Below are positions 1 to 64,000 of a stretch of DNA of 64,000 bases, one piece after another (the stretch's first letter is position 1; the number at the start of each line of letters is the position of its first letter). Under the pieces are notes generated by a model. It was given only the letters and a program-made list of their open reading frames with translations, made no database searches and was not told the DNA's origin. Made by a program: the position numbers and the translations under genes. The stretch comes from Hyposmocoma kahamanoa (taxonomy: Eukaryota; Arthropoda; Insecta; Lepidoptera; Cosmopterigidae). Location: NCBI RefSeq assembly GCF_003589595.1, contig NW_020653900.1, positions 1,463,314-1,527,313 on the forward strand, written 5' to 3'.

Positions 1-1149
1 ATACCGGGGACCGGCCTAAGCGGGAGAAAGAATCGCGAACTCAACACGCACCGACTGGTAATTTTACAATTCAGAACCAAGTGCTCTAATAATAATTCTA
101 TTTAAGCTGCTTGTTAATAATACGAGGGATGTGCGATGTTGCAAAACACGTCGATATAGTCCATCACAGTGTTTCTAACAGTAACGATCAAACATCAATT
201 GCTAATGCATCGCTAGATGCATCAGCAATTGATACATTAAACAAAATGATAAAATGTTAGAATCACTCTTAACACTACCTACAGAAAGTTTCTCAAAGCA
301 GTATTGTGATCTACTAATAAAGTTGTGCCTACTTTTACTTTAAATTATCTGGAAACCTTCTTCAAGATATCTTGAGGGAATTTGAACTCTTAAAATATTC
401 AATCGAATTTAATTCTATTAGATATCTTATAGTATATATTTAGATATAGGTGTGCTGCTTGGGCAATAATGTTAATTAAGACCTATTGATAGAAAAATAT
501 TTTGACACATTATTTTGCAAAATCACTACTCATGAACTAATCATGAATAATTCATACTAAAAGTGTTATTAATATACGAGTAGTTACTACACGACTGCCA
601 TGTGACACGAATACTGTACACCCAAAAGAAATAGACACACAGATTATGTGAATAAAACATCTGAACGAATAGACGGCGATGTCTAATGCATTTATATACG
701 ACACTTAAATGTTGAGTCTGAACGATGACCGGCAAAGTGATGTAGATAACCTTTTACTTATTATCGAATTCTTAGATTTTCGCGTTGGTTGCACATTGGA
801 AATTTGACTATAATTTTAGGATTTATATTGTGTATATTTGTTTTATTAAACAGACCAACGTTTCGGACCCTTTACATGTACCATGGACACGTCTAACTGA
901 GATTGTAAAGTCATCAACCAGCTTTGTCTAATGAGGTTGTTTGTCTGTGTCATTCCACCTTTTTATCACTGGTTCCTGGTCACTTACTTTTAAAATTTTG
1001 AATCGTTGTCGTTCTATTATACTATTATTATTATATATACTATACTAACTAACTATATTTATATTTATTATATAATACTATTCTCGTTCCGTCATCATTA
1101 CCATCAAATTTTGAATACTATAGGATGTGCTTTTAGATACCTCAACGCG
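1..1149. other. Intergenic or downstream DNA, nothing coding
   Basis: AT-rich sequence with no convincing coding. It contains an 18-bp-arm hairpin at 194-233 and, near 820-900, a copy of the repeat that ends in 'accaacgtttcggaccctt', seen in palindromic form at 6553-6718. Confidence 0.5.
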
Positions 1150-2155
1150 CTGATAGAGGTGCTCAGCAGCACAGATGACAATAATTTTAGCTACGCGGAC
1201 GACATGGTGCTGATGAGTGCCTTCGTATGTGGACTTCAGAAATTGATAAGAATTTGTGAAAGATATGCTGTTGAATACAGATTGAAATATGTCGCAAGCA
1301 AGAGCCAGTGCATGGTTTTTAGGGTCAGGAGGAAACCTACTCCGGATGTTTCTGAAAAATCTAGACTATCTAGGCTGTGCGCGAGACCTAAGTTAGGAAG
1401 CCAGTAAAACCACGTATTCACACTTATGATATTTATTGGACTACTGAGAGACACATACAGGCATACCCATATAACATTTATAACAAACTACTCACAAATA
1501 CACTATACATCACAGTTTCAACTTCAACTCTTGAGGTACTTACCAGATCTGAGTACCTAGGGCATCTAGTGATTTCTGTTCTTAGAGACGATGAGGATGT
1601 TAAGCGACGATTGCCCGCAGGTTCGCTCATTGTTAAATTGAAGTGGAGGTAACTCTATTTAAAGCTTTCTGTACATCTTTGTATACAAGCGGCTTGGGGG
1701 CGGATTATACGCAAGGGCAGTACGGCCCTATGCGTGTACACTTCAATGACTCGTTCAGGGTGCTGCTGGGCCTGCCCAGGCATATGCAGTGCGCAACAAT
1801 ACGCAAGTGATGCACTTCCTTGGTGTGCAGGGTGCGGACCAGCGCAAAAGCATCTTGATCATGATAGCTGGCAGGCCTGATTGTACTTACGTAAACAACT
1901 GTTGTATGTTACACTTAAACAAAAGGTGCCCCTGTTTTGTACTACGAATTTATTTCATTGTAATTTAATTTTTTATTTTTTTCTTATTTGAATTAATCTT
2001 ATTTAATTTATTTGAAAGTTATTTAAAAATTTCACTGATGTGACTTCAATTATTATTAATGTAACCAATATGTGATATAATTAGTAATGTGATGTAATTC
2101 TATGTATCAGTATAATTATGGACTATGTTGTCTGATATGAATAAATGAATTTGAA
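1150..2155 (+). pseudogene. Decayed non-LTR retrotransposon (LINE) reverse transcriptase
   Basis: The reverse-transcriptase catalytic box reads YADDMV at about 1192-1209, followed by LQKLIRICERYAVE and SKSQCMVFRV, the usual layout after the active site. A stop and frameshifts break the frame. The coding signal resumes near 1640-1930 with VTLFKAFCTSLYT and VHFNDSFRVLLGLPRHMQC, typical of the LINE thumb region. A 3' end with gaataaatgaatttga occurs near 2138-2155. It is non-functional. Confidence 0.75.
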
Positions 2156-2159
2156 TATT

Positions 2160-3720
2160 AGAAATTGGATACATCATCCTCGTGTAAAATTCAAACTTTA
2201 CGTGATCTACTGTTTTTAAATCATTACATTTACGTATGATCTTTGTCTAGTATGGAGATCTCACACTGGTTTTATAATGCTGTTTTCATAAATGTACGTA
2301 ACTTGAAAATTAAAGGCATAGATAGGTACCTATATATCGACACAGGTGTTCGTACCATTGACCTTTTAATGGACAAGCAACATTGTTCTCACAATGTGCT
2401 ACGCTCTGTAACAGCAACGTTGCTATGAGTTTCAAACGGCTGTGAGTTACACGAATTGTAAATATTAAGTAGGTCCTTTATTAGCTTCTCCTCGAAAAGA
2501 TATCTTCTTATAATTTAATTACTGCCTACTGAAATTGGGGGCCGTCATAAAAGTGATTTAGACGACCTATAAATGGAGATGAGGTTTCTGAGCTCATCGC
2601 TAAAGTGAAACAAAGACGCAACTTAAACATTTTAAAAGCGAACCTTATCGATACCTCCAGTTAACACTAAGCTAACTTAATTTTCTATCATTTTTGTAAA
2701 CAACCTTATTTATCAACGAATGTTTTGCTCCCCAAGTTTTTTAAAAAAAAAGAAACAATCAACAAAATCGAAACAAAACAAAAAAGAAACAATTTTGTGA
2801 AAAAAAAAGAAATAAAAAATAAAATAAAAACAGAACAGGTCCAAAAAGTAAGTTGGCGTACTGTTCATTGGAGGTACCGTTATACCGTCATTGTATGTAA
2901 CAGAAACGAGACAGTCTTTACAAAACGTTCATATTATTGACCATTTGTTATATAAGCTGGATATTATATAAGAAAAAGCTTCATATTATGTGGGTGCAAA
3001 ATCAATTAGAGCACGAAAGTTTGTTTTTGCTATTTACACAGCGGTCGCAAACATTGTTTTGCTCTCGTCGCGCTCCCGAGTATGTACTTAAGTCCACTTT
3101 GCCCTATGATTTCCACTTCTGTCAACCACTATCCTATTTTTCATACTTATTCACGATATTCACTATATTAAAGACGTGAACCTAAGAGTGTAACTTTCGG
3201 AAATAATTACATAATTAATATGTTTCATAAAATTTTCTGTGGAATTGCTAGGGCTTCTATGTATACATACACATACGAGACGTTATTGGGTAATTATTTT
3301 TGCAATACTTAAATGACCTTAATCTCTATGAATGAATTTGGTGTCTATTTTAATCTATTTTATTTTGTAATTATTTTCATTAGATGGCAGATTTCTACTG
3401 CAGAGAATTAGGTCTCTCCCAAAGATTTCCACAGGGTTCAGTATTGGGGCTGCCTTTAATTAATTTTCATCAACTCAGCTACCCACCTAGTTTTTTTTGT
3501 AGTGAATCATTTGCAATTAGTGCCACTATTAGCAAATGTGCTGATAATCGGTTATGTCAACACAGGCGAACTCTCCAACGGGAGTTTCTTCACTACATTA
3601 CTCCAACGGGAGTATATCTTTTCTTTTGAGCCTTTTGTTGTAAATGCAGATTGTCAACTGTTTAGTCAATTCATACGGATGGTTCTCAAGGCTGTTACGG
3701 TATCATAAAATGGTACTTTT
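2160..3720. other. Non-coding DNA with an A-rich tract
   Basis: No supported gene. Positions 2735-2850 are a low-complexity A/AAAC/AAAG tract. Near 3405-3445 there is a short FPQGSVLG-like reverse-transcriptase echo on the plus strand, too short to name. Confidence 0.45.
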
Positions 3721-3724
3721 GATT

Positions 3725-4091
3725 GCCTGTTTTACCGTGTTCATTTCCATATGTGGGTACGTTAGCCATACTACGCAAGATAATGTTTTGCATTCTTTGT
3801 AACATGAATATATTGGAGATACAGGCGCTCTCTCATAGTTGAATTCCCTACATCCATGCTGGTTTCAGTGTTGTTTTGTAAATGAGTAGTTTGTTGTCTA
3901 TTGACACTTGCTGTTTCGTCCGACCAGCCAGTTTAGATTTTTGTTTTGCAGGTTGAGTTCCTCTCGTTTTGCCTTTAAGTGCTGTCTCCTTGTTAGTCGC
4001 CGATCAAGATGTAAGCCCAAATATTTCACAGTTACTTTGTGGGAGTTCTGCATTCTCAAGTTGGACTGCCGGACAGTTTCCTTTCCTCAGA
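3725..4091 (-). pseudogene. Jockey-like LINE, C-terminal part (3' half of a split copy)
   Basis: The minus strand reads TLRKGNCPAVQLENAELPQ then, after a one-base shift, VKYLGLHLDRRLTRR, and continues with a decayed LINE C-terminal region down to about 3730. This is what should follow the HVTF segment ending at 5081, so the two pieces are one element interrupted by the insertion between them. Confidence 0.7.
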
Positions 4092-5080
4092 GTAGATAGA
4101 TAGATAGATAAAATCTTTATTCACTACCATGACAAATACATACACTGACACATGATACAGACATTAACTTAGACGTAACACAGTAATATATTCTACTAGT
4201 ATCTGTCTTGGAAGCCATGGCAATGAAAAGGCGCTGACTCAGCATAAATGACGCGGCTGTCCGCGACTCTGGTATTCTGCCAGGACCCTATAGGGACAGA
4301 GATGCCACTCAGGTCGTAAAAAGCCAAAACAAAACCAATTTAATTCAATTCAAATACTAACCAATTCAATTCAATTCAATTCAAATTCTAATTAATTCAA
4401 TTCAATCTAATTCAATTTAACTCAATTCAATCCAATTTAATTTCATCCAATTTTTTTTTCTCAAACACCTTAGCCACTCATATTTCCTTTCCTTATTAAT
4501 TTTTAAGTTTGGAGAGTGTAAGAGATTCGCATAAGTGAATGCGTAAGTCCAGACTTAAGAAGCTACAATGTTATAAATGATCTTTAACCTAAAAAGATAG
4601 TTCCGTACTACTTTGACTATATGCCTGCTTTATATGCTACTCAAAGCGCAGTCGCTATCCGTAATGACACCCAAACTCTGAACCTCCGACACCAACTAAT
4701 ACATCTATCCAAAACCTTTACTTAAGGAAAATGTGATTCTATATACTGAATCTGTTTCTTGGAACCCATAATCATGAATTTGAACTTAGTGTGGGGTAGA
4801 GTTATTACCCGACCATGCTGTAAGACGGTTTAAGTCATCATTGATCTTAACGATGGCTTCAGCGGTATACTTTGGAAAGAAAGAAAGGTATAACTGTAAG
4901 TCATCAGCATAAAGATGGTACCGGAAATACCTAAAACAGCTCACAATGTCAGATATATTTAAAATTAATATGAAAGGACCCAAAATAGATCCCTGGGGCA
5001 CTCCTCTGTTCACTTGCTTACAGGTCGACGTCATAAAGCTATCGTCTGGTCTATGTAACTTTACTTGCTGAGTGCGAGCA
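4092..5080 (-). mobile_element. 5'-truncated CR1-like LINE inserted in the Jockey-like LINE
   Basis: The minus strand encodes CKQVNRGVPQGSILGPF and, after a palm segment, HLYADDLQLYL, which are the reverse-transcriptase motifs including the YADD metal site. KINDDLNRLTAWS follows, then a frameshift and SKFMIMGS. The 3' part holds an (AATTC)n tract (4340-4455), AATAAA near 4112 and a terminal (TATC)n tail at 4092-4112. The head of the copy is missing, as in target-primed integration that stopped early. Confidence 0.75.
4340..4455. repeat. Imperfect (AATTC)n pentanucleotide tract
   Basis: Repeated caattcaattcaa units with substitutions, lying inside the 3' region of the CR1-like LINE copy. Confidence 0.85.
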
Positions 5081-6420
5081 ATAAAGGTCACATGAACTGA
5101 TTTTATGGCACTAGCTTTGATTCGCAACGTTTGAAGCCATTTTGTTATTCCATTATGTCCATGTTGTAAGACTAGTGATGCTTTAGTAGTATCTTTATCA
5201 CTGGCCAGAATCACTGTATCGTCAGCGTAAGTCGCAGTAGGTATCAGGTATAGGTACTATAGGCAGATTGCATTGTATAAGTATGTATAGTACTGGGTCT
5301 AAAACAGATCCCGACAGCACGGCTGCTTTTATGTCGTACAAGTTTGATGTTGCCTCTTGCATCCTTTACTTGTTCTCATGTATAGATTTAAAAGCTTTGA
5401 TGATGTCTTGTGGATTAACATGGTGAAAATTAATTACACTGCCACAAACATTAACATTTTTCTTTAGGAGGTCAATAGCAAGATGTTTACGGCGATTTCC
5501 GAAAAGAACGATTCAAAAGCTTGGGCTACCTCATCTTTAGATTTTATAAGTTTGCCGTCTAATTCTAGAGCTATGTCTCTATCGTGTTGTTTAATATATA
5601 TGTGTATGTGATTTCTTAAGTTCAATGTTACTTCCTATATATTCCCGAAATGATTCCCAATCAGCGAACTCGTTATAGAGTGTGTCTGGTGTTCCGCAAT
5701 TAATAATCATTGTACTTATCGTTAAAAGTACCGGCGTATGGTCAGACGAACTATGTGACCACGATTTCACTTAAAAAATAAAGCTTTGAAATCCCTTTTA
5801 CGATAAAAAAATCCAACAAATCTAGATTTGTTTTAGGATCTGTTAGCCAATATGTGGGTTCTTTATCTATCTTCATCTTCTGTCTACCTCGCGTTGTTAT
5901 AAGATGTGAACCCCAATTCCTATGAGTATGTCTGGAGTTCCAGTATTCTCCAGTCGCGAATAGGTTTCCTAGATGCTCGAATAGATGGGTAAACATAGGC
6001 TCCGTTATGGTGTCTCTAGGTGGGCAACAGACGGCGGAGAGGTTCAAGTGCCCACCTATCTTCAACTGCCACTGTAGTGGCAGACAACAGCAATTACTCT
6101 TTTATAGGCTTCTATGTTGCTGCAACTAATTCTGAGTTGGTTTTCCTTTACAGTTTTGTATGTAAATTCTGGTCTTTCAGCAGCAGTTTCGAGAAGTTCT
6201 ATTAGTTTGCTGACATCTTCAATGTCATACAGGATAATAGGGGGAGGTTTGTTAGGTTTCTTACTGTCGGGTTTTGTGGTGTTTCCGGCACAGTCAACAT
6301 TAAATTCATTGCATCTGTTCGAAGTCGTAATTCTACCGGCTAGGGGCTTTGGAGCATTTTCCTTTTGTTAGCATTCTTGCGTGGTGGCACCCTCTGCCCT
6401 TTGTTTCTTTTGGTCATCCT
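5081..6420 (-). pseudogene. Jockey-like LINE: ORF1 end, endonuclease and start of reverse transcriptase
   Basis: Read on the minus strand from 6420. An ORF1-like segment (PPPIILYDIEDVSKLIELL) runs at 6300-6070. The APE-type endonuclease follows: GGHLNLSAVCCPPRDT at about 6057, WGSHLITTRGR, LDLLDFFIVKGIS, and then, after a frameshift, the catalytic SSDHTPVLL near 5730. A linker with DIALELDGKLIKSKDEVA precedes a decayed palm with VLDPVLYIL and TYADDTVILASDKDT near 5230. Many frameshifts; dead. It continues at 4091 beyond the inserted CR1-like copy. Confidence 0.75.
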
Positions 6421-6552
6421 CATCAATGTAGTTGGGGACATTTTTATAATGATTATAATAACCTTTTGAAGAAACATAATAATAATATTTATAAACAAAT
6501 ACTTAATTTGTCGAGTTGATATGTGATATAATTTAAAAATCACACGGGAATC

Positions 6553-6718
6553 GAAACTATTTTTCCGAATTTAAATCGCGTATATTTGTTTTTTTAAACA
6601 AACCAACGTTTCCGACCCTTCACAAGCAAACGTGACAATGGGACCTGTAAAGGGCACAAAACGTTGGTTTGTTTGAAAAAACAAATATACGCGATTTAAA
6701 TCCGGGAAAAATGGTTTC
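6553..6718. repeat. Foldback (palindromic) repeat with about 58-bp arms
   Basis: The left arm 6553-6610 (tcgcgtatatttg ... aaacaaaccaacgttt) pairs with the right arm 6658-6718 (aaaacgttggtttgtttg ... caaatatacgcga). Single-arm relatives occur near 820-900, 25910-25990, 26520-26600, 45640-45745 and 49840-49925, so it is a dispersed family. No coding. Confidence 0.8.
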
Positions 6719-6719
6719 A

Positions 6720-7728
6720 TTTCCTAAATACTTAATATTCTCATCATTTCAAGACTGGCAAGTTGACACCGGTTGTTCTTCTACTTTCCGTTAATGAAAA
6801 GGCAAGGGTTTTATAGCCATACATCCAAGTCTTTGTGATTTTTTCTTTAGCTTATATTAGTTAGATAGGCTTACACCAAGTCTTCAATCTATTATTATAT
6901 TTTAAAACAATAAGGTACGTCTTCGGCGAGTCGTCATATCCGTTTGAAGTCAACCAGGGTATAAACTTTCAATTCCAGGTAATGGCGTCAATCCTGTATA
7001 TATTTTCCATGTTACGTTTTTAATCTTCCATTTATTTCTATGATTAAAAGGTAATCAAAACCGGAGACAATTAAACAATTGTTTAATTTTATACAAACTT
7101 TTGTATTTTAAAATTGCACACAAAGATGGCAAACAATACATTCTTTGGTAACATCATTTCTAAAATTAAAACTAGTTATGATAACACATAGTTATTTTTG
7201 TCATTATGTAGATTAATACTTTGTTATATATTAAGTACATACTACCATGCCTGTCTCCCACTAGGCTAGGCAGAGACTATGAACCTCCATCCGCTACACT
7301 AACTGCCCTACCTCTTCCTTCACTCATATCAGTCTTTCCATGCACGCACAGTTATTTTGGAACTTTCGACCAGGCCTTTTTAAGGATAACTCAATGTGGG
7401 AAATTAATGACAGTAGTTCTTGTGCTTTAATGTGTGTAACATATGTATGACGCCATATGTGTGATTTTAACTTCATGTGTAAATAGTATGGGCGTGCAGA
7501 TATAATACTTACTGTAAATAAAATGTAAATGTAAAGTAAAAGTAAATTGTTAAATTCAATCACGCCCAGACGAAGAAACGGATTGCAATGAAAAGGAAAG
7601 ACGCCATTTGTAAGGTCAATTAATTTGGCGTCAAATAAACATCAGAAAATAAACCAGTCCATAAGAAAATTATAATACACAGCATTCATTTTATACAGTA
7701 CAAAAAAAAATTACCTTAACATTTCGTC
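6720..7728. other. Non-coding DNA
   Basis: AT-rich. Near 7240-7400 there is C/T-rich sequence of the dispersed-repeat kind. Nothing codes convincingly. Confidence 0.4.
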
Positions 7729-8053
7729 TTTATTTATAAATGCATTATTTTATTTAACATACAGCCAATATTATTATCTTTTACCAGTAACACGACTACA
7801 TCATAACTACATTATCGTACTTGTAGGCTAACAAGTCGCTTTTGGATCCTAAAATCTGGGCTTAGATAAAAGTGTTACATTTTGACATCAATATTCGTGT
7901 AATGATGGTAAAAGGAATCACTTTCTATAAAATTCTGCAACATGTTATATATGTCAGTCTTTATTTCGCGTTTGAAATTGTCAAATGAATTCGTTTCAAT
8001 TTCACTGTATATGAGCTTGTATGTATTTCCAAAAAAATCTTTAAAATGTTATA
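7729..8053 (-). other. Probable 3' UTR and poly(A) signal of terminal exon B
   Basis: This AT-rich sequence follows the stop of exon B. An AATAAA hexamer on the minus strand lies at 7729-7734, about 320 bases past the stop, with others just beyond near 7745. There is no coding or obvious repeat signal. The cleavage site itself cannot be placed from sequence. Confidence 0.5.
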
Positions 8054-9146
8054 CTACACAAAACTTTCTTTACTTATAAAGTCGTATACAAAAATGTTCT
8101 TGTCTCCTCTGTCCTGAGCTGGTACACACACAAACCTATTTTTTCCCTCACTAACGTCTAGAGTTATAGAATATACGTTATTGGTCTTAACATCTAAATT
8201 TAATATTTGTATTTGTTTATTGTTCTCGGTATCATCATTTGCATTATTATCGTGAACTTCTACTAAGACATCATTATTTGTCGCTTCTACAAGGCTTGAA
8301 ATATTTTTAGTTGTTTCATCAACTATATCATCGACTTTATCCTTCGCTTGATTCATTTCAGCTATTATTTTCATACTATTACGTCTTGGATAATCTGCAG
8401 TCAACGGTTCTATTTCTCTTTTTAATACTTCATCTAAATCTTTGAGTTCTTTAGAGTCCTTAGTTTTTTTGCTTTCTCTATTCACTGCGGGTTTCTGCGA
8501 AGATGCTCTGTTACTATATCTTTTCCAAAACGAATCTGACGTATTCTGACTGCTTGAGAACGCCGTTGAGGTTGTCGTGTTAAATGTGTCCCTTCTTTGC
8601 ATGTTCTCTCTAAAAGCCCTACTGCATTTTATCAACTTATTTATTCTTAACAATTTAACAAAACCTTCCCTAAACTTTGATGACATCAAATTGTACAATA
8701 TAGGATTAATCGCCGAATTTAAATAGAGCATTACTCTACAAAAATACAATAGTATATAATAACCATCTATACCTAGTGACATTATTGTCTCGGGTGGGAA
8801 TACGATAATCCAAAGAGTCAATGCTTTGAAGGGTAGAAGACATACAAAGAAGGATAATACTACGGTACCGAGCATAAGGATAACTTGTTTTCTATACCGT
8901 AGTACACTGCCGGCATTGGTAGTGTTTTTTGTGTTTTGCGATATGATAATGGGGTTTTCCATTAGATTCTTCGCTATGACGCTGTATAGGACGAGAAGGA
9001 CGCCGAGTGGGATGATGAAGAAGACAGCAATAGTTAGAATGAAGAACAACGCTGACCAGAATGTATCCGCCTGAGTGAGACAGACAGGCTCCTTGCTTCC
9101 GTCATCGTATTCTTCATAGGTGAATGTTGCCACGGCGAGAATGGGG
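8054..9146 (-). CDS. Class A peptide GPCR, alternative terminal exon B (TM5-TM7 and C-tail)
   Basis: It opens after acceptor atctttgcag and runs 1 + 363 codons to TAG. The phase and first residues (Pro-Ile-Leu) are the same as in terminal exon A. No ATG precedes TM5, so it is a spliced exon and not a free ORF. C22 in ECL2 (VCLTQAD) has identical spacing to exon A. TM5 is about 30-55, TM6 about 85-115 with the CLLP motif at 102-105, and TM7 holds NPILY at 148-152, followed by NLMSSKFREGF. The acidic ECL2 (TYEEYDDGSKEP) differs sharply from exon A (EHHAIHRQDGTTSF). The tail of about 200 residues is rich in Lys, Glu, Asp, Asn and Thr and ends ESFV. It is the distal last exon, about 13 kb downstream of exon A. 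A separate paralogous gene is possible, but no TM3-TM4 exon was seen between the two. Confidence 0.92.
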
Positions 9147-10115
9147 CTGCAAAGATAGAGAACACATTAATTAAATAGTGTTTCTTTAGACCTCGTTATT
9201 ATACGAGCTGCAATTTTTGTACTAATGTGGTAAACCAAGGGGTTAATACAAGTGTAATCTTTAAATAGTTTTACAAATATCAACTTCGGAATCGACTTAG
9301 CGATATACTGATAATGCTGGGTTTCCACGGCCTGTGATTTTAAAGGCCGTTCCAATTCCAGGCGGTCTCGGAACGACACGCATGGTGGCGCGTATTCTGG
9401 TGTGTGTTTACAGCTCTCACCTAGTTTGAGCTATCATTCGAAAATATCATGAGAAGAACTCATAGCTATTTCTGCAGCCACTTTTGTATTATAGTGGATA
9501 CAACATACTTAACAAAAAGAACCAGAAGAAAAGACAATACTGGGTGTTATCATTGAACTAGAGCAGGTTGAGAGTCTTAAGATTTTATTGAATTGAATAT
9601 ATGTAGTATGCTTTACCGATTTATACTAATTACTTAACACTGTCAAACAAGGAATGATTGCTAAACGCACTTGCTTTTGCGCCACGCCTTTGAATTTGAG
9701 TATGTTCACTTGACAAGCATTTGACATGCTTTCAACGAGCGTTGGAGTTTTGTACTACATAATGGCACGCGCTTCTCGGGCGTGCCATTATGTAGCTCGC
9801 GTTGTCACAGTTTTATTGCGAATATTTACATAATTATACAACATTTTCTTCTTTTCATCATCGTTTTATTCTTCACAGAATATAAGGACAAGTTCTTCCC
9901 AAGCCCGTCTTCTTAAAATATTATTCAAATAATATCTATTTGTAATATCCCATATTGCTTTCTCAACGTCGTCTATCAATGATCTGTAATGAATCCGTAT
10001 TAAAGTCTGTACCCGTTTGTACTAAAAATTGTTTAATACACAATCGCAAAAAACCCGTTTTAACGCGTCGAAAACGCACGTTCATGTGAACGGCGGCGCG
10101 GTGATGCGGTACCAC
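9147..10115. other. Intron sequence with a strong hairpin
   Basis: This is intron between terminal exons A and B if they share a gene. It contains a perfect 16-bp inverted repeat at 9755-9795. No exon signature of the receptor is visible. Confidence 0.5.
9755..9795. repeat. Perfect 16-bp-stem hairpin
   Basis: ctacataatggcacgc at 9755-9770 is the exact reverse complement of 9780-9795, with a 9-base loop (gcttctcgg). It is followed by GC-richer sequence. It could be the ends of a deleted inverted-repeat element or an RNA hairpin. Confidence 0.85.
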
Positions 10116-10477
10116 CAGTGGCGGATTTGCAGTCCTGGCCGCCCTAGGCCCCAGGCTATGTAGTCAGTACCAGCCGCCCGTTTCTCAGCACTCATCATAG
10201 ACTGGTAGACTACCTAATGAATTTTTGAACTTTATCGCAAACTTTTATCGAAATCGATTCACAAATTCACTATTTATTATTTTTAATAATTTTAATATTT
10301 TTCTAAGACAATTGATTTGATATATCTCTGTTAGTTTACGGGGCGCACGCCATGGCGCCATTTAGAATATTTAGGTACTCTCAGTTATTTCCTGTGAATT
10401 TTTGTCACGTTTGGCCGCCCCTAAATCTTGCCACCTTAGACCCGGGCCCACTGGGCCTTAGGGCAAATCCGCCACTG
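10116..10477. mobile_element. hAT-type MITE (362 bp)
   Basis: Perfect 15-bp terminal inverted repeats: CAGTGGCGGATTTGC at 10116 and GCAAATCCGCCACTG ending at 10477. The inner parts are imperfectly inverted (ggccgcccta / taagg..ggcc). The flanking octamers ggtaccac and agtacgac match at 6 of 8 bases, consistent with an aged 8-bp hAT target duplication. It has no transposase. Confidence 0.85.
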
Positions 10478-11517
10478 AGTACGACAAACCCATGGTCACA
10501 AAGCGCTCGACAACGAGGGCTGACAATTTTTCGGCGCGGGGCGTTAGGCGATTAACACACTGCACCGCGCCCCGCGACGGAGCGCGGAGCTGCGTTTCTT
10601 AACAGGGAGCAGAGGAAAAATTCCTAATCTTCGATTTGAGTTTAGAGGGGTATATCCACTTTAAAGTTAAAAATAAAGTATTGTATGAGTGGCTATACGA
10701 TATATTCAAGCATAGACATTAATCAGAAACATAAAACAATAAAATTTCCTGGATAGATAAAAATCACGAAATGACCTCTAATTTTCACATTTTTTCAATT
10801 TATCCTCGAAATGCTACAGGTTATTAGGACAAAAATTAGATAATTAATTATATTTATGCATAATCGACAACTGTCACTACGGATTTTTTTAATCCCTTTA
10901 GTTTTAGAGTTATTCTGCTAAAACGCATTTGGTACTTTTAATGCAAAATTCAACATCTCCTGTCGCATGTCACGCGAACTTCAGGCATATATTTGTTTCA
11001 CAAATTTGGGCGAAGCCAACGCAACGTCAAAATTTTTTGGCATGAGAGCTCTTAACGTCATACCGAAGTATCTCAGTTTGTACAGAAAACTCACGCCGTA
11101 CAACACAATAACAACGCGTCTCCTTGCGGGAATACGCATTATGCATTGTCACGCGCACTACGCTGCATGGTGCGGGGCAGTGCAGTGTGATAATCGCCTT
11201 AGCGCAGCGTCGAACGAGCGTGAGCATGTGAACACCAATTTATTGTACGTACAAAATTCGGTAAGTTGTAAGCGCGCGATGAACGCTCGTCATGCGTGTG
11301 TACATGTAGGGTATTATATTTGTGATTGTAATTGTATTATTATATTTTATTATTTTTTTGCGGAGCGAAGGTGGTAAAATTAACAGTATGAAAACAAATT
11401 CGACGCAAGTGCCGTTATTTTGCATGATTTAACATTTACTGGGTTCGCGAAGTAGTAAATTAATTTATTTCCATTTTTATTAACATGGATTTCCGCAAAA
11501 TAACGCCTAACGCCTAA
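10478..11517. other. Intron sequence, nothing coding
   Basis: A GC-rich spot at 10525-10600 (gcgcggggcg / cgccccgcg inverted) is followed by AT-rich sequence. There is a run with many CG and GCGC motifs at 10965-11300, open in several frames but without a recognisable product. Confidence 0.4.
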
Positions 11518-11692
11518 CCCCCTGTTCACACGGCATTGTACTGCACATTGTTTGCGGTATAAATCCGAACCGAATAAACAGTGGATGTAGAACCATTCAC
11601 ACGCTGTTTGTCCTGCAAAAAAATGCGCACACATACAAACGCACATCGAACACTGCAAAAAAACGTGCAATACCGTGTGTGTGAACGGGGGG
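11518..11692. mobile_element. Short inverted-repeat element flanked by a perfect 10-bp repeat
   Basis: The ends read CCCCCTGTTCACACGGCATTG and, inverted, CCCCCCGTTCACAC..ACGGTATTG. Both flanks are taacgcctaa (11508-11517 and 11693-11702). The duplication may be the full 10 bases or only the terminal TAA, so the superfamily (Mutator-like against PIF/Harbinger-like) is open. It is 175 bp and non-coding. Confidence 0.75.
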
Positions 11693-13214
11693 TAACGCCT
11701 AATGTATGAATTATTTACTATGAAAAACATATAGCAGAATTTAAACAGCTTCATTTGAAAGCCCAACCAGTTGTAAGGTTAAACCAATTTATTTGTTCCC
11801 GTAGCTCTTCAAATTCGTTAACAGGCGTGTATGTGGAACCAGGAGACGATACACAAAGCGATGTAGACTGTAATGATAAGGCCTCTAGCGTTATCTGCTT
11901 GTTGAAAAATGACGCTGAAATTCCACCCCAAAACCCATCGAATCGGAAAGGCGTTTTGATTAGGTGCTAAAGCCGGAACGTCAACTGAATGGTTTTCAAT
12001 CAACGTCTGAATGTAGACGGCCATTGCCATTGGCTATAACTTTCGTGAGGGTAAAGGACGACCTTTTGTAATATTTGGCTTATACAGGGTGTAAATAAAA
12101 GGTGTTGTACATGTGTTACTAGCACCCACGAAGCGGTTTGTTTCGAACATAAAGAGTGGAGTTTTCTACTTATTCATCAGACAACAAGAATGTGGGGTCT
12201 TTCATAACAAAAATGAATAGGCACCTTCTAAGCAAGTATTTGCAATCCTCGATGACATGTATATTTCCATTTTCAAAAAATCATAATTTTCAGAAAAACA
12301 TATGTTTTTCCGAATATTTTTCCAATATTATTCCTTTAATTTTCCACATTTGACGTCGACACCTGTCAAAAATTGAAGTTACTGAACGAAAACTATGGAG
12401 CCATTAAAAAAATTTTTTCGCTGTTGTGAAATCATTTTGAATCTTGTTTTTCTCTTTGTAGCTATGCAGGTTTATTTTATAATTCACGTTGAATAAAGTT
12501 TCTAAAGATATTTCTAAACGTAGAACCTTTTTCAAATTTTTTGCGATTTTTTCCGGACAAATTTCCTCTATTTGAAATTTTTCTGAAAATTACCCAACAG
12601 TATGTATATTAATTACAATCAAGTGGGTCAGAGGATTTGAATCCATAAAAAAGTGTCCATTATACAGAACTACATTGGTGAAATAGCTCAGACGCATCAG
12701 TAACAACGATATTGTCAATGTGTTAAATTTCAGTTAAACTTTACTACTGGAAAATATGGCTTTTTTCCCAGTTTTTTTTAACCCCCCGAACGCCAAACGC
12801 AAAGGAACCTAGTGCGGTGTTCTCTTACTAAGCTACCACCGTTCTTAAATATAGATTCGTTAGTATTAAATAAAAAAGAAATAGTCTCTTGCGATAACGG
12901 CCAAGACAAATATTAAATAACGAATTTTCCTGTCCAAATTAAGTTACGAAACACAGTCCTGAAGGAAGACGAAAATAATATTTGCAATTCATTACATAGG
13001 TACACAAAAAAGAGGATTTCCTTTTTTGAAATGAAGGAAAAAACATAAAACCAAATATGACTAACAACTGTCATAATGTAATGAAAATATCAATTGTACG
13101 TAGAAGAACTTTTTCTTTTTAGGATAATAATTTATATGTAGCGCAATGCAGCGTCACCGTGTGGCATCGCTCTTGCCGCAGCCAGGCGATACGACGCACG
13201 GTGTCATTGCGATA
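11693..13214. other. Intron sequence with a low-copy repeat
   Basis: Positions 12290-12500 (ttttccacatttgac, tgaacgaaaac, ttttttcgctgttgt) recur at 26930-27040 and 27450-27560. There is no supported gene. Confidence 0.45.
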
Positions 13215-13375
13215 TTTTTTTATGACAAGTGATAAGACGAAGAAGTCGTATGCTGGTGGAAACGACACGCCTGTTCATAACAGTGGCAGTGCCCCTCAGA
13301 GCTTCAAATCGCAAAGATCTAAGGGTCACTCTTACTACGCTCACCCTAGGGGTCACCCTTAGACATAAGTTGAAG
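13215..13375 (+). repeat. Dispersed SINE-like repeat 'B', partial
   Basis: It matches the family defined by the copy at 29797-30100: t-rich start, 'gacaagtgataagacgaagaagtcgt', 'cagtggcagtgcccctcagagc', 'gacataagttgaa'. Spurious short ORFs here are repeat sequence. Confidence 0.7.
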
Positions 13376-13639
13376 CCGTGCTGTCAGTACACACTTTGGA
13401 AAATGCAATATAGTATAGAACGTAGAAAATTATTGTCTTGGAAGCAAAAGTTCTGAATTTAGCGTTGCTCTTTTTTGGTTACCGACTCAGGACACCATTA
13501 CAGGAAACCGCAGTAGTGACGTAGTCGTCAATACTTACAGGAAAATGAAGCATGTCAATTCTCAATACTTAATCATTTTATAGCTCTCCATAAGAGAATA
13601 GGTGTTATAATCAATTTAAGTACATTTTTGGACCCAGTA

Positions 13640-13872
13640 GGGCATGACTTTGCCACTTTACTTATTTCAGCCGCCGTAGATACCTTACGCCGTAGGGTAA
13701 GGGTGCTGGTGAAATTACAGGCACATGGGACTTGTCAACTCAGGGTGATGGGCACAGTGGCAGTTCCCATAAGATCGTTGCGATTTAAAGCACTGAATGG
13801 CACTGCAGCAGATACGGCGTGTCGCTTACCACCAGGCGCACGACTTGTTCGTCCCGCTACTTAGTATCATAT
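13640..13872 (-). repeat. Dispersed SINE-like repeat 'B', inverted relative to the previous copy
   Basis: It reads the family backwards: 'actttacttatttcagccgcc', 'gggtaagggtgctgg', 'gcacgacttgttcgtccc'. With the copy at 13215-13375 it forms an inverted pair about 270 bases apart. Confidence 0.75.
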
Positions 13873-13875
13873 AAT

Positions 13876-14312
13876 CTCAGTACAGAGTACTAAAAAAACC
13901 GACCTCAAAAGTACGTGGAATTATGTCTATTTGCTAAGTTTTATTGAAATAACGCCTAGTTCACTATACAGGACTTGACACTGGAGATAATAAAAATCGG
14001 TTCTCACTACTCAAAGTTTATTGAGAGAAAAACGCCTTGAATTGGAGAATAGCAAAATCAACCATTAAAGTAGTTGCTCCTAAATTAAAGTTAGGCGCTA
14101 TTTATAGAAATGAATCTTCATGCGTGAACAGCCACCCTTCTAGGTGGATGACTTTCTTCAAAATGTGGAAGAGGGGGTACTTCCAACAAAAACAGAATCA
14201 TGAAAATCGGTTCACAAATACCGGAGTTATCGCGTAACATACATACAAAAAAAAGAACATACAGTCGAATTGAGAACCTCCTCCTTTTTTGAAGTCGGTT
14301 AAAAAAAATTAC
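13876..14312 (-). mobile_element. MITE-like element 'A' (ACCGACTTC ends), near full length
   Basis: It begins agtactaaaaaaaccgacctc and ends cctccttttttgaagtcggt, so the ends are inverted copies of ACCGACYTCAAAA. The middle matches the copies at 19012 and 49361 ('gcgataactccggtatttg', 'aaccgattttcatgattc', inverted here). Non-coding. Confidence 0.8.
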
Positions 14313-16315
14313 TTCAATTGACAGACAGTTAGTTATTAAAAAACTTTTTTGTGGTCTTGTTTTATTTGCAGTCAGTTTCAAACTATAAGCCAATGTTTGG
14401 GGTAGTACGTTTCGCATGTTGAGCGTATCCTTATTGAGGGCATGTACTCTTGAAACAGTGTCGTCTCAACAGGAAAAAAATGGCGTTTTTCATAGCTGCG
14501 CATTGTGAGCTTGGTTGCTAGTTCGTTATTCTAGTCTATTTTGGTATCTGATAGTAGCATTGTGGATTTGATCCTTGGTCTCAAACTAGGGAATTTCCTA
14601 CACTATGAGTACCAGAGCAACGGAATTCACTTTGGGGTTTTTTTCAGAACACCCAGACTCGAACCATTTTAGTAACGTTCATTTTCCAAATTGATCCTAC
14701 CATCAAGCAACTACAGTGCAAACCGTCGGGCCACCTTTTCGTTAAACTTACAATCTTAAGGCGACGTATTTCGACGTGAGCCTAGATTTTAGGAGGTGAG
14801 GTGTGAGGGGTAGCCCCTCGCGTCCTGCAATCTGCGCGCTGTGAATTAATATGAATAAAATAAGAACAGGCGGAGAAAAGTTGATACAGATCGACGTCGA
14901 CGGGGCAGCGGGCGACGCGGCGTGTCTTTAAACCCCACGCTTGCAAATTTTGAGTCACAATTAAATGTGAATTTAATAATTATAGGGCTTCACTTGAAAA
15001 CCAAAACTTAGCAGGTTCTCTGTAGGAGGGGGAAGCGGCGCAGATTCGTACACCTTTTTTTTAACTTTAATTTTGGGCTGCTAAATGAAGTTATAATTAA
15101 TATTTTTTGTACCTAATTAACGATGTAACTAATAAACATTACTAATTGAATTTTTTTTTCAAAAATAGCATTGAATAATTGAAATATTTAGATTTTAACA
15201 AAAAATGGGAATTGTCCAATTCCGCCCCACCTGTGGGGTACTTTGATACATCGCTTGGGGCACTTAGATGTGTGAATCAACGTAGTGTGCCATTTCTGGT
15301 TGCCACGTATTATCAGCACTAGGTGATCAACTGTTCATAAAGTATGACGCTATATGTGCCTCAGCACTTACTAGATCAAGACTTCTTTCTAGGGCACCAT
15401 TTGAAAATTAAGTGTTCTTAATGTAATCTTGGAAGTAGAAATACAGGAGGAAGAGGTGACTATAGCGCAAAATGTCACTAGTTCACCTCTTTACAATAAC
15501 TTGTTAAAATAGTTTTACATTTTTCGTACAAAATAACTAATAGCAGCACTTTGATATATACCAAACTGCCCCACTCACTAGTGTATAAAAGTACTCCACC
15601 GGCTAGTTTAGAAAAAAATATTTATTAAAAAAATTTTCATATATTCTCTCAAAGTCACATGCAATTCTAGTTATTGAAAACACTAGTTTACGCTCTATTG
15701 AGACATAAAAACCTGTAAAGTGAAGAAAACTGCAGTGGCACTCGTATTTGTGTCGCTCTGAGTGGCACTACAACTGTTATGGACAAGTGCACGTCTTGAT
15801 CGCTCCGTCACTTGATATTATAAAAAAACGTGTCAAGTTCCCGACACACACTGCGTCAACATGACTATGGCCTCTTCTTAGAGGAGACCCGTGCCCAGCA
15901 GTGGGACGTGTAATGGTAAAAACAAAAATTTTTTGATGCTGTCACTTCATGTCATCGACTAATTTATCATATACCTACACATCAAACGGCAGTGTTTCAA
16001 ACACGATCGAGTTTAAACAAAGATAATTATTATAACTTATTGAATAGTAAATTTTTAAACTTTTCGATCTTGCAAATCAGTTTTTCCCGCTTCGGTGACT
16101 TCCCTTAATAATAAGGAAAAGACTCTCTGTTGAAATGAAATTGAAACATCGCCGCTTTTTATACTCGAATGCTAATGTTGGGTACAAAATTGTTCCATTA
16201 TTATGTCTTTTGCGTGCAAATAAATGGTCCCTTTCCAGCTGGGGGCCATTCAGAGTTTCTCCCTTAGCATCGAGTGCTTTTAATACAGTGAATACAATAC
16301 AGTCATTTGAATTGG
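14313..16315. other. Intron sequence with repeat crumbs
   Basis: It includes a partial B repeat at 15745-15830 (minus) and an RTE-tail crumb near 15885-15915 (gcccagcagtgggacg). There is a pair of 'gccccac' blocks near 15225 and 15570. Nothing codes. Confidence 0.45.
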
Positions 16316-16865
16316 GACTTGGCATCCTTTCAAAGGTGAGGCGTTACTTTATACCAGGACAGTTGCTGTACCAAGGACAAGTCCGGCCGTGTATGGAGTA
16401 CTGCTGCCACTTATGGGATGGTTCTACTAAATATCAACTGGCCATCTTGGATTCAATCTACAGGCGTGGCAAGAGGTTTATAGGTGACTCGGAAGCCTTG
16501 AACACCGCCGTAAAATTGTCTGCTTATCGGTATTCTACAGGATACATCACGAAGAGTGTACGATGGAATTGCAAAATATAATTCCGCTTTCCCCCTTCCA
16601 TCATCGGGGAACTAGACGTGGGCTGGAGTTCAACTCCTTTGTTGTGGATATTCCCAGGATTCTCAGGAAGCGCTTTCGCCTCGACATTTATATGGTGAAC
16701 GGTTAGGGAGTGGAATTTCCTGCATGCGGACTTGTTTCCCGAAAGCTATAATTGGACTTTTTCAAGGCGAGAGTGAATAGGCATTATCTAGGTGTGCATG
16801 CTACATCGTTGACCTCATCGTCACTTTCCATCAGGTGATATGGAGGTCAAGTGCGCACTTATTTT
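16316..16865 (+). pseudogene. CR1-like LINE, C-terminal and 3' end
   Basis: It reads ILSKVRRYFIPGQLLYQGQ, VRPCMEYCCHLWDG and KYQLAILDSIYRR, the C-terminal region downstream of LINE reverse transcriptases. Frameshifted blocks follow: HHRGTRRGLEFN, VDIPRI, ERYN/FKARVNRHYLGVHA. The 3' end resembles 25412-25665 and 45372-45600. Dead. Confidence 0.75.
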
Positions 16866-17268
16866 TTATATAAACAAAAAACAACAACATCCAGTTGTCA
16901 ATCTATTTAGTTTTCAATAATGCGATAATAAAAAAAGTCATGTAATAACTGTAATATTTTTTTATTAAATACATTTTGGCTATAATAAATTTCACAATGC
17001 AAATTTTCACTTACAATAGATACTTGTATTTCTAGAAGGATCTAGGCTAATATATTGGATCGAGCCTTTCTTTTCTACTTGAAACTGACAATGGCAACAT
17101 ATAGAGCGGTAATGCTGGTCACAAGGATTCCATAGTTAGAAAGCCGCTAAGGCCTGGCTACACAGCCGAATTGCGGTCCTTTGAAGCTTGCACTTGTTTT
17201 CTCTTACACAGCACACATGCATATCATCTTCCCCATTACTACTTTTATTATCATAGTGTAATAGGACC
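16866..17268. other. Intron sequence, nothing recognised
   Basis: AT-rich, without coding or clear repeat structure. Confidence 0.4.
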
Positions 17269-17452
17269 AGTGCTTCTACCATGAGATTACAGAGACAGTT
17301 TTCGCTAGCGACCGCGTAAAATATTTGTATACAATATATTGTTTCTTCTTGTGACCACTAGAGGCGCTGTATAATTTGCACTACAAAATTGTGAAGTTTT
17401 TTATGCGATCGCTAGCGACAACTGTCACAGTAATCTCGTGGTAAAAGCACAC
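17269..17452. mobile_element. Inverted-repeat MITE (about 185 bp)
   Basis: The left end (gtgcttctaccatgagattac ... cgctagcgaccgcgtaaaa) pairs with the right end (ttttttatgcgatcgctagcg ... gtaatctcgtggtaaaagcac). The arms are about 55 bases with scattered mismatches. No ORF. Confidence 0.75.
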
Positions 17453-19011
17453 TAGTGCTACTCCCGCCTGTTCTGCGGGTTAATGCTTACATGTTGTTCG
17501 GAGTGTAGGGTTGTCACATTATTATTTTAGTTGTACCTAAAGCGTACTTATGTAGCTGTACCACAGCGCGCAGCGGTAGCGAATAGCGCTTCTATCTGAA
17601 TAGGTCTTTGACCTCCACAGGATTCGTGGAGTAGCAAAGTAATTTAGATCCATTTTTGTTAGGCTTCCGCGAAATAACGCCTGGATCTGTAATAGGTATT
17701 TGTTATGCAAGGTTGCAAAGTTGTTGTTTGACGCGAGTGTTTGTATTGAAGCCTGAGCAAGCGAAGGATTTTAAGATTAACCACGAGGTAAGCGTGTGAT
17801 TCAAACATAGAATCCTGAGCGTAGCGAGGGGTTCAAGCCACGAGACGCGAAACAACTTTGCAGTCGAGCAAAACACACAACTTTTCACCTCACTATAGCG
17901 AGGAAAATGGTAGATGAAAGAAAAACAGTTGACTATAACAAATCAGTCTTAATAAACAAAATTAGTCATCGTTGTCAATTTAATATCAACAATAATAAGA
18001 ATAGAATACACCAACGGATTTATACTACATAAATAATGTACAAATCGTGTAGTTGAACGTGTCATTATGTTTTTTTTTCATCGAAAGAAAAACTTAGGTG
18101 CACCACAGTTCATCGTCAAGTTCAAAATTTAAAAACGCTTTTGCGCACAGATTCCTAATGAAAAAGATAGCCGTTCCGAGCCAGAGAGATGAAAATTATA
18201 TTTTTATATACATTCAAAAATAATTATACTGCAATGGCATCTATTAAGTTTTAATATATTACTTTATTCTTACAATTCAAAGTCTGGTATTGTAAAATAG
18301 TTACGGAGATTCTCTATAGTTCAGTCTAAGATCTAAAATAAATTATTTATAAACAAATTACACATAAATCCCTTGAGTAATGAATACACTGTGTCTGGCA
18401 TCTGAAAACAAGAAACTACATACAGGGTCAAGAGCACATCAACTTGACACAATGTTCACTGTACATAACTACTCCGAAACTTATAGTCAACTCTATTAAC
18501 ATTATAATTATTATATATACGAGTACATACATATAATATATCCGCGATCACCGATGGAAGTCACAGTAAAATTGGAAAGCGCGGAAAAAGAAAACCTATT
18601 TCTTATATTTCGATGCCTTACTTTTCCAAACTCGTATCTTATAAAGAGATGGCAAAACTTTCTATTTATTTTAAATTTTTTACCATGAATTTTAATTTGG
18701 ATGCATTACTTTAAAAATCAGTGTGTGAATATGCAGGAAATGTGATGTGAAAACAGCCTGCAACGTTTGTATATACAATACATTTTTTACAATGCACTTC
18801 AGAAACTTTGTGCTTTAAACTACGAGTTTGAGACAGTAAGGCGACGATTTGTTTCGAGAACATTAACATTCACTATGGAAAAAGTAATTTTTTAATTCAT
18901 AGATAACGCCAAAACTCATAAAGCATTTTGTGTACTTTACGCTTAGAGGATGGAAAAAAATAAAGGACTTTACGCAACTTTATTAATTAGTGAAATAATA
19001 ATAACTTTTTA
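17453..19011. other. Intron sequence with a GAGCGTAGCGAG-type repeat
   Basis: Positions 17700-17900 hold an imperfect inverted repeat (gcaaggttgcaaagttgttg / caactttgcagtcgagc) with 'gagcgtagcgagg' blocks. The remainder is AT-rich and non-coding. Confidence 0.4.
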
Positions 19012-19437
19012 GCCGACTTGAATAAAAGGAGGAGGTTCTCGATTCGACTGTATGTTATTTTTTTTGTTACGCGATAACTCCGGTATTTGTGAACCGATTT
19101 TCATGATTCTTTTTTTGTTGGAAAGAGGGTATCTCCGTAGTGGTCCCATTTAATTTTGAAGAAAATCATCCACCTCTAAGGGTGGCTGTTCACGCATGAA
19201 GATTCATTTTAATAAATAGCGCCTAAATTTTATTATAAGCAGCCATTAATTTAATGGTTGATTTTGCTATTCTCTAATTCAAGGCGTTTTTCTCACGATA
19301 TACTTTGAGAAGTGAGAACCGATTTTTATTATACTTTAGTGGCGAACTAACCCGGTAACCGATTTCAATAAAACATGGTAATTATATGTAATTCCACGTA
19401 CTTTTGAGACCGGTTTTTTTAGTACTCTGTACTGAGA
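19012..19437 (+). mobile_element. MITE-like element 'A', near full length
   Basis: It starts agccgacttgaataaaagga and ends gagaccggtttttttagtac. It is collinear with 49361-49835 and inverted relative to 13876-14312. Confidence 0.8.
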
Positions 19438-19483
19438 TTATTTAAATTTATTGAATGATATTTTTTTTTGGGAAATTACTTCA

Positions 19484-20042
19484 CTAGTTAGTGGAATGGC
19501 CTGGAATCCAGCCGGATCGAAGAATTTTTCTAAGTGTTCGATCTTTGTTATTAAGAATTATAAGTGGAGTGTAGTCAATATCATGGCAGTAAAATATCGT
19601 GACATTCAATCACACTAAAAATTACCATCATAGCGACATCTCTTGGACAGCGATGGTGGCAGTAAAGGTACCTCTCTGAGTGAAGAAATAAATTTAAAAC
19701 AGATGGCGCTACTTTCTTGACTACGCTCTTTATTGAATGTCACGATATTTTACAACCATGATATACAAATTATTTTCTTGTGAAATTACTCCAATGGTTT
19801 GTTATAATTATTAAAAAGAAAAAAATAATTCGTTCCAGCTGGATTATCGTCAGTGAGAAAATAAATTGGCGTTAAATAAAAGTCGTTAAAAACCAAAAAC
19901 AGAGATCTGCAAGAATCATAGGAAAATTTGTAAGATCTGCTGGTTCGTTCCTTGGCTTAATTGGCAAAGCTTCTGCCACGGATTGCCCAAGTTCCAATGA
20001 ATTTTTGGAAGTGTTCGATCCATATTATTAATAATTATAATT
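19484..20042 (+). repeat. tRNA-like repeat 'E', interrupted by a MITE
   Basis: It has the E-family signatures 'ccagccggatcgaagaattttt', 'gtgttcgatctttgt', 'aaaagtcgttaaaaacc' and 'ggttcgttccttggcttaattggc' (an A-box-like stretch). The copy is split by the element at 19578-19764. Confidence 0.65.
19578..19764. mobile_element. 187-bp inverted-repeat MITE nested in an E repeat
   Basis: Near-perfect arms of about 33 bases: atatcatgg-agtaaaatatcgtgacattcaat at the left and its reverse complement at the right (attgaatgtcacgatatttta..ccatgatat). The centre carries 'acagatggcgctac'. It is non-autonomous. Confidence 0.8.
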
Positions 20043-20059
20043 AGAGCTTTTTTAGTAAT

Positions 20060-20600
20060 AAAACCGACTTCCAAAGTTAGCTACGCTTTCGCTGTATTCG
20101 TTAACGTGGTCTTCTCATATATTAAACCATACGCGCCAAGTTACACGACGCGAAAGTATTCGCGCGGCAGCCATCAAGTTACCATGCTTTCACGTACATT
20201 ACTGGCGAATTTGAATTCTATTTACTAGGCAACATATTTAAATACCTCGGTACAATACAACCGCGCGGTCGCTGCGCGGAAGTCGCGCGGTATGTCGCGT
20301 GAACACGACGCGGCCGCCGCGTAGACAAAAGACAAGCCAGGCTCGCCCGCGCGCCCGATACGCAAATTAAATTAAAACAAAAGCTTAATGAATAGAGTGT
20401 ATTTTGCCATGACAGTTAGATGCATGCGGTCGCTGCGCGGCGGCCACTCGGTCTCCGCGCGGTCGTTGCGCCGAAGTCGGGCGGCCGCCGCGTAGACCAA
20501 AAACATGCCTGTCTCGCCCGCGCGCCCGGGATACTCATTTTAAGTTAAACGTAAAAGCTTAATAAATGGACCGCATTTTGCCATGACGAATCATATAAGC
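20060..20600. repeat. GC-rich dispersed repeat 'L' (CGCGCGG-rich) with internal tandem duplication
   Basis: An island of CpG-dense sequence in AT-rich DNA: 'ccgcgcggtcgctgcgcgg', 'gcggccgccgcgtagac', 'ctcgcccgcgcgccc'. A unit of roughly 150 bases occurs twice (about 20261-20411 and 20455-20585), each ending '(t)attttgccatgac'. A second copy in opposite orientation lies at 28440-28800. No protein is recognisable. Confidence 0.75.
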
Positions 20601-21779
20601 CCAAGTACAAGATAGCGGCTGTACACTGTTCAGGAGTTCCTCTCATCTGTCTGCCATTGCCATCCTCAGATCAGCTCTAGGTCACTATGACATTTTTACA
20701 TCTATTTTATTGAAATCGATTATTTCCGTTAATCATGAGTGAAATCCAACAAACTGGATTCATCCCCTAATTAACCAACCTTGAAGGTGGAATTTCCTAT
20801 ACTCCATCCAACCACTTATTGAACTTTTGACACATGCATGCCTCCGAAGTTCCGTAATTATTGACACACAACCATAGATAAAAACGCAATACTTCCTGGC
20901 TTAAAGGATGTTGGTTTCCATAGTCTAAGCTTCCTGGACTCTTTTATTTTTTAATTTTGGTGAAGCGACGTGCCCTTGAGCTCCGATATTTATCAAGCCA
21001 ATGGATTATGTAACAAAGATTATTCAAGTTGCTAATTTTGGTACCTGTCTAATAATTTATAATGAAATGAAATAGATTATATAAATAATTATAATAAATT
21101 CTTATTGTTTATTATAATTAATCGCCGTCTACATCTAAACGGGAATCATCACTAGAATCCCCTATAACATTAATTAATTCTTGAGTACACTTATCAAACG
21201 CAACATCACGATCCCAATCAGATAATATGTTCTTTTTTAACTCAGTCATATACACGATTAAAACTTCTTCATGAATAAAATCGATTGTTATGAAAAAATT
21301 GAATCGGAAACGCTTTAGGACATCACTAATTGATTAGAATTAGGTTCCTTCGCGTTTGGATACCACTTTCCACTTAACATCAGGTGGAGTGGAGTCATTT
21401 GCCTGTCATGTATAAAAAAATAAAAAAATAAAAAAGAATTGGAACTGTCAAAAGTTGAAAAAATGGTTGGACGGAATATACTGGGGTATTACCACTATTT
21501 ATGCGGTCTGTGGGTGCTACCTTTCAAACAAAAGTATCATCGAAACCTATTCACAAAAGTCGGAATAATCGTATAACGTTTACACAAAAAAATGCAGTCG
21601 TATTGAGAACCTCCTTCTTTTTTGAAGTAGGTTAAAACATATTATTCCCGTATACATCTTGCATTACAGTCGAAACAGTAATGCATGTACACGTATACAA
21701 AAGGTACAAGTAAGTATTTATGTCCAAAATAAGCATTTTAAGTATTGGCGCTAACTTCACAATCATCAGGCATATTATT
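20601..21779. other. Intron sequence with a partial A element
   Basis: Positions 21522-21637 are a truncated, inverted A element (gagaacctccttcttttttgaagtaggtt). Elsewhere it is AT-rich and non-coding. Confidence 0.45.
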
Positions 21780-22159
21780 TTTATTAACCATGTTTGTATC
21801 TATTAAGTGGCAGTTGCTTTGAATGTAAAGGTAAACATCTTAAAAATAAATACATATGTTTTTGAGTAGAAGCTTTTCTCTAACAATATGTACTGTTGTT
21901 TACGTATTATTAACACCGTTCATATGCACGCGATAGTTTTGTTCAACAAATGTATAGAATCGAGAGTCCTAAATAAACTGTGTCAAAGAAAGTTTCTTTA
22001 TCCCCCACATTGCAATTCTAACGAAATTTATACTGTACAGTCTTTATCTTCAAACTTTTATCTGGTGTCTTTTGATAGGTCAATTTTTTGTTATCCTTCG
22101 TACTTTTTGTTTTGGCACCCAAATAAATTGAGTCAAAGAAACTTTAACTTACAATGCGA
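21780..22159 (-). other. Probable 3' UTR and poly(A) signal of terminal exon A, with a decayed tail duplicate
   Basis: An AATAAA on the minus strand lies at 21780-21785, about 375 bases past the TGA. The first part (about 21970-22130) is a diverged direct duplicate, offset about 154 bases, of the last coding bases of exon A and its stop region. For example, the CTATCA..AAAGACTGT..GTAT.AATTTC pattern is seen in both copies. The duplicate carries an early stop, so it reads as untranslated. Confidence 0.5.
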
Positions 22160-23201
22160 TCACACAAAACTCTCAGGAAATTCATACTCCACAGTCTTTG
22201 ACCTCAAACTGTCAACTGGTAACTTCTGATAGGATTGTTTTTTCCTATCTTCCAAACTCTTTGATTTGGCAGTATTTATCAACACACTTCGTCTCAACGA
22301 ACCACGATTTCTCTCCTCAGCGTCTGTGTTTTTAGTGCTATTGGAATGATCTATAAACTTGGCGGAATCCCCTTTGGTATATCTTTTATTATCTGCGTCT
22401 GATATTTCACACACGTTGCCTTCACTCCTCATCCTGTTTACTTTCGGTTTTACGCTTACACACACCGGAGCAGACTGTTGTCTTATAAATCGTTTATTTG
22501 TAAAGATTCTTTCAAAGAAGTTTGCTTTGTCATCTTTGCTTTCCTTGCTTTCTAATTCTGTGTCACTTTTGTCCACACTTGCTCTGTGACTGAACAATTT
22601 CTTCAAACTATTGGTTGTTCTTGTCAAACTGCTGCTTGTTGTCGATCCATTTGTAATCGTCCTCTTTGCTCGTCTATTCTGTATCCTCTCCGACGATCGC
22701 TTATAACATATGAATACTTTACAAAATCCTATTCTAAATTTCGACGACATCAAATTGTAAAGAATTGGATTTATCGCTGAATTTATATACAACATTATTC
22801 TAGAGAAATATAATAAATTGTAGAATATCTCTGGGCTTACTTCCTGCATTATCTCATGTGGTGTTACTATTATCCATAAGGCTAATAATCTATATGGCAT
22901 TAAACAAAGAAAAAAGCATAATACGACAGTTCCGAGCATTAAAATTACTTGTTTTCTTGCTCTGGTGTTGTAAGGGTCTACGGTCTTATTCATGACAACT
23001 TTTGAGGCTGCGGTGATTAAATTTTTGGCAATTATGCTGTAAAGAACGATGAGTATAATCAACGGTAGAGCGTATAGAAGTACGATGACCATGACGAAGA
23101 AGGAAATTTGCCAGACGGTGACGGCTTGTGTGAGGCACTCGAAGCTCGTAGTGCCGTCTTGACGATGAATTGCGTGGTGCTCGGCGATTACCAAAATGGG
23201 G
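22160..23201 (-). CDS. Class A peptide GPCR, alternative terminal exon A (TM5-TM7 and C-tail)
   Basis: The exon opens after acceptor tttttacag and runs 1 + 346 codons to TGA. It has no ATG before TM5, so it can only be translated by splicing; the leading C joins AG from the TM4 exon to give Ser, then Pro-Ile-Leu. In exon numbering, C22 in ECL2 (ECLTQA) is the disulphide partner of Cys3.25. TM5 is about 30-55, TM6 about 83-112 with RKQVILMLGTVVL and the CLMP motif at 99-102, and TM7 holds NPILY at 144-148. Helix 8 follows (SSKFRIGF) with Cys160 and Cys165 as possible palmitoylation sites. The tail of about 180 residues is Ser/Thr/Lys/Arg-rich and ends ESFV, a PDZ-ligand pattern. It is the proximal of two last exons. 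Core TM sequence is close to exon B, while ECL2, ECL3 and the tail differ. Confidence 0.92.
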
Positions 23202-24419
23202 CTGTAAAAAACAAAATTGATCCATATACTGTCAGGTTACTGACAAAATAGTAAAGATTAAAATTAAACAAAGATATTGAAAGGGAACACAATTTTTACT
23301 AGTTCAAGCAAGAAATTATGAAGAAAGGAGTGATGGTGTGAAAGAAATTAAATATTCTCATATGCAATGAATTAGAATCGCCAGCTCAAGCTTGAATTTT
23401 AAAATTCAAATCTATTGTAGACAATTTAATAATGCAGTGGTTGACATTGAACAAATAAATTCTTTGAACCATAATAAACTCTCAAAAACAACTCTTAACA
23501 ACAATAAGTAACAAAACTACACAAAAACTGCAAAATAAATATAGTTGCAAGGGATTCAAATTCATTGCACATGAGTATAAATATCGATGGAAAAAATCAG
23601 ATTAAAAATTATATAGATTATAAACGTGAAAAATCTTTGACCCAACAAATATTATAATAAGAAAAACCGTGTCGCGGCGCGCTCGGTTTGTGAGATTCTT
23701 TATTTTCAATTACTTACGCACCAGTATTTTTTCTACAAAACCGTGACCGTTATAGTTTATACAGGAAACCCTGGTTAACCAAACAAAAGCTGGGTCAGAC
23801 AATACTTTTTTCGGTTAAACCATGAACATCTAATACTACGGTATATTGTATTGTCATTTCACTATGTATCTTTGAAAGATTTTAAAGGTCTAATGAATTG
23901 AACTATCTCTTTGTGGGCTATACCATAGACTAATAACCCAAAAGGATTGCTAATTGCGATTCAAGACAGTGTATGGCGCTTATTTGATATTAAAGAAAAC
24001 GCACGCTCATGTGATATTAGAATAATAACATGCTATATCTGGTTTAGTCTGTTATAATGCATGCGAATAAATGCATCACTTTCAATACTTCTGCATGCCT
24101 ATTGTTTGGCCGGACACAGCGAAACTCTACTTATTTTGTACATGTCAACTTCCAAACAACCTGTGTTTTCACAAATAAATGAATTATGATTGTGATTATT
24201 GCACAGAGATTAATATGGACATTGTTGCCATTTTTTTATTTTGTATAGAATTAGTGCCATTTTTTTCGAACACACACAATGCCATCTATTGATACGCATT
24301 TTTATCAAAGTCAAAAAAACAATTTTAGACCGCGTCTCAATATTCGAAAAAAGATAAAAAAGGACACTAGGATAAACACTGACTGCTTTACATAATATAA
24401 ATTAAATCCAGACTAAATT
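23202..24419. other. Start of the roughly 31-kb intron, AT-rich
   Basis: It follows the acceptor of terminal exon A on the minus strand. I found no receptor exon, tRNA or clear mobile element here. Confidence 0.45.
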
Positions 24420-24655
24420 TAAGACGGGTTTTTGACATTTATCAGAGTTAATTAAATATTAGACAACATCACGTACCTTGGTCTGATCCCAAAGTGCTAA
24501 AGCACTTGTGTTATGAAAATCGGAAACAACAATGGTACAACAAACACCCATACTCTAGACAATATAGAAAAATTAGATTTTCTTCATTAACCCGGCCGGG
24601 GATCGAACCCAGGACACTCGACTATAGAGGCGGTCATATAAATTAGTTACGATTT
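24420..24655 (-). repeat. tRNA-derived SINE
   Basis: On the minus strand a tRNA-like head with a good B box (gggttcgatccccgg, near 24600) is followed by a body reading gaagaaaatctaatttttct, ccattgttgtttccgatttt and ataacacaagtgctttagc. The tRNA part lacks a convincing cloverleaf, so this is a SINE and not a working tRNA gene. Confidence 0.7.
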
Positions 24656-25411
24656 GTGGTGCGGAGATTAGCAATCCTCCAGAATTATCCTCCATGGCTG
24701 TACATACCTTATATTCTTTATTAAAGTTGAAATTACATTTTTATAATTACATACTCGGTATTATTTTTTGGGTTTACGACTTTCGGAGGCGTTTGTGATA
24801 GCCCGGGTTTCGATTTCGAGTACGGTTAACCGGGGTTTTACTACTTATAACCTTTGTAATACACTCACATTTAATTCGAGCCACCTTGCGTTTTCAGTAT
24901 TAAATGCCCTAGTCTTATGTTTGATAAACTAAAAACTAGGAAATATACCAGTTAAAAAAAAGGTATAGGTAAACGTCATTTCCATAAGTTCTTGTTGAAA
25001 ATTTGAATTTGTAATACCGGAATACCGGAAAACTTTTTCTTCGATGGTAACAGTATTCTTATATTTGGCTTTAGGGCTTTAGCTCTATAAGAAAAAAAAT
25101 ATAAGGTGGCTGGAATTATCTGCACGAAAGTGTACATTAATAATAAATTAATAACAATAAAATCAAAATGAATTCATATGTATAGTATGTAACAAAAAGG
25201 TTCCGATTATTTTTCGAATTTAGATTTTCTTTTAGTTTGTTATCTCCATCTCATTTCATGGAAAGTGACGATGACATCGACGTTGAAGCCTAAACACGAA
25301 GAAGAACACCTAAATAATACCTATTCACTCTTTCCTTCAAAAGTTGATTATACTAATAAAATAAAGCGGGAAACATTACCACACAAAATGCACAATTGCA
25401 AACAGACTACG
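24656..25411. other. Intron sequence, nothing recognised
   Basis: AT-rich and non-coding by eye. Confidence 0.4.
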
Positions 25412-25665
25412 TCTAGTTCCATTCCATCATCATGGGACTAGACGTGGGCTGGAGTTCCACGACCATGTTATGGATATTCCAATTCGCGTTTCGCTTCCAC
25501 ATTTACATGGCGAACGGCAAAGGAGTGGATTCCCTGCTTGCAGAATTGTTCCCCGAATGCTATAACTAGGGCCTTTTCAAAGCGAGAGTGAATAGGCACT
25601 ATTTAAGTGTGCATTCTACATCGTCGACCTCATCGTCGCTTTCCATCAGGTGAGATGTTAATCTG
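25412..25665 (+). pseudogene. CR1-like LINE 3' end
   Basis: It matches the final coding blocks and 3' end of the copy at 16316-16865: 'actagacgtgggctggagttc', 'atttacatggcgaacgg', 'ggccttttcaaagcgagagtgaatagg', 'ctcatcgtcgctttccatcagg'. Frame destroyed. Confidence 0.75.
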
Positions 25666-26929
25666 GTACGAAGTCTAGATCAAGTTTGACTTTTAAGATA
25701 AGTCGTTTAAGATAAGTACGCTACAAAGTCCAAGGCATAGAGCTTAGAATAATGAAATTATTTATTACACTACGAATTTAAAAAAGTTTAGAGTTGAATA
25801 ATACAGTTACAGTTTTATAATATGTAACCAACGCCTGTACTAGGAAAAAGATTGGTGAAAGAAACGATTTTTAGGCTTTCATGATTGTTACAAATTGGTT
25901 CGAATTGCGTAGATTAAATTTGTTTTCTTTTTTCCAACAAACCAGTGTTTCGAGATCTTCACAGCACGAGTATGCACGAGGAGATATCCAGTACCTACCA
26001 TAGCTTAATGTTTTTTTTTTACTTTACAGTCCCGATCTGTATTTATGTCTCAGGGTTGACGGGCGCAGTACCAATGCCCCTTCACTTGGTATCATAAAAA
26101 AAAATATAAAATCTGTTGATGCTCTAAGATACCTGATTTCCTAACCGACCATTTGGTTCGAGAAGATCAGTGTGAAGAAAACTGTTGAACAAACTTAACA
26201 TTTAACCTGTAAGCCGTAATTTTGATATCTCTTCCCTACTGCATCACTAGTTTAAGAAACTTTTACACCAATTTGATCTTTAATTACTTTATGTAAGTAC
26301 AAATTTCAATCAAATAGCTGGAATTTCCTTACACTTTTTTGTAGACTGCTTAAGAAGACTCTCAAAAACAAAAGGTCGACTAAGAAAGAAATAATAATAA
26401 TAATAATAATAATCTTAGAGCATAGAGTGTAAGTTGCGATTTTCAAATCACAACGCAGGATATGAAATTCTAAGTTGATCTAGATAAATAACTTTATTTC
26501 GTCAATTAGAAAGAAAACTGTTTTTCGGGTGTGACTTGCGTGTATTTGTTTTATGAAACACATCAAGGTTTGGGAGGTTTAAATGTCCCAGGCTCACGGC
26601 GGACTTAGTCAAGCCTAATTAATTGAAGTGCCTACAAATTTGCTCGATTTCTGACGATCTTAATTTGCATTCAATTTACTGTGTTTTGATCAACAGATTT
26701 GCCAGATTTTATCGGTCGTTACTGTAGCCTGTTAGTGATCGATAAATATCAAGGTTAAAATCGATCGCATTGTAGGCACCTAATTACGCCTAATTTAAAT
26801 GCCACAGGGACGGTCAACAAAACCGCGTTGTCGATGTATCTATTGCTGACGCATTTACTCGATTTTGTCTGATCATACATAATATTGGGTTATGGCAAAA
26901 TGTCTAATTTGAAAAATCATAGTTTTAAG
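25666..26929. other. Intron sequence with several repeat fragments
   Basis: It holds single arms of the foldback repeat (25910-25990 and 26520-26600), a deleted B repeat (26015-26105), a block at 26200-26285 that recurs at 42765-42875, and an (AAT)n run at 26390-26412. Confidence 0.55.
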
Positions 26930-27560
26930 AAAAATATATACATATACATCAATATTTTTCCACGTTTGACTTTGACACTTATCAGAAATTGAAACTGCTG
27001 AACGAAAACGATGAAACCGTTATAATCACTACAAATGACTATACAAATGTAGAAAATTCGGACACATTTCGAATATGCGCTTGTGCACTAAGTCCGATTT
27101 AAAGCCGTTCTATTCTATTCTATTATATTCTAAAATACGAATATCGCTAGTATACCTAGAGATAAAATGACACTTCGGACACCTGTGACATTTTGAACCG
27201 TCATTTCTCGGATTCGGAACTGGGGGTCTACTCTCGATCTCCGTCCGACATCCGTCCGAAACAATTACTGTCAAATAAGCAATACTTGACCAAATGAAAA
27301 GACGCGTGATGCGAATGAAGCTTCATACTTGATACTTGTCTTTTAATTTTGTCGAATATTACTTATTTGACAGTAATTGTTTCGGACGGATGTCAGACGG
27401 AGATCGAGAGTAGACCCCCAGATACGAATCGGACGTACTGCGCAAATGCTCTATTGGTTTTTTCGCTGTTGTCCAATCGTTTTAAATCTTGTTTTTCTCT
27501 AACTTGCGTTGAACCTTCGAATTATATTTCTCCAATTGTTTTCAGTTTTTCCCTACCCAA
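26930..27560. repeat. Low-copy repeat interrupted by a MITE
   Basis: Positions 26930-27040 and 27450-27560 resemble the left and right parts of 12290-12500. The inner left edge (ctcggattcggaa) and right edge (cggac..tactgcgcaaatgctc) resemble the uninterrupted sequence at 51326-51370. Confidence 0.55.
27223..27418. mobile_element. Palindromic MITE 'G', about 196 bp
   Basis: Arms of about 55 bases: gggggtctactctcgatctc ... caattactgtcaaataag, and the reverse complement ending gatcgagagtagaccccc. The inner loop has 'gaatgaagcttcatact'. A second full copy is at 48968-49168; fragments are at 61238-61275 and 63236-63340. No transposase. Confidence 0.85.
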
Positions 27561-28439
27561 CTGTGTATCGAGTGATCGTCTATTTCTTATACGTTTACTC
27601 GATTTTGTCTGATCACACGTGTCTATCGTTATAAAATCCAGTACCAAATCCGTAGGCACAATTTACATCCGAAAAATAGATTAATTTCCAATCTGTAACA
27701 ACCACGAAAACCTAAGAACTTGTTATATCGTCAAACTGCTTTCTTATCATTTAGCGCGATGACAGATTGATTTAGGATGGGACATTTTTGTTACAATTAG
27801 TACACAGTGATAAGTAAATAAATATGTTACCTGGTTTGAAAATATAATTACACAAAATTACTAAAATTAAAAACATGCCAAATGAAGCCACAAAGTGATT
27901 ATTAGACAACAACACTAAAAGCATTTATAACTTCGTGTTAAAAAAGTTTGATTGCGGTAAAAAGATATCGGGAAAAAATTATGAACTTCCACACTATTTA
28001 TTAACATATAACATTTATACAAGACAGCAATGACATCTATATAAAAGTAAGCGAAAATTTTACACACCTTGTTTTATAAAGGGTTTTGGAATGTATCGTA
28101 GATTGTTTAGTAGATTTGGCAAATTCCTTTGGAAAAAAATATTGGTAAAAACAACAATAAAATTGCGTGTAAATGTTTTTTATTGAATTAAGTAATGTTC
28201 CATTTTTAATTCAATTCAGTACAATAAAGTAGATCCGTACAAAACTTCAAATTTCTCGACGACCGACGTGCGGTTAGCGGCCGCTATCTATTCAGAAATC
28301 ACAACAACAGGTAAACAGTAGTGGCTAAAAATGACTAGCTACATGTAACTGACATTGCAATATTTTGGTATTCTGCTCTTTAGGGCTTGAACAGTAGCAA
28401 ATGACTTCGACAGTTTGACCTCTAAGCATTAGTTAGGGC
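27561..28439. other. Intron sequence, nothing recognised
   Basis: AT-rich and non-coding by eye. Confidence 0.4.
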
Positions 28440-28800
28440 GCATTTATTCCACACGAATTTCATCGCGTACGCCGCGCGGACACCTGCTCGGGGATCGCGT
28501 TGTCGCCGCGTAGCGACCGCGTGCATCTAACTGTTTAAGGTTGTGATCTATATATGCTCTATTTATTTATTAGTATCTCGGGCGCGCGGTTGAGGCTGGC
28601 TTGTCTTGGTCTATGCAGCGACCGCGCGGTTATATTATTTAGAGGAATTCAATTGTTGTTACCTAGTAAATAGAATTCAGATTCGCTATGAATGTACGTG
28701 AAAGTGTGGTAACTGGGCGGTCGCCGCGCGGCCGGCCTCGCGAGAAATTTCGCGTTGTGTGACTGGGCGCTAACAATTTCATACGCCATGTATCGGCCAC
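28440..28800. repeat. GC-rich dispersed repeat 'L', opposite orientation
   Basis: The reverse complement shares with 20060-20600 the blocks 'ttaccacactttcacgtacat', 'gaattctatttactaggtaac', 'aaccgcgcggtcgctgc', 'gacaagccag' and 'cagttagatgcacgcggtcgc'. It occurs in a single unit here. Confidence 0.75.
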
Positions 28801-29559
28801 GCACTTGTACTTAAACAAATTCAAATATGGATAAGTTGTAAATTAGAATAAATGCAATAATGCCTACGTTGTTGTTCTCTCAAAGACATTTGAAAATAAA
28901 CTTTTTGCAGACATTACCTATATCATATTTCAGGGGCCAATGTTGCAATTACGTAAATAATGAAAGTATTAAATCATGCAATGATTCGATCGTTGATTAT
29001 TTACTAAATTAGTAAGGCAACATCGATAATTGGTAATGAATTTAATGAATGCCATTTATTGAAACTCTGCCATTGCTATATAATCTAAGACTCTTAATGG
29101 ACAGAGATATAGATTATCCCAATAAAGACCACAAAATTTAAAATATAAAATTTAGGTTAAATAAAAAAGTTACTTTACACGGACAGTCTTTAAACTTTAA
29201 CATATTACTTAAGGCAGGTGTAGTTGGTGTACACTGCGCACATCAGCCTGGGGCTTTAGCGTAAGTTTTCAAATACGTAAACTTAACCATCGCGTTCGTG
29301 TTAACATTTTAATTTAAACTTTATAAACATATAATTAAGATCTAAATAAAAATTTTAAAGCAAACGCGGTAGTTAAATTTGAATGATTACAAATTTACCC
29401 TCAGGCCTTTTGTCCAGTAAGCGAACAGGTGAAGACTGAAAATCAGCAATTCTGAGTTTTTAATCTTTGTCTTAATTGTATTTTATGTAAGTCTATAATT
29501 AATGCGATTTCCAAGTTTCGAGAGGAAAAACAAATATCTTTTAATATGTTTATTTTATT
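28801..29559. other. Intron sequence, nothing recognised
   Basis: AT-rich and non-coding by eye. Confidence 0.4.
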
Positions 29560-29796
29560 AACCGACTTAAAAAAAGGATGAGGTTCTCAATTCGACTCTA
29601 TTTTTTGCATGTATGTTACGGCATTTGTGAACCGATTTTGATGATTCTTTTTTTGTTGGAAAGAGAGTACCTCAGTATTTGTTCCATTTAAATTTGAAGA
29701 AAATATTCCGCTTGTAAGGAGGTCAAACTGGGGGATGAAATTGATTTCGCGTCCTTTCCAGTAACCGATTTCAATAAAACAATAAAACTTGACAAA
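29560..29796 (+). mobile_element. MITE-like element 'A', left part of a split copy
   Basis: It starts aaccgacttaaaaaaaggatgagg and runs to 'cgatttcaataaaa..cttgacaaatag', where the B repeat begins. The missing right end (ccacgaacttttgaggtcagttttttt) lies at 30655-30685. Confidence 0.7.
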
Positions 29797-30100
29797 TAGA
29801 TTTTTTTATAATATCCAGTGACGGGACGAACAAGTCGTGCACCTGACGGTAAGCTACGCGCCTGTCCGTAACAGTTGCAGTGCGACTCAGAGCTTTAAAT
29901 TGCAAAGATCTGAGGGGCACTGCACTGCGCCCATTACCCTGACATATAAGTTGACAAGTCCCATGTGCCTGTAATTTCACCAGTACCCTTACCCTTCAAA
30001 ACCGAAACGCATTAATGCTAACATTACTACTTGGTGGTACAAATAGGTAAGGTGGCAGTATTTCCCTGGACAAACTCTTTCACAAGGAGCTCTGCGGCTG
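29797..30100 (+). repeat. Dispersed SINE-like repeat 'B', full-length reference copy
   Basis: Order of blocks: T-rich start, 'gacgggacgaacaagtcgtg', 'cctgacggtaagctacgcgc', 'cagagctttaaattgcaaag', 'gacatataagttgacaagtc', 'acccttacccttcaaaac', 'aataggtaaggtggcag', 'cacaaggagctctgc'. It is the most common repeat in the window (about a dozen copies) and has no ORF. RNA-derived origin is an inference. Confidence 0.7.
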
Positions 30101-30299
30101 ATATAAATATACCTAATTTATTTTTTATTTATTTATGGCATAGTAACAGACATCAGATACAAACAATATTTAAAAAAAAGCACTTTAAAACTAATACAGT
30201 AGGCATATCCGGGCCCAGTTATAACTATGCTCAACATTCATAAGTACTTAAAAGGACGCTAAATTTATTATTATTATACAAAAAAAACAAAACAAAAAG

Positions 30300-30649
30300 A
30301 ATACATTATTTACTTTACAACAATGCAAGAAGGGACCTCATAAAGTAGGGACACCGCAGTTAAAAATATCACAATCAGAACATATTTCGTTGTAATACCC
30401 ACACACCCTATACAGAGGGTTATATATTTTGTAAGGGGTATAATGAATAATCGTTGCTTACGCACAGACCGAGTCGGAATTCTGAACAGCAACATCTCTA
30501 TATAGTAAGCCACCGTCAGAGAGTCCATTGGGAATTTTATGCAGTGTACTTAAATCACCTATCCACCTACGTTTTTCCAAAGAAACCATATGAAAGTAGC
30601 TCAAGCCATCATCATAATCCCGTATTGTTTTACGTATACTACATTTCAC
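30300..30649 (-). pseudogene. LINE C-terminal fragment
   Basis: The minus strand reads MVSLEKRRWIGDLSTLHKIP and, after a frameshift, YNPLYRVCGYYNEICSDCDI, the pattern of a LINE reverse-transcriptase C-terminus. It sits inside the split A element. Confidence 0.55.
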
Positions 30650-30685
30650 AGTTCCACGAACTTTTGAGGTCAGTTTTTTTTATAA

Positions 30686-32029
30686 AAAAGTTACAATTAT
30701 TATGTTTGTTTTATTTATAAAGGGAGTGATCACATTTATTTTTAAACATTTTTCATTTTGTATTTTTTAACCGACTTCAGAAAAAGAGGAGGTTCTCAAT
30801 TCGACTGTATGTTTTTATGTGTACTGTTCATCCCTATCCAAACCTCAAATCAGATTGTTCTAAATTGCTATGTTGTTATATTGAATGACATAGGTACCGA
30901 TATGTTTGTAAGTTTAAGTCGTTAATGTTATTTGTAAATTATTTCGTATTAATGGCTGGTTTGTTTTTGTGGAGCTGGTCGAGATGCATCACATAACTCT
31001 TATTTCAATTCGACTCATCCGAAGAGTACATAATATATTATTCAAATCAAGGCCTAGCAATAGGTGTTTATCAGAATTTTTATATGTTATTTCGTTTTGG
31101 AAATATAAAGTCGAACAACGATCGATCTGATATCCAAAGCGAAGAACAAAATGTAGTGTCCTGAGAATAAGCAGTCCTAATGTAGTAGTCGAAATGTAGG
31201 AAGTTCCTTCAAATGGGTGGGGTCTGAAAAACAGCTTTAGCTGAGACTCTTACATTTTTATCTATTACACACGATGCTATTTAAGGATAAACTTGTATAT
31301 TACTGTACTCTACAATGGTAGATAAACAACGTTCTTTATTATTATTATGATTAAAGCGATATCGTTTACGCTTGTTTCCGTTTAGCTTGGACAGTCGACT
31401 AAGTCAAACCCATCGTCTCTGAAATCTAAATCGAAAACTATCTTTTCTATCCATTGCGAGTGTTACCATCGTTTTTAGAGCAAAATGTTGTACCTATAGA
31501 TTTTCGTTTAACAAAAAGCATTCAAAAGACTTTCACACCATTTATCTATTAAACCGATCGACGCTCAATACATCCTTCCTTCGTAATAGAGATGGGATAA
31601 TCCGAATACGCGGATCATCCTTGAAGGTTTGGATACGGTGCGGACTATCGATGTTTCGATAGTCATCCTAGAATCTAATTGTAATGCAATAAGTACGTAA
31701 ATACTTGCAGTGAATTCGGGTCAATTTCAAATTAAATTTTTGTGCCAAATTTAATTTCAAGTGTATCATGAACTTTTCGGTGAAGGGAAATGTTGTGATA
31801 AAACCTGTACGTCGAAGAAGGTTCATAACCCTTGAAAACGTGTGAAGTCCCCAACATGCATTGAGAAAGAGGTCTCTACTGCCCCCAGTGGGCGCTGAAG
31901 AGTCCTAGGGCCCCCCGCCCGGTAGGGGACTCAGAAGCAATTGGGGGCGTTGATGTTGGCCAGGGAGTGATACCGCATTGAATAAAAAAACCTAAATTAT
32001 CTGTATGAACTATTATTATTATTATTAGG
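30686..32029. other. Intron sequence with a short A fragment
   Basis: Positions 30763-30815 are the first about 50 bases of an A element. A GC-richer spot at 31870-31960 (gtgggcgctgaag, gccccccgcccggtagggg) is unexplained. No gene. Confidence 0.45.
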
Positions 32030-32485
32030 GTGGCTTCATTTGAGGCCTATGAGCCCCTCATCACTGCGACCATTAAATTATCTATTGTGATCACCACTAA
32101 TTACAGTTCGGAGCAAAGACCAATAGCATTAAGGAACTGAAGGACTTTCATGGCTCCGACAGTTTTTATGTCCTCTGTTTGTGGCCTGTGCCTACCCAGT
32201 ATGGAATTTCTCACGCCCATTAGAGGGCAGCGCTGGGTGAGGAGATGCACAGGAGTTTCATCCGCCTCGTGGCAGAATCTACATTCTCTGTTTTCTCTCT
32301 ATCCAATATTTGACATGTGCTTGTTCAAGCCACAATGCCCTGTCAAGGTTCTTGTCAGCACTCTGATGCCATTCCTGTCCAGTGACAGAGCTTCTCTACA
32401 GTGTTTGGCACTGAAGGCAGCTATCAGGGCTTTTGAATGCTCAAGACCCTTAGTCTGCAGCCACACGTCACGGGAGACGTAAACT
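32030..32485 (-). pseudogene. Retroelement RNase H / C-terminal zinc-finger fragment
   Basis: The minus strand reads ALIAAFSAKHCREALSLDRN, LTRTLTGHCGLNKHMSNIG, then CRFCHEADETPVHLLTQRC and GVRNSILGRHRPQTEDIKTV. This is the RNase H end with a CxxC..H..C zinc motif, seen in R1/I-type LINEs. One stop interrupts it. It is the best-preserved non-receptor coding trace in this part of the window. Confidence 0.7.
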
Positions 32486-32639
32486 ATACTACATACATAT
32501 AATTTTTTCCCTATGATATGATTTTTGTGTTAAGTTCAAAATAATGTAAAAAATACGTGTTTTCAACAATTTTTTAGTGATGGTGGTCGTTGAATTTTTT
32601 TATGTTGCTTAAGTGGACGTATAAATAATTAACAAGGAA

Positions 32640-32885
32640 TTAAAAGCAGTAGAGCTCCTTGTGAAGGGGTTTGTCCGGAGAAATACTTGGTAGCATTGCT
32701 GCGTTCCAGTTTTGAAGGGTAAGGGTGCTGGCGAAAGAACAGGCATATTTGACTTGCCAAGTTATTCCTCAGGGTGACGGGCAGTGCCCCTCAGATCTTT
32801 CCTATTTAAAGCTCTGGATAGGCGTGTCGCTTACTATAAGACGCACGTCTTGTTCGTCCCTTCACTTGATATTTAAAAAAAAAAG
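32640..32885 (-). repeat. Dispersed SINE-like repeat 'B'
   Basis: Inverted relative to 29797: 'agcagtagagctccttgtgaa', 'gaagggtaagggtgctgg', 'gacgggcagtgcccctcag', 'cttgttcgtcccttcacttgatat'. Confidence 0.75.
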
Positions 32886-33189
32886 AATAGCCGTATACTT
32901 TATTAAAATAAAATTTCCTTTACGCCGTTTTACTCCGGTCAAATTCATCAGTGGCAGTGGCGGAGAGGATAAATCACATGTCTATTAGGTACTTAAGATG
33001 TTTTGACGTGAAAAGCCTATAAAATTAGATAGTAACAGATACGATACCTCAACTCTATTTTAGATAAAGCTGACACCGCACAAACTGGTATTGACTAGTG
33101 ATAAAGATCATCTTTGCAATAGCGGGCACTTATTTAACACTGTACCTTCATATTTACTTAAAATGTGTGATATCGTTTATCTAAAACCT

Positions 33190-33262
33190 TTCATCATCAT
33201 CATCATTTTAGCCGAAAGTCGTCCATTGCTGGACATAGACCTCCCCCTAAGAACGAAATATT
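33190..33262 (-). pseudogene. RTE-type LINE 3' tail crumb
   Basis: A (CAT)n run is followed by 'ttagccgaaagtcgtccattgctggacatagacctcccccta'. Inverted, this is the '..GGCCTATGCCCAGCAGTGG..' end of RTE elements, also seen at 61090 and 61960. Confidence 0.7.
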
Positions 33263-33290
33263 TATATATATCTTTCTTCTTTCATATATA

Positions 33291-33680
33291 TGTAACAAAG
33301 TAGTGGAGTAATTTCGCTTAAGAATAATTGAATATCAATTCAATAAAATTTAAATACAATGAATAGCGATATCCTAGCCAGGGCTGGTAGCTGTAAAGGT
33401 ATCTAACGGGGAGATGAAATACTCTAGATTTGTCATAAATGGCGCTACGGCTAAAAAGTCGTTGAAAAAAAAACCAAATACAAAGACACAACTACAAACA
33501 CACAGAAAAATTCGTGAAGTCCGCTGGTTCGTTCCGTGGCTAAGTTGGTATAGCGTCTGTCACGGTATGCTAGAAGACATCGGTACGAATCCGGCCGGAT
33601 CGAAGGAATTTTTTATTATAACAAACTAGTGGAGTATTTCACTTAAAAATAATTGAATATCAATTCAATACAATTTATAT
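33291..33680 (+). repeat. tRNA-like repeat 'E', reference copy with repeated ends
   Basis: The core at 33525-33605 has an A-box-like 'gtggctaagttggtatagc' and a B-box-like 'cggtacgaatccggcc'. It is preceded by 'atggcgctacggctaaaaagtcgtt'. The segment 33291-33355 (acaaagtagtggagtaattt ... gaatatcaattcaata) is repeated at 33616-33680, so the monomer of about 325 bases ends as it begins. Confidence 0.7.
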
Positions 33681-33918
33681 TATAATTAAGTTAACTTGCA
33701 AGCGCATGTTGCGCTAGCATCTGTTTGACAATTGTCCAAATCAAGACTGTATAATATTGCTATGGGTACACATTATTTTATTATGCATGTAAGTTTATTA
33801 TGTACGTATAATAATATTTTTTCTGTTTGGCCCAATGGTTGACTCGTAGAGAATGCCTTATGACATAAAGTCTGCCATTTCTATTGTACAAGAAAGTTTA
33901 AGTAAATAAATTTAATAA

Positions 33919-34122
33919 ATTGTCCTTTCGCTATTAAACATTGACATTAATTGGTCCTGTGACAAACCAGTATCCATTGACGACGATGAATTCGATCGTA
34001 AAGCATCTAGAGATCAACCTGACAATGAACACATAATTATTAGGGACAAGATATCAGGAAATAATGTCGATGTATTTGCTAAAGTGCTTGATTCTGAAAC
34101 TTTTGCTAGTCATGTCAAATAG
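33919..34122 (+). pseudogene. Unidentified coding-like fragment
   Basis: A frame free of stops for 67 codons ends in TAG: NIDINWSCDKPVSIDDDEF, then DRKASRDQPDNEHIII, NNVDVFAKVLDSETFASHVK. The balanced, polar composition looks like protein and not AT-rich noise. There is no start codon and no clear splice acceptor, and I do not recognise the family. It may be an exon remnant or a piece of a mobile-element protein. Confidence 0.4.
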
Positions 34123-34144
34123 ATAGCGTTAAAACAAACTTAAG

Positions 34145-34335
34145 ACTTAAGGCTAGATAATTAATATTATAACGCCGTAATAACCCGCACTCGAAGCGAC
34201 AAAAATTTTGCCGCGTTCAGCTACTGTCCGCGCTGACCGTACACCACTGCATCCTCGCCTCCCGCGCTTCGTAGCGCAAGATGGCGGAGACCCCCGCATT
34301 CGCGTCTCACGCGCCGTGCGAGTTTTTTTTATCAT
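34145..34335. other. GC-rich block, unexplained
   Basis: A CpG-rich 190-base stretch ('gcaagatggcggagaccccc', 'gcgtctcacgcgccgtgcg') in AT-rich surroundings. A related 'aaaatggcggct' phrase occurs inside the element at 38070-38680. No convincing protein. Confidence 0.4.
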
Positions 34336-34462
34336 AGACTGATATGTAACTATAAAATTTATGTAATAATTTCAATATTCCGTGATTAAAAGTGTTTTCA
34401 ACATCATTGGAGGTCTACAATATGCATAAAATAAAAACAGGCGGAGAAACGTTGACACAGAT

Positions 34463-34770
34463 CCTCATTCACAAGGAGCTCTACTGCAACGATTTAGTAG
34501 CAGTAGAGCTTCTTGTGAAAGAGTTCGTCCAGGGAAGTACTGCCACCTTACCTATTTCTGCCGCCAAGCGGTAATGTCAGCATTACTGTGTTCCGGGTTT
34601 GAAGGGTGCCGGTGAAATTACAGGCAGTGACTTATTTACTTATGTCTCGGGGTGACGGGCGCAGTGACAGTGCCTCACAGATCTTTGCCATATAAAGCTC
34701 TGAGTAGCACTGAAACTGTTATGGACGGACGTATAGCTTACCATCAGGCGCACGATGTGTTCCCTGTAGT
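34463..34770 (-). repeat. Dispersed SINE-like repeat 'B', near full length
   Basis: Inverted relative to 29797. It contains a small internal inverted duplication of the 'aaggagctctactgc' end at 34471-34512. Confidence 0.75.
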
Positions 34771-37467
34771 ACTTAAAGAGAAATATCTCCTTATAAAAAT
34801 TAAGTGCAAAGTAAGATATTTTATTCTTAAATATTTAGTTTAAACTTTTATTTTAGTCTGTTTTCAAGATTTTATATGATCGGGTGAAGTACAGATGTAC
34901 TATCGTGTAACAAATTAGTACATTCTTTAGATAATATTTTTTCATTCCGTGGACAATATCCTTAGGTGTATCGTACTATTTTTGTAAAAACCGTTATTTA
35001 ATAAGAAAAATCTGAACCACTTAATAGTGAAACAGTTTTTCCCGCTTTTCCTCCAGTAACTCGCCTTAATTGATGTTTTTGGCTTGTATATTTGCAAATA
35101 TTGCACTTGACAAGTAACATAGTATTATCTCAAAAATTGTGTTATATTATATTTTATCTTAAAATTTCGTTATATTAATAATTTATCTCCAAAATTTTGT
35201 TATATTGATGTGTCATTCATATACGATTTAATTTCAAAGTGACAGGACAATACTGTCGCTTTGAAACTAAATAGGTAATATTAATAAAGCCATTTTGAGA
35301 TAATACTTTGTTAGTTGTCATGTCCATTACATTTAAAAAGATTATGTTTGTTTTAAATCTGTTTTTTTTTATATGCAGGCAAGGAATGATTGTGTAAAAT
35401 AGCATAGACGTACGTTATAAATCTGAATAAATAAGTTTCTGAACTACCTACCAAATTCACAATTTGGCTGTCTGCAATGTTTGTATCTGCACTTATAATC
35501 TAAATGCGTTCTAATGTGTTCGTACACAGCATGCAGTGGACGCGTACACATGCAATCCGCGCTGCTACGTTTGTATGGAGTCACCATCTTGTCTTATTAT
35601 TTATTATACTATGCCTGCACCCAGAAGTGGGTGAAGTCGTGCTGTAGATGAGATGAATAAATACTTGACTTAAATCAATGATAATTACATTTGTAGCTCA
35701 GCCATTTTGGCCGTAAATTTTCCGAGGGAAAGTGTAAAGCAATTGAACCCATTTGTTATTACCATAAATGATTAAGCACACCCCCTGTCAGACGCGTTAT
35801 GACTAATATCTAATGTTATTCATAGAATTGGTTATGAATTCAGGATTTAATTTAAAACGGATAAATCGGTATAGTAAACAAAGTTAATGAGACAATGTTA
35901 TCTTCTAGCAAATTGACATACAGGGTTACATTTTATTAGTGTCCATTATATTAAGAGATTTTAAATGATAATATGCGTCGTCCAGTGCCTACGGGTGGAT
36001 ATTTGAAATAATGACATAGAACACCGGGCACGGGTTTCAAGGTGTATGAACCTTCTAACATTCTGCTTTCATGACATTTTCCTTAAGACATATTATTGCT
36101 ATTTAACTTCGCTAATGTACGTAACTTAGAAATTAAATTCATAGGACTTATATTACAGGGATCCGAATCGTCGACATCTTAATTGCTACCACCTAGATTA
36201 ACACCTAACGAAACAATTCGTAAAGAACACGGAGCTAACGGTCAATAACAAAATATACAATCAGTATACGAATAATACAGCTCCTTAAAATTATTACTTT
36301 CGCAGTGCCACCTTTTAGCTTTAAATTTGTTCTCATTAATACAGATCAAGACACGGTTGTCGACCATTTATCTGACTCACTTGCACATGTGCATTGCTAA
36401 TCACTCTTTAGTCTATGAAAGTTTTTTTTTTCCGGTACCTTTACAGCTACCAGCGGCTGATAAGAGATGTTGCTTTGTTAATTGCAATATTTATTCTATT
36501 GAATATCATGTCTTTATTGTCATAATATTCAAATTTATTATGAAGATTCTCCGGTAGTTTGGTGTTATCGAACAAACACAAAGCAAAATTCCTTCGATTC
36601 AGCTGAATACTTCTCTCTCTAGCTGGATATACTCTATCCCTGTTTTTAGCTAAGACAGAGTGAAAAAGAAAGGTGTTTATTATTTTGATGGGCTTAGGAA
36701 ACCACTATGGGCTGAGTTGCGTTGCCGAAGGAAATTGATAGGCGTTTTGAGTTTTGTTCAAAACATGTTATGACGAGTACGTGCTAATGGTAGTTGTACG
36801 TACGATAAAAATTGTATAAAAATGTTAATAGTGCAAAATTAGTTCTTTACTAGATGGCAATCGTGTTATATGGATCCTTGGCCTTGGTACCTATTAATTT
36901 GAATCTTTTTTGTAGTAAAATGAATATCAACTGTTTCATACAGATTGTTTTATTTGTACTCGACGAAAATGTATGAACGCATTGATTATTTTTGCGACAT
37001 TACAGAGGTTGCCATACTATATAGCATCTATTAAAATAAACTACCACCCAGTATCCTAACACTGAGATAAAAATATTCATAGAGATGTAAATAGATTCTA
37101 TTATAGGATGTGGTAGGAGTTTTATAGCCCTATAAACCTATAAATCATGCGTGTTACTAAAAGAACGCGAATGCTATTTCGTTTTGGGCTTTACCGAATC
37201 GACTTTTTACCGAAAAACCATTTGTCTTAGAGACAGTTCATAAAATTTGAATGAAGTAAATGCATGCCTGCCTAGTAAATGCACACCAACTAAATAAATA
37301 CTTATATTTAAAAGCCTTTTAACGTTATTGGCGGACTAACATAAATGAAAGAATTTGAGAAATTACTACGTATTTATAGACGTTTTTAAATAATGTCAAA
37401 CTCAGTGGCTCAACAGTTATGCACTCTGTGATTAATAGCAAAAGGTCCACATAACACATACGGCATT
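34771..37467. other. Long intron stretch, nothing recognised
   Basis: About 2.7 kb of AT-rich DNA. Short ORFs look random. 'gttatatt..tttatctt..aaaattt' blocks repeat near 35130-35210. Confidence 0.4.
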
Positions 37468-37680
37468 AACTGCCTCCATGGCCGAACGGTTACCATGCTG
37501 AACTACCACGCAGAGGTTCCGAGTTCAAATCCCGGGCCGGAGGAAATATTCGTGTGGCCTACATTCATTTCTCTCGTGAGTTACGGTGCAAGTAATTTGT
37601 GGTAGTTTATGTGTGTGTCCATGGCACCCGCGATACAGGGTTTCGAGCGGGGCTTTGAGCGTGTACGTTATTATTATTAT
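37468..37680 (+). repeat. tRNA-derived SINE, family 2
   Basis: The tRNA-like head has A box 'tggccgaacggttacc' and B box 'gagttcaaatcccgg', with partial acceptor pairing (cctcc/ggagg). The body reads 'atttctctcgtgagtt' and 'gtgtccatggcacccgcga', with a (TTA)n tail. The same order is found inverted at 55268-55482. The shared non-tRNA body shows it is a SINE and not a tRNA gene. Confidence 0.8.
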
Positions 37681-37907
37681 ATCGATTTTACACTGTTGCC
37701 TCTCCCAAGGCTTAAGAAATAATTTTAAATTTTGAAATCGGAGAGGCGGAGATTATTATTATTATTATCAACTGACCAGCTTGGCTAAGAAGTTTGTGCT
37801 CGACGGTAAATGTCTTGCATTTCAGCATTTACTGCGTAACTTCTAAATCAGCTTACCACCTTAAGGTACCCGACCTTTGCATGTGTGTTACTGCCTACTT
37901 GATTTTT

Positions 37908-38755
37908 TGTAGCAGTAGAGCTCCTTTTGAAAGAGTTCGTCCAGGGAAGTACTGCCACTTTACCTATTTCTACCGCCAAGCAGTAATATGAGCATTACTG
38001 CATTCCGGTTTTGAAGGGTATGGGTGCTGACAAAACTACAGGCACATGAGACATGTCATTTTTATGTCTTAACCGCTCACGCGATGCGCTCATCCTACCG
38101 CAAAATGGCGGCTATTTGGCTTCGCAAATTAGAAAAGGATTCAGTTTAAATACAAGTTTTTAAAAATAAAAATTATTATTCTGCATTGCTAAATAAATAC
38201 CCTCCGTACTACAACAAAAACATCTCAAATAAAATGCAGTAATACACCGCAAATCCTGCACTTAAAAAGCACTAATGAAATTTTTGGTGTACTTGGGTAA
38301 ATATGATAATATTCCGTTTGAGTGGTTCTAATGTTTACCATGAAATTACTCCTTAAAGTATAGTTTATAAACATTTATATTCAGGGTAAACATAAAAAAC
38401 GCAACTTACGGTATGTTTTCAATAAATAAACACCGACATCACCAGCCCAAACAATAACACACACGATTGTCGTGACGTATTTAGAAGTTGTTTATTTTTT
38501 TAAATGACAAACCCAGACATTAAAAACTTTATGGTTTGCTAGAGTAGTTAACGAAATAGCAATTAGTATTAGTTCTTTTACCTGTTAGAACTTCGATATC
38601 CGATAAATCGGTATAAAATCATCACCGGCACCTCTAGGTGTGGTATGCTGCCAGAGACGCATGAATCGCGTGAGCGGTTATCGTGCCAAGCATTGCAACT
38701 GTTACAGGTAGGCGTGTCGCTTACCATAAAGTGCATGACTTGTTTGTCCTACAGG
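37908..38755 (-). repeat. Dispersed SINE-like repeat 'B', split by an inserted element
   Basis: The first part at 37908-38069 (agcagtagagctccttttgaa to gagacatgtc) and the last part at 38690-38755 (gcaactgttacaggtaggcg to acttgtttgtcc) are in the right order and orientation, separated by 38070-38680. Confidence 0.75.
38070..38680. mobile_element. 611-bp DNA element nested in a B repeat
   Basis: Perfect 16-bp terminal inverted repeats: taaccgctcacgcgat at 38070 and atcgcgtgagcggtta ending at 38680. The outer TA on both sides may be the target dinucleotide, which would suggest a Tc1/mariner-type mechanism. The interior is AT-rich with no transposase ORF. Confidence 0.8.
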
Positions 38756-39520
38756 GCGTCTGAATTTACTACCAAATAAGGCCTTCATCCATGTCAGATA
38801 GTTAAAGACAACAGAAACTTAAGGTTTATTTTCATGTTTTGTAAAAAGTCATGATACAAAAGTTGTTGTTTATGATGCTAGTAATATAGTCCAGTGTTGT
38901 TAGTATTTTAAAAATAACCCTGTATATTGGATTATTTATTATTAAGTCATTATTAGTTATTATTACCACCTATTCGACTCTTTACTTGATGTCCGTTGAA
39001 AACAATACAGTCACTAAAAGACATTCGATTTTTCAAATTTAAACTTAATTTCAGTAACGTTAATAAAAGATACGAAAGCTGACTTTTTCGTTTAGTGACA
39101 GTATATATTTCAACGTGCCTTATAAAAAGTTCAGATATTGGCACTGCCATCTATTATCTAACCCCGAGAACCAATATCGTTGGATTTTCAATATACTTAC
39201 TCCCTATCGGGCTGATATTGAACACATTCCTACATACGTTTTGTGCTAGTTTCAACGTTTATCGTCTTGAGAAAAGTTTATTGCCTTCTTCTTCAAAAGT
39301 GTTTTACAATGTTTGTAGTCGTTTTATTCGTGGATTCCGCTGTTCAACTTTGTATACTGGAAAGGAGAAATTATGATTTGTGAGTTGTGTAGTCCAGTTA
39401 ATGATACCAAAATTGAAAGTTTTAAAGGTGACACCTCGAAAGTTACAATTTTAAATAGCTGTATTATAATGTCTGTTTAGTTTGTTTATTTCTCAATCTA
39501 GGTGGTAACAAGAACAGTCG
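38756..39520. other. Intron sequence, nothing recognised
   Basis: AT-rich. A 93-codon open stretch at 39095-39376 has no family resemblance and is probably chance. Confidence 0.4.
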
Positions 39521-39680
39521 CTTTTTAACCGACTTCAAATAAAGGAGGAGGTTCTCAATTCGACGTTATGTTTTTTTGTATGTATGTTACGCGATAACTC
39601 GAAAATGACTTTAATTTGAAGAAAACATTCGACCACTATGGGTGGCAAACTAGGATGAATAACTTTTAAGGTCGGTTTTA
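39521..39680 (+). mobile_element. MITE-like element 'A', internally deleted
   Basis: It starts aaccgacttcaaataaaggag and ends aaggtcggttttatag. The middle lacks most of the roughly 430-bp element. Confidence 0.75.
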
Positions 39681-39724
39681 TAGCTATTGTTAAGGTTGGC
39701 GGTTCGAATCCCTGACGGTTTGAT

Positions 39725-40720
39725 ATATCTTCTTAGGGTGCCATCTCTTATCGGAGATCGGCTATCATTGTGGCAATTAGAGTCCGTGAAGTTGCGGCTC
39801 GGAACAGTTCTGTGGTACTTATGTTGAACATTTGCAAGATTTTGAAGTTATGTTGTTTTTCTACGACCACGTCTTCTGCGGCTCTGGATTTTTCCCTGCA
39901 GAATGAGCCGCAGTAGGGAGTATTTATTAATCCGCATGATGTGCCCGAAATACCAGCTTCCTCTTTTTTACTGTTTTTAGGAGCTCCAAGCCTTTGTACA
40001 TCCTTCGCAATACGTTGTCATTGGAGACTCTATCCGACCACGATATTTTCAAAATTCTCCGATAAACCCACATTTCGAAGGCTTCCAACCGTTTACATAA
40101 TGTTTGAGTTAGTGTCCATGTTTCTACTCCGTACAAAAGAATTGAAAATATGTAGCACTGCACTAAACGGTATCTTGTCGATAATTTGAGACTACGATTG
40201 CAAAGGAGGTGGCTCATTTTAATAAAAGCACTCCTGGCTTGCTCTTTACGACATCTAACTTCTATGCTGTGGTCTTCCTGGTCATTTACCATACAGCCAA
40301 GGTATTTAAAAGAACGGATCCTGTCAAGTGGTTGGTTCCTAGCGTGGAGGACAGCAAACGTCTGCGGAGCACGGCCGATAATCATATACTTAGACTTTTT
40401 GACGTTAATATTCAGACCGTTCTGTGCGCTGATCAAGTCTACACGATTGAGCAGTTGCTGTAGATCTTCCATGGAGCTGGCAAGGAAAATCGTGTCGTCG
40501 GCATATCGGATGTTATTGATGCGACGTACGTTTACAACAATCCCTTCAGTTGCGTCTTCAAGAGCTTCTGAAAAAATCTCCTCCGCGTAAACGTTGAAAA
40601 GCAATGGTGATAATATACATCCTTGCCTCACTCCTCGTAGTATCCCCATATTCATATCCGGTTTGATATATACATTTATGAATGTTTCGTAGTCGTAAAT
40701 CTCGATTACGGTGGAGGAGT
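39725..40720 (-). pseudogene. LINE reverse transcriptase fragment (242-codon open frame)
   Basis: The best-preserved LINE frame in the left two thirds of the window: GVRQGCILSPLLFNVYAEEIF, then INNIRYADDTIFLASSMEDL (YADD metal site), LNINVKKSKYMIIGR, KYLGCMVN, YGVETWTLTQ, MWVYRRILKISW. Open from 40655 to 39927. After a frameshift a C-terminal block (MRINKYSLLRLILQGKI, RRRRGRRKTTN) continues to about 39730. The N-terminal endonuclease half is absent, so the copy is 5'-truncated. Confidence 0.85.
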
Positions 40721-41198
40721 CTTCGTGATGAAATAGGTAATTTTTAAGTTACTCAGTTATTAAATTTAGTTTTCTCTACGTAATTTCAGTGGCAATTTTT
40801 ATTATTTGAATATTCTAGAAAATTGTCAAGAAGTATGATTCAATATTCAAGTGTAGTATCGTGAAATATTATTTAGTATTCAGGGGTCGAGCGAACAACA
40901 AATGAAATCCAAAGATTTGTACGAAACTGGAGGTTTATTTATTGTAGCAACTTTAAAATACAATACAGTATGAGAGATGTTCTACGGCTACGCAGCTACG
41001 AATCTGGCGCACAAGTGGAAGCAGGTAACGTAGAGGTTTATTTACGGCTATGCAGCTACGAAAGTAGCTACCGAAATCTGTCCCACAAGTGTAAGCAGGT
41101 GACGTAGGCGTGACCTGGCAGGTGTTCCTGCATACCAGCAATACCAGGCTAACAAGTTCCAAAAGAATCCTGCGAGTAGAATCTAACTCGGAAGCGAC
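40721..41198. other. Intron sequence between two LINE fragments
   Basis: It contains a local duplication of 'tacggctatgcagctacga' (40983 and 41043), about 60 bases apart. No gene. Confidence 0.5.
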
Positions 41199-41621
41199 CT
41201 AGGTGATGCAGCAGAGTACCATAACAGATGAATATCTGCATACGCCACTCACGAGCGGTAGGCAGAGACCACGGAACGCCACTTTAACCTGTCGCAACTC
41301 TCGAGCTTCACATACATCAACTACCCTTTTCATGCAACTTATATTATTCTTGTCCCTACGGATTCCAGCCTTTTTGAGGACATCACTGATTTGGTCAATG
41401 TAAGTCTTTCTAACACGTCCTCTTAAACCCATTTCATCCACATTCGCATCATAAATCTGTTTGCTAATTCTTCTTACATCCATCCGCTTTAAATGCCCAA
41501 ACAACCTCAACATTCCTTTCTCTATTCTAGTCACTACATCTTCTTTCAAGTCACATGTTCCACGTGTAATAACACGTATATAGCATGTATAAAGAATATC
41601 TGCATTACTACAAAATTCCAT
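41199..41621 (-). pseudogene. LINE C-terminal fragment
   Basis: The minus strand reads EDVVTRIEKGMLRLFGHLKRM, SKQIYDANVDEMGLRGRVRKT, YIDQISDVLKKAGI and CMKRVVDVCEARELR. This is the conserved tail that follows the reverse transcriptase in a common lepidopteran LINE group. It is a separate insertion from 39725-40720, because the order on the strand is wrong for one copy. Confidence 0.75.
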
Positions 41622-42429
41622 GTTCTATGTCATTATTTGCTGGGAACCTTTGAATGATGTAGGGTGGTCGTTGGTACTTCGTAGAAGGGTTGGGCTCCAC
41701 GTTATGTTATAATATGTTTATTATTTATTACTTCGTGTACCAGGGGCAACTAAATAGTAACCTATTTTGACTACTGTCAATTTAAAAATAATACAGGCCA
41801 CTATCGAGCATTTTGCATTCGTTATTTATTCGTTTTTCAAATTTACTGACACTCTTTTGTTTATTACGTTTCGCTTTCAATGGACAAAATGGCGGCAGAC
41901 AAAAAGTAAAATGTTTACAAATGAGCAACAATTTTATTTTAACAGAGTAATATCCCTTTCTAACAGATATAATAAGCGCAATTCCTATTTCTATGTACAT
42001 TTCATACTGAAAAAAATAGTCAGGCGTGGTCGTATTTTATTTCATACTTTGGTAGTTTACTTTTCAGCCGACTCTCGCATCTTCTTTATGTATACAATTT
42101 TAAAAAGAATTATTATTTAGATATATTTTGTTAAATAGAAAGTCAGTATCTGATGAATCAAACGTGCAAGTTTCTCAGGACGTTGCAAATAAGCCGTAAG
42201 CTAGTAGTTCTGTAATTGTGTCAGTAGTATAGTACACCAATAAATTGCAGGTTAGGAGAGTATCTTGCAAGTAACGTATTTTCTCTAGAGCTTAACCTAC
42301 ATTCTGAAATCAAGAAGCTTTGAGTTACGTCGCAGATCCTTCTGTAACTCTATGGTATAGTCAATGCCCTACCTATCACGAATTTTTGTATGTGCTTGTT
42401 GTCGTATCGTATATTTTTCTAAGTGTTCG
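41622..42429. other. Intron sequence, nothing recognised
   Basis: AT-rich. The 117-codon open stretch at 41767-42120 is rich in Phe, Ile and Tyr and overlaps an antisense open frame; probably chance. Confidence 0.4.
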
Positions 42430-42760
42430 ATCTTTGTATTAATAATTATAACAAACTAATGGAGCAATTTCACAAAAAGTAATTGAATATTAATTCAATA
42501 AAAATTGAAATACAGTGAATAGCGACATCTCCAGCCAGGGTTGGTAGCTGTAAAGGCACCTAACATGAGGGACGAAATATTTTCATACATTTCTCATAGA
42601 TGTCGCTACGGCTAAAAACTGTTTGTGAAGTCCGCTGGTTAGCTCCGTGGTTTAGTTCGCTTAGCGTCTGGCGCGGTTTGCTAGAAGACGTCGGTTCAAA
42701 TCCGGCCGGATCGAAGAATTTTTTTCTAAGTATTCGATCTTTGTATTAATAATTAAAACC
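42430..42760 (+). repeat. tRNA-like repeat 'E', near full length
   Basis: Same order as 33291-33680. The B-box-like part reads 'cggttcaaatccggccgg'. It ends 'ttcgatctttgtattaataatt'. Confidence 0.75.
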
Positions 42761-42764
42761 TAAC

Positions 42765-43110
42765 CTTTTAACCTGTGAGCCGTAAAAGTTATTATGGTAT
42801 GACTTCCTTATTGCATCATTAGTGAATGACGTTTTAAGAAACTTTTTAAGCCAATTTGACCTTACCGTACATTACATAAACATGAACTGAGTGAAGAAAA
42901 ACTTTCATAGATTTCTCACAGATGGCGCTACGGCAAAAAGTCGTTAAAAACCAATAACAAAGATATGAAACAAGCACATAGTGAAATTCGGTTTCGGGTT
43001 CGGTTGGCTCTGCTAGTTCGTTCCGTTGCTTAATTGGGAAAGCGTCGGCCTGGTATGCTGAAGACGCAGGTTTCTCTGTGTTCAATCTTTATATTAATAA
43101 TTATAAATAT
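42765..43110 (+). repeat. Second E repeat and an adjoining low-copy repeat
   Basis: 42765-42875 matches 26200-26285 ('taacctgtgagccgtaa', 'cattagtgaatgacgttttaagaaac'). 42885-43110 is an E copy with a mutated B box. Confidence 0.6.
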
Positions 43111-43810
43111 AAATTTCAGGCAAAGAGCTGGAACTCCTTTATTTTTTTCTGTTGAATATGTATTAAAAGTTTTCAGAACCAAAACGTATCTTAGAGCATT
43201 GACTGTACGTAAGTATGTTCTTTGTTCCCTGCACAAAAATACGTCAGACCTTTTTAGATGTAAGGGATTATGTTGGATGTGATAAATAACTTCTTCAAGC
43301 ACCGAACAACTTAATAAAACAACATTTTGTCAAGAAAATACACAAAGAGGCGGGAACTTATTTGAAATGTTAATCCGGATAATAATTAAACACGCTTCGC
43401 CGACAGGATTCAATTATAACTTGACGGGTTATTATCGTTGGCCGGGTTATCTCACCCAGCTGCTACTTACATTTGCTGAAGCGTTGTATTAATAGATCAG
43501 CCTATAATTTCTGCTTAACAAAAGCCCAATAGAATACCTCAAGTGGGCCGCCTTATATTTTGTGATCGAAATACTCTGCAATAATACATTATTGCAAAAG
43601 GCCGGGAAGAAAGGGATTACGCGAGGCCTTGTATTATAGTAGTCAGGTAATTCCCGTTCCCGCCGAGGTACATATAGTGCTTTTCTCAAACAATGAAGGA
43701 AATAACAAATGCCTAAAGAATGAAGAAGAATGTGTAATAGGAAACTAGTTTACCATAAACAACCATAATATAACAAATTTGGTGACTAGCGATGTGACAT
43801 GTTACTAGAC
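43111..43810. other. Intron sequence up to the assembly gap
   Basis: No gene recognised. Confidence 0.4.
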
Positions 43811-43820
43811 NNNNNNNNNN
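43811..43820. other. Assembly gap (10 N)
   Basis: Ten N characters. The true gap length is unknown. It abuts a hexanucleotide microsatellite, a usual cause of assembly breaks. Confidence 0.99.
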
Positions 43821-43858
43821 TCATTCTCATTCTCATTCTCATTCTCATTCTCATTCTT
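43821..43858. repeat. (TCATTC)n microsatellite
   Basis: About six TCATTC units directly after the gap. The real array is probably longer and collapsed. Confidence 0.95.
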
Positions 43859-43984
43859 ACTCATAACTACTTTTGCGTCTCATTTTAATTTAGGCGGAGT
43901 ACATTACATCTAAAGTGGTACTTATACAGGAAAAACTTAGGTAAACTCGATTACGCATGCGACGATAGCCACATAACCAAAAAA

Positions 43985-44165
43985 TATCTTGGCGCTAGAA
44001 ACTGAAACCGCCAAAAGACGACCACGTAGACCCCAGACCACTTGAATTGGAATCGTCCAAATAGACTTGAAGACGATGGGTGTAGACCTTGGGCTTACGC
44101 AAAGGCGTTCGGAGTGGCGCGCGCGGACTAGAAAAGCTGACACCAATAGAAACGGAACATAAAGC
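43985..44165 (+). pseudogene. LINE C-terminal remnant
   Basis: Plus strand: AKRRPRRPQTT, stop, then IGIVQIDLKTMGVDLGLTQ and RRSEWRARTRKADTNRNGT, matching the 'RGRPKxxWxDxVxxDMxxxG..W' tail of LINE reverse transcriptases. Dead. Confidence 0.65.
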
Positions 44166-44632
44166 CAGGACAAAGAAGAAGGAATACACTACATTTCACA
44201 CTTGTATTATCGCTCTTCTCACTGGAACTCGTTTTAAAATATAAAAAAATAAAAAAATTAACAACGAACTTCTAAGTACTTTCGTTTATGTTACCGCCTT
44301 TTTTTAAATATGTGGTGCAGGTATATTTTAAAATAAGTACTTATGCCATAGACATTATTTTTTAATTCTCGTAATTACGGACACCAGCAGTTGGCTGTAT
44401 AACAGTTTTTTAGTCTGTTTACATAGCTCTTTGTTAGCAGATATTATTTTTTTATATTTAATTTAGAGCAGCGGACAGTAATGAATTTGCATACTTATTA
44501 CGGCCTAGGCCCGCAAATAGTTGCAAGCTCCATAAATGCCAAACTTTGAAACTAAGAATCGCAAAACCTTATGCATAGGTTTTTGCGATTCTTACACATA
44601 GGAAATGAAACTATTTTTTCGGATCAAAGAAC
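44166..44632. other. Intron sequence with a hairpin
   Basis: taagaatcgcaaaacc (from 44553) and ggtttttgcgattctta (to 44593) form an about 17-bp stem. Otherwise AT-rich. Confidence 0.6.
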
Positions 44633-44890
44633 ATGTTAGCTGATGCCAAACACCGCCGCGTAAACAAGTCCGCAGTTTGCGAGCATGCCATGGCACACAC
44701 TCAATTAAGGTCGACAAACCCCAGGTCCTTGCAAAAGAATTCTCAGTCTGCTATTTATCCAAGATGCTGCGAGAGGCTAATGAAATTAAAAAACATCCTA
44801 ATTTCCACAGGGAAGATGGCTTGTCCATATCACCAGTTTGGGATCAAATACTGGATCCCTCTGAAAAAAATCCCAAGCAGACGTAAAACT
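44633..44890 (+). pseudogene. Possible Penelope-like element endonuclease C-terminal fragment
   Basis: Two overlapping frames join by a shift near 44705. The first reads KHRRVNKSAVCEHAMAH; the second reads IKVDKPQVLAKEFSVCY, KMLREANEIKKHPNFHRED and GLSISPVWDQIL. The pattern (AxxEHxxxxxH..I..., KxxREAxEIxxH, NRDxGxxxSxxW) fits the end of Penelope-like retroelement proteins with a GIY-YIG endonuclease. Assigned by pattern only. Confidence 0.55.
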
Positions 44891-45371
44891 GCACTACTAA
44901 TTAATATGTTTTAATTTGTTCTAATTACCGTTATTACTTAATATAAAATTAAATTTTATAAAAAATTTACATTGTTAAAATAAAATAATTTTGTGCAACA
45001 TAAAATGTGGTGTAAATTGGAACGTTTCTTTGAAAATTTTAAAAACAAGGTATTCAATTAAAAACTTTCGCAAATAGTGAAAATTACAAAACAAATATTT
45101 TTTTTTAAACTTAAAGAAATTACTAACAAATAAAAGCTATTATACTGTAAGATTTTTTTGGAAGAAAGCAACTAGTTGTAAATATGTATATTTGTTTAAA
45201 TTTAGTTTTAATTACAATAGAAAAAGTAAATATTATAAAAACATTAAATTATATAAAACTGTTGGTAGATATTTAACTAATTACATGTTAAGTCAATGTA
45301 ACAATTATGACTAGTCCTCTCTTCTACTATTTGCTGTGGCCTAATTCAGGTTCCATAATTTAAAGTACATT
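44891..45371. other. Very AT-rich intron sequence
   Basis: No gene or defined repeat seen. Confidence 0.45.
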
Positions 45372-45600
45372 ATGTTATGGTATCACCGGGGGACTAGGCG
45401 GAGGCATGGGTTCTACCCCTATGTTGTGGATATTCCAAAGATTCGCACGAAGCGCTTCGCTTCCACATTTATATGGCAAACGCCTATGGAGTGGAATTCC
45501 CTGCCTGCAGACTTGTTCCCTGAACGTTATAACTTGGGTCTTTTCAAGGCGAGAGTGAATTGGCATTATTTAGGTGTGCATGCTCCAAATTTTATTAATG
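45372..45600 (+). pseudogene. CR1-like LINE C-terminus and 3' end
   Basis: An open frame reads FYPYVVDIPKIRTKRFAS, TPMEWNSLPADLFPERYNLG and LFKARVNWHYLGVHAPN, the last coding block of the same LINE family as 16316-16865 and 25412-25665. This copy keeps frame. Confidence 0.8.
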
Positions 45601-45639
45601 CAAGGTGTGCATTAATATTAAACATAGCTATTTGATGAC

Positions 45640-45745
45640 TTTACCATCTCAGTAAACGGCGACCATGGGACCTGTAAAGGCTCCGAAAGGTGGGTTTGTT
45701 TCAATAAACAATATACTTGTACTAGATCCGAAAAACAGTTTCATT
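45640..45745 (+). repeat. Single arm of the foldback repeat family
   Basis: 'ccatgggacctgtaaaggctccgaaaggtgggtttgtttcaataaacaatata' pattern, related to 6553-6718. Confidence 0.6.
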
Positions 45746-46104
45746 CTTCATTTGTGTTTTTTTTTAAGTAATAGAAACACTTCGGAGTATATTTGAGAAA
45801 ATTAATATGTACTTTGACAATAGAACTTATATTATACTAAAATAGTAAACAAGAATCTATACGTAAGTATATATTCGACCTAGCTTTAAAGTTTCAGTTC
45901 CCGAATCTAGCTTTCATGAATTCCTTCATTTCGTATTCCTGCTTTATAGGGCTTTTTACATGCAAGACAAATACTTTCTAGCTTCTGCAGTCAGACGAAC
46001 TTGCATGATAAATCTGGCAATGACTACTCGACACACAAAATTTCCTTAATAATAATATTTTGCTATGACTCAACATAACCAAACATCAAATATCGAACAC
46101 CTAG

Positions 46105-46430
46105 AAAAAATTTCTTCGATCCGGTTGGATGCGAACCAACGTCTTCCAGCAAACGTTTGCGGAACGCTATGCCAATTACGCCACGGAACGAACTAGTGGA
46201 CCTTAAGACTTTCTATGTGTGTGTTGCAGATTTTTATTTTTAGTTTTTAACGACTCTTTCTGCCCGACTGACTGAGTGAAGAAAAGCTTTCATAGATTTC
46301 TCACAGATGACGCGACGGCCAAAAATCGGACACGCTTTGCTGGAAGACGTTGGTTCGAATCCAGCCGGATTGAAGGAATTTTTTCTCAGTGTTCGATCTT
46401 TGTATTAATAATTGAATATCATGTTGATCA
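46105..46430. repeat. E repeats, inverted then direct
   Basis: 46105-46262 is an E copy on the minus strand, with 'ttcgatccggttggatgcgaacc'. 46263-46430 carries plus-strand E blocks ('tcacagatgacgcgacgg', 'cgttggttcgaatccagccgg'). Confidence 0.65.
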
Positions 46431-46482
46431 AACATCGTGACATTCAATAAATTTAAAAATGACAACATAATTTTTTTTTATG

Positions 46483-46712
46483 ATATCAAGCACTTCACGG
46501 CCTGGTAGCAAGCGACATGCCTATCCCTGACAGTAGCATTGCCACTCAAAGCTTTAAATCACAAAGAGACACTACCACTGCACCTGTCGCACTGTAAGTT
46601 GACAAGTCCAATATGCCTGTAATGCTCGTATTACTGCTTGGCGGCAGAAATAGGTAAGGTGGCAGCACTTTCTTGGACGAACTCATTCACAAGGAGCTCT
46701 ACTGCTACAGAA
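46483..46712 (+). repeat. Dispersed SINE-like repeat 'B'
   Basis: Collinear with 29797-30100, diverged, ending 'ggagctctactgctac'. Confidence 0.75.
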
Positions 46713-46857
46713 CTTCGGGGGTTTGCTTGGTATACAACCAGACTATAACAGTTTAAAAATGTTCATTGCACAAATCAGCTTGATCGAATTGAAGTTGAGA
46801 CATCCTTATCTAGCGCCTACAGTACTAACCGCATTACCGAAAGTAAAAAAAAAGAAT

Positions 46858-47250
46858 ATATCGCACCCTTAGTAATATAAGGGCACAATCCAAAAAAAGT
46901 AGATTTTTGGGAAATCGCGTATTAAGATTCTGGATTCCTACATTACACCTATTTTTTCAATTAACATGCTTATTATTTAAGTTATAAACATGAAATTTGG
47001 CAGATTTGTTCTTTGATAAATGTATTATAAATAGCAATAAAAAAAAAAAATAATATAAATAAATTCTATAAGTTTCAAGCAAGTTAAAAAAACACTTTCA
47101 AGTTAGACCCATATAGTACAAAAAATATAACAGAAATATGGAGCTATTTAAGTTTGATCCCATTTATTATTTAAGTCCCTATCAATTCCCAAATTTCCCA
47201 AAAATCTACTTTTTTTGGAATGTGCCCTTATATTACTAAGGGTGCGATAT
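46858..47250. mobile_element. Palindromic MITE, about 393 bp
   Basis: Arms of about 60 bases: atatcgcacccttagtaata ... aaagtagatttttgggaaa, and the reverse complement ending tactaagggtgcgatat. The loop is AT-rich and non-coding. It begins and ends with AT/TA, so a TA-type target site is possible. Confidence 0.85.
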
Positions 47251-48130
47251 AACTATGTAATATATTGTATTACAAGAATCGTTACAAATAGTAATAAAAG
47301 TTACATTTAAAAAAATTACAAATATCCTGTACAAGTTTTGTACTATATAATTTTAACATAGTTAATGTAGTTTTAAGACATTTTAAATAATATAATATAA
47401 TAATAATTATGTCAATATAATGATTGTATGCGTTAAGTTTATGTAATTTATCCATTTCTGTAAAATAATATTTGTACCTAATAATTTAATAAATTATAAC
47501 ATATAGGTATTACAAGATCACGTCTTTATATTCTTCGGTGGAATAATACGCATTATCCAACAAAAGGTCTTTCAGTTGACGATCAAATGTTTCATAATTA
47601 GGCTGTTTTGTCAAGTCAACGGGTATCACAATAATCGCTACTAAAAACCGCCGTGTGTAACCATTCTTATTTTTTTAATGGGTAAACCTCTCAGAACAGG
47701 AAAGAACTAAAGTCCATTTAACAACTGAGCCCTAAATTTTTTGGTACAGCTATATATTACGAAAATACAATAAAACGTTGTAAAGCCTGTACGTAGCGAC
47801 TGTACAAATAAAGTGGCTATCCTAATAAACAATAAATCGAATGAACATTTCATCGACTCCCAACCATTTATTGCTCGGTCGAACGGCCATTCGTGTAATG
47901 GCTTCAATTGTTATTTCACAACGCGGGTTTTGTTCAAAAGGCCTATGCGATTGATATAAACTGTTATCGCCTGTATCACCATAGCATATGAGAATTACGC
48001 GTAGCATGAAATTTGTGAGGGTGATGTATTTTAATACGTCCCCGTGTCTCAATGCGGTAGCTAAATACTGTGGGTCACCTTTGGCAACATTGATTGCTAC
48101 TTTTACAACAGATTACAATTAAAATAAATA
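47251..48130. other. Intron sequence with unassigned open frames
   Basis: On the minus strand, 48052-47822 (RHGDVLKYITLTNFMLRVIL ... RPSNKWLGVDEMFIRFIVY) and 47640-47520 (LTKQPNYETFDRQLKDLLLD) are coding-like in places but broken. I cannot assign a family. Confidence 0.35.
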
Positions 48131-48149
48131 CTACAATTCACTCATAACA

Positions 48150-48800
48150 ATTCTTTGGAAGATGCCTTCTAGTTACTGGACTGGAAAGAACTCGGCATCG
48201 ACGTCAATGGCGAGTACATTACTCACCTACGGTTTGCTGACGATATCGTGGTCATAGCAGAAACGTTGGAAGAGCTTTAGTACCGTGCTCGGTGACCTCA
48301 AAAGAGTTTCCCATTGCAGCAGGTATGTCTAAAAGTTAACATGGATAAGACGAAACTTATTTCGAATGTCCATGTAGTGCCCACTCCTATAATAGTGGGA
48401 ACCTCTCGCTGTTGTTGACGAGTATGTCTACCTCGGACTAACCGTCCAATTAGGCAGAGCCAACTTCGATAAAGAGGTCAATCGTCGAATCCTACTCAAA
48501 GTACCGGGACGTCTTCTTATCCGCAATACCGCAATCCTTGAAGAAAAAAGTCTTTGAGCAGTGTGTGTTGCCAGCGATGACCTACGGCACTGAGACGTGG
48601 TCACTTACTATGGGTCTCATGAAAAAGCTCAGTCACTCAACGCGCAATGCTCGGCATTTCTCTACGTGATCAAATCAGAAATGAGGAGACCCGTAGAAGA
48701 ACGAAATTTACCGACATAGCTCAAAGGATTAGCAAGTTGAAATGGCAGTAGGCTGTTCAGTGGGACGGCCACCTACTAAATGAACGGCTGACCTAGTAAG
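48150..48800 (+). pseudogene. Decayed RTE-type LINE reverse transcriptase
   Basis: Plus strand: LDWKELGIDVNGEYITHLRFADDIVVIAETLEEL, stop, then VNMDKTKLISNVHVVP, YVYLGLTVQLGRANFDKEVN and, frameshifted, VFEQCVLPAMTYGTETWSLT and MRNEETRRRTKFTDIAQRI. Collinear with the better copy at 60323-61131. Several frameshifts and an internal deletion. Confidence 0.8.
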
Positions 48801-48854
48801 TCGACAGGTACGAGTAAGTCTTGTCAAATTCTGGTAACTATAAAGTAACCTGTG

Positions 48855-49290
48855 AAGAACAACTTTCATCGATTTCTCACAGTATCGCTGCGGCAATAAA
48901 GCTGTTAAAATAAAAACAAAGATCTATAACAAACATATTATAGAGATATTCGTGAGGCTTGCTGATACAGGGGGTTTACTCTCGATCTCCGTACGGCATC
49001 CGTCCGAAACAATTACTGCCAAATAAGCAATACTTGACCAAGTGAAAAGACACGTGTTGCGAATGAAGCTTCATACTGGATACTTGTCTTTTAATTTTGT
49101 CGAATATTATTTATTTGACAGTAATTGTTTTGGACGGATGTCGGACGGATATCGAGAGTAGCCCCACAGACACAGCTTCAAGTTTTGCCAGACCGAAACA
49201 TTGACCTTGTAGGTCAATGGATCGAAAGTAGTGTTCTTCGTGTTCAATCTTTGTATTAAAAATTATAACAAAGTAGTGGAGTAATTTCAC
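48855..49290 (+). repeat. E repeat split by MITE 'G'
   Basis: Left part 48855-48967 ('tttctcacagtatcgctgcgg', 'attcgtgaggcttgctg'), right part 49170-49290 ('cgtgttcaatctttgtattaa', 'aacaaagtagtggagtaatt'). The tRNA-like core is where the MITE sits. Confidence 0.65.
48968..49168. mobile_element. Palindromic MITE 'G', second full copy
   Basis: Same arms as 27223-27418 with a few substitutions (gggggtttactctcgatctc / gatatcgagagtagcccc). Confidence 0.85.
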
Positions 49291-49360
49291 AAAAAATTAA
49301 TTAATATAATGGTTATAAAACATCATATTCATTAAAATCAATATAGAAATGAAATTGTTT

Positions 49361-49835
49361 TTTAACCGACTTCAAAAAAAGGAGGAGGTTCTCAATTCGA
49401 CTGTATGTTTTTTTTTGTATGTATGTTACGCGATAACTCCGGTATTTGTAAACCGATTTTGATGATTCTTTTTTTGTTGGAAAGAGGGCACCTCCATATT
49501 CCAGGTCCAATTTTGAAGAAAATCATCCACCTCTAGGGGTGGCTGTTCGCGCATTAAGATTCATTTGTATAAATAGCGCCTAAATTTTATAATAAGGAGC
49601 AATTATTTTAATGGTTGATTTTGCTATTCTCCAATTCAAGACGTTTTCCTCTCTCAATGTACTTTGAATAGTGAGAACCGATTTTTATTATCTCCTGTGT
49701 CAAGTTCAGTATAGTGGCTAACTAGGGGATGAATCCGGGTTTGCGCACTTTCCGCTAACCGATCTCAATAAAACTTGACAAATAGATGTAATTCCATGTA
49801 CTTTTGAAGTCGGTTTTTTTAGTACTCTGTACTGA
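49361..49835 (+). mobile_element. MITE-like element 'A', most complete copy
   Basis: Start: aaccgacttcaaaaaaagga. Then 'gcgataactccggtatttg', 'gattctttttttgttggaaa', 'catccacctctaggggtggc', 'gatttttattatctcctgtg', 'ttgacaaatagatgtaattcc', and end 'cttttgaagtcggtttttttag'. The inverted ends are ACCGACTTCAAAA. No ORF. Eight copies occur in this window. Confidence 0.8.
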
Positions 49836-50199
49836 TTCAGATTTATATCGTGTATATTTGTTTGGGATCATGGGACCAGTAAAGTACACAAAACGTTTGT
49901 CTGAAACAAAAAGAGATTTAGTTCAGAATAAATACTTTAATTTTCTATGTTTAACAATCGCGAAAACCTAAGAACTCTACTAAATTAAGGAGCGAAAACA
50001 CTATATTCGGGTTTATAAGATATTGTGGTTCGGACAAAAATGCCGTAAACCCATAAAAATTGGCTATTACTAGTAATATTCTTGATTTACACATCCAGGT
50101 ATGTAGTCTGAAGGGATTCCAATTCGTATCAGTTCCGAATCTGAGAAATGACGGTCCGAAATGTCACAGGGATCATTTTAGTAGTAGTGTTGTTTGTTG

Positions 50200-51222
50200 T
50201 TTGCAGACAGACATGACATTAACTATGACCATATTAATGATACCCTCTCTAAGGTAGTTTATTGGTTTAATGCTAATAATGTATTGCTTAATGCCAAGAA
50301 AACAAAATGTGTTAAATTTTAATTACCTAACGAAAAATCGATTAGTCCAAGCATAGAAATAAACGGAGAAAAGTTAGACCTTGTTAATAAAGCAGTCTTC
50401 TTGGGAGTGGACCTTAGATAGTAAACTTCAATGGTTTCCACATATATCTTCCCAGGCCAGCAGATTAAGCTCCGCTGCATACGCAGTCCGCAGAATACGT
50501 GAGCTTACCGATGTTAGTACTGCTAGACTAGTTTACTTTAGTTACTTCCACAGTATAATGTCCTACGGGATTCTCATGTGAGGTAAAGCGGCAGATATTC
50601 AAACCATATTTGTATTGCAAAAACGAGCGATTCGTTCTGTGTACCGTCTAGGCTCTCGGGTTTCTCTCAGAGAAAAGTTTAAGGAGACTGGTATCATGAC
50701 TGTGGCATAACAGTACATTTACTCAAATATTTTATATGCCCGTAAAAATATACATAATTTCAATAAGAAAGAAGGTATCCATAATATTAACCTTACAGCT
50801 AAGTTCAAACTCATGGTACCACGATTTCGTTTAACCAAGGTAAACAACTCTTTTATGGGGAACTGTATACGTTTTTACAATAAGATTCCGGAGCATATAT
50901 TAAGTTTATCATTTCCTAAGTTTAAAAACTACATTAAAAATATTTTGATCGAAAAACCATACTACAAAATTGAAGACTACGCTTTAGATAAAGATGTATG
51001 GAAAGACGACATGGCTCCAGAATCCACACAAATTTGATTCAAAGTGTATTCCATAGCATTTAAGTTTATTTGAAAAGAGCAATCCCTAGAGTTTCTTGCT
51101 CGTTCTTCTCAGGGAGGTCAGCGTAGTGAACGAGCAGTAGCTTAAATGTGACGTTTTCAAGTGTAAATCTATTTTACCTATGGAATAAATAATCTTTGAC
51201 TTTGACTTCGACTTTGACTTTA
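50200..51222 (+). pseudogene. LINE reverse transcriptase C-terminal half with (TTTGAC)n tail
   Basis: Nearly continuous coding: VYWFNANNVLLNAKKTKCVK, INGEKLDLVNKAVFLGVDLD, WFPHISSQASRLSSAAYAVR, VYFSYFHSIMSYGILMWGK, VLQKRAIRSVYRLGS and FYNKIPEHILSLSFPKFKNY to stop near 51036. Broken by a stop and two frameshifts. The 3' UTR ends gaataaataatctttgactttgac. Jockey/CR1-type by layout. Confidence 0.8.
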
Positions 51223-53056
51223 TCTCTAGGTGTACAAGCCATATTCGTATTTTCTCTGATTCCGAAGTAACATCCGACATCCAAAATAAATCCGAGTTTT
51301 CTAGATTTGTAGTCTCGGATTCGGAATGAAAACGGATCGGATGCAGTGCGTAAATGCGCTAACGGTTTGATATACTGCCTCTCAAGTAAAGGCCGAGGGT
51401 CTGATTCGGGCTCGCACCTCTGAGCATCAAAAAAGCTAATTGAGTACAGCCTGCAGAAGCTGGGGTTATAAATTTGTCCTGTACTTCGCTTCAGATGTTT
51501 GTTCGTAGTAGTAGAAAACTACAAGTTTTCAGTTTGTTCCTAAAAATAATAAAGGACTTGCTGAATTCCTAAATCTGCCAAACTTTGCCACATTTAATAC
51601 AACGTTAACATGTTCTATCGCAATGAAAATGAAAAATTAAATCTACCCAAATGGCATAAATCTGCTACAAATGGTCACACTGTTCTCAATCTCAAAGTGA
51701 CATTGACTATAGTAAGAGGCCTCTTGACAAAACGTTCCTTTGCTAACTTTCGTATCTCTCATTTAAATATTGTCTAAGCACTTTTATCACATTGTGTTTT
51801 ATTTTTTACTATAAGTCATTATTGTTTTATTGATTATTTGATTAGGTATTTTATAGCTTTGATGTTTATGTGTGTACTATAAAATAACCAATTCTTTAAG
51901 TAGGTAAACATTCAGTCATGCTTAGAATGAAATGTACGTACAAGAACGTTACCTAGTCTATAGTCGAACTGAATTAATTGCTTTATGTTCTTTCATCTAT
52001 TCTAAAATTATATAGCAATTTCTTAATCCCGACTTCTACAAATATACAAAAATATATTAATAACTATGCATAAACTAAAAAGTAATTATACTCGCAAAGC
52101 CCATGAACTTCGTTGATTTTGGGTCAGCTTTCACCATCCTTCTTTCCTTCTCAAGGTTCACAAAACTCGAAAAATGTGTAAAGTTCCCAACCCGCATTGG
52201 GCCAGCGTGGCGGACTGTGACCTAAACCCTCGTTTCCTGCAGTGGGATGTATAAATGGACGTAAAAATATTGTTGTACAGAATTGTTTTTAACTTATTAC
52301 TATACATCGCCACAGCCACCCCTCTTTGTTTAATTTGTCACATAAATTGAATTCGGCCAAAAGTTAATTTGATGAAAGAACGAAATTTAGTAGTGCACGA
52401 TTGTGCCACTTCACACTAATGTTGATTCGTACCATTGAGTCAAGTTTTATATGGTTTTCGTTACTGATATTGCCGAAGTTAAACGGAACTGGAGAGGTCT
52501 AAAGTTATGTTTAACAAATTTTATTAGATTTTATGAACGGATATAAATGAAACTTTATATAGGTTTATGGTAGGAAATTATATATTAAAATTCAAATAAC
52601 ATCCCCGTTACACTTCTTAAAAGACAAAAGGGATGGTAAATATAATTACTCGCATCCTTAAGAGTTGAGGTTGTATAACCTCAATTCGTTGATTTCGCAT
52701 AGCAGTGAAAAGCTTGAATCAATGACTATGGAATAATTGAGGATATATACTGATTATACTACACGGTGAGAACACGATTCCTAAAAACGTTCACCATAGA
52801 ACAAAAAAACACAAACTTACCTCGAAATTTGACAAGAAAACCGATGTATTCAATATCACTTTACATATACCAATGATTTTTTTTATATCAACTAAACTAA
52901 ATAGAACACGTATTATACTATACGATTTAAATTTTTCAAATAGCTTTTATTTCGTTTGAAAAAGAAAATTAATTCTGAAATAAAGACTGTGTATCTACCG
53001 CTCGACTCGAGCAAAATGAACCGTATTAGTACGGGAAAAATTTTAATTAGAGCTGA
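51223..53056. other. Intron sequence
   Basis: 51238-51370 resembles the flanks of the MITE at 27223 (an apparent empty site). An RTE-tail crumb lies near 52230-52255 (ctgcagtgggatgt). The rest is AT-rich with no gene. Confidence 0.45.
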
Positions 53057-53364
53057 GATAGTATTGTAGTCTAGGCTTTACTCTATGAGTAGAATCACTG
53101 GCTGAGTGAATATAGTTTTGTAGTTAGAATGTTTAGCTTGCTTAGGATGCGTAGCGAGAGGTACTTTTGTGAATATAAACTGGGATAATCTTCAAAGCTT
53201 GCTTTATTGCACTTTTCTACATATTTTCTAATTCAGGTTACATCTCGAACTCTCAAGATGTTCTGTTCTTTCTTATTCCATTTTTCAAAATACATTCTAA
53301 ATACAAAACTATATTCACTTAGCCAGTGATTCTACTCATAGAGTAGAGCCTAGACTACAGTATC
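53057..53364. mobile_element. Palindromic MITE, about 308 bp
   Basis: Arms of about 75 bases: tgtagtctaggctttactct ... ggctgagtgaatatagtttt, and the reverse complement ending agagtagagcctagactaca. The loop of about 150 bases is non-coding. Confidence 0.85.
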
Positions 53365-53424
53365 GACTCTTAATAAGGCCAGATCTGCAAAATGAAATTA
53401 GTCGTTAACTGAAGTTAACCTTAA

Positions 53425-53640
53425 ATTGAAGATAATTATTAATACAAAGATCAAACATTAAGAAAAATTCCTACGATCTAGCTGGATTAGAACCAGCGCC
53501 TTTAGCATACCGTGCGAGACGCTCTCCCAACTGAACTACGGAATGAACCAGCAGACTTTACGAATTTTCGTAATGCTTGTAGCAGGTCCTTGTTTTTGGT
53601 TTTTAACGACTTTTTTTATATATGTTTCATATCTAACAAC
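53425..53640 (-). repeat. tRNA-like repeat 'E', inverted
   Basis: 'aattattaatacaaagatcaaac', 'cgatctagctggattagaacc', 'tcccaactgaactacggaatg' and 'tttggtttttaacgac' are the reverse of the reference copy at 33291. Confidence 0.7.
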
Positions 53641-54366
53641 CGTCTTTTTTCAGAAATATATCTTAATGTCTCGACTTCCGAGGGTAAATGGTAATCGAAC
53701 CTGAGGCTTTTTAATTCTTAAATCTCAGCTGCGGAGCCAGTCATCTTGCAGAAATTTTGGAGGTGGGACTGGGCCAATGCGTCTGACGTCATACAGTAAT
53801 GCCCGCCGTCGCTACACTCCAGGGTTATAACTTATTGCCCTGCAATTGCATTAAGCGTTTTCGAAGGGAATTGTAGCAAGCCAAAACCACCCCAGTGTCA
53901 AAGCTGGGTGTACAGTTATTTCGTTCCAATGCCTGTGGTTAAAATAAGCTATCACCAAATCGCTATGGTAATGCACCGATGCATAGTCTGCAAACGCAGC
54001 GTTGCTGTCAAATAAACGCTTGTTTAAATATTCGTTTAGTCTTAACGTAACTATTGTAAGTTTTAATATTGGTAGGCAGTGGGGAGTTTTGTGATCAGTA
54101 GCTTCTTAAACTGCCTTAAGCAATCTACGCCCAGCACTGATGGCTGGGAATTATGAAACTTAGTGGAAGTATAAGAAATATAAAAACTGATATATCATAA
54201 AAAATAAGGAGAACTTTAACATCTGGCTACACTTTTAAAAGTGATTGTATGAAGAGAAACACAACATGGGATATTCTCTGACCAGAAAGTTATGAATATG
54301 GACTGATTGGCAAAAACCCCCATTGCTCTACAAATAGCACCAATCACCAAAAGCAAAATACCTTAC
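53641..54366. other. Intron downstream of the TM4 donor
   Basis: No further receptor exon seen. The donor GTAAGG is at 54361-54366. Confidence 0.5.
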
Positions 54367-54547
54367 CTAGTAAAGAGAGCTGCAAAGAACCAAGCCAGAG
54401 CGCAAATAAGGGTGGCACGAGTCTTCGTACACACGTATCCCGCTCGTAATGGCTCGCAGATGGCGTAATACCGCTCGAAGCTGATCGCCAAGATTGTCAG
54501 CACTGACGCGTGCGCTACCGTCAGCTCCACAAATGGTACTGCTAAAC
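54367..54547 (-). CDS. Class A peptide GPCR, internal exon (TM3, ERY motif, TM4)
   Basis: The minus strand encodes 59 whole codons, read L-A-V-P-F-V-E-L to A-A-L-F-T. It starts with two bases (GT) finishing a split codon and ends with two bases (AG) opening another. The acceptor is ttctctgttccag at 54548 and the donor is GTAAGG at 54366. Residues 1-23 are TM3, E24-R25-Y26 is the DRY/ERY G-protein switch, ICL2 carries AICEPLRAGYVCTK, and residues 44-59 are TM4 with its conserved Trp52. By alignment to class A receptors, the split 5' codon falls at position 3.25, normally Cys, so the upstream exon should end in T (TGT). The donor phase fits both terminal exons at 23201 and 9146. It is a plasma-membrane neuropeptide or hormone receptor, resembling the insect CNMamide / ghrelin-TRH receptor-like group. 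Class A is certain; the exact receptor is not. Confidence 0.93.
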
Positions 54548-55267
54548 CTGGAACAGAGAAAATATATATTTCAATTTTACCTATACATTGATAAAAATTT
54601 TATTGAAAATTGGCACACGGATTTCTGGTTTTCGTGTATTTGCTTTATTGACTCGATATTTATTACTTTCATTCGTTCATATCACTCAGTACTGAAGTGT
54701 CCTTTAGGATATCTGAGGAGGAACCATTAATCGTATCCATTTGGATGCTATGGATTGGACAGTGAACATAAATTCGTCCCGTAATTGTCATCATTCGTAC
54801 TTTTCTTTTTTTTTCGTGATCATCAAGCGCCTAGCACATTTATGATTGTATGATGCACACAGCCTGCCAGACATCGAGTACATAACCAGAAATAGCGACG
54901 TAATAAAGACCATCCATCCCTGGCAACTCATCAGGCAAATGGACCTTATATCACTTTTAAATATCAACCCTCGTTTGCACTGAAATCACAAATTAGAAAG
55001 CTGTAATAGTACAGCGCCAATAACTGACCTGTGTGTACGTCTCCGTATATTCGAAAATATTCTGTCTTTTTTGTAATAAAGATAATATCTCTAACAATGA
55101 GGGGCTGTTCTATTCAGTGGTGTGGGAAAAACAGCATAACATCTAATTACAAAGAAACGGAATCACATTTCATCGGCAATTAAATATTAAATATGTAATT
55201 TTTCCATTTTCGTCCATTATAGCAAAGCTCGTTCTATCAAAGTTAAACTGGTCGATTTGAAGTGAAA
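54548..55267. other. Intron upstream of the TM3 exon
   Basis: The polypyrimidine-rich acceptor lies at 54548-54575. Nothing else is recognised. Confidence 0.5.
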
Positions 55268-55482
55268 CAACAAATAACGCACACACTCAACATAGCCCCG
55301 CACTAGGGAAACCCTGTGTCGCGGGTGCCATGGACACACACATAGACAACCACAAATTACACCCAAACTCACGAGAGAAATAATTGTAGGCCATACAACT
55401 ATTTCTTCCGGCCCGGGAATCGAACCTGGAACCTCTGCGTGGCAGTCCGGTATGGTAACCATTCGGCCACGAAGGTAGTTAA
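55268..55482 (-). repeat. tRNA-derived SINE, family 2, second copy
   Basis: The minus strand head reads 'gtggccgaatggttacc' (A box) and 'aggttcgattcccgg' (B box), then the body blocks shared with 37468-37680 ('atttctctcgtgagtt', 'gtgtccatggcacccgcga'). Confidence 0.8.
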
Positions 55483-56774
55483 ATTGACGACACCTGGCAA
55501 TTGTTTCGAATTCGGGCTGGCCAATCAGAGCGCAGTTGTCACCGTAATGATTTGGCAGAATAGTTTTCAAACAAATTAAATGACATTTTGTCTATGTCTG
55601 GTTATATACTCGATACTTCCAGCTGACATTACAGTCACACAAAAACTTTTTCCTTGCTTCGCCACTCATCTATTCGCTTTTGTAATGCTCTAACATGTCA
55701 TTAAGAATTATGGAGTGAAACCTAAGTCTATTTCATTTAAGGAGACTGTGGCCCCATTAGCTTCATCTGTAGAGTCTCGGTTGACTTATTTTTTTATACT
55801 ATTCAAACCGGCAAGCAGTCATATTAATGTTGTCGACAGTCCTACAATTTAACTGTAGTGGACTTACAAATCTTATAATTTTATTTAGTTCACCTTTCTG
55901 TTATACATTCAAAAGTGAATTGTACTTATTTTTAGTGCGTTTTTACTGTTGTATTTTGAATATCGTGTAAGTCGTGAAGTAGATTCGTTTATACAATTAG
56001 CCTGGATTTGCTCAGCACCTTCTTACAATGCGCTATAGACATCTAATTGCCAGTCCTCATTTAATGTTTATCAGTTATGCTCGTAATGTATTTATTAACA
56101 TTACATTACATATAAAGTACCTGAGCTATGGGAATTGACATCAGTTATGTGCCAAATATGGCCAGGTTTTCAGAGAATCCTGTACAGACGAACTTTCTAA
56201 CAATCGCATCAATATGATCAAAAGCCTTTTCAAAGTCATAATAAGCTAAGTACGTCGATTTGTCTTGTGGAATCCAGTTAATCAGCAATAGTTGTATAAT
56301 ATTAAAAACATTGGAAACAATATAGCCGATTGAATCACTGTGAGTCCTTGCATAAATAACAATTATAAAAAATCAATAAAATGTTTATTAATAGTTGTTG
56401 TTGCTAAACGTGGGTTGCGGTGTGGCGAATACACGCACGGAAATGTAGTTACTTAACTTCCACAAACTTTTAAATACATTTATGTTTTATCACTTTTAAT
56501 TGTAGCGTAATAAACCACTGACAGAAACTGTTAGTGGTTTATTACAAAACGTTCCGATACAGAAGGCTAATCCATGTTTTATTTAATAAAATGTACATAA
56601 TCACACTTGGCCAAAACAAAACTCGCATTTAAGCGCCTTCGCGGAATTTTGGTGATATTCTTTTACGTCCCAAAGTTCAATTCTCGGCGTAGGTCGTTTT
56701 AAGGTGAAGTGATATCCAAAGTAGACGTTTTGACATATTTCAACCATACGGATAATCGCTTATTCAACGTTAGT
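55483..56774. other. Intron sequence
   Basis: Short inverted 'aaaccactgacagaaactgttagtggttt' at 56512-56540. A weak LINE echo (tcgatttgtcttgtgg, aaagccttttcaaagtcataataagc) near 56215-56290. No gene. Confidence 0.45.
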
Positions 56775-57020
56775 AATCTTAGTACAGAGTACTAAAAAAA
56801 CCGACCTCAAAAGTCATACTTTCCCTAGTTTGCCACCCTTACAGGTGGATAATTTTCTCCAAATTTAAATGGGACTACTACTGAGGTACCTTTTTTCCAA
56901 CAAAAAAGAATCACCAAAATTGGTTCACAAATTCAGGAGTTATCGACTAACATACATACAAAAAAAATATACAGTCGAATAGAGAAGCTCCTCCTTTTTT
57001 GGAGTCGGTTAAAAAATACG
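56775..57020 (-). mobile_element. MITE-like element 'A', shortened
   Basis: It runs agtactaaaaaaaccgacctc to ctcctccttttttggagtcgg, with the central third missing. Confidence 0.75.
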
Positions 57021-57754
57021 AAATTAGCTTGTTTTTTTTAAATGGTATTGAAAACAGAATATATTGGTAGTGAACTATATTTTTTTTACTTGTACCTTGA
57101 CAGAGAAGACTGCCTATCGATGACGCCTCCAGTCTTTTATGCTCTAAGTCAATTGTATTAGCGACAAACAGTTTTCAAAACGATGCCACAATGAAAAAAC
57201 AAATGTCAATCTCATAAAGTAAAATGTAACCTAGTCACGGAGAGTTCCTTTTTCAAATTTCGTATTTGTTTTTTTTTCTAGTTTCTTTCACAAGTGGCCA
57301 ATTCCAGGAACTTTCAGTATACCTCACGTAACGTTATAATCCTTCTCATGAAAAATTTGGCTTATTGCAGATACGCGCCTTTTATCAATACTATCTTCAT
57401 ACGCGGATTTGCATTATCCCCGACGATATTTTGGTATGATGCCATGTAAACATAAGTCACTCACTTGAATTCCAATGGAATGTTGAAAATACACTTTGTT
57501 GATTAACTTAACTTTATGTATTTAAAGTACGTATACAAGTTCTCTTTCCATCTTGGAAGCTGTTGCCCGCCTGTTGTCTCACTGTTTTGAGTGATACTTG
57601 TAAGCTCCTGTTTGCTCACCATTTGTGCGATTAATACTTCTTTTGTTTTTGTTTGTGCAATTAAGAATATACAGTGTTCTTTTATTAATTGGAACAGTAT
57701 GGGGAAATCCAAAACTATACGAGATATAGGAATACTGTAATATATACATACTTC
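57021..57754. other. Intron sequence, nothing recognised
   Basis: AT-rich and non-coding by eye. Confidence 0.4.
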
Positions 57755-58200
57755 CTGTAATACATAATTTCAATAAGAAAGAAGATATCCATAATATTAA
57801 CCTTAGAGCTAAGTTGAAACTCATGGTACCACGATTTTGTTTAATCAAGGTAAACGAATCTTTTATGGGGAACAGTATACGTCTTAACAATAAGATTCCG
57901 GAGCATATATTAAGATTATCATTTCCTAAGTTTAAAAACTACATTAAAAATATTTTGATTGAAAAGTCATATTACAAAATTGAAGACTACGCGTTAGATA
58001 AAGATGTATGGAAAGACGACATGGCTCTACAGATTACACGCAAATTTGATTGAAAGTGTGTTCCATTGAAAAGAGCAATCTCTAGAGTTTCTTGTTCGTT
58101 CTTCTCAGGGAAGTCAGCGTAGTGAACGAGCAGTAGCTTAAATGTGACGTTTTCAAGTGTAAATTTATTTTACTTATGGAATAAATGATTCTTTGACATT
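57755..58200 (+). pseudogene. 5'-truncated LINE copy of the 50200-51222 family
   Basis: It reads KLMVPRFCLIKVNESFMGNS, LNNKIPEHILRLSFPKFKNY and IEKSYYKIEDYALDKDVWKDD, almost identical to the end of the 50.2-kb copy, with the same 3' UTR and a tail reduced to 'gattctttgacatt'. A younger, heavily truncated insertion. Confidence 0.85.
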
Positions 58201-59224
58201 GTAGTCTTAGGAATCATTAAGTCTTTTTTCGTGAAAACTATTTTGCCATAGTCAATTTTTTGGTCAAGCGTGTTTAATACTTTCTCGTTGACTGACAAGC
58301 ATTCGCCTGTAATGTAACTTTTGGATTTTAACATTCAATTTTGAACATTACATTATAATATTTACTGGCGAGCATTCGTAGTAACTGTAGTCGAATCTGT
58401 TGTTTTGACAATGTCAGACGAAACAGACAAATTAACCCAACCATCTTATTTCATTAACTTATTATAATTATGAGTATGACGAGAATAACATCGTACCCTG
58501 AATTCCCTATTTTTTTCAAATAATAGGGTTTTCTTATCTCAGGTTATTCTCCAATTTAACCTTTAAAACAAAAATCGGTATCATGTATACGCGTTCACGC
58601 CGCTGCTGATTACAAGCGGTGCGCATTGATGTTACAAATAGTATTACGGGTGTTCTCACTCACTACTGTAATGTTACAAATTCTATCATTACAGGCTGCG
58701 TACTGTAATGCTCGGTTTTCCTCACTCACTGATGTAATACTCGAGTTTGAAGTATTACATTACAGGCGAGTGCTTCCGGTGAGTGGCCTCCCTGAGAGTA
58801 CCGCCGCAGCGGCGGCGGCGTCCTACATAGAAATATCCATTGTGCCACACGGTGTGCTGCGGCGCCGTACGTGCACCGGACTTGCAACCAGCGAGACGAG
58901 ACGGGGAGAGGAGTACGCGTTGCGACGCCGGAGTGCCAGTGTTGCCATCAATAATATTTAGCTAGTTCTAGCGTTTTGTTGACCGCTAGGCTCTTTTCAG
59001 AAACAAAAATTATAACCTGTCAATCAAATACGGTAAATTAGTAATATTCGGCCAATTTTCTAGTCAAACGCTGGTAACACTAATGTAGAATCGGACTGAA
59101 CGGTAACGGTCTGTAATAAACAAAACAACATCCATTCGTTCGTTTGATGCCTTTCTCTCTCGTTACGATAGGAATGAGGAAGACAAAAACCTATTGATTG
59201 AAATTTTTTCACTCGCAGAATGAT
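58201..59224. other. Intron sequence with a TGTAATG-rich repeat cluster
   Basis: 58310-58380 and 58620-58790 contain repeated, partly inverted units with 'tgtaatg', 'tattacattacag' and 'ctcactcact'. A CpG-rich patch follows at 58795-58940 (gccgcagcggcggcggcg). Its 111-codon open frame looks compositional. Confidence 0.45.
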
Positions 59225-60308
59225 GAGATGAATACAGATAAGGAATTTTTTCTGAGTGTTCGATCTTTTAATAATAATTATAACAAACTAGTGGAGTAAT
59301 TTCACAAAAAAAAAAAAATTAATATCAATTCAATAAAAATTTAATGAATATAATAATTTTTTGTTTGTTGTGTTCAAAACTAAATTAAAATAAGTGCTTT
59401 TTGGTTCATATTGTCGTGATTATTTGCAATTTTATCATTGACTTAGAATTATATGGACGTCGGGTCCGCGCTAAAAAGTGTCCGAACTTATAGGGCATTA
59501 AAATCCTATACAGAGCGTCATTCACGCTTTAGTCTTCGTTTGTTCGACTGACAGCGAAGCAAGCAAAATTAGACAATACTGCGATGACATTACAATTTCA
59601 ATTCAACGTTTTAGCTTTTTCATATTCCTTTACATGTCACTACGTTTAAATAGGTTGACTTGGGACATTTTTTTCGTGGTTTTTGTATTAGACCCGTCGT
59701 CCATTTATTTGTAAGTCAATGAATTTTATTTATTGATTGTGAATCAAATTCGATTTTCAAATAAGCATGAAAGTACCGCCAAGTCTAGAAACATCTAGCG
59801 GATTTTAGGAAATTATTTTTACCCAAATCTAGCGGAAAATCTCTGACCGTTTAGGGACTTTCAATTATGTACAACGGCAACACTGCGGAGTACGCCGTAG
59901 CTCAGTTGGTTTTGCGGTCGAACGATAGTCGTAAGCTTGCTTGTTCCAGTTTATTTTTACGTATTTTTTGTTTCTTTTCACTTTATTTTTTGTGTCTACC
60001 GATCCATTTTTATTAACAGACTGTACACCACTGTTCGTCCAACACTCTTACATCGTCGCCCGCCGCTGCAATGTCGTAACAACTACCTTACTTCATCGCC
60101 GCAGCGGCATCGTCGCATCGCCCGTATGACCCGGGTCTAACGCGAAGAGAGAAGACTGTCGCCGCCGCCACACGTATCGTATTGTAAAATGTATATATAT
60201 AACAAAGTATAATATATCGTCACACTTTACTGATGGTACATATTCTGTTTTTATTCAACCCACTTTACAGGCACAGGAGCCTTAAGATTTGCAAAATTAA
60301 TAACACTT
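59225..60308. other. Intron sequence with a partial E repeat and a degenerate tRNA-like head
   Basis: 59228-59345 is a truncated E repeat. At 59893-59950 'gccgtagctcagttggtt' looks like a tRNA A box, but the B box is degraded, so no tRNA gene is called. Confidence 0.45.
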
Positions 60309-60322
60309 CTTTAGTAACGCAA

Positions 60323-61131
60323 TGGCGAGTACCTAACACACCTTCGATTTGCCGATGATATAGTTCTTATGGCTGAGACCTTGGGTGACCTGAACACAAT
60401 GCTCGAAGATCTCAGTAGTGTTTCCCAAAGAGTGGGTCTTAAGATGAACATGGACAAGACGAAGATCATGTCGAATGTCCATGTTGTACCCGCTCCAGTA
60501 AAAATTGGGAGCATTACACTCGAAGTTGTTGACCATTACGTATACCTGGGGCAGACAGTCCAGTTAGGTAAGTCCAACTTTGAGAAAGAGATCTCTCGTC
60601 GAATCCAGCTCGGATGGGCAGCGTTCGGGAAACTCCAAAAAATCTTTGCGTCCAAATTACCTCAATGTCTCAAGACGAAAGTCTTTGACCAGTGTGTGTT
60701 GCCAGTGATCACATATGGATCAGAAACGTGGTCCCTCACTATAGGCCTCCTAAGAAGGCTCAAGGTCACTCAGCGGGCAATGGAGAGAGCGATGCTCGGT
60801 ATTTCCCTGCGTGATAGAATCAGAAATGAGGAAATCCGTAGGAGAACTAAGGTAACCGACATAGCTCGAAGAATTGCTCAGCTGAAGTGGCAGTGGGCGG
60901 GGCACATAGCTAGGAGAACCGATGGCCGTTGGGGCGGAAAGGTTCTTCAATGGCGACCGCGCACCGGACGACGCTCAGTGGGCAGGCCCCCCACCAGGTG
61001 GACCGACGATCTGGTGGAGGTCGCGGGAAGCCGATGGATGCGGGCCGCGCAGGACCGATCGTCGTGGAGATCGTTGGGGGAGGCCTATGCCCAGCAGTGG
61101 GCGTCGTATGGCTGAATGACTGACTGACTGA
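60323..61131 (+). mobile_element. RTE-type LINE, 5'-truncated, open frame of about 263 codons
   Basis: Frame open from 60324: GEYLTHLRFADDIVLMAE (FADD metal site), VGLKMNMDKTKIMSNVHVVP, YVYLGQTVQLGKSNFEKEIS, VFDQCVLPVITYGSETWSLT, MLGISLRDRIRNEEIRRRTK, AQLKWQWAGHIARRTDGRWG and RSVGRPPTRWTDDLVE, ending near 61115. The 3' end is a short (TGAC)n tail. Both sides carry ctttagtaacgcaa (60309-60322 and 61132-61145), a perfect 14-bp target-site duplication. Only the RT C-terminal part is present, so it cannot move by itself. Confidence 0.9.
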
Positions 61132-61934
61132 CTTTAGTAACGCAAACGGCTATAGACGACGGTATTCTTTTTTATATCATACCAAGTGACAATGCGAACA
61201 AGACGACGCCTGGTGGTAAGTAACACGCCTGGAAGTCTACTCCTGTCTGTCCGACATCCGTCCGAAACAATACTATGAATAAGTAATCACGAACACGAAC
61301 ACAGACATATCTAGATAAGATAGATGTCGCAAGTACAGCAATTTGTATGAAAACCAAGCGTGCCATATTTTTTGTACCCACTATGACGTCACAAGACCTA
61401 TTTAGTGATGGAAACCTCCTTCCGCTCGCCTAAATCGATTGGTTGAACGGAATACGCATAAACACGCGTTCAATTAATCGATTCTAAATAGAATAATTTT
61501 TGTTCAAGTATTTGTTGATTACAAATAGTTAATATATTAATATAGTACAAAAATACTGTAATAAGACAGTTAACTCCTTTATTTTGTTTGTTTAAAAAAA
61601 AATGTTGATTACTGAAAAAAATTAAGACTAATTTTTTTCGACTTTAAATACTAAATTTATTATCCTTCCAATAAAATTAGCTTATTATATAACATCTTTT
61701 TGCAATAGACGATCTTATCGATTAACTTAAATAATGAAAACGCACCTCAACATATGAACTTGCGACTGTTGGTGATTGATCAAATTTTTTTTTATAATAT
61801 TAAGTGACGGGAGAAACAAGTCGTGCGCCTGATGGTAAGCTATACGCCTGTCCATAACAGTTGTAGTGCCACTCAGAGCTTTAAATCGCAAAGATCTAAT
61901 CTAAATTGACGAATGGCAAGAGAAATGAAAATGT
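61132..61934. other. Intron sequence with B and G fragments
   Basis: B fragments at 61170-61230 and 61785-61900 (plus). G-MITE fragment at 61238-61275 (gtccgacatccgtccgaaac). No gene. Confidence 0.55.
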
Positions 61935-62260
61935 TCATCATCATAATCATCATCATATCAGCAGGAAAACGTCCACTGCTGAACATAGGCCTCCCCCAAA
62001 GATTTCCAGACCAGCCGATCGGACGCGACGTGCATCCATCGGTTACCCGCCGCCCTTACCAGGTCATCCGTCCATCTAGTAGGGGGCCGTCCCACTGAAC
62101 GCTGAACTGAACCTTCCAGTTCGTGGTCTCCATTCAAGAACCTTTCTGCCCCAACGACTGTCAGTTCTACGAGATATATAACCTGCCCACTGCCACTTCA
62201 TCTTGCTAGTCCTTCGAGCTATGTCGGTGACTTTCGTTCTACAACGGATAAAATCAGACG
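61935..62260 (-). pseudogene. RTE-type LINE C-terminus, different subfamily
   Basis: The minus strand from 62230 reads ERKSPTxxARRTSKMKWQWAG, SRRTDSRWGRKVLEW and the '..NLWGRPMFSSGRFPAD' end, with a (TGA/TTA)n tail at 61930-61960. Frameshifted. Confidence 0.75.
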
Positions 62261-64000
62261 GAGAAAATCTTATTAATCAGAAGAGGTTAACTTAAAGACG
62301 GCCTCGTGTGAAATTTTTGTGATTTGTATATTATTTCTCGGATTTCTAACCCTGCTGCTCTGCATATTTGGATAGCATTTTAAGTGAGATAAACTAGACC
62401 ACCTTCGTCCTCGAAAGCAACGAACTCAAACGTATGACCAACTCCAGGTTTTTGTAAAGACAGCGCACTGTTAATTCTTTGCATTATATATTTTTTCGTA
62501 CTACATATGCACGGCGATGTATGTAATTATTTACTCACCGTGTTCGAACATTCGAGGCAACGTGCTGCAAAAAATATCGAAATTACAGATACTACTACTG
62601 ATAAATAGATACTACTAACAAAAAAAAAACGAAACGTTACTAAACGTTATAACAAAAGAGTTATAGAATATTTTTATATTGCTAAGGCCATAATAATTTT
62701 CACCCCTTTGTTTTCAAAATCGATCAGAATCGAGACAGTGTTGCCTAACGTATATATCACTAAATGTTAAATTTGGCCAAAAGAATGTACAAGCGCCCGT
62801 ACCACGAAACTGAATGCAATATACAAAAGTGCGTGCGATATTCATGGCGTATTAACAAAGGATCACAAATATATCGCACCAAGTAAAAGCCGCAATGTAT
62901 TACAAATCATGAGGTATACATTCGATTGCATATTTGTTTTCTCGAAATACAAAACCAAAATAATTGTTTTTAAAATAAATTATGCATCCTCTGATTACAA
63001 AATCACTTGCCCGTGGAAGGAAACGTCCCTGTTTACCCATTTACCCACTGTTATGGTGCTTTTGCAGTTTACAATGGCACAATTATGCGTTTTTCGCGTT
63101 TTCGATTGGTGTTTATCTACGATAATGGTCGAGCGCGTTCTGAAGTGTGGCAGCGGCAAGTAAGTGAATTTCACTTACTTTGGGCACGCGAAGTACGTAC
63201 ACTTGCGGCGTCTATCTAGATATGTGTCTGTGTACACGAATAAAGTAAAAGACGCATTATACGAATGAAGCTTCATGCTTGACATTGTATTTTGATTTGT
63301 TCGAGTATTAATTATTTGATAGTAATTGTTTCGGACCACAGAACAATAAATACAGTAGAAGTGGTTAGTTAGCGTCTGACGCGTGCCAACTATAGGTCTG
63401 GAAAGACTTATTTGAATTCAGTCCGCCATTTTCGCTTTGTATGGTATGGTTGTGTCATTCTTTTGTGCAAATTTTCTAAAATCCTAGTAAAATGCTGTGT
63501 TGTGCTGTTTTGGAGCGCAAAAATGACAGCCGTACCAACAATATTACCCGTGGTGGTATTTGATATCACCGTAAAGTCTATTTATTAAACCGTAAAATAT
63601 TTTTTTTGTTAGTAGGTACGAAAGTAAAGCCTATACCCCTGTAACATGGTTGCTTCTTTTTTGGAGAACTAAATTAGTAACTCCAATTCGTCGTCGTTCA
63701 GCAATTAACCGCTAGATGGCGACACGTTGATTGAAATTTCAATATAATATCAAAACGTCGTAAGTTCTAATAATAGGTAGTGATGGTATTGAACTTTCAA
63801 CGATATGCCAACAGGTTAAAGTTTAGATTAAATTAACAAACCAGAATTTGTTATTTCTTTTTAAATTTATTTATTTATTTATTTATTGCATATCACACAT
63901 GAACTTACAGATAGTACTTACAATATAGGGCAGTTAATATGTGACGCCCTGCAAGGGCACAGCAACTGTGGAAGACAGTCTCACATTGACATTATTAATA
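62261..64000. other. Right-edge intron sequence
   Basis: G-MITE half at 63236-63340 and an (ATTT)n run at 63870-63892. A splice-like 26-base segment at 62539-62564 is discussed under rejected observations. No TM1-TM2 exon is seen. Confidence 0.45.

Follow-up and report, generated by a model that had tools for sequence, protein, structure and literature searches.

An ecdysis triggering hormone receptor gene with predicted alternative ETHR-A and ETHR-B last exons in the moth Hyposmocoma kahamanoa

A stretch of 64 000 nucleotides from Hyposmocoma kahamanoa (contig NW_020653900.1; hereafter the window) carries on its minus strand one exon encoding helices TM3-TM4 of a receptor and, downstream of it, two exons that each encode TM5-TM7. 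The question raised by this locus is whether a single gene joins the first exon alternatively to either of the other two, giving receptors that share their first half and differ in TM5-TM7 and tail, as was claimed in an initial annotation.

The TM3-TM4 exon common to both forms (54547-54367, minus strand, 181 bases) was delimited by its splice sites, its reading frame, a match to the profile PF00001 (7tm_1) and a match to the public protein P0071, residues 137-194 of which it reproduces at 100%. With the exon boundary marked by a slash, its acceptor reads TTCCAG/GTTTAG and its donor CTAG/GTAAGG; split codons flank the exon, which carries the final two bases of one at its start and the first two of the other, AG, at its end. 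The proximal alternative last exon (23201-22160, minus strand) was recognized by its acceptor, open frame, PF00001 match and position in a tree, and the distal alternative last exon (9146-8054, minus strand) by the same features together with identity to P0071. Both encode the end of TM4, ECL2, TM5-TM7, a C-terminal tail and a stop, and correspond to silkworm exons 3a and 3b respectively. The proximal exon starts at 23201 with TTTTTTACAG/CCCCATTTTGGT and ends in an in-frame stop codon at 22162-22160; the distal exon starts at 9146 with ATCTTTGCAG/CCCCATTCTCGC and runs to the last base of its stop codon at 8054. Both acceptors (TTTTTTACAG/C and ATCTTTGCAG/C) are canonical and phase-matched, the C completing with AG a Ser codon that is followed by Pro-Ile-Leu. 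Exons, splice sites and phases were all observed directly, and the donor phase and paired acceptors restoring Ser-Pro-Ile-Leu, which the initial annotation had claimed, hold in coordinates and in frame. The predicted intron is 31,165 bases long when the common exon is joined to the proximal exon and 45,220 bases long when it is joined to the distal one. A motif scan placed the nearest AATAAA/ATTAAA, as candidate poly(A) signals on the minus strand, 374 bases downstream of the proximal stop (21780-21785) and 88 bases downstream of the distal stop (7960-7965).

Both joins remain open up to a single terminal stop and, counted from the first whole codon of the common exon, encode 406 aa (A join, proximal exon) and 423 aa (B join, distal exon). 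The proximal exon reads cleanly through 347 codons in a phase that matches its acceptor. No other stop-to-stop run on the minus strand is as long as those containing the distal and proximal exons (370 and 358 codons), and 40 mononucleotide shuffles gave runs of at most 176, so these open frames are not due to chance. PF00001 was matched by the common exon at profile positions 62-116 (E 7.2e-13, 49 bits), by the A exon at 124-260 (E 3.4e-16, 59.9 bits) and by the B exon at 121-260 (E 3.3e-16, 60 bits), all above the curated cut-off of 30.5 bits; positions 1-61, representing TM1-TM2, fall outside the window. By this profile, the predicted gene product is a rhodopsin-class GPCR.

Searching the whole window by tblastn with the common exon returned one real match (E 1e-34) and five others with E values of 2.0 to 9.2, so that no second TM3-TM4 exon was detected there, as had been claimed. 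The further claim that TM1-TM4 as a whole are shared can be seen to hold in the window only for TM3-TM4, as a tblastn search with P0071 residues 1-137 yielded two matches (E 3.0 and 8.7) and no TM1-TM2 exon. A motif scan of the stop-free runs produced nothing convincing as a further TM3-TM4 or TM1-TM2 exon. The TM1-TM2 part is present in P0071 (558 aa).

The gene is the moth copy of ethr, which encodes the ecdysis triggering hormone receptor of insects. Along its full length of 423 aa the B join matches P0071 at 100% identity. This H. kahamanoa protein, named "QRFP-like peptide receptor isoform X1", runs straight out of the common exon into the distal exon; the B junction is therefore on public protein record, and the label "isoform X1" implies that a second isoform exists. 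Among the matches listed, those to the B join named as ETHR were Plutella variant B (75%), Antheraea ETHR-B (76%) and Bombyx isoform B (75%). The top-scoring listed match of the A join was an unnamed fragment, P0001 (96% across 85% of the query); its other top listed matches were lepidopteran proteins, many labelled TRH receptor (Epargyreus, 76%), and its ETHR-named listed matches included Anticarsia ETHR isoform X1 (73%), Plutella variant A (69%) and Antheraea ETHR-A (68%). By these matches, close relatives of the gene carry the name of ETH receptors, with Anticarsia, Plutella, Antheraea and Operophtera represented among those listed for the A join and Bombyx among those for the B join. Many listed matches bear vertebrate or other database labels, including QRFP, TRH, GHSR, SIFamide and kappa opioid receptor.

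P0071 is the only H. kahamanoa protein among the matches listed (best 120 of 902, of 912 and of 390), and none of those listed was an A-form protein of this species. An identical A-form protein would have ranked top, and we therefore infer the A junction from the sequence and from orthology.

The A and B halves share 48% identity across 235 residues. TM6 and TM7 had been claimed to be the same in both exons; the TM6 stretch is indeed identical in protein, but TM7 is identical at only 14 of 17 residues. The codons used are identical in only 7/13 for the TM6 stretch and 6/14 for TM7. With roughly half of the codons different, recent gene conversion is not the favoured source of this protein identity; selection acting on old duplicates fits better.

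Assignment of the two exons to the A and B types was made from an unrooted tree of 72 rows of TM5-TM7 halves, comprising the two from the window and 70 from 54 proteins, which were picked by name among the 202 collected at that stage. The proximal exon fell in a 9-row lepidopteran clade of A-type halves (support 100/100) and the distal exon in a 9-row lepidopteran clade of B-type halves (support 100/99). Halves of the B type from many orders made up one 41-row side of this unrooted tree (97/89), and A-type halves from different insect orders formed no single supported clade in it. By homology and by tree position, both observed directly, the proximal exon is accordingly classed as ETHR-A type and the distal exon as ETHR-B type.

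The position of the junction was compared in nine moth and butterfly species, picked by name, for each of which a full-length A and a full-length B protein, whether from cDNA or predicted, were collected, leaving out species whose models were partial or fused. In all nine pairs the A and B proteins diverge within a few residues past the same Ser at the end of TM4. Ahead of that Ser the two proteins are identical in eight of the nine pairs, those of Antheraea differing at two residues (35 and 39).

These pairs bear on the reading that the window holds parts of two separate tandem receptor genes, with the TM1-TM4 exons of one lying beyond the window or lost, so that one of the last exons would be part of another gene or a fragment of a pseudogene. 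Such an arrangement would be in keeping with the B form being the only H. kahamanoa protein among the matches listed, with no model of the A join among them. Against it, the first four helices are common to the A and B proteins of other moths, tblastn found no second TM3-TM4 exon in the window, and the A exon is a clean 347-codon frame with a fitting acceptor phase; moreover, the silkworm ethr has been published as one gene with exons 3a and 3b (PMC8175484). Two genes are therefore considered very unlikely.

A set of 249 proteins was collected from the searches, taking the best 120 listed per search and counting overlaps once. Two TM5-TM7 halves were found in a single chain in 29 of these (P0023, P0039, P0203-P0208 and 21 more), eight of them from moths and butterflies. 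This would be expected if the gene encoded a single long receptor with both halves in series, the A exon being spliced or read through into B. That explanation is barely credible, as the A exon is closed by its in-frame stop and contains no GTRAGK donor motif, and separate forms have been published. The chains with two halves are probably fusions made in gene prediction and thus artefacts of annotation. Their second half favours the B exon of the window over the A exon in 29/29, while the first half favours A in 15 (in some by few bits), is tied in one and favours B in 13; in the lepidopteran chains the first half is clearly A-favouring in 8/8. This pattern suggests two exons in tandem with A first, the order seen in the window.

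The same chains bear on the age of the pair. Locust and mites are described as having one ETHR (PMC8291126), a single variant was cloned from S. gregaria in a study that left the existence of a second unsettled (PMC5394484), and crustaceans, Daphnia excepted, are described as having single ETHRs (PMC13234976). Two models with two halves each were found in both Schistocerca gregaria (P0045, P0054) and S. americana (P0047, P0055), the two in each species lying on contigs of equal length. Schistocerca may have both exons and perhaps even a second ethr-like locus. The second halves from leafhopper, cockroach, stick insect and locusts were placed on the B side of the unrooted tree and the first halves from leafhopper, cockroach and stick insect outside it, which supports an old duplication, but the Schistocerca first halves also fell inside the B-type side, three of these four rows being flagged for odd composition. 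That paired A and B last exons predate the holometabolous insects, in A-then-B order even in lineages, such as locusts, for which a single form is reported, is proposed tentatively, at slightly less than an even chance.

The arrangement that best explains the locus is one in which a common exon 1 (TM1-TM2, beyond the window) and exon 2 (TM3-TM4) would be spliced to the proximal last exon to give ETHR-A; when the proximal exon is skipped, exons 1 and 2 would be spliced to the distal last exon to give ETHR-B. Each form would have its own stop and probably its own candidate poly(A) site, the proximal site being used in A. On the strength of the phases, acceptors and open frames, the identity of the B join to P0071, the relatives named as ETHR, the tree, the 9/9 junction pairs and the silkworm plan, we are close to certain that this is one ethr gene in which exons 1 and 2 are joined alternatively to an ETHR-A or an ETHR-B last exon. 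Exon anatomy, phase, the tree and the silkworm plan agree in placing A and B last exons, running from the end of TM4 to the C-terminus, on shared exons, the A junction being predicted. By analogy with published orthologs, both joins would be expected to occur in H. kahamanoa, ETH peptides would presumably be the ligands of its receptors, and its two forms may be unlike in ligand sensitivity and reside in different neurons.

Three of seven open frames tested in the window matched PF00078 and represent reverse-transcriptase fragments, at 39927-40748 (minus strand, E 5.7e-18), 60318-61115 (plus strand, E 2.9e-08) and 4786-5256 (minus strand, E 6e-10). As judged by this profile they are the remains of retroelements, lying within the long intron and flanking the exons on either side. 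Two further open frames, at 50711-51037 and 57730-58053 (both plus strand), are similar and have long stretches of protein in common (FPKFKNYIKNILIEK and YKIEDYALDKDVWKDDMA); they are likely to be copies of a dispersed repeat.

The initial annotation was right in outline as to mechanism, and both the sequence and published orthologs support its central claim of one gene whose two last exons encode differing TM5-TM7 regions and tails. It did not name the receptor as ETHR, and its view of the splicing as unusual is not supported. The arrangement is real but already known, since splicing into ETHR-A and ETHR-B has been described in insects, including the silkworm, which has the same exon plan (PMC8175484), with like reports from Bactrocera, Anopheles, Drosophila and Leptinotarsa. 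ETHR splicing is a clear example of a single gene exchanging the second half of a seven-helix receptor. The H. kahamanoa ethr extends the set by one moth genus and leaves the general understanding unchanged; it may serve to correct gene models from which one form is missing or which were given the names of vertebrate hormones.

The vertebrate ghrelin (GHSR), neurotensin, neuromedin U and TRH receptors are also rhodopsin-class peptide receptors, and the best solved match of the A join was GHSR (E 1.7e-26 over 223 residues); no ETH receptor was found among the solved matches (both from the best 60 of 527). Among insects, CG5911 of Drosophila and others are reviewed as one gene with two splice variants, ETHR-A and ETHR-B (PMC3510462). 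Anopheles AGAP002881 likewise gives variants ETHR-A, of four exons, and ETHR-B, of five, but there, unlike in the window, the A/B differences are described as extending beyond the last exon (PMC8291126). The ethr of Bactrocera dorsalis is described as having shared 5' exons and exon 4A or 4B (PMC5572281) and that of Leptinotarsa decemlineata as having four exons, with the final three helices isoform-specific (PMC7736071); in both, as in the window, one of two 3' exons provides about the last three helices and the tail, whereas the halves are more diverged than in H. kahamanoa and the species belong to other orders. The closest comparison is with Bombyx mori ethr (BNGR-A6-A/BNGR-A6-B, or ETHR-A/ETHR-B), which is described as having four exons, with exons 1 and 2 shared and 3a and 3b mutually alternative, the latter encoding the end of TM4 to the C-terminus or ∼60% of the protein (PMC8175484). 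In the same account, PETH/ETH peptides activate the Bombyx receptor, and ETHR-A and ETHR-B are unlike in ligand sensitivity and found in different neurons (PMC8175484). The species and the sequence differ, yet the Bombyx B-form protein (P0094) is 75% identical along the entire H. kahamanoa B join, and the same two shared exons are followed by 3a or 3b.
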